Origin: a virus
DNA: 24,834 nucleotides
Strand: one strand, 5' to 3'
Virus record (IMG/VR): IMGVR_UViG_3300006919_011393
Coordinates: 1-24,834 of that record
In this document: in pieces, positions 1 through 24,834 of the stretch
Layout: every line of letters begins with the position of its first letter
Position numbering within the stretch: the first letter of the stretch is position 1
Translations under genes and position numbers: made by a program
The notes under the pieces: generated by a model
The model's input: only the letters and a program-made list of their open reading frames with translations
The model's database searches: none
What the model was told of the DNA's origin: nothing

Positions 1-54
1 TAAGAGAAAGATCAAGGCCGCCGCTATCGCCAGGACGTAGTATAACAGGGGGTA
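1..54 (-). other. Possible start of a next membrane-protein frame (partial)
   Basis: Downstream of the holin stop, the same frame stays open to the window edge and reads YPLLYYVLAIAAALIFLL, a ready-made transmembrane segment. No ATG is present; only CTG (48-46), another CTG (33-31) or TTG (15-13) could start it. A lysis gene such as a spanin is plausible here, but the start is uncertain and the window ends. A second frame is also open but not hydrophobic. Confidence 0.25.
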
Positions 55-276
55 TTATTCTGAGGGCTTTTTTGCAGTGGAAGCGGCTGCCTCCAGGGCA
101 GCCCGCTTCTGTTTAGCTACGTCTTCCATGCTGATACCAAGCACACCAGACACAGCGCCGATGACTGAAGCAACGATAGCTTCGGTCGGCAGGTCAGGAA
201 AGAAATGCTTAGCTAACACAGGGAGGAGGGCTGCTAGTACAGACAGCCACAGCTTACGACTCTTCATCTTGTTCAT
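55..276 (-). CDS. Holin-like two-helix membrane protein
   Basis: 73 residues. Two hydrophobic stretches, residues about 9-26 (LWLSVLAALLPVLAKHFF) and about 33-49 (AIVASVIGAVSGVLGIS), are joined by a short PDLPTE turn. Charged ends flank them: MNKMKSRK before and EDVAKQKRAALEAAASTAKK after. Size, hydropathy and position beside an M15 peptidase match small class II-like holins that open the inner membrane to release the endolysin. Two start codons occur, M1 and M4, separated by Asn-Lys, which may give two products. No strong ribosome-binding site is seen before either start. The last 20 codons form a 12-bp bulged hairpin (80-109). An alternative is a membrane-anchor (spanin) or antiholin. Confidence 0.65.
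   Translation of the reverse strand: MNKMKSRKLWLSVLAALLPVLAKHFFPDLPTEAIVASVIGAVSGVLGISMEDVAKQKRAALEAAASTAKKPSE
80..109 (-). repeat. Bulged inverted repeat, 12 bp, inside holin gene
   Basis: Plus-strand arms GAAGCGG-CTGCC (80-91) and GGCAG (97-101) then CCGCTTC (103-109). C102 is the single-base bulge and the loop is TCCAG. All 12 pairs are Watson-Crick. It encodes the RAALEAAAS tail of the holin. Confidence 0.8.
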
Positions 277-278
277 CT

Positions 279-833
279 TTAATACGACTTTTCTTTTTTA
301 GGTTTTCGATTGGGTTGTGACATCTCTTTTGTAGATGGCTGCGACTGCTCTGTAATTCTCTTGCCAGGTTTAAAGCCGGCTTCGTCTTGAAAGATTCTAA
401 TTTCTCTCTTGTCCATCTTAATTGGCTTGCGCTTTTTCATGCGAGCCTTCACCGCTTTAACTTTATCTGCGATCTTTTTCTTCTTTGTAATCTTAGGAAG
501 AATAGGAATTGTTCGCACAACCTTTTTCTTTTTTGGCCCATCACTAGGGTCATCATACTTTTTCGTCTGTTGATGAGGTCCTGTTTTGTTATGAGGTACA
601 TATTGTGGAGGCTTAAGCTTCTTTATTGCCATGCGTTCGGCTTCAGTCTTGCCATCGTCTGGTCCTTTGCCGACACCATACAGATCATCGTCAGTATAAT
701 TCTTTCGGTCCTCAGGCTTAATAGGCTCACCGTATTTATCAGTCGGTTGATTGCGCCGGCTGTTCATTTTCTTTTTGGTTTTACGCATGCGCTTTTTCAT
801 TTCCGCATTACTATAAAGAGATCTGCTAGCCAT
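279..833 (-). CDS. Highly basic, probably disordered protein of unknown function
   Basis: 184 residues with a very high density of Lys and Arg, few hydrophobics, and no membrane or enzymatic motif. Charged tracts are KKRMRKTKKKM near the N-terminus, KKKKVVRT in the middle, and VKAVKARMKKRKPIKMDKR in the last third; DDP, EE and DD clusters intervene. A GGAGC ribosome-binding site lies 8 nt upstream, and its ATG shares one base with the peptidase stop. The pI would be extreme. It might contact nucleic acid, peptidoglycan or membrane lipid; phage proteins of this sort also serve as DNA-binding internal proteins or lysis accessory factors. Nothing in the sequence decides between these. Reality of the gene is supported by its ribosome-binding site and coupled junctions. 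Confidence 0.6.
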   Translation of the reverse strand: MASRSLYSNAEMKKRMRKTKKKMNSRRNQPTDKYGEPIKPEDRKNYTDDDLYGVGKGPDDGKTEAERMAIKKLKPPQYVPHNKTGPHQQTKKYDDPSDGPKKKKVVRTIPILPKITKKKKIADKVKAVKARMKKRKPIKMDKREIRIFQDEAGFKPGKRITEQSQPSTKEMSQPNRKPKKEKSY

Positions 834-1216
834 TACTTGCTCCGGTGGTCCCAGCGTGCTGGGTTTAATCTAATGTCGTAGTGAGTAAAGGAGTTGTACC
901 TTCCAAGCCCACCATTAGGAATGCGATTGTGTTCCATCAAGCCAAGGATCGTATCCTGTAGTTTGTCGGGCGTGACCTCTGCACTAACCAAGTCGGCTGC
1001 CATGCTCTCAAGGTGTAGGCTTTGCGATGCTCCGCCTACCTTCTTGTTGTGCTTCGGGCATCGGTACGCACTGTTGATCTTCAGTGGTCCTACTAGATCC
1101 CTGATACGTTGCAGTTCCCACGCCAGATGACGTGCGATATGCTCGTTCCCAATGGTTCCGCAACACTTGCAACGGAACTCGATCGGACTGAAGTTCGGAG
1201 GCCAGCCGGGTGTCAT
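833..1216 (-). CDS. M15-family zinc peptidase (endolysin candidate)
   Basis: 127 residues matching the short phage Peptidase_M15 proteins: an N-terminal FRCKCCG turn, then INSAYRCPKHNKKVGG, SLHLESMAADL and FTHYDIR. Predicted zinc ligands are H68, D75 and H112, with the SxHxxxxAAD and HxD patterns intact. Enzymes of this type cut peptidoglycan stem peptides (D-Ala-D-Ala or L-Ala-D-Glu links). There is no signal peptide, so export to the wall would need the holin. The start shares one base with the upstream stop (TGATG). Downstream are the basic protein and the holin candidate, so this is likely the endopeptidase of the lysis cassette. Alternatively it may be a virion-associated peptidase. Length is normal for the family. 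Confidence 0.85.
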   Translation of the reverse strand: MTPGWPPNFSPIEFRCKCCGTIGNEHIARHLAWELQRIRDLVGPLKINSAYRCPKHNKKVGGASQSLHLESMAADLVSAEVTPDKLQDTILGLMEHNRIPNGGLGRYNSFTHYDIRLNPARWDHRSK

Positions 1217-1506
1217 CAGAATTCCACAAGGGTATAGACTGCTGTTTCGGTGTCATCATTTAAATAAATGGTAACGCCAGGCTGCATAGCCAGGGTCAGT
1301 GCTGCGCCAGGCTGGAGTAGGATACCCGTAGTAACATGCTCCTTGGTACCAACATACATGTTAACCGGCCCATGGTTTGATACAGTTACAGTACCATCTC
1401 GACCAGCAACAACATCATGCTTTGAAGTAGATCCTGATCCCACAGTAGCAAGTGTAGTCGTGGTTGATGCTGACCAGACAGGGTTGTTCTTATTTAAAAA
1501 GCTCAT
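1216..1506 (-). CDS. Small beta-rich protein, possible virion decoration
   Basis: 96 residues beginning MSFLNKNNPVWSASTTTTL and continuing as alternating hydrophobic strands with a Gly/Asn-rich loop (SNHGPVNMYVGTKEHVTTG) and a closing strand AVYTLVEF. There is a good GGAAG ribosome-binding site upstream of the ATG. The composition is that of a compact all-beta domain, such as capsid or tail decoration proteins and fibre tips. No known family is recognised. Its stop shares one base with the start of the peptidase gene. Together with the LamG gene next door it may form a decoration/adsorption pair; that is inference from position. Confidence 0.6.
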   Translation of the reverse strand: MSFLNKNNPVWSASTTTTLATVGSGSTSKHDVVAGRDGTVTVSNHGPVNMYVGTKEHVTTGILLQPGAALTLAMQPGVTIYLNDDTETAVYTLVEF

Positions 1507-1514
1507 CGTTCTTC

Positions 1515-2204
1515 CTATGGATGCGCCGGCTTGCCGGCATGATAGTCTCTAAGTATTTCGTCAGCGCTTAGCGCTCGACCATAAAACCGAACGGTATCAA
1601 TGTCGCCTGTAAAGTAATCATCAGTGTTACCACCTAATTGATGACGACCAGCTTCTGTGTTGATTGATCCCCACGACGACACGGGAAGACCTTGACCGAT
1701 CTTTGTAGAGCGAACAATGCCATCGACGTAATAGTAAGCGTTTGAGTTGCTTGCATCGAGTACAAGCACAGCCATGTGATATGTTCCTGTGTTGTAGGCA
1801 CCGCTTGCTTGTGGGTTTGTATAACCATGAGGAGCAAGACCGTTAAAAACAAAACTCTGAGCTAGCCCTGTGTCGTCAGTTTGAGCCAATAAAAAGCACC
1901 TAGTGCCCGTGATAGAATCTCGGCTAACGATGCGCTCGTTTCCCTGCGTAGGTGGATCAACGCTTTGCCTGTACCAAGCGACCACGCTAAAGTCGGTGGC
2001 AAACTCTAGCTTAGCAGGGTCGCCAAAGCTTACGAAGGACTCGCCATTGAAAGCCGGCCAAGTAAAAGCAGCGCCGATAGTATTGTCTGTCCCATTAGCA
2101 GGCGTCGGCATTAGGTCGTGCCAGGTCGTGCCACCGTGACTCAGCCGCTCGTAGCGAGCGGTTGCGTCACCGGTAGGTACTGGCTGTAGAAGAAACGGAT
2201 TCAC
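1515..2204 (-). CDS. LamG/concanavalin-type jelly-roll protein (probable receptor- or glycan-binding)
   Basis: 229 residues from a GTG start overlapping the previous stop (GTGA); the upstream AGAAGAAG serves as ribosome-binding site. Residues about 55-222 show the Laminin-G-like jelly-roll pattern: ATDFSVVAWYRQS, SGAYNTGTYHMAVLVLDASN, then AYYYVDGIVRS and the signature closing strand DIDTVRFYGRALSADEI (about 201-217). This ending is very characteristic of the LamG_3 type family. Such domains bind carbohydrates and appear in phage tail or surface-decoration proteins. The first 50 residues are unassigned and may attach it to the virion. It sits between the giant ejection gene and the lysis genes, an unusual place for an adhesion domain. 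Two strong hairpins lie in its coding sequence (1560-1579 and 2136-2170). Confidence 0.8.
   Translation of the reverse strand: MNPFLLQPVPTGDATARYERLSHGGTTWHDLMPTPANGTDNTIGAAFTWPAFNGESFVSFGDPAKLEFATDFSVVAWYRQSVDPPTQGNERIVSRDSITGTRCFLLAQTDDTGLAQSFVFNGLAPHGYTNPQASGAYNTGTYHMAVLVLDASNSNAYYYVDGIVRSTKIGQGLPVSSWGSINTEAGRHQLGGNTDDYFTGDIDTVRFYGRALSADEILRDYHAGKPAHP
1560..1579 (-). repeat. Bulged inverted repeat, 8 bp, in LamG gene
   Basis: GTC-AGCGC (1560-1567) pairs with GCGCT (1571-1575) and GAC (1577-1579). C1576 is bulged and the loop is TTA. Same outer stem, bulge, inner stem plan as the longer ones, but near the size expected by chance. Confidence 0.5.
2113..2132 (-). repeat. Tandem 10-bp direct repeat in LamG gene
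   Basis: The unit AGGTCGTGCC occurs twice back to back (2113-2122 and 2123-2132). The unit length is not a multiple of three, so the two copies are read in different frames. It lies directly beside the hairpin at 2136-2170. Confidence 0.75.
2136..2170 (-). repeat. Long inverted repeat, 14 bp plus one wobble, LamG gene
   Basis: GTGAC (2136-2140) pairs with GTCAC (2166-2170) and CCGCTCG (2145-2151) with CGAGCGG (2155-2161). Between them, positions 2142-2143 pair, 2144 makes a G.T wobble and 2141/2165 mismatch. The loop is TAG. Confidence 0.8.
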
Positions 2205-2320
2205 TTCTTCTTCTTTGGCTCAGCTTTTTTCTTAGCTGTTTTCTTTGGCGCTTCAGGTTCGGGAACCTCAACGTTTACTGGAGTGGCACCAGGCCCAACA
2301 TAAATAACTTTAGTAGCCAT
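2201..2320 (-). CDS. 39-residue Lys-tailed micro-protein
   Basis: A short frame reading MATKVIYVGPGATPVNVEV followed by PEPEAPKK and a Lys/Ala tail ending KKAEPKKKK. ATG is one base after the giant gene's stop and AAAGG lies upstream. The stop TGA overlaps the GTG start of the next gene by four bases, which ties both into the operon. The beta-hairpin-like N-terminus and poly-Lys tail suggest a nucleic-acid or membrane-contacting accessory protein, or simply a translational coupler for the LamG gene. Function unknown, but spacing and overlap make it a likely real gene. Confidence 0.65.
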   Translation of the reverse strand: MATKVIYVGPGATPVNVEVPEPEAPKKTAKKKAEPKKKK

Positions 2321-2321
2321 G

Positions 2322-5300
2322 CTACTTTACCTTTCTTGCAGCAGCTGCTGCCTTTTCTCTTGCAGCGCTTGCATCAAAGTCTCTTTTCCTTTGACGACCA
2401 AGCCTACCCATTTGTCTTTCTGCCTTATCCCATCTCATCTTTTTAGATTTCATTTCGGTTTTAAAATCTCGATCAAGATTAAACGGGATGTCCAACTTAA
2501 GCTTACGCCTATAGTCAAGATCAGTTCTAATAGACTGGTGATACTCTTGCAACACCGAGATAATGTGATCAATTCTTAGCTCTGAAAGACCGTTGGCATC
2601 AACTGTAGCACGGTTCTTTATCGGGTCTTTGTACTCTGTATTGTCTATTAGGTTTCTTCGCAGCCCATCCTTTAAGGCTTTGATGTATGGATTCATTTGG
2701 TTTTCATCGAGGAGCATCGCCCTTCGGGCGCTGGTCCTCGCTATGACTGACGCAGTATAAGTATCAAGATACTTTAACTGACTATCATAACCATCTTTAT
2801 CTGCTCGCTCTGCAAAAGTCTCACCCCCAAGGTAAGGCTCTTCGCCTGTTGAAAGAACCCAGTTGCCTCGGCGCTTTGCTAAGGCAAGGTCATCATCGGC
2901 TTTGATCTGATTCCTATAGGGAGAAACATATCCACCCGGATCAATTAAGTTTGATCGGGCAAGGAAGGTCTTTGCTACCTGTGTATTGTTAACACCCAAA
3001 AACATTTGAGGTGTTTTAGATACAAGGATCTGTGCTTTTTCTGTTGCGGTTTTAGCATCATACATATCCCGCCAGATAGAAGCGATAAAACCACCAGTCA
3101 TATTTCCAATAGCTAAGTAGTCTTCTGTCGTAAGAGTTTGACCTGAGTTAACAAGCCCCATGAAGTAATCAACTTCGGCGTTTGCGGAAGTAGGAATCTC
3201 TTGGAAACCACCACCTTGTCCTGGAGTTGCAACCACTGTCATCGGGTCATAGTTAGCAATCTTTTCTTGTTTTGTTTTGTCGAAGCTATCAAGCCAATCA
3301 GTCATCTTCTCTGCTAGCAGGGCCTCAAAAGAAAATAAGTTATCATGAATAAGCTTAGACATTTCCATTGGGTTGCCATTGCGCCAACTCAAAAGCCTTG
3401 CCTCATTGTATGCGCTTGACTCGGTAGCTAAAAGAGATGGCGTACCTCGTTGGCTTTTTGATTTACCCATTAACTCAAGATCGTTTGAGTGAGGATAGGC
3501 AAAGCTCTGAACAGTAGTAAGGTAAGCGTATTGCCTTAGCGCTTTACTAGCATTTAGCTTTCCAAGTTTCATTGCTGCGCCTGCGCTGTTTGTCTTAATG
3601 TCATTACGGAACATGTTATCAAGCAACGTGTTTGCAACAACGCCTTTCTTTACGCCAATGATATCACTGGCAATTGCGGGGAAGGAGATGAAAGGATTAA
3701 CAAGAGCGCTAAAGCCACCGAGCTTTCCGACTCGAGCAGCCTGAACAATTCGTGGCACGTTTCTGTAGTTAAAAATCCGACCAAAGGTTCTTCGTGCTGC
3801 CCATGATGCAATGGTCTTATCAACAAAGGGATCTTCCTTTGAAGGGTATTGTTTTTCTCGGCGCTTAGTAATCCGATAGATACCTTTTTTGTCTTTATAA
3901 AGTTTGGTGTCGCCACGCTGAGAAGTCTGGAAACTAATGTGGTCACCAGGCTCAAGTGAATCAAGTAACTCGTACCCTTCAATTGCTTCTCTTAGTACCT
4001 CTGCTTTGCGGGGAAGGTTGTCACCTTTCTGATAAAGGTCCTGCCAAAGCTGCTCGTAAAACTCACCGGCTTTATAGACAGGAGACTCTTTCATTTTTTG
4101 CCAGGCCTTTTTGTCGCCAAGCTTTGTCGTGCTTAAGAAGTCACCAAGCCCACGGCCCTGCGTTTCAACAGTAACCATGTCCATCAAATCAATACCTGTG
4201 AACCGATCAATAGCATCCATTGCTTTAAGGTATCGCTGCGTTTCCTTGCTGAAGCTTCCAAGGTTTTCACGGTACCATTTAGGGTTTTCTTTATAGGTTT
4301 TAAAGAGACTGTTGGTTGCCCAGATTCTAAAAACAATCGAAGGAACACTTTCGCCAGTAGTCATAGAGATAGCAATCAAGTTACCTGCAATGTTTCCGCC
4401 CTGGGTAAGTAAAGACTTAACTGTAATGCCGCCCTTAACCATGCTCTGGAATGCAGCACCTAAGTTTGACATGTCTTTAGTTAGCTGAGCATCCCATGCC
4501 ATGCCCTGTCTAATCTCAGGGTGCCACTGAATGTCATTAACGACATCGGGGATCAGCTCTTGAGGAGCTGATGCCCCTTCGTTAATGGGCCGGCCCTGCA
4601 TATCCTTGCGACCTGTTGGGTTTAGATCCGTTAACCTAGCTTCTCTAATGCCAGCTTCTCCGGCTTGGGTATAAGTACGGAAACCTTCTGGGTCCAGGTT
4701 ATCAAACAAGCTGCGCATGGGGCCAAGGGCCTCACCTTCGCCAAGCATTTCTCGACTAGCGTTTTGGATAGCTACCCGCAGAGTTTCAAAGGGCTGCTGC
4801 CATTTAATATCTGTTGAGTAAGTGCCGTCCCATAGCCCCTGGATAATCCCACCTAGATCTTTCTCAGGACGATCAAAGAAAGAAGAGAAACGATCTACCG
4901 AATTAGAGATGTCCATCCACAGGCTGCCCGGCTTTGCTCGCTTATCTTTTTGCCAGCCCTTACCAAAGATTTGGTTTAGTTCTTTGTCAGAAATATCCAG
5001 CTTGTATCTGTTGCCATTGTCATCGAGCAGGTCTGGGATCTTATGAAGCTCATCCATTTTTAGGTTGTGCTTGTTTGCAATTTGGTTTTCCATTCGCTGC
5101 CTATAAAGACGCTGAAGCTCTTTGACTGCGTAGGTTACATCGCCCTTCATCCATGCACTAAGATCTTTGTTGGTTACTTTCTCTACCGATGCTGTGGTTA
5201 CTGCTGCTCCGGTATCTTTATTATAAGTCTCAAAGTAATTGTCTCTTGGCTCCATCATATCTAATTCTTTATTATAGAACTCTTTCATGAATCGAAGGAG

Positions 5301-8300
5301 CCTATTAGGCAGGGACTTAATAGGTGTCCCATCAAAGATATTATAAAATGCAATCTTAGACATAGCCTCGGGGATAGTGTCCCCATAACTTACATCTACC
5401 ATCGACATGTAACCACGATGAAGATTGTGCAAGTTGCTCATCTTTACGCCCGCTGCGTACTGACCATGGAATCTTTTAAACGCTCCCATCTGATGGGCTT
5501 TGCGTTCTTTATTCTTTAAGCCGCCAAAGACTTCGGGGATAATCTGATAAAGATCATAGGTTCTTTTAAACCTACCACCACCAACTTCCATTCCAGCGTC
5601 ATAAAAGAACTCGAGATACCGAGGCACGTCACGCAGGGCTAAGCCGCCTTCAACTGAAAACTTGTCAGTCGTAGGCGCTTTAGCTTTAGAGTGAGGAGCA
5701 GCCATTGGCTTGGCTCTAAATGGAACTTCGTTACTCTTTAGCCAGCTTAAGCTAGCCAGTTTAAGTCTTGCGACTTCGCTGTCTGGCAAAGAAGTTTTGT
5801 GTGCTGCTTGGTAGTCTCGCTGTGCTCTTTCCACAACGTGCTCGACAACCTTCATCTTAAAGCCGTCGTCAAGTAGGATGCCATGCCCACCGTTCTCGTT
5901 CCAGATTTCCATTAGCGCAGCAGTCCAGGACCGCTGCTCTCCAAGGGACTTCCCTTGGCGCTGCATATCGCTAACGAAATCTTTTACCCAAGCTGTGTAT
6001 TCTTTTGACCAGCCACTATCCAAGCTCATAATAAGAGGGCTGCGTTGTGGCACCTGACCGGGCTCGCTAAACAATGCACCACTGTGAATAAGCCGTTGCT
6101 TTAAATAGCTTCTGTCCTGTTCGGTTAGTGTAGTGTCTCCGATTTGCCTTTCAATTCCTTTGGCTCGCTCGACTTGGATTCCTTCTTGCTCATCAAGGAT
6201 CTTGCTTAGAGCGTATTGCTCTGACGGATTTAAATCAGAATCAGCAAGGCGTTTCCGTGCTTTGTTAAAGCTGGTAATGCCGCCCTTTTTAATAGCATCC
6301 CTAATAAGATAGAACTCACGCTTGAACCGTTTAGGAAGCGGCACTCGATAACTTGTTAGGTCTTGACCCAACCGAATAGCGCTTTCTGCAACGCTGTAAT
6401 AAACATTAGCTTCTGTTCCTTTTGTAGCTACGCTTTCTTCAAGAGCTTTCTTTAGTTGCGAAGACACATAATCAAGAGCCCCTGCCCATTCATTCTTAGC
6501 GATGCGATCCCACATATTGTAAATGGGATTCCCGTTAACTGATTCATTCCAAATGCCTGGGATCTCTAGCGATTGGGCCAGTCGAATGTTCTGCTCATTC
6601 TTAATGTAGTCACGTCGGAGTTTTCCTGTCGGGTCTTTGACATCAAGACTGTCTAGTAGCTCTTGCCTCTTTGTGGTTTCGCTTAAGGCTTGAGCTAAAT
6701 CCTCTGGTAGTTTGCGACCTTTTTTAATTGCGTTGCGAATAAGAACGGGCAGAGCATTCAGTCTTCTTTTGATCTGAGCACCAAGGTCAGAAACCCGCTT
6801 TGATCCTGGAATGTTTCTAGTTGTTCCACGCTGTGTCAGCGCTCTGTTTCCTGCTGTGCCCCTAAGCGGAGTAAAGTCCTCAAGCCACTCAGCCTTAACA
6901 ACGCCTTCAACAAACTGAGTTAGTACCTCCGCTATAACTACGGCCTTTTCATCTAGTGCTTGCGCTCTTTCTTTAACATTTCTGTTGTAGCTTTGGACCT
7001 CTTCAGAGCTAAGCGTTCTTTCTTTCTGGGTTTTTTCAAAGGCTTTAATGTTTTCATTCGCAACATTAACACGTCGGTCAAACTCTTTAATGACAGGGGT
7101 AAGCTTAGTAGCAATATACTTTTTAGCCGAAGCAGATTTCCCTGAGCCAAGCATCTCAGTAACTAGAGTCCCATCTTCAATTGCTTGAAGCTCTTCTACC
7201 GGTGTGCCCTCGCGACCATAAGGCCGATCAATCCCAGCGGATTCCATAATCTCTTTACGGATTCGGCCGATCAATTTCTTTTGGAGAGGCAGCGGAAGGT
7301 TTGCGCTAACAATTCTAGCGGCAAGATCTTGCGCCTGTGTTCCTTGCTGACCTCTAAGTTTACCAGATTTTTTTGCGGCAATATGTTTCTTTGCCATCTC
7401 TCCGATCTCTTTATCGAAGCTACGGTAAACTTCCTGCTCTGACTTGGGCTTGCCCTTAGTCTTGTAGCGCTTTTTGCTTTTACTTCTTTTGGGTTTAGGT
7501 GCGATTCGATTAAGAATTGCTCTTGATCGAGCATCTCCAGCTTTAGCTTTAGCTGTAAGATTCTTAACTATTGCTTGTCCCCTCTTACTCTTAAGAACAA
7601 ACTTCCTTTTTTTCTTTGCAGGCTTTGCGTCTGCATCTGTTGTTGCTTCAACTTTTTTAGGTTTTTCTTTTTGGAAAGACATGAGCTTGGGATCTTTCAT
7701 CCCGGCTTCAACCACGGCTTCGTTTAAAGACTTAACCTGACCAGGAGAAAGCTCTCCTTTGGCTTCAATGTATTCTCCGAGCTTGCTTGCAGCAGCTAGC
7801 CCGGAAGGATCACCAATAGTTTCTTCTTTGTTGCCTTTACCAAAGCGCCGCTCGATAGCTTTTTTTCGGGCAGTGGCTGTCTTCTGGTCAACAGATCCCT
7901 CCCATGCGTGCTCAGCTCGGCTAAGAAGTTCTTTGCTGTCAGCATCTCGTCTCGCTCTATCAAGGAGCGAGCGAGCAGAAGGAAGATTGCTTTGGCTAGT
8001 AACAGATCTAAAGTTTTCTTTTTCTTGGCGGATGATGTCATCAATAAGATCGCTACGCTTTAATCTTTTCCTGACTACAATTTGGCGCTGCTCACTGCGC
8101 GCTGAAATCTCACTAGGACTTACGCCTTGAGTCTCAGCCATTTGCTCAACGTCGTATGATTCAGGGTCAAGTTTGCGTGAGTTGTTTTTCTCTTCAACCC
8201 AATTAAAAATGTCCTGTTTTGTTTTGAGCTTATCTAACTCAGCTTTTAATTTTCGAGTATTAAGTTTTGTTTTTTGCCGCTTACTTTTTCCACCGTCTTT

Positions 8301-11300
8301 AAATACTTTTGGATCTTTATAAGCATCGTCAAGCTTTACGCCCCGACTGTTTAACTCACGGACAACATCAACATCTGACATCTCGTCGAGTGCTGCACGC
8401 TCAAAGTCTTGTCGTCGTTCTAGTTGTGCAGCCTTGCCTTGCTTAATCTTTTCTCTGGCACCTGCATCATAACGACTTGGGTTGTAACCTGGAGCATCGC
8501 CCCAGTCATTGTGAGCAGCCGGTCGACCTGCTACTCTTTTTGTTCTTGTCGTTAAGATCCGCTGGGCAATGTCATCTTTTTTCTTGATGCCTTTAAGCGG
8601 AATGTTTTCCTTTTTAGCGATAGCTTTAAGGTCTTTGACTGTAACCTTTGGGTCAAACAGTCCCTGCTCAATACCAGGATGTACGTCATAGCCCTTCACG
8701 TCCATCTCAGTGAGCTTCTCTACTAGCTCCCTACGCACAGCCGTCTCTGTCCTTTTGCGCTCGATAGGAGCCGCCCTAGCGGCTCTTCTCGAGCGTGCAG
8801 CGCTGTCCTTAACTCGTGATCCATCTTGATCTAGGAGATCGCTGTCACCTCGACGCCAGTTTATTTTAGCTTTTTCACCAGGAGCTACTTCAAGTGTCCA
8901 GGTTCGAGGAGTTACTCGATCCATACCCGGAGCTACATCCGACTGAGCCTTGGGGCTTTGCTCTTTTGGCCTTGGCGAAATAGTAAGAACGCCATCGTTT
9001 GCCCTAACCTCTGGGACAATAGACAGGCTTTCATCGTACTTCAGTCCTCTTTTGTTTGCTTCTGCCACAAGAGTTTCCATGGGCATTTCCATGTACTTTG
9101 TGCGGGCAGCGTTTCGCTCAGCTTCATTCAGCCGTGGCTTTCTTAGTGTGTCAGGACTTCCTTCATACGTTTCCATTTCGTGTTGGATTTCTCCCTCACG
9201 TCCTGGTTTCTTCATTGTATGAACCCTGGTCTGATCAGGCTTGTCACTAATTGAGTCAATGCCTGTGCCCTTGGCTTTGTACTGAGGGCTTCGCGTTTCA
9301 GCGGTTAGGGGCGTCTCTAAGCCAAAGGCTCTTCGCCCTGTAAGCTGGTCCCATAACGGACTGCCAATAATAACCTGTCCAGTATCAGAAATAATACTAG
9401 GAATGTTTTGATTAACCCTTTCCATGATTTCACGGAAAGCTTTTACCCCTACTTCTTTTTGAGCAATTCGCATTGTGCGAGCAACTTTTTCCATGTTTGC
9501 TAGATCAATAGCAGGAGCCATGCTTTCGGCCGCTGACTCTAAAACATTTACAAAATAAGCTAAGCCATTTGCTGTGTACTCAATACCAACACCAGCCGCA
9601 CTAGTAACAGGCGGCCTATAAGCAGCGGTCTCACCGTCTCTTTGGACTGGCATATCTAAATCAGAAAACGCACCATCGTCTCGACTTAAAACCTCACCTT
9701 CTTTTGCTAAGCTTTCTACGGCGGTATCAAAAGAGTCCTGGTATTTTACGTTCTTTGCAGTGTTCTCTGGATTAAGACGGTCTAATACTAACTGCTCAGC
9801 TTTTCGCAGCAGCGTAATCATTGCCTGATCTCGTGCTCGCTCAGCATCTATTGCGGGACGAGATAAGCGCTCGCCTCTTTCTAGCCTGCCAGTAGCTTCT
9901 AGTGATAAAGTACCAGGATCGCTTTCAAGTTCTTTGTGAATATCATTTGCAGCTTCACGAACAGCTTCAGAAAACCTTTGTCGGTTATCCATTTTAACTT
10001 GATCAGGAGTTGCGCCTTGGAGAGTTCCTGATTCAGTCTTTAATGTTTCAACACCAAGGTCTGGCATTGCACGAGGAGAAGGCTCGTAAGGGTCTACGTT
10101 TTGAGGGTACTGGTGAACCTCTTTAGTTGCTCCGCCTTCCCATTGTTTCGTTTCATTGTTCCAGCGTTGTGGCTCTTTAACAATTCGATAGCCCTTACGA
10201 GGAACATGTTCGCCAGACCTTTGCTGTGGAGTATCTTCTGGTGTTGTCCGGTAAAAAGGGTGCTCTTTATCTACGCTAAAAAGAACTCCATCGACCACTG
10301 TTTCGCCAATGGCTTGTTCAGCAGCGTAAGGAATATCGCCTTTCTTTTCTCTTAGGCTGTAAGGAACAACCTCCTGCATACTATCAGGATCAGGAACAAA
10401 ATCAGGGTCAGCCTGCCTGCCCATTTCAAGCTCAGCTTGACGCACGCCTTCCTTGGCTTGCTGCATTCCTTCTGCAACGCCTCGTCGGGCTCGCTGGCTT
10501 TCTAGCCCTAAAGCATGAGACTCTGCCTGGCCTTGGCTACGACGAGTCGTTGCTTTGTATATTTCGTTATTTAAAAGTCTAAGCCTTGGGCTTTTTTTAA
10601 CTGCGGCTCCAAAGAAATAACGTGCTGCCATTGGCACACCAATGCCAATGGCTGCACCCATAGCCCCGTGCGTAGGAATACCAGTCCAAAAGAGATGAGC
10701 AAAATCTTTAACAGCCTTACGGCCAATATCACGAACACGCCGAGGCTCGAGTGCGCCTGGAACTCTTTTGATTCCCGGAACAGAAACAGTAGCCTGAGGA
10801 TTGGCAACGTCATCCCCCTTAAGGGCGAAGTCTCTACCTACTCGACCCGCTTCGCGTATAACGCTTTTAGGTACTCCGGGGATTGTGCCTGGATCAAAAT
10901 CCCCTACAGCTTTAATGCCAGCAGCAATTGGCTCAGCCGCATCTTTAACAAGTCGACCGGTAGCTTTACCAAGCGCAGCGGCAATAGAGATGGGAGCCCA
11001 GTCGCCAGCTTTAGCGCCTAAGTCTAGGGTTGTTTCTAAAGCTTTTTTTGTTCGAGGGTTTTTTGCTAGGTGCTCACTTAAACTTACCTTTTGAACTTTT
11101 GAAAGTGTCCCTTTGGCAACAGCGCCTGCTAACCGGAACATGGCAGGGGCAAAAAGAGCACCAAGAATAACAGGCTTGCGAACTACTTTAAGATAGTAAT
11201 CAGGATCTTTAGTAAAGCCCGCAGTAAGAGCGCCAGCTAAGCCGCCGCTCATTGATCCGCCCATTTGAAATGCTGCATCGCCACGGCTTTGACCTGGCTG

Positions 11301-12206
11301 CCTTGGCGGCTCACCCACCAAGCCGAGAGCAAAATGAATTCCGCCCTCACCCATTACCCAAAGATCATCCCACCAATCTTTGTAAAGTTTCTGATCTGCT
11401 TGTCTAAGTTTTTGCCAGTGATCAATGTACCCTTTATAGTCACGGAGAAACGGAACTTCGTTTCCGTCTGAATCTGTAAGCGGGTAGTTTTGATTCTGTT
11501 TTGCTAAATTTAACTGATTAAAATTAGAACGATAACTAGCATAGCCTTCGTCTATTTGTTTAGCCACCTCAATCTTTTCCCAGTCTGGCACTCCAGGTTG
11601 GGTATCGTATTCTCCAGCAGCTATTCTTTGATCAAGGTTTCTTCCTGTCTCAGCAGACCTTCCGTATTTCCTGTCCATTGCACGCCAGTAATCAGGCGCT
11701 GCTTTAAAAAAAGGATGCTGCTCTAATTGCCAGGTAGGACCATAGTCGCCCATGTTTTTAGGTATACCAAAATCACTATATTCTTTTGGTTGAGTAGGGC
11801 TGGCGCTTTTAAAGTGTGCAGCCTCATCAGCAATAAGCTGATTCAAAGCGGCTCCCCCCCTTAAGGGGGGAGCCTCTGAGTAGCCAGGGCCAGGAAGCTC
11901 TGGACCCGCAGGCGTGTAGGTAAAGTTATCACCTAAGCTTCTAATGTAATTTAAAAACCTTTCGGTTTCTGGGTTGTTGTTTTTAATATCAAGCAACCGA
12001 TTAATCTCTAGTTGCTCGGAGGCTTTGCGCTGTGCAGCTTCTAGTGGAACATCTAATGCTCCAGCAATCATACTTGGAACAGTTACAAACGGACCTGCTC
12101 TGTCCAGGATTCCGTGATCAACCCCGCCAGGTCCAAGCTGTTTTCTAAGCTGTTCTTTTCTGGCTTCTTGTTCTTTAGGATCGCTTGACCAGTCTACATC
12201 AGCCAT
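2322..12206 (-). CDS. Giant virion/ejected protein (3294 residues), polyvalent-protein-like
   Basis: Occupies about 40% of the window. The ATG has AGGAAGG about 12 nt upstream. Visible parts in order: an N-terminal region with Trp/Tyr-rich helices; a Gly/Ala-rich hydrophobic stretch and membrane-like segments (about 280-365: AAFQMGGSMSGGLAGALTAG, then PVILGALFAPAMFRLAGAVA; again about 509-537: GAMGAAIGIGVPMAARYF); a very charged middle (about 560-1500). Within the middle are helix-extension-helix-like repeats (about 1041-1059, 1188-1217, 1276-1294). A Lys/Arg tract follows (about 1510-1590: PAKKKRKFVLKSKR, KPKRSKSKKRYKTKGK). The long helical C-terminal half includes KSLLTQGGNIAGNLI (from about 2597) and NYRNVPRIVQAARVG followed by ALVNPFISFPAIASDI (about 2812-2851). 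This layout resembles, from memory, the LPD38-type C-terminal regions of phage polyvalent proteins. By position it replaces T7 gp16 as the ejection protein. I see no polymerase, nuclease or methylase active-site motif; specific enzymatic activity is unassigned. Confidence 0.7.
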   Translation of the reverse strand: MADVDWSSDPKEQEARKEQLRKQLGPGGVDHGILDRAGPFVTVPSMIAGALDVPLEAAQRKASEQLEINRLLDIKNNNPETERFLNYIRSLGDNFTYTPAGPELPGPGYSEAPPLRGGAALNQLIADEAAHFKSASPTQPKEYSDFGIPKNMGDYGPTWQLEQHPFFKAAPDYWRAMDRKYGRSAETGRNLDQRIAAGEYDTQPGVPDWEKIEVAKQIDEGYASYRSNFNQLNLAKQNQNYPLTDSDGNEVPFLRDYKGYIDHWQKLRQADQKLYKDWWDDLWVMGEGGIHFALGLVGEPPRQPGQSRGDAAFQMGGSMSGGLAGALTAGFTKDPDYYLKVVRKPVILGALFAPAMFRLAGAVAKGTLSKVQKVSLSEHLAKNPRTKKALETTLDLGAKAGDWAPISIAAALGKATGRLVKDAAEPIAAGIKAVGDFDPGTIPGVPKSVIREAGRVGRDFALKGDDVANPQATVSVPGIKRVPGALEPRRVRDIGRKAVKDFAHLFWTGIPTHGAMGAAIGIGVPMAARYFFGAAVKKSPRLRLLNNEIYKATTRRSQGQAESHALGLESQRARRGVAEGMQQAKEGVRQAELEMGRQADPDFVPDPDSMQEVVPYSLREKKGDIPYAAEQAIGETVVDGVLFSVDKEHPFYRTTPEDTPQQRSGEHVPRKGYRIVKEPQRWNNETKQWEGGATKEVHQYPQNVDPYEPSPRAMPDLGVETLKTESGTLQGATPDQVKMDNRQRFSEAVREAANDIHKELESDPGTLSLEATGRLERGERLSRPAIDAERARDQAMITLLRKAEQLVLDRLNPENTAKNVKYQDSFDTAVESLAKEGEVLSRDDGAFSDLDMPVQRDGETAAYRPPVTSAAGVGIEYTANGLAYFVNVLESAAESMAPAIDLANMEKVARTMRIAQKEVGVKAFREIMERVNQNIPSIISDTGQVIIGSPLWDQLTGRRAFGLETPLTAETRSPQYKAKGTGIDSISDKPDQTRVHTMKKPGREGEIQHEMETYEGSPDTLRKPRLNEAERNAARTKYMEMPMETLVAEANKRGLKYDESLSIVPEVRANDGVLTISPRPKEQSPKAQSDVAPGMDRVTPRTWTLEVAPGEKAKINWRRGDSDLLDQDGSRVKDSAARSRRAARAAPIERKRTETAVRRELVEKLTEMDVKGYDVHPGIEQGLFDPKVTVKDLKAIAKKENIPLKGIKKKDDIAQRILTTRTKRVAGRPAAHNDWGDAPGYNPSRYDAGAREKIKQGKAAQLERRQDFERAALDEMSDVDVVRELNSRGVKLDDAYKDPKVFKDGGKSKRQKTKLNTRKLKAELDKLKTKQDIFNWVEEKNNSRKLDPESYDVEQMAETQGVSPSEISARSEQRQIVVRKRLKRSDLIDDIIRQEKENFRSVTSQSNLPSARSLLDRARRDADSKELLSRAEHAWEGSVDQKTATARKKAIERRFGKGNKEETIGDPSGLAAASKLGEYIEAKGELSPGQVKSLNEAVVEAGMKDPKLMSFQKEKPKKVEATTDADAKPAKKKRKFVLKSKRGQAIVKNLTAKAKAGDARSRAILNRIAPKPKRSKSKKRYKTKGKPKSEQEVYRSFDKEIGEMAKKHIAAKKSGKLRGQQGTQAQDLAARIVSANLPLPLQKKLIGRIRKEIMESAGIDRPYGREGTPVEELQAIEDGTLVTEMLGSGKSASAKKYIATKLTPVIKEFDRRVNVANENIKAFEKTQKERTLSSEEVQSYNRNVKERAQALDEKAVVIAEVLTQFVEGVVKAEWLEDFTPLRGTAGNRALTQRGTTRNIPGSKRVSDLGAQIKRRLNALPVLIRNAIKKGRKLPEDLAQALSETTKRQELLDSLDVKDPTGKLRRDYIKNEQNIRLAQSLEIPGIWNESVNGNPIYNMWDRIAKNEWAGALDYVSSQLKKALEESVATKGTEANVYYSVAESAIRLGQDLTSYRVPLPKRFKREFYLIRDAIKKGGITSFNKARKRLADSDLNPSEQYALSKILDEQEGIQVERAKGIERQIGDTTLTEQDRSYLKQRLIHSGALFSEPGQVPQRSPLIMSLDSGWSKEYTAWVKDFVSDMQRQGKSLGEQRSWTAALMEIWNENGGHGILLDDGFKMKVVEHVVERAQRDYQAAHKTSLPDSEVARLKLASLSWLKSNEVPFRAKPMAAPHSKAKAPTTDKFSVEGGLALRDVPRYLEFFYDAGMEVGGGRFKRTYDLYQIIPEVFGGLKNKERKAHQMGAFKRFHGQYAAGVKMSNLHNLHRGYMSMVDVSYGDTIPEAMSKIAFYNIFDGTPIKSLPNRLLRFMKEFYNKELDMMEPRDNYFETYNKDTGAAVTTASVEKVTNKDLSAWMKGDVTYAVKELQRLYRQRMENQIANKHNLKMDELHKIPDLLDDNGNRYKLDISDKELNQIFGKGWQKDKRAKPGSLWMDISNSVDRFSSFFDRPEKDLGGIIQGLWDGTYSTDIKWQQPFETLRVAIQNASREMLGEGEALGPMRSLFDNLDPEGFRTYTQAGEAGIREARLTDLNPTGRKDMQGRPINEGASAPQELIPDVVNDIQWHPEIRQGMAWDAQLTKDMSNLGAAFQSMVKGGITVKSLLTQGGNIAGNLIAISMTTGESVPSIVFRIWATNSLFKTYKENPKWYRENLGSFSKETQRYLKAMDAIDRFTGIDLMDMVTVETQGRGLGDFLSTTKLGDKKAWQKMKESPVYKAGEFYEQLWQDLYQKGDNLPRKAEVLREAIEGYELLDSLEPGDHISFQTSQRGDTKLYKDKKGIYRITKRREKQYPSKEDPFVDKTIASWAARRTFGRIFNYRNVPRIVQAARVGKLGGFSALVNPFISFPAIASDIIGVKKGVVANTLLDNMFRNDIKTNSAGAAMKLGKLNASKALRQYAYLTTVQSFAYPHSNDLELMGKSKSQRGTPSLLATESSAYNEARLLSWRNGNPMEMSKLIHDNLFSFEALLAEKMTDWLDSFDKTKQEKIANYDPMTVVATPGQGGGFQEIPTSANAEVDYFMGLVNSGQTLTTEDYLAIGNMTGGFIASIWRDMYDAKTATEKAQILVSKTPQMFLGVNNTQVAKTFLARSNLIDPGGYVSPYRNQIKADDDLALAKRRGNWVLSTGEEPYLGGETFAERADKDGYDSQLKYLDTYTASVIARTSARRAMLLDENQMNPYIKALKDGLRRNLIDNTEYKDPIKNRATVDANGLSELRIDHIISVLQEYHQSIRTDLDYRRKLKLDIPFNLDRDFKTEMKSKKMRWDKAERQMGRLGRQRKRDFDASAAREKAAAAARKVK
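2708..2740 (-). repeat. Long inverted repeat, 13 bp with two mismatches, giant gene
   Basis: CGAGGA (2708-2713) pairs with TCCTCG (2735-2740), CA (2715-2716) with TG (2732-2733), and CGCCC (2718-2722) with GGGCG (2726-2730). The loop is TTC; on the transcript it reads GAA. Encodes ARTSARRAMLLD. Confidence 0.75.
4548..4577 (-). repeat. Bulged inverted repeat, 12 bp, giant gene
   Basis: GGGG-ATCAGCTC (4548-4559) pairs with GAGCTGAT (4565-4572) and CCCC (4574-4577). G4573 is bulged and the loop is TTGAG. Same length, loop size and bulge side as the element at 80-109, with unrelated sequence. Confidence 0.8.
7946..7975 (-). repeat. Bulged inverted repeat, 11 bp, giant gene
   Basis: CTCG (7946-7949) and CTCGCTC (7951-7957) pair with GAGCGAG (7965-7971) and CGAG (7972-7975). 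T7950 is bulged and the loop is TATCAAG. Encodes ARSLLDRARRD. CTCG repetition contributes to the pairing, so it is less surprising than the others. Confidence 0.65.
8758..8795 (-). repeat. Longest inverted repeat, 15 bp with two defects, giant gene
   Basis: CGCTCGA (8758-8764) pairs with TCGAGCG (8789-8795), A8766 with T8787, and GAGCCGC (8768-8774) with GCGGCTC (8779-8785). T8765/C8788 mismatch and G8767/T8786 is a wobble on the plus strand. The loop is CCTA. Encodes ARSRRAARAAPIER, just before the helix-extension-helix-like segment. Confidence 0.85.
10622..10657 (-). repeat. Long inverted repeat, 14 bp with one mismatch, giant gene
   Basis: GTGC (10622-10625) pairs with GCAC (10654-10657) and GCCATTGGCA (10627-10636) with TGCCAATGGC (10643-10652). 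T10626 faces T10653 and the loop is CACCAA. It encodes the hydrophobic GAAIGIGVPMAA segment, where Gly/Ala codons could favour pairing. Confidence 0.85.
11850..11874 (-). repeat. Inverted repeat, 10 bp, C/G runs, giant gene
   Basis: GGCTCCCCCC (11850-11859) pairs with GGGGGGAGCC (11865-11874), loop CTTAA. The core CCCC-TTAA-GGGG resembles the capsid-spacer hairpins. It encodes EAPPLRGGA, a Pro/Gly segment near the N-terminus that could be an inserted linker. Confidence 0.8.
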
Positions 12207-12209
12207 TAT

Positions 12210-14579
12210 CTAGCCTTCCTGTTCTGCTTTATTTGCAGCTGCCTGCTCTCTAGCTGACTTGCGCTGTACTGGCTTTCTTCTGGGGCCTGTAGGCCTAGGC
12301 TTAGAAAGAGGAACCAAAGGGGCTACAGGAGCCGCTGGCTGGTCCCAGGCACTACGCATACCCATAACAAAGTTTGAATACATAACACCTTCTTTAGGCA
12401 TCTTCTGTCTTCCCGCAAGCCACTTGTTAACTCGGCCTCTGCCATAGTTATAAGCGAGCAGAGCAATAGCCTCTGCATGATCTGCGTTAGGGTTTGGCCC
12501 CCTTGTTGAATAGTAGTCAATTAATCGCTTCATGTATTTAGCAGAAGCCATAGCTGACTTATCAACATTATAATAATCAGCGTTACTCTTTAACCCAATA
12601 CCTGGACCACCAGGCCCTTTTGGTTCTGGAATAATTTGGAACGGACCTTTAGCATTTTTCTTGCTGTCTTTTTTAACTGAGCCAAAAGCTGATTCAACAA
12701 AAGCAATTCCAAGCACAATGTTTGGATCAATCCCATATTTTTTACCGGCTTTAGTTGCTGCATTTTTAAATTGGTTGCTTGGCATACGAACCTTACCGTT
12801 TACGATTCGTTTGCTTTTCTTCATTTTGTGCCACTTTTCAAAGTCCTTAGTAATTTTTAAGGGATCTTCGCCTGCGTGGTAATTGAACCCAGCCCTTGTC
12901 ATGTGCGGTGGAAGCTCAATTAAGAAATCATCAACGCCTCCTTCCAGCATTGCTTTTTCTTTTTCAACGGTCTCCGGGCTTAAGTTATTGGGATTAGATG
13001 TCATAGGCTCATTAGAGCCAGACATAGGAACAGGCTTAGGAACGCGCTGTTGATAGATAGGAGGCTGTTGCGGAAGCTCTACCAAAGGAACTTGTTGCGG
13101 AGACATTACTGGAGGCATTGATTGCTGACCAGGAACAGAGGGGCTAGGCGGTTGCGAAGATCCGCCAGGCGGCAACATCGGACCGGCTGGCTGATCGTCA
13201 GGAATGCCTGCATCTTTTGCAACTGCTAACGGATCATAACCATCGGTAGCTCTATCAATAGCTGGGTCCCTCATTTGCTCAGGCGTCATTGTTGACGGAG
13301 CGCTAGGTTGTGATGGTAACGCCGGTGTAGCAGGAGGTGCGGGCGGAGGAGCGGCTACTGCCGGCTGAGCAGGCACAGGTGCCGGAACTGCCGCAGGAGA
13401 TTGTGCAGGAGCCGCTCCCGTTGCCGGTTGAGCAGCCGGCGCGCCCGCTATGATCGGTGCTCTTACTCGTCCGCGAGGGCTTTTCCAGCCCTCGTCGGTC
13501 CATCGCTGAGCGGTAGCTAAAGAGTTTTCAGCAATATTACTATCGTCCGCTGTAGCTAAAATTTCCTGAGCAACAGCAAGTTCTCTTTGAGCTTTAGGGT
13601 TGTCCTGATACATGTTCGGATAAAACCTGTAAGAATCTATAGTGCGCAAAGCCCAGTTAATATCATTAAACCGCTCTCTAAAGCCTGGTCCCCATGTACT
13701 TTCTTGTTGAGCAAGTCCAATAGCCGCATCTCTAAAATTCCTAGCCTTCTGGAGCAGGTTGCTTCTTGTTGCAAGATTACCTTTAGGGTCAGCAATTAGG
13801 GCTTCTTCTTCGTCGCTAAGTCTGCGCCTATACGTTGTTCTGTCTGGCTCCATGACCCAAAAACTAGGGTCCGGTCGATTGCCAGAGGTTGGGCCGTAAA
13901 AACCTTTAGGTCCAAAGGGATCGGGACCTAAGCCAGAAAGGGTTGAGGCAGCAGAAAACTGGCTCCACTTACCGCTTCGCCCCCACTTCTCCTGAAGCTT
14001 AGTAACGCCTGTTTGATTTATTACAGCGGGCCTTCGTGACGAGCCCTTGCCTTTAATTCCTCGAGCTTGTTGTGTCATGGGCGGCAAGACGCGTTTGAAT
14101 TGCTTGGTAAGCGTCTCCTGGTCTACGCCTGTAAATCTATTTAATAACCCACCAGTGCCAGGCCGGTTATAAGCCTGGTTCATTTTTTCTATAGCTGCTC
14201 TACGTTTTGCATAATCGCTAGCGCCCGCTGCCTGCTTTAGGCCCTGCTCATAACTGTTAGCTTGAAGTTGTTTTTTAACAAACTCTTCTTCAGATTGAGA
14301 TGGCTCAGCAAACGGCTGCCCCTTGTTAAGCTGAGAAAGACGCTTGTCAGCTAGCTGCTGATTGTAATCTAAACTTGCTTTTGATTTAGCTGCCTGTTCC
14401 CGGCTGTAAGATTGAACAGCATCAGTAACTGTACCACCAATTTTATCAAGCAAGCCTACCGCAGTGGCTACCCCTTCAGGGGAAGCCCACTGCTCCTGAA
14501 CCCTTTGAGTCATTGTTGGCTTAAAAGGGTCAGCTTCAAAGTTTGCCTTGAAGACTGAGGGGGGTAAGATTCTAGCCAT
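12210..14579 (-). CDS. Internal virion protein with lytic transglycosylase (SLT) domain
   Basis: 789 residues. The N-terminal half (1-370) is helical, Lys/Arg/Gln rich and unrecognised. Residues about 377-520 form a long Pro/Ala/Gln-rich flexible linker. The C-terminal part (about 595-740) is a soluble-lytic-transglycosylase domain: GIAFVESAFG with the predicted catalytic Glu629, GPFQI (645-649), and AYNYGRGRV (Y710-N-Y-G). These domains cleave the glycan strands of peptidoglycan with formation of 1,6-anhydro-muramic ends. In phage virions they open the wall locally for DNA ejection. The extreme C-terminus is basic (RRKPVQRKSAREQAAA). In T7 the equivalent activity sits at the N-terminus of gp16, the last of the three ejection proteins; here it is at the C-terminus of the middle one. 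The ATG follows the upstream stop by three bases. Confidence 0.85.
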   Translation of the reverse strand: MARILPPSVFKANFEADPFKPTMTQRVQEQWASPEGVATAVGLLDKIGGTVTDAVQSYSREQAAKSKASLDYNQQLADKRLSQLNKGQPFAEPSQSEEEFVKKQLQANSYEQGLKQAAGASDYAKRRAAIEKMNQAYNRPGTGGLLNRFTGVDQETLTKQFKRVLPPMTQQARGIKGKGSSRRPAVINQTGVTKLQEKWGRSGKWSQFSAASTLSGLGPDPFGPKGFYGPTSGNRPDPSFWVMEPDRTTYRRRLSDEEEALIADPKGNLATRSNLLQKARNFRDAAIGLAQQESTWGPGFRERFNDINWALRTIDSYRFYPNMYQDNPKAQRELAVAQEILATADDSNIAENSLATAQRWTDEGWKSPRGRVRAPIIAGAPAAQPATGAAPAQSPAAVPAPVPAQPAVAAPPPAPPATPALPSQPSAPSTMTPEQMRDPAIDRATDGYDPLAVAKDAGIPDDQPAGPMLPPGGSSQPPSPSVPGQQSMPPVMSPQQVPLVELPQQPPIYQQRVPKPVPMSGSNEPMTSNPNNLSPETVEKEKAMLEGGVDDFLIELPPHMTRAGFNYHAGEDPLKITKDFEKWHKMKKSKRIVNGKVRMPSNQFKNAATKAGKKYGIDPNIVLGIAFVESAFGSVKKDSKKNAKGPFQIIPEPKGPGGPGIGLKSNADYYNVDKSAMASAKYMKRLIDYYSTRGPNPNADHAEAIALLAYNYGRGRVNKWLAGRQKMPKEGVMYSNFVMGMRSAWDQPAAPVAPLVPLSKPRPTGPRRKPVQRKSAREQAAANKAEQEG
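13471..13498 (-). repeat. Bulged inverted repeat, 10 bp, transglycosylase gene
   Basis: CCG-CGAGGGC (13471-13480) pairs with GCCCTCG (13488-13494) and CGG (13496-13498). T13495 is bulged and the loop is TTTTCCA. It lies exactly where the N-terminal helical part gives way to the Pro/Ala linker. Confidence 0.65.
14461..14493 (-). repeat. Bulged inverted repeat, 13 bp, transglycosylase gene
   Basis: GCAGTGG (14461-14467) pairs with CCACTGC (14487-14493), CT (14468-14469) with AG (14484-14485), and CCCC (14471-14474) with GGGG (14479-14482). C14486 is bulged, A14470/A14483 mismatch, loop TTCA. Encodes EQWASPEGVATA. Confidence 0.75.
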
Positions 14580-14582
14580 TGT

Positions 14583-15179
14583 TTAATCCCACCAAGAGCC
14601 GAGAATGCCTTTGTTCTGGCTCTTATAAGTGCCATCAGCATTAAGATATTGAGCCGCCATTGCATTAGCTGCTTTTGGATTCTTAACTCTTATCCTTGCA
14701 ATGATTGCTGTAATTTCTCTAGCTGCCTGTTCTTCATTGTCGTTAAAGAAACCCTGTGCGCCACTAATTGCTTTGTTTGCCTCGGTCTGGCCTTCGGCTA
14801 AAGCTTCTGAGTAGTCTGATTCTTCAGTGCCTTGAGCAGCGGCATACTCTTCTGCTTCAACTTCCTTGCCGGTTGTTAAGGCAATTGCTTCATCAACCAT
14901 GCGCTGATCTTCTTTGCCCTGTAAAATCCCCTGTTGCTCTGCTGCCATTCCAACGTCGGCTGCTGCGGCAATAGCCCCACCACCCCTGGACTGATTGCGC
15001 TGTCCAGCAGCAGAGGATCTTGCAGCCCCAAACCTAATGCTTCTTTGGTTGTCTTTGGCCTGCCCCTTAAGGCGCTCGACTCGATCCTTAGAGTCTGTAA
15101 CGCCTTGTTGTTTTGCAGCAACGGCTCGAGATCGTCGGTCAGTTCTTTGTTGGTACTGGGTTTCAGCGGTAGTTGGCAT
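14583..15179 (-). CDS. Small internal virion (ejection) protein, gp14-like by position
   Basis: 198 residues, Ala/Gln/Glu rich with many Arg and Lys in the first third (RRSRAVAAKQQG, RLKGQAKDNQRSIRF). An Ala-rich stretch follows (GGGAIAAAADVGMAAEQQG), then an acidic middle (KEVEAEEYAAAQGTEESDY) and a helical C-terminal part ending WWD. A GAGG ribosome-binding site lies 8 nt upstream of the ATG. It comes immediately before a transglycosylase-bearing protein and a giant protein. T7 gp14 (196 residues) has the same size and place in the gp14-gp15-gp16 ejection set. Sequence similarity to gp14 is not evident; the assignment rests on size, Ala-rich helical character and order. Alternatively it is a scaffold-like internal protein. 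Confidence 0.55.
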   Translation of the reverse strand: MPTTAETQYQQRTDRRSRAVAAKQQGVTDSKDRVERLKGQAKDNQRSIRFGAARSSAAGQRNQSRGGGAIAAAADVGMAAEQQGILQGKEDQRMVDEAIALTTGKEVEAEEYAAAQGTEESDYSEALAEGQTEANKAISGAQGFFNDNEEQAAREITAIIARIRVKNPKAANAMAAQYLNADGTYKSQNKGILGSWWD

Positions 15180-15182
15180 GGT

Positions 15183-16748
15183 TTACCTCAATGTTTTTTT
15201 GCAAATAATATAGATCCAGCTTCCGCCAAATCCAGTAATAGTAACCGGTGCTCCATAGGAAGCAGGGTCGGTAACACCATCGCTGATTTTCCAGCGAATA
15301 TCTAGATACTGCTCACCGCCTTGCATTAGGGTGCCACCATTTAAAGCTGTTCGCGATGAGTTTCCTGTTGCAGCGTAAATCGGTTTTCCCTGAGGCTTAT
15401 AGCCGGTCCCGCCTGCCCCAGTTAAAGGGCACTGAAGAAGATCCCACGAATAACCAGAGGTTGCACCGCCAAAATGAAACCGATCACCCCGATCAATTAA
15501 ATAGTTTCCAATTGTCGCAGGTGTCCAGCTTGCATTCGCAACTTGTTCGACGTGAAAATGATCAGACATGTATCCGCTAATTAGCCCTACTCCAACATTG
15601 TGAGTTAGATTCGGGCTAGCAGCAACGCTGGGTCTTGTTGATAAGGTTCCGTTTCCTGCTGTGTAATTTGAAGCGATAATCACATGGTGGATTGCAATAG
15701 GATATTGCAATGCCACCAGCGCTCTATCCATTGTTTGGAAGTTTCCTGCTCCAGCAGATGACCAAGGCAGAAAATGCGGATTCATTTGATTGCCAATAAC
15801 ATGGCCTGGTGATGGATAGGTACCACCGTGAGTCTGAGGCTGACCACCAAACATTGGCACAGCAATAACCTCATAAGCCATATCACTAGATAAGCCTTCT
15901 TTAATCCTGGTTTGAGCCCGACGATTAAAACCGCCCCTTAGTTTTCGCCCAACAAAATCATCAATTAATTTAAGGTTGGTATTAACCCCAACATTTGTTC
16001 CGGCTTTAATCGTTGTGTCGCCAGCAGGAACGGTTGGAGACTGAGGAGTAAAGTTTCTCGATGTTGCTGGAGCGTTCTGGGAGTTAGCAGATTCATCTCT
16101 AGTTGTAAGTTTTGTCTTAAACTTAAGGCTAACATTTAAAGATACTCGGCAAGTATCTTCAGGAACAGTTATTTTAACTAAGTATGATTTGGTGTGGTCA
16201 AACAGAACAGACAAGCCAGCTTGAACATGAGGGTTCATTCTATTGTAAGGATTAATTAATCCAATGTCAGGCAGGGAAATTGTAAAGACACTGTTACCGA
16301 ATGAGTCAAAATTTGTGCTGTCAATTTTATGGCTAAGTATATCTACAGTTAAAGACGCACCTTTATTGTAATCGACAGTTCCCTGAGCAGGCTCTGCCGC
16401 ATCAGTTTGAATTCCATTAACAGATCCATTTTCAGTTTTTGTGTCTTGTCCGATTGAGACTTCTGTTAGCTCATAGTTTTCAATATCGTTTACTGTCCCT
16501 GTAAATTTATCCTGCAAAGCTGGCAGAATAAACGGAGCAGAAATTAAACTAATATGATTAGGCGCTCCGGTGTTTGCTTTTGTAATCAAAGGAAAAGAAA
16601 GGTTAATCCTAAACGTTCCGTTTGATTTTTCATAGTTATCAACAGGCAAACCAGAAGCAGTTAGCGCCGTTAGTGCTGAAGCAATCGGATCAAAAACGTG
16701 CTCGACTAAAAGCTTAATCCCTCGAGTTAATCGTTTGAAACTAGTCAC
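15183..16748 (-). CDS. Virion structural protein, probable tail fibre/appendage, unknown
   Basis: 521 residues beginning at a GTG codon (GTG ACT AGT) inside the last codons of the preceding gene. It has an amphipathic N-terminal helix (FKRLTRGIKLLVEHVFDPIA), then a beta-rich body, an Ala/Ser/Pro linker near residues 220-245 (NSQNAPATSRNFTPQSP), and a Gly/Asn/His-rich C-terminal half (HFHVEQVANASWTPATIGN, YIICKKTLR at the end). Composition and arrangement are those of a fibre or receptor-interacting protein. It ends just before the ejection proteins, where podoviruses often place appendages. No motif identifies it. Codons near residues 345-356 form a 14-bp bulged hairpin (15685-15718). Confidence 0.6.
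   Translation of the reverse strand: MTSFKRLTRGIKLLVEHVFDPIASALTALTASGLPVDNYEKSNGTFRINLSFPLITKANTGAPNHISLISAPFILPALQDKFTGTVNDIENYELTEVSIGQDTKTENGSVNGIQTDAAEPAQGTVDYNKGASLTVDILSHKIDSTNFDSFGNSVFTISLPDIGLINPYNRMNPHVQAGLSVLFDHTKSYLVKITVPEDTCRVSLNVSLKFKTKLTTRDESANSQNAPATSRNFTPQSPTVPAGDTTIKAGTNVGVNTNLKLIDDFVGRKLRGGFNRRAQTRIKEGLSSDMAYEVIAVPMFGGQPQTHGGTYPSPGHVIGNQMNPHFLPWSSAGAGNFQTMDRALVALQYPIAIHHVIIASNYTAGNGTLSTRPSVAASPNLTHNVGVGLISGYMSDHFHVEQVANASWTPATIGNYLIDRGDRFHFGGATSGYSWDLLQCPLTGAGGTGYKPQGKPIYAATGNSSRTALNGGTLMQGGEQYLDIRWKISDGVTDPASYGAPVTITGFGGSWIYIICKKTLR
15685..15718 (-). repeat. Bulged inverted repeat, 14 bp, tail appendage gene
   Basis: TGGTGG-ATTGCAAT (15685-15698) pairs with ATTGCAAT (15704-15711) and CCACCA (15713-15718). 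G15712 is the only bulge and the loop is AGGAT. It has the same plan as 80-109 and 4548-4577 but is less GC-rich. Encodes LVALQYPIAIHH. Confidence 0.85.
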
Positions 16749-17625
16749 GTTCTAATCGCTCTAAAAGAGTAAGGCTCATTGTTGGGATCATAGTTTGCCA
16801 GGGCTTTGTACCAAAGGGAGCCTTGTTATCATCAGGCAGAATCAAAGAAAACCGAAGCTGAGAGTATGGTGGCACTGGAATCCTAAGGTTTTCTTCCCGA
16901 ACCCTAAGAGAAGTAGTCAGACCATTACCCATTGTAGATAAAAGATTAGGCTGAATGTCAGCAGAAAAAGCAGGCGGACTAATTGCTGTAGCTAATGACT
17001 GAGCACTTAACGCTGTAAAATCGTATTTATGCCAAAGAACATTATTAGATGTTTGGATGTTTGGAATAAACGGATTGTCTAAAGTTAAAGTCAAATGAAT
17101 ATTATCAATTGAAGAATTAGGCGCTCGCCCATCAGGAGGGGATGAGTCGTACTCATACCCATTAACAAAAAAATTAGCGTAAGAAGCAAGCAACGCATCT
17201 ATACCATCAATAACAACAGGCGACGCACCAATGGCTAAAGTTGTTGTCCAAGCAACTTGGTTTGCTCCGTAACCAGGATTGTTTCCGGTAATTGGAGACT
17301 GGTAATCTAAACGATTGCCTTTAAACCTAGCCCGATTAATTGTTGGAATACCGCCCGCTGTGCTTGGGTTGTAAACAGGCATGTAAGGTAAAGCGACATA
17401 GTTGCCAGCAATTGCTGACTCAGTAGCTAGTCTGGTATCTGCATTATCAGTCCAAGGAAGGTACTTCATAACAACTTGTGTTTGAGTCCACCGTTGCTCG
17501 AAAAACCCATCAGGAACTTCGTTGATAAATTTTTCTAAGTCCTGGAGCGCAGACTCTATTCTGTCTCCATCAATAGTTGTTCCGTCAGAAAACTGCTGAT
17601 CTGTAATGTGCCGAATAGATGACAT
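16741..17625 (-). CDS. Virion structural protein, probable tail appendage, unknown
   Basis: 294 residues. The N-terminus (ITDQQFSDGTTIDGDRIESA, followed by a helix ending VPDG) resembles a segment I associate with appendage proteins of environmental podoviruses, a short helical attachment unit followed by beta structure. The rest is beta-rich without charge clustering, includes NGYEYDSSPPDG and IPVPPYSQLRFSLILPDD, and ends MSLTLLERLERD. A good ribosome-binding site (GGAGAAG) lies just upstream, and its start shares one base with the previous stop. Its own end overlaps the next gene by eight bases. No enzymatic motif is visible. Position between nozzle and ejection genes suggests a tail fibre, spike or collar component; the specific role is not known. 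Confidence 0.6.
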   Translation of the reverse strand: MSSIRHITDQQFSDGTTIDGDRIESALQDLEKFINEVPDGFFEQRWTQTQVVMKYLPWTDNADTRLATESAIAGNYVALPYMPVYNPSTAGGIPTINRARFKGNRLDYQSPITGNNPGYGANQVAWTTTLAIGASPVVIDGIDALLASYANFFVNGYEYDSSPPDGRAPNSSIDNIHLTLTLDNPFIPNIQTSNNVLWHKYDFTALSAQSLATAISPPAFSADIQPNLLSTMGNGLTTSLRVREENLRIPVPPYSQLRFSLILPDDNKAPFGTKPWQTMIPTMSLTLLERLERD

Positions 17626-18272
17626 CAGACTTCTCCACCAATTCTTGTCACAGTTAACCCGTGCGAATGAGTAGTCATATTGCTTCCGCCTATAATGTAC
17701 ACACCTGGAATAGGGCCAAGAGCGGGAGCAGCTGCTGCGTTAGCATTTTGGACTACAGTGCCTACCCCGTTCATAGCCCCTGTTATATGACTAGACCTAA
17801 AGATGCAGCCCGAAAACGTGGCGCTACTTCCTGACTCAACCAAAACAAAACACTTAGTAGTAGTGGGAGCAGGAACCTCAATAGGAGCATTATACTTCCT
17901 TTGAAAGATGCAGTTATTAAAAGTAACTCGAGCATTGTTACTGATCTTAATTAAATGACTAACGTTTGACGGATCGTTTCTTTGAGTAAAAAAAAGCCCA
18001 TTCAAACAGCTATGCGATTTTATATTTACAATGCGCGTTACTGTTGCCCCTGGAGCACCCCAAAGGGTGCTCAGGGGCTTAGTAAGGGAGAAGCCCTCAT
18101 GAGTACCGCTGCCCATAAAGTAATCGTTGTGGGACTCCGCTCGCTCCTGAAGAGCTTCACCATTGTTTACTCTAATAACATCACCAGCAAACCCAGCCTT
18201 AATGCTGTTGTTCATTGATTCCTGGCCAATAACACCTAAGCCAGTAATGTCATTAAAGCTAAAGCCACTCAT
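17625..18272 (-). CDS. Probable beta-helix tail appendage protein
   Basis: 215 residues. The middle shows short repeated strands with stacked Asn/Cys/Phe positions, ARVTFNNCIFQRK and then SATFSGCIFRSSHI about 50 residues later. This is the ladder pattern of right-handed parallel beta-helices used in phage tail spikes and fibres. The C-terminal part is Ala/Gly rich with HSHGLTVTRIGG. No catalytic residues are evident, so it may be a structural or receptor-binding tailspike-like component. The ATG overlaps the nozzle stop by four bases; an AGAAGG ribosome-binding site sits about 11 nt upstream. The codons for residues about 65-77 also form a 14-bp hairpin (18046-18078). Too short for a complete enzymatic tailspike. 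Confidence 0.55.
   Translation of the reverse strand: MSGFSFNDITGLGVIGQESMNNSIKAGFAGDVIRVNNGEALQERAESHNDYFMGSGTHEGFSLTKPLSTLWGAPGATVTRIVNIKSHSCLNGLFFTQRNDPSNVSHLIKISNNARVTFNNCIFQRKYNAPIEVPAPTTTKCFVLVESGSSATFSGCIFRSSHITGAMNGVGTVVQNANAAAAPALGPIPGVYIIGGSNMTTHSHGLTVTRIGGEV
18046..18078 (-). repeat. Bulged inverted repeat, 14 bp, beta-helix gene
   Basis: GCCCCTG (18046-18052) and AGCACCC (18054-18060) pair with GGGTGCT (18065-18071) and CAGGGGC (18072-18078). G18053 is the only bulge and the loop is CAAA. Encodes KPLSTLWGAPGA. Confidence 0.85.
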
Positions 18273-21055
18273 CGGCCGGTGCGCCTTCTGCCGCCGCCGG
18301 CCCTAAAGACACCCCGAAGATTTAACAGGGTAAGCGACTCTGCTTTATTTTGAATAAAACCAAAGACCATATAGCTAATCCGCTCGCCTTTAACACTGTC
18401 GGAAGTAGCAATAGTATCAACCTGCTGATCATCAATAAGATAATTTCCATCTGCACTGTTCCCCTGGCTGCCCCATTTAATTTCTATGTTTGAAAAAACA
18501 CGAGTAGACATAGCCAATGCAGCGTTTCTAAACCGAGAACGAATAGTTCCCTTGTTTTCAATCTTAGAAATGTCGCCATCAAAATCTACAATCTGAGAAG
18601 TGTAGTCTTTTCTGTCTGAGCCCAGGATAACATTATACAATCCCCAAACCCAAAGAGGAACAAGCTTGGTCGTTCCTCGGCCTCGAGAGCTAAGGCGAGC
18701 ATAGATACCCCTAGCTCTTAACTGTATTCCTGATTCGCTTACTTCATTAGACTTAAAAGCCCAGTCAACAGGCTGTGCTTTAGCGTCATTATTGTGGCTA
18801 TCTGATGGGCCAATAAACTGCTTTGTCCACACCATTAAACCAGAGGGGTTAATTGCCGCAGTCCCGTTAAGCAGTCTTACCTCAACCGGCTCAAAGCCAA
18901 AGCCCGCAACACTGCTAACTGTTTTCTTTTTAATCGTAATATTAATTAGTGGGTTTTTAAATTTTTCAGCTAGATTTATATAAGGCTGCATGTTCCAGCT
19001 TGCGGCAGGCGCTGCATTCCCATCAAACTTGATATGCAAGTAGTCCCCGGTTGGTGTTGGGTTTTTTGCTACATCTGTAATTTTACAGATAGTAAGCCCG
19101 GCTACTGATCGCGCTCTTTCAGCCGGCATAAAAAACCCAACGTCTGATGTAACAGCATTAGGCTCAAAGTCCCATTCTGTTTTATCAAACTTAAGCAGCA
19201 ACTCCCACTCATAGAGTGGAGCCTTAGGCGAAGAGACCGGTGCAACTAAATAGAAAGGAATAGTATAATAAGGATCTTCTAATGAAATATCCTCATAAGG
19301 CTCATCAATAAAGAAACACCCATTATCATAAGCAGCGTCAGGCATAACCGATGGGACGTATTTTCCGCACCCTAAGCGGTAGTCTTCATTATCAGTAGAT
19401 CGGTCAATTGCTCCACCTAGACCAAGGCGACAGGCAACATAGTTATAAGCGTTGCTTGGCGCACTGTTTGCCGCAGTAATTGCTCCAGATGGAATTGTAT
19501 TGGGAGATGTACCAACAACCTGGTGCGTGTTATCTGCAATTGAATTGTTAACCGTTCCGCAAACAGCAAAGATATCTTCAGTTGTTGCGAGCACATAAGG
19601 ATCAACTAAGTTTCTAGAAGCGCTAACAATTGGAATTCCAATAGCGCTAGTATTAGCAACGCTCTCCATAGGCCACCAAGACCAAAGCCCAGTAAAACAC
19701 CAGCAGCCATTTATACTAGGAACACCCATAATAAGGGCTTTTTTATCATGGTTATAAGCTAAGGTAACTCGATCGTCATCAAACGAAATCAGAGTTCTTG
19801 GTGGATCAACGGTATCAATATCTACCCAGCCTGAATTGGATTCATAATAGCTGGTCATTGGGTTGGTCATTTGACCATGCCCACCCCAGAAACCACGAAT
19901 AGGATCTGAGATTTCTTTTAAGCTAGCCCCGTCAGGCGAAACATAAACACCAGTATGAGATACCCAAACAAGATCATCTTCAAGCATTGTGATTGCTTGC
20001 TGCCCAATGCAGCCAACGCTTTCGCTTACCTTGATGGGTGGCCGACCCTGGGAAATAACATTGCCCTCACTCGGAACGTAAAGAAACATTTCGTTTCGAG
20101 TAAAGATAATTAGGTTTCCACGGAACTCATACAAAGCAGTAACAGCTTGGTTTGAGGGGATCTCAATAAAGTTCTGAGCGATAACAGTGTTCGGAGAATT
20201 AACATCCGAAAACCAAACCTCATAATCTGTTGCGTATGCAATGCGACCACGAAAAGAAACAGCAGCTACAATCTTTGAGATCTGGCTATCTTTTGCGTAA
20301 ACAAAGCCCTCTTCATAAACACCAGGAACAAAATGAATTTTACTAATTAAACTAGTTTCAGAGTGCCCTGTCGCAAAATCAAACAAAGAACTCCGCTGAA
20401 GCTGCATGTATCTTTGCGCCCCAAAGTCAGCAGGGTTGTAATAAAACAAACCTGTTTCAGTTGAGCCAAAATAAATGAAGTCTCGAGAAGCAGAAAAAAA
20501 CCATTTTGATTTTTTGTCTGCCTTAATGAAGCTGCTATTGTCTCGATCAAATGAGGTCTCATAACAGCCATACCACTCAGACGGGTAGTTGTTGTTAAAG
20601 TTTGGTTCTAAAATAATTGAATCATCAGGAGCACGCATTGATGTGGTGTTGTGAAGAACCTCTTCCCACACACGATCGGTCGTAATGTCATAAATCCTAA
20701 CACCGTAATACCGATCTCTGTTTTGGATTCTGTTATCTGCACCTACATCGTTTGGGCTTGCCTCGAGAAGAAAGACCGAAAGAACCTGCTCGTTACCAAA
20801 GTTTGTTTTAACAAAGCAGCTTCCAAGGTGCTTTGTGTAGCCATAAGCAACAGGCAAAAAATCAGACGCAACAGAATCTTTATAGATAATATTGTTGCCA
20901 AGAGTAGTGTCTAGCTCAGCGAGTACACCCCATCCTGGTCTTACAGAAATAGCCTCATCAGCACGCCAAAGGTTCTGAGCCCAAACACCACGGACAACAC
21001 CGTCTTGTTCTACGCCCTTAGTGAGAAGCTCGCGCTCATTACCTGCTGTAGCCAT
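18269..21055 (-). CDS. Tail nozzle / tubular-B-like beta-propeller protein
   Basis: 928 residues, strongly beta-rich throughout. The region around residues 267-372 carries the pattern seen in podovirus nozzle and P22 gp10-type stabilisation proteins: FRGRIAYATDYEVWFSDVNS ('own-it, shows-as-FSD' blade), NQAVTALYEFRGNLIIFTRN, then VSESVGCIGQQAITML with DLVWVSHTGVYV and LKEISDPI. These look like successive propeller blades that test and gate a short tail. The C-terminal half (from about residue 500) is less recognisable, with several hydrophobic beta strands, and ends in a basic RAGGGRRRTGR tail. The start directly abuts the adaptor stop, as expected for the adaptor-nozzle pair. Length is at the long end for nozzle proteins. 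I am fairly confident of a tail-tube or nozzle role, less of exact orthology. Confidence 0.7.
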   Translation of the reverse strand: MATAGNERELLTKGVEQDGVVRGVWAQNLWRADEAISVRPGWGVLAELDTTLGNNIIYKDSVASDFLPVAYGYTKHLGSCFVKTNFGNEQVLSVFLLEASPNDVGADNRIQNRDRYYGVRIYDITTDRVWEEVLHNTTSMRAPDDSIILEPNFNNNYPSEWYGCYETSFDRDNSSFIKADKKSKWFFSASRDFIYFGSTETGLFYYNPADFGAQRYMQLQRSSLFDFATGHSETSLISKIHFVPGVYEEGFVYAKDSQISKIVAAVSFRGRIAYATDYEVWFSDVNSPNTVIAQNFIEIPSNQAVTALYEFRGNLIIFTRNEMFLYVPSEGNVISQGRPPIKVSESVGCIGQQAITMLEDDLVWVSHTGVYVSPDGASLKEISDPIRGFWGGHGQMTNPMTSYYESNSGWVDIDTVDPPRTLISFDDDRVTLAYNHDKKALIMGVPSINGCWCFTGLWSWWPMESVANTSAIGIPIVSASRNLVDPYVLATTEDIFAVCGTVNNSIADNTHQVVGTSPNTIPSGAITAANSAPSNAYNYVACRLGLGGAIDRSTDNEDYRLGCGKYVPSVMPDAAYDNGCFFIDEPYEDISLEDPYYTIPFYLVAPVSSPKAPLYEWELLLKFDKTEWDFEPNAVTSDVGFFMPAERARSVAGLTICKITDVAKNPTPTGDYLHIKFDGNAAPAASWNMQPYINLAEKFKNPLINITIKKKTVSSVAGFGFEPVEVRLLNGTAAINPSGLMVWTKQFIGPSDSHNNDAKAQPVDWAFKSNEVSESGIQLRARGIYARLSSRGRGTTKLVPLWVWGLYNVILGSDRKDYTSQIVDFDGDISKIENKGTIRSRFRNAALAMSTRVFSNIEIKWGSQGNSADGNYLIDDQQVDTIATSDSVKGERISYMVFGFIQNKAESLTLLNLRGVFRAGGGRRRTGR
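18274..18302 (-). promoter_or_regulatory. Hairpin presenting the ribosome-binding site of the beta-helix gene
   Basis: GGCCGG (18274-18279) and CCGGCC (18297-18302) can pair, leaving the AGAAGG ribosome-binding site in the loop and the ATG (18272) immediately beyond the stem. It overlaps the last codons of the nozzle gene, which encode the basic GGGRRRTGR tail. A translational-coupling structure is plausible. Confidence 0.45.
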
Positions 21056-21715
21056 TTAAAAATTCCCGTTGTCAAAGTCGCTAACGTATTGCGAACCCTC
21101 TCGACTTCTACCTGATTCAAGAAAACCTTTTAAGTCAGCAAGGCGACGCTTTGATTCTTGGATAATTTGAGCGCTGTCAGCGCCATCTCTAATAGCATAT
21201 TTGCCATACGCATATAGAGGTATCATATCATGAAACCCATCAAGGTCATCAATATATGCTTGGTGAGCATTAAAATCGACATTGTGAAATGGGATATACT
21301 CTAAACGATAAGCTGCATTTTCAGACGCATAAGTAATAATTTTCTTATTAACAAATGTGTAAGACCAGGTTCCAAGCGTTCTTTCTGACGGCATAGCATC
21401 TAAGTAGCGAATAACCTGGTTGTCGCCAGTTGTATTAATCCTTGCTAGCCGAAGTATCCTTTCAAGCTTTGTTCCCATAACTGCGGTTTCACCAAGGAGA
21501 ACCGGAGTTGTAGTTGTAAGGTCAGCAATCCCACTAGTGGGCATCGTAAACAGGTGCTCAACAGAATAAATAAAAGGATCAATAGCGCAGACCTGACGAC
21601 GAAACTCGTGATAGGCTTGGCTTAAATACAGATTGACTTGGTTGTTTGTTAAAAACGTATTGTCGTCTTCGTCCGCATAAGAGCGAAACATATCTTTTAC
21701 TTCGGTAGTGTTCAT
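21056..21715 (-). CDS. Head-to-tail adaptor-like protein
   Basis: 219 residues. It begins with two helices (MNTTEVKDMFRSYADED, then NNQVNLYLSQAYHEFRRQV), continues with a beta-rich middle, and ends with a helical stretch (FHDMIPLYAYGKYAIRDGAD, then IIQESKRRLADLKGFLES) and a loose tail. Helix-beta-helix proteins of this size placed between portal and nozzle genes are usually the adaptor ring that seals the portal and binds the tail (the role of T7 gp11 or P22 gp4). The start overlaps the portal stop by four bases with GGAGG upstream, and its own TAA abuts the next ATG. Assignment is by position and fold pattern, not a diagnostic motif; a different connector protein is possible. Confidence 0.65.
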   Translation of the reverse strand: MNTTEVKDMFRSYADEDDNTFLTNNQVNLYLSQAYHEFRRQVCAIDPFIYSVEHLFTMPTSGIADLTTTTPVLLGETAVMGTKLERILRLARINTTGDNQVIRYLDAMPSERTLGTWSYTFVNKKIITYASENAAYRLEYIPFHNVDFNAHQAYIDDLDGFHDMIPLYAYGKYAIRDGADSAQIIQESKRRLADLKGFLESGRSREGSQYVSDFDNGNF

Positions 21716-23667
21716 CCGCCACCTCCCATCTGGGTACGGCCTATGCCTTGTTCAGGGTTTACCTCATCGACTAAAGCCCGCCTGCGCTGAAGCTGGCCGG
21801 CTTGTTGCCCGACTTGAGCAGCGGCTAATGGGCTGCCCATTGTAGCCATTGCTTCAACAGCGCCTTTGCCTTTGTTTTCAACTCGAGGGAAAACCGTGCG
21901 CTCTAGCTCCATTCGCTGGAAGTCTTCGCCTTCTTTTCCGAAGGTGCTGACAGAAACAAGTACATCTCGAATGTACTCTTGTCGCTCGGGATCAAGATCA
22001 TAGTATTTCTGAGTACGCATAAAGTCTTTAAAGACATCCTTAAACGCTGTCAGATCATCGCTAGGCATGATCTCAATGGCGTGGCCCTCAAGGATTGCCT
22101 TAAGCATATCGTGAGCGTGACTAAATCCAATCATGCGTTTCGTTACACGAGAGTTACCCGTGCGGTAATCAAGCGCCTCAAGTGCCTGGTCTTTTTCAAG
22201 CAACCCAAGCTTAACCATTTCAAGAATGCGCTGATCCCGATCAGGCTTCTCGTCTCGGAAGAGAGTTCCTGCTTCTAAATAGATCTCTGGGTTGCGACAA
22301 AGATCTGTGTTTTGCAGCGTCTTGTGAACAACCCGGCCTGCCTCATCCATCATCCTCATCATGCGAGGCTCGTTGTAATAAACCCGGGCCATTTCAAGAA
22401 CGCAGATAGAAAGATTTGTTACGGCTCTTTCCATGTTTTGTTGCGTTACCTGCAACTGCTGAGAATCTCGACTAGTGAGAGATTCGATAGCTGCGCCGGA
22501 TTCGATACCAATAGCTCGCTTACCGAGGCTAGTGCTGTGCACACCGGCAACATCGAGCATCTCAGCCGAGAGCTGTCGAATGTTATCAAGAACATAACCA
22601 GGTAAAGGAGAAGCAGAAATCTGTTGAGGGGGTGGGCCGGAAGTAGCATTGTACACCACTTTTTCACCTGGCCTAGAATCGGAAAGTGCATCTTTACCAA
22701 CGCCTGAAGACTTAGGAACAAGCCATTTAGGATTACCCATCAACTCAGCGTTGTGAATAACTTGAGATCTTCCTTTGTTGTACATGACCTGTAGTTCAAT
22801 AAGGGGCTCAATAAGACCGATCCCCCAAAGACGACCTGGTACATTAGTGTAGCGAACATAGGTAATGGGGCTTTTTTCAGTAGGCCAATCACTTTTATAG
22901 AGCCATTTTTTACCAAGAAGAATCCCCATCTTTCCGTTAGCCATATACACTTCGTATATTTCTAAACGGTTTTTAAGTTCAGCGCCCTCGGTACCCGCTG
23001 CTCTTTGGTATAGAGTTTGATACATGTGATCAGGAGAAGCAGAGCTTTGAGAAATTAGTTCTGCGTGTTCTGGGTAAGACTTCTTTAAGTCTTCTCGGGT
23101 AACAATGTGTCGCAATGCAACCCATCGCGACTCGGATACCTGAGTCGTTCCTGCTTCAAAGAAAATGTCATAAGGACTAACGGCCTTTGTTACGATCCTG
23201 TCTTTTTCTGGATCAAAGTAAGTATGAAAAGCGCCGTTACCAGTAACGAGAAGCCATTGAAGAAGGTCTGAAATCACGTCTTTCATATCATTGGTATGCC
23301 AATAATACTTAAGAAAAGTTTCTGCTGCTTCTGACTTTTGAATATCATCTGTCGATGGGCTTGCTGGCATTACAGTAATGCTAGGGTAAGCAACGGACAA
23401 ACGAGATTGAATATTGCGAAAGATATTAAGGATCATATTAATCGTTACTCGATTGCGAGAACGATCCTGGGGAATCCCAATATAGTTTTTTAAGTTTTTG
23501 TCCCAGCGGATGTGCTGTTTCCCCTGGAGGAAAAGGCTACACATATCCCAGATTCTAGAAATCTTTTGTCTGTGTCGACGGCTGTCTTCTATCTCACTGC
23601 TAAGTAAGCCGCCTTTAGGAAGTTTAGCGCCGTCTTCTTCTTTAAGCTCAATGCTTACGATTTCCAT
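21712..23667 (-). CDS. Portal protein
   Basis: 651 residues. Portals form the dodecameric ring at one capsid vertex through which DNA enters and leaves. Supporting features are an N-terminal segment with QGKQHIRWDKN followed by NRVTINMILNIFRNIQSRL (about residues 49-90), and the portal-typical LLVTGNGAFHTYFDPEKD then VSPYDIFFEAG (about 139-173). A central helix-rich core follows with YNKGRSQVIHNAELMGNPKW (about 290-310), a PGEKVVYN loop, and a long amphipathic helix after SGAAIESLTSRDSQQLQVTQ. The C-terminus becomes Gln/Arg/Gly rich and ends MGGGG; its codons include GGAGG just before the next start, and the stop overlaps that start (ATGA). Length is within the range of podovirus portals. It lies downstream of the capsid gene rather than upstream. 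No scaffold or terminase gene is seen beside it. Confidence 0.9.
   Translation of the reverse strand: MEIVSIELKEEDGAKLPKGGLLSSEIEDSRRHRQKISRIWDMCSLFLQGKQHIRWDKNLKNYIGIPQDRSRNRVTINMILNIFRNIQSRLSVAYPSITVMPASPSTDDIQKSEAAETFLKYYWHTNDMKDVISDLLQWLLVTGNGAFHTYFDPEKDRIVTKAVSPYDIFFEAGTTQVSESRWVALRHIVTREDLKKSYPEHAELISQSSASPDHMYQTLYQRAAGTEGAELKNRLEIYEVYMANGKMGILLGKKWLYKSDWPTEKSPITYVRYTNVPGRLWGIGLIEPLIELQVMYNKGRSQVIHNAELMGNPKWLVPKSSGVGKDALSDSRPGEKVVYNATSGPPPQQISASPLPGYVLDNIRQLSAEMLDVAGVHSTSLGKRAIGIESGAAIESLTSRDSQQLQVTQQNMERAVTNLSICVLEMARVYYNEPRMMRMMDEAGRVVHKTLQNTDLCRNPEIYLEAGTLFRDEKPDRDQRILEMVKLGLLEKDQALEALDYRTGNSRVTKRMIGFSHAHDMLKAILEGHAIEIMPSDDLTAFKDVFKDFMRTQKYYDLDPERQEYIRDVLVSVSTFGKEGEDFQRMELERTVFPRVENKGKGAVEAMATMGSPLAAAQVGQQAGQLQRRRALVDEVNPEQGIGRTQMGGGG
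21823..21847 (-). repeat. Bulged inverted repeat, 10 bp, portal gene 3' end
   Basis: GGCTA-ATGGG (21823-21832) pairs with CCCAT (21836-21840) and TAGCC (21843-21847). TG (21841-21842) is a two-base bulge and the loop is CTG. Encodes AMATMGSPLA. Confidence 0.6.
23128..23147 (-). repeat. Bulged inverted repeat, 8 bp, portal gene
   Basis: CGACTC-GG (23128-23135) pairs with CC (23139-23140) and GAGTCG (23142-23147). T23141 is bulged and the loop is ATA. Same plan and length as the 1560-1579 element; short enough to be chance. Confidence 0.5.
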
Positions 23668-24084
23668 TTACCCGCCTATTAAATCACCACCGCCACCATA
23701 TGCACCATACGCAGCAGCAGCTAAAGATCGAGCCCTTGGCCCAAACTTGTTTTTCTTAAGTGTGCTAGCAGCGTTCACAATGTTTGAAGCTGCTCCAGCT
23801 ACGTCGGGCTTTTCACCCCTTTTAGCTCTTTTATAGCCAGAAGTTGCACCGCCAATACCACCAATAATGCCGCCAATAGTGGCCCCAATAGGCACAGTAA
23901 TCGGAGCGAGTGGGCCACCGATCGTACCAATAGCAGCACCGGTTCCAGCGCCAGCAGCAGCGCCACCAACTAAGCCAACACCCGTTCCTGTTCCTACAGC
24001 TTCTGTTGACGGGCCTTCGTACCTTGCGCTCCCAGGTGGAACGCGAGGTGCAAACTTAGAAGCGCCAAACTCATTAAAACTCAT
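23668..24084 (-). CDS. Small glycine-zipper protein between capsid and portal
   Basis: 138 residues starting MSFNEFGASK. A longer in-frame GTG start at 24129 exists, but it would translate the hairpin into 15 extra residues; the ATG at 24084 has a G-run 5 nt upstream and is preferred. The middle (about residues 32-90) is a long Gly/Ala stretch with repeated GxxxG spacing (for example GATIGGIIGGIGGATSG). It is hydrophobic enough for one or two packed membrane helices. A basic segment (YKRAKRGEK) and a Gly-rich tail (YGAYGGGGDLIGG) follow. The stop codon abuts the portal start with no spacing (TAAATG), so the two are probably translationally coupled. Its function is not recognised. Glycine zippers occur in membrane-active and pore-forming proteins, so a minor virion or ejected membrane protein is possible, as is a linker or head protein. 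Confidence 0.75.
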   Translation of the reverse strand: MSFNEFGASKFAPRVPPGSARYEGPSTEAVGTGTGVGLVGGAAAGAGTGAAIGTIGGPLAPITVPIGATIGGIIGGIGGATSGYKRAKRGEKPDVAGAASNIVNAASTLKKNKFGPRARSLAAAAYGAYGGGGDLIGG

Positions 24085-24138
24085 AATACCCCCAAGGGGG
24101 GTGCCCACCCCCCTAAGGGGGTGGGGCACCAGAAAGCA
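24085..24138 (-). promoter_or_regulatory. Structured spacer after the capsid gene: two G/C-run palindromes
   Basis: This is the only sizeable spacer in the window. The transcript folds into a strong hairpin starting 8 nt after the capsid stop (positions 24130-24100). A second palindrome follows, with C and G runs around 24099-24088, ending a few bases before the next start codon. No U-run follows either stem, so it is not a canonical intrinsic terminator. Plausible roles are stabilising or processing the abundant capsid mRNA, partial attenuation, or masking the GGGGG ribosome-binding site of the next gene. Confidence 0.6.
24100..24130 (-). repeat. Bulged inverted repeat, 13 bp, capsid spacer
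   Basis: On the plus strand GGTGCCC-ACCCCC (24100-24112) pairs with GGGGGT (24117-24122) and GGGCACC (24124-24130). G24123 is a one-base bulge and the loop is CTAA. All 13 pairs are Watson-Crick. It is the only member of the hairpin set lying outside a coding sequence. Confidence 0.85.
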
Positions 24139-24834
24139 CTAAGCCGGGAAGTCAATCCCGCAAAGAATAGCGTTTCGATTCGGCTCTTTGCAGACCAAGT
24201 TGTAGTACCAACGCACGAAGCCTTCGTAGGCATCCTGGTTGCTAAGACGACTCAGAACATTGCCATCGAGATCGGCCATGCCGAAGCTCTGAAGCTCTGC
24301 AATAGTCCAGGTCTTAGTCTTCAAGAAGACCATGAGACCCTTGCCGCAATGGCGACTCATCTTCACTGGAATACCATTAAAGGCATAGCCACTGAATCCG
24401 GGATCACCCGTGCCGGTATCGCCGGTAGCTGCCTTTTTAATCGAGCCAGGCTGATTAAAGACAAGCAGGTCAGCATACTTCTGACGCATGCCAGGATGCA
24501 CATAGATGCAATCCGGATCATCGCCGCCAAGCACCATAATCTCGTCCAGGATACTTTGCATCCGACCGAAGCTAAGAGTTTGGTTGGTATGAGCAACACC
24601 GTTAGCAGCTACCGAAATAGCCTGGACGGTCGAACGCAACGAAGCATTAGCAACAAGGTTGCGGTTCACGGTAAAGTGAGACTGCAAACCCAGGTTGCCA
24701 TAAACGCCGTTGTTTTCGCTGTCTACGCGCTGCTTGACCAATCCATCCGTAAGACCCGGAGTAAGGATGTCATACGGAAGGAACGTGCCACCAGCATTTG
24801 CTTCTTCGCCCCAACCCACAACACGGATCATTGA
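24139..24834 (-). CDS. Major capsid protein, C-terminal part (cut by window edge)
   Basis: The reading frame is open to the window edge: the codon before the first visible Met (24831) is a sense codon, so the true start lies outside and about 231 codons of C-terminal sequence are seen. The pattern fits an HK97-fold capsid subunit. There is a mid-protein segment asking for a threonine/leucine-rich turn (GGTFLPYDILTPGLTDGLV), then YVHPGMRQKYADLL, then YAFNGIPVKMSRHCGKG (the 'f-GiPv-s' strand typical of capsid P-domains), and a C-terminal RWYYNLVCKEPNRNAILCGI strand ending DFPA. Usual family length is about 300-400 residues, so roughly a third is missing. It is the first gene of the visible operon and is followed by a structured spacer, which fits a gene needing high expression. 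The call rests on motif shape and on the portal and tail genes downstream; I am fairly sure of it. Confidence 0.8.
   Translation of the reverse strand, partial: SMIRVVGWGEEANAGGTFLPYDILTPGLTDGLVKQRVDSENNGVYGNLGLQSHFTVNRNLVANASLRSTVQAISVAANGVAHTNQTLSFGRMQSILDEIMVLGGDDPDCIYVHPGMRQKYADLLVFNQPGSIKKAATGDTGTGDPGFSGYAFNGIPVKMSRHCGKGLMVFLKTKTWTIAELQSFGMADLDGNVLSRLSNQDAYEGFVRWYYNLVCKEPNRNAILCGIDFPA

Follow-up and report, generated by a model that had tools for sequence, protein, structure and literature searches.

The window, by which we mean the whole stretch of DNA that was analysed, is a single contig, 24,834 bases long, from an uncultured virus. All of its main genes are carried on the minus strand, and they encode the C-terminus of the major capsid protein, a portal protein (PHROG portal match, E 6e-50), tail proteins, a transglycosylase-containing protein, a 3294-aa protein, a LamG-domain protein, an M15 peptidase endolysin and a small membrane protein. 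Three genes are referred to repeatedly below.

24139..24831, minus strand: major capsid gene, C-terminal part
17625..18272, minus strand: 215-aa gene, bearer of the covarying hairpin
2322..12206, minus strand: 3294-aa gene, bearer of most of the private hairpins

The 3294-aa reading frame (2322-12206) is a single ORF in the position of an ejection or internal virion protein; its homologues are 2916-3233 aa long, and DNA similarity among the relatives is nearly nil. Part of a 34,178-base contig, G001, matches the window at 99.96% identity, and the sole clustered differences between the two, at 4605-4755 and 19286-19289, fall outside all hairpins. About 20 related contigs were gathered by portal, tail and terminase searches; these relatives are partial metagenomic contigs with ORFs called mechanically. 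A DNA search of the phage collection with the window matched no cultured close relative, the best-listed terminase match in that collection was 28% identical, and no relative was found among the genome contigs searched. The clade is one of tailed phages with a podovirus-type gene set.

Hairpin excess in the window and its clade

Each hairpin was scored as its number of pairs minus 2 per mismatch or bulge base, with Watson-Crick pairs only and loops of 3-8 nt. An earlier note on this DNA had listed eleven imperfect hairpins. All are present and fold as claimed, with energies of about -18 to -28 kcal/mol whichever strand is folded, and a scan of the window with this score recovers all 11 together with four weaker ones at 5638-5684, 7946-7975, 13471-13498 and 14594-14624.

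80..109, minus strand: near the 3' end of a 73-aa holin-like ORF; in-gene, conserved
2133..2174, minus strand: LamG-domain gene, codons 11-24; conserved
2708..2740, minus strand: 3294-aa gene; homologue not alignable here
4535..4587, minus strand: 3294-aa gene; 22 pairs with core 4548-4577, the strongest of the window; private
5638..5684, minus strand: 3294-aa gene; weaker, score 9
7946..7975, minus strand: 3294-aa gene; weaker, score 9
8758..8795, minus strand: 3294-aa gene; private
10622..10657, minus strand: 3294-aa gene; absent from homologues G018 and G019
11850..11874, minus strand: near the 5' end of the 3294-aa gene; its apex, CCCCCCTTAAGGGGGG, is common to hairpins elsewhere in the relatives' genomes
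13471..13498, minus strand: 789-aa transglycosylase gene; weaker, score 9
14461..14493, minus strand: near the 5' end of the 789-aa gene; absent from ungapped homologues
14594..14624, minus strand: 3' end of a 198-aa gene; weaker, score 9
15685..15718, minus strand: 521-aa gene; absent from 7 ungapped homologues
18046..18078, minus strand: 215-aa gene; conserved, covarying
24100..24130, minus strand: intercistronic, 9 nt past the major capsid gene stop; no U-tract

Ten of the eleven originally listed hairpins lie in ORFs, in keeping with the earlier description of all but one as in-frame; 24100-24130 falls between the capsid stop and the gene that follows, provided that this gene starts at the ATG at 24084. 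At scores of at least 9, 10, 11, 12 and 13 the window holds 15, 9, 7, 4 and 2 hairpins, respectively. Synonymous shuffles (n=500) in which protein, codons and dinucleotides are all preserved exactly gave means of 2.3, 0.76, 0.31, 0.064 and 0.016 and maxima of 7, 4, 3, 2 and 1 at the same thresholds, and dinucleotide shuffles of the window gave 1.35, 0.40, 0.13, 0.046 and 0.014. These means bear out the earlier estimate of about 0.3 such hairpins per 25 kb by chance, and the shuffle comparison that had been proposed alongside it yields 7 observed against 0.31 expected at a score of at least 11. The exact synonymous and dinucleotide shuffles rule out chance or composition as the cause; the hairpin excess in the window is real.

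The excess is also a property of the clade and is missing from its near outgroups. The 21 related contigs together contain 85 in-gene hairpins at a score of at least 10, against about 11 expected, and the ratio of observed to expected climbs with score, from 1.13 (score 5-6) through 2.7 (9), 6.3 (11) and 17 (12) to 144 (at least 13). In ten clade contigs the in-gene hairpins scoring at least 11 number 7, 4, 2, 2, 2, 6, 8, 4, 4 and 4, where synonymous shuffles at the same threshold predict 0.1-1.2 each. Six outgroup contigs with recognisable terminases (G023-G028) have 0-1 in-gene hairpins scoring at least 11 against 0.1-0.4 expected, and T7, lambda, Jasmine, Pascal and HTVC010P have 0-1 hairpins of that strength and no excess. 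An initial scan that covered every terminase relative and used dinucleotide shuffles showed the same division between clade and outgroup.

Conserved, intercistronic and private hairpins

The hairpin at 18046-18078 occupies the same codons of the 215-aa gene in seven genomes (G001, G002, G003, G004, G006, G010 and G019). Its inner stem exists in three versions, AGCACCC/GGGTGCT, GGCTCCC/GGGAGCC and GGCAGCCC/GGGCTGCC; the bulge lies on either arm among the orthologues, and the amino acids vary along with the inner stem. When these peptides were recoded with random synonymous codons, the observed score was reached with p<=0.004 in every genome. A second hairpin, in the terminase gene of G001 and outside the window, is present in ten contigs representing nine distinct sequences. 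Two of its pairs are exchanged on both sides (U-A/C-G and A-U/G-C), and the share of paired alignment cells is 94.7%, which falls to 27-47% when the partner is slid by 1-3 columns; with 10 of the 19 pairs invariant, the alignment varies too little to yield strong covariation statistics. Random synonymous recoding attains the observed score here with p<=0.001, and the G018 terminase has the identical peptide without the hairpin. Pairing is kept by compensatory change in both the terminase and the 215-aa-gene hairpins, which fits a selected mRNA structure and is also expected under selection at the DNA level.

Other hairpins are conserved in sequence, at orthologous sites only, and such orthologous copies are non-independent observations. 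All 30 nt of the 80-109 hairpin are identical across five genomes. The 2133-2174 hairpin is identical over 42 nt in G002, has a single change in G022 and is absent in G007; G019 has a different 11-bp stem at this site that encloses the same loop codons. In its homologue of the giant gene, G019 carries a hairpin whose 30 nt recur unchanged in G007 and G018, between flanks that are 53% identical. Examples of stem versus flank identity at orthologous sites are 0.96 versus 0.53, 0.93 versus 0.52 and 1.00 versus 0.76.

Between genes, hairpins associated with the capsid gene, an early gene and the last late gene lie 2-18 nt past stop codons and are conserved. The hairpin at 24100-24130, 9 nt past the capsid stop, has counterparts in seven contigs. 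Its sequence, GGTGCCCCACCCCCTTAGGGGGGTGGGCACC, lacks a U-tract in all seven, and it is a candidate mRNA stabiliser or processing site. The early-operon hairpin, of the CCTATCCCC..GGGGATAGG type, is found at 2056-2095 of G001 (oriented; L013) and is nearly identical in about ten contigs; it is placed past a stop codon and ahead of the ribosome-binding site that follows. Another intercistronic hairpin follows the last late gene. Taken alone, these members look like ordinary phage operon hairpins. We considered intrinsic (rho-independent) terminators and rejected them, as no U-tract was found on the transcript strand after the conserved hairpins. As a separate observation, the start codon of the LamG-domain gene is enclosed by a 12-bp hairpin (GAAGAAGAAATGAATCCATTTCTTCTTC) in G002 (30093-30120) and G004 (20875-20902, both oriented), and relatives have a sequence similar to this hairpin.

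The intercistronic hairpins also bear on the idea that the hairpins are recombination joints that mark or promote the boundaries of module exchange, as has been reported for T4-type stem-loop cassettes. Ends of DNA similarity do fall near hairpins more often than permutation predicts (63 versus 38). The capsid and early intercistronic hairpins alone account for this effect, however; private hairpins show 24 such ends against 21.8 expected. We regard recombination joints as a very unlikely explanation. One patch of about 150 nt, G001 5101-5250 (oriented), is 95% identical to G015 in a background of 67-83%, contains a hairpin and looks like a recent exchange.

The majority of in-gene hairpins are private to one genome: the homologues retain the protein without the pairing, and relatives that align ungapped have no counterpart at these sites. 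Private hairpins cluster in genes that change rapidly, the 3294-, 789- and 521-aa genes among them. The earlier note would have abandoned selected structure if homologues kept the protein and lost the pairing at every locus; that pattern is found at many private loci, while at least four conserved loci depart from it. Nearly all hairpins align with their homologues ungapped, which also argues against another of the causes that had been proposed, in-frame insertion of palindromic mobile elements like those of Rickettsia. Although the hairpins do sit in reading frames, sequence is shared only by orthologues and C-rich apices, with no sequence family among them, and we reject insertion as having next to no chance of being correct.

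A mutational origin was the third proposed cause. Hairpins would be made and kept, largely without selection, if replication switched templates from one arm of a quasi-palindrome to the other. Such template switching has been proposed as a source of RNA hairpins (Monttinen and Loytynoja, PNAS 2022, PMC8794818), and yeast cases place template-switch hairpins in coding DNA as well (PMC8604942). Beside this precedent, the process would account for strand symmetry, for the slight over-representation of even weak hairpins (score 5-6, above) and for the 215-aa-gene hairpin of G010, in which compensatory and amino-acid changes accompany a shifted register. Two direct tests gave it no support. An inverted copy of at least 9 nt nearby covers 5 of 3195 clusters of at least three substitutions, against 2, 0 and 1 in control orientations, a test of limited power because private hairpins lie in poorly alignable genes. 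At 41 private sites both arms have diverged to an equal degree, with no overwritten arm (arm difference versus control, 0.19/0.19, 0.15/0.17 and 0.09/0.12). Moreover, conserved stems evolve more slowly than their flanks, bulges persist even between genes, and a bias in the closing pair, described below, is not predicted by template switching. We consider this origin improbable; if the hairpins did arise in this way, they would reflect an unusually active quasi-palindrome process.

Shape and strand symmetry

Only hairpins with short loops are in excess. With intergenic hairpins included on both sides of the comparison, loops of 3-8 nt number 100 against 28.5 expected, and loops of 9-60 nt number 58 against 51. 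Of 59 families, counted by a rough similarity criterion that merges C-rich hairpins too readily, 33 have C-G as the closing pair, compared with about 23% in shuffles. The ratio of single-bulge to perfect families is 16:4, versus about 43:84 in shuffles, so perfect hairpins are rarer than expected. This lends some support to the earlier impression of a recurring one-bulge plan. The companion claim, that the bulge is mostly on the 5' arm, holds for the single bulges of the window and fails across the clade, where in-gene families divide 7 (5') to 6 (3') and the side switches within one orthologous hairpin. The loop-length limit, the C-G closing bias and the scarcity of perfect hairpins fit selection for folded hairpins.

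As had been noted, the hairpins have no common sequence, the exceptions being orthologues and C-rich apices; a C-rich/TTAA/G-rich apex is common to in-gene and intercistronic hairpins. A 5-mer search for a flanking motif found none beyond what orthologous copies explain, and Rfam 15 at gathering score gave no match in the window. In a codon-register test for synonymous tuning, shuffles were equally uniform.

The strand on which the hairpins fold was addressed through the mismatches that they tolerate. One-sided changes in conserved stems comprise 26 G.U, 30 A.C and 32 others, and the defects of the hairpins include 17 G.U versus 21 A.C. Scans that tolerate G.U pairs returned 114 sense and 129 antisense hairpins, and their energies are also equal. 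The signature of a sense-strand RNA, with G.U exceeding A.C and sense exceeding antisense, is absent from the conserved stems and from the scans.

These results weigh on the possibility that the hairpins are selected mRNA structures of long polycistronic transcripts, acting as 3' exonuclease barriers, processing sites or pauses in elongation or translation, with intercistronic copies, such as the one that follows the capsid gene, setting the mRNA levels of individual segments. The conserved positions 2-18 nt past the stops of the capsid, early and last genes, the early hairpin ahead of a ribosome-binding site, the apex shared by in-gene and intercistronic hairpins and the restriction of the excess to short loops are all consistent with such a role. 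Against it stand the parity of G.U and A.C, the equal counts and energies of the two strands, and the lack of U-tracts and of an Rfam match. Strand-neutral pairing speaks against the mRNA fold being the sole target of selection, and we find this explanation doubtful. Of the first cause offered by the earlier note, a selected mRNA structure, the selection is supported; a fold specific to mRNA is not supported, since sense and antisense are equal.

Interpretation and comparison with known systems

Selected structure is supported by the excess over synonymous shuffles, conservation above flanks, compensatory change and the C-G closing bias. The hairpins are very probably selected and specific to this clade, even though most in-gene hairpins are private and neither a shared sequence nor a convincing flank motif was found. 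Our preferred explanation, to which we assign a probability of roughly 0.4, is that the clade has been selected for many short-looped imperfect hairpins, in and between genes, that more likely act as DNA. Each hairpin would work as a folded nucleic-acid strand. That strand would more likely be DNA than mRNA, given that the two strands retain Watson-Crick pairing to the same extent, and it may fold while single-stranded in replication or recombination or be extruded by supercoiling. Action at the DNA level, considered by itself, falls somewhat short of an even chance: we infer this lean from pairing, and long stems could tolerate either mismatch. The location of intercistronic members past stop codons, some before the next ribosome-binding site, is of an RNA type and speaks against it.

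Under the preferred explanation, exact position would be mostly free, such that sites may come and go wherever the protein allows, with a few becoming fixed. The putative partner could be a replication or recombination protein, a nuclease barrier or another factor. A more specific version, which we offer tentatively and think unlikely to be right in full, envisages a genome-wide set of sequence-free, mostly position-free and strand-symmetric DNA hairpin sites, selected in coding DNA and read by a putative structure-specific DNA-binding factor in replication, recombination or packaging. Structure beyond the genetic code has rarely been shown inside the genes of dsDNA phages; here it is found clade-wide, with near outgroups lacking it, and the apparently strand-neutral pairing sets the hairpins apart from the usual mRNA-structure account. 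Hairpins of this kind in phage late genes are not described in the open papers searched. If selected, the hairpins point to a step in these phages, so far unrecognised, that reads structure.

Several known systems share features with the hairpins described here. Rickettsia palindromic elements are inserted sequences with related copies. Both are palindromic sequences within ORFs, but the present hairpins are neither insertions nor related copies at several loci. T4-type promoter-early stem-loop cassettes are intergenic promoter cassettes. The resemblance lies in conserved phage hairpins and in the similarity boundaries near two intercistronic families; unlike those cassettes, the hairpins here are mainly in genes, and the private ones have no enrichment of boundaries. 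In T7, RNase III sites and the terminator after gene 10 are intercistronic mRNA hairpins. The strong, conserved hairpin that immediately follows the capsid gene, and others between early genes, recall this arrangement, from which the clade differs in having its hairpins mostly in ORFs, with no U-tract and no sense-strand preference for G.U. The mRNA hairpins of T4 are among the subjects reviewed in PMC3014915. Template-switch hairpins are alike in the compensatory change in long stems, the strand symmetry and the occurrence in coding DNA. They differ from the hairpins of this clade, which have neither multi-base inverted-copy footprints nor a pattern of one arm derived from the other, and in which stems are conserved above their flanks and bulges are kept.
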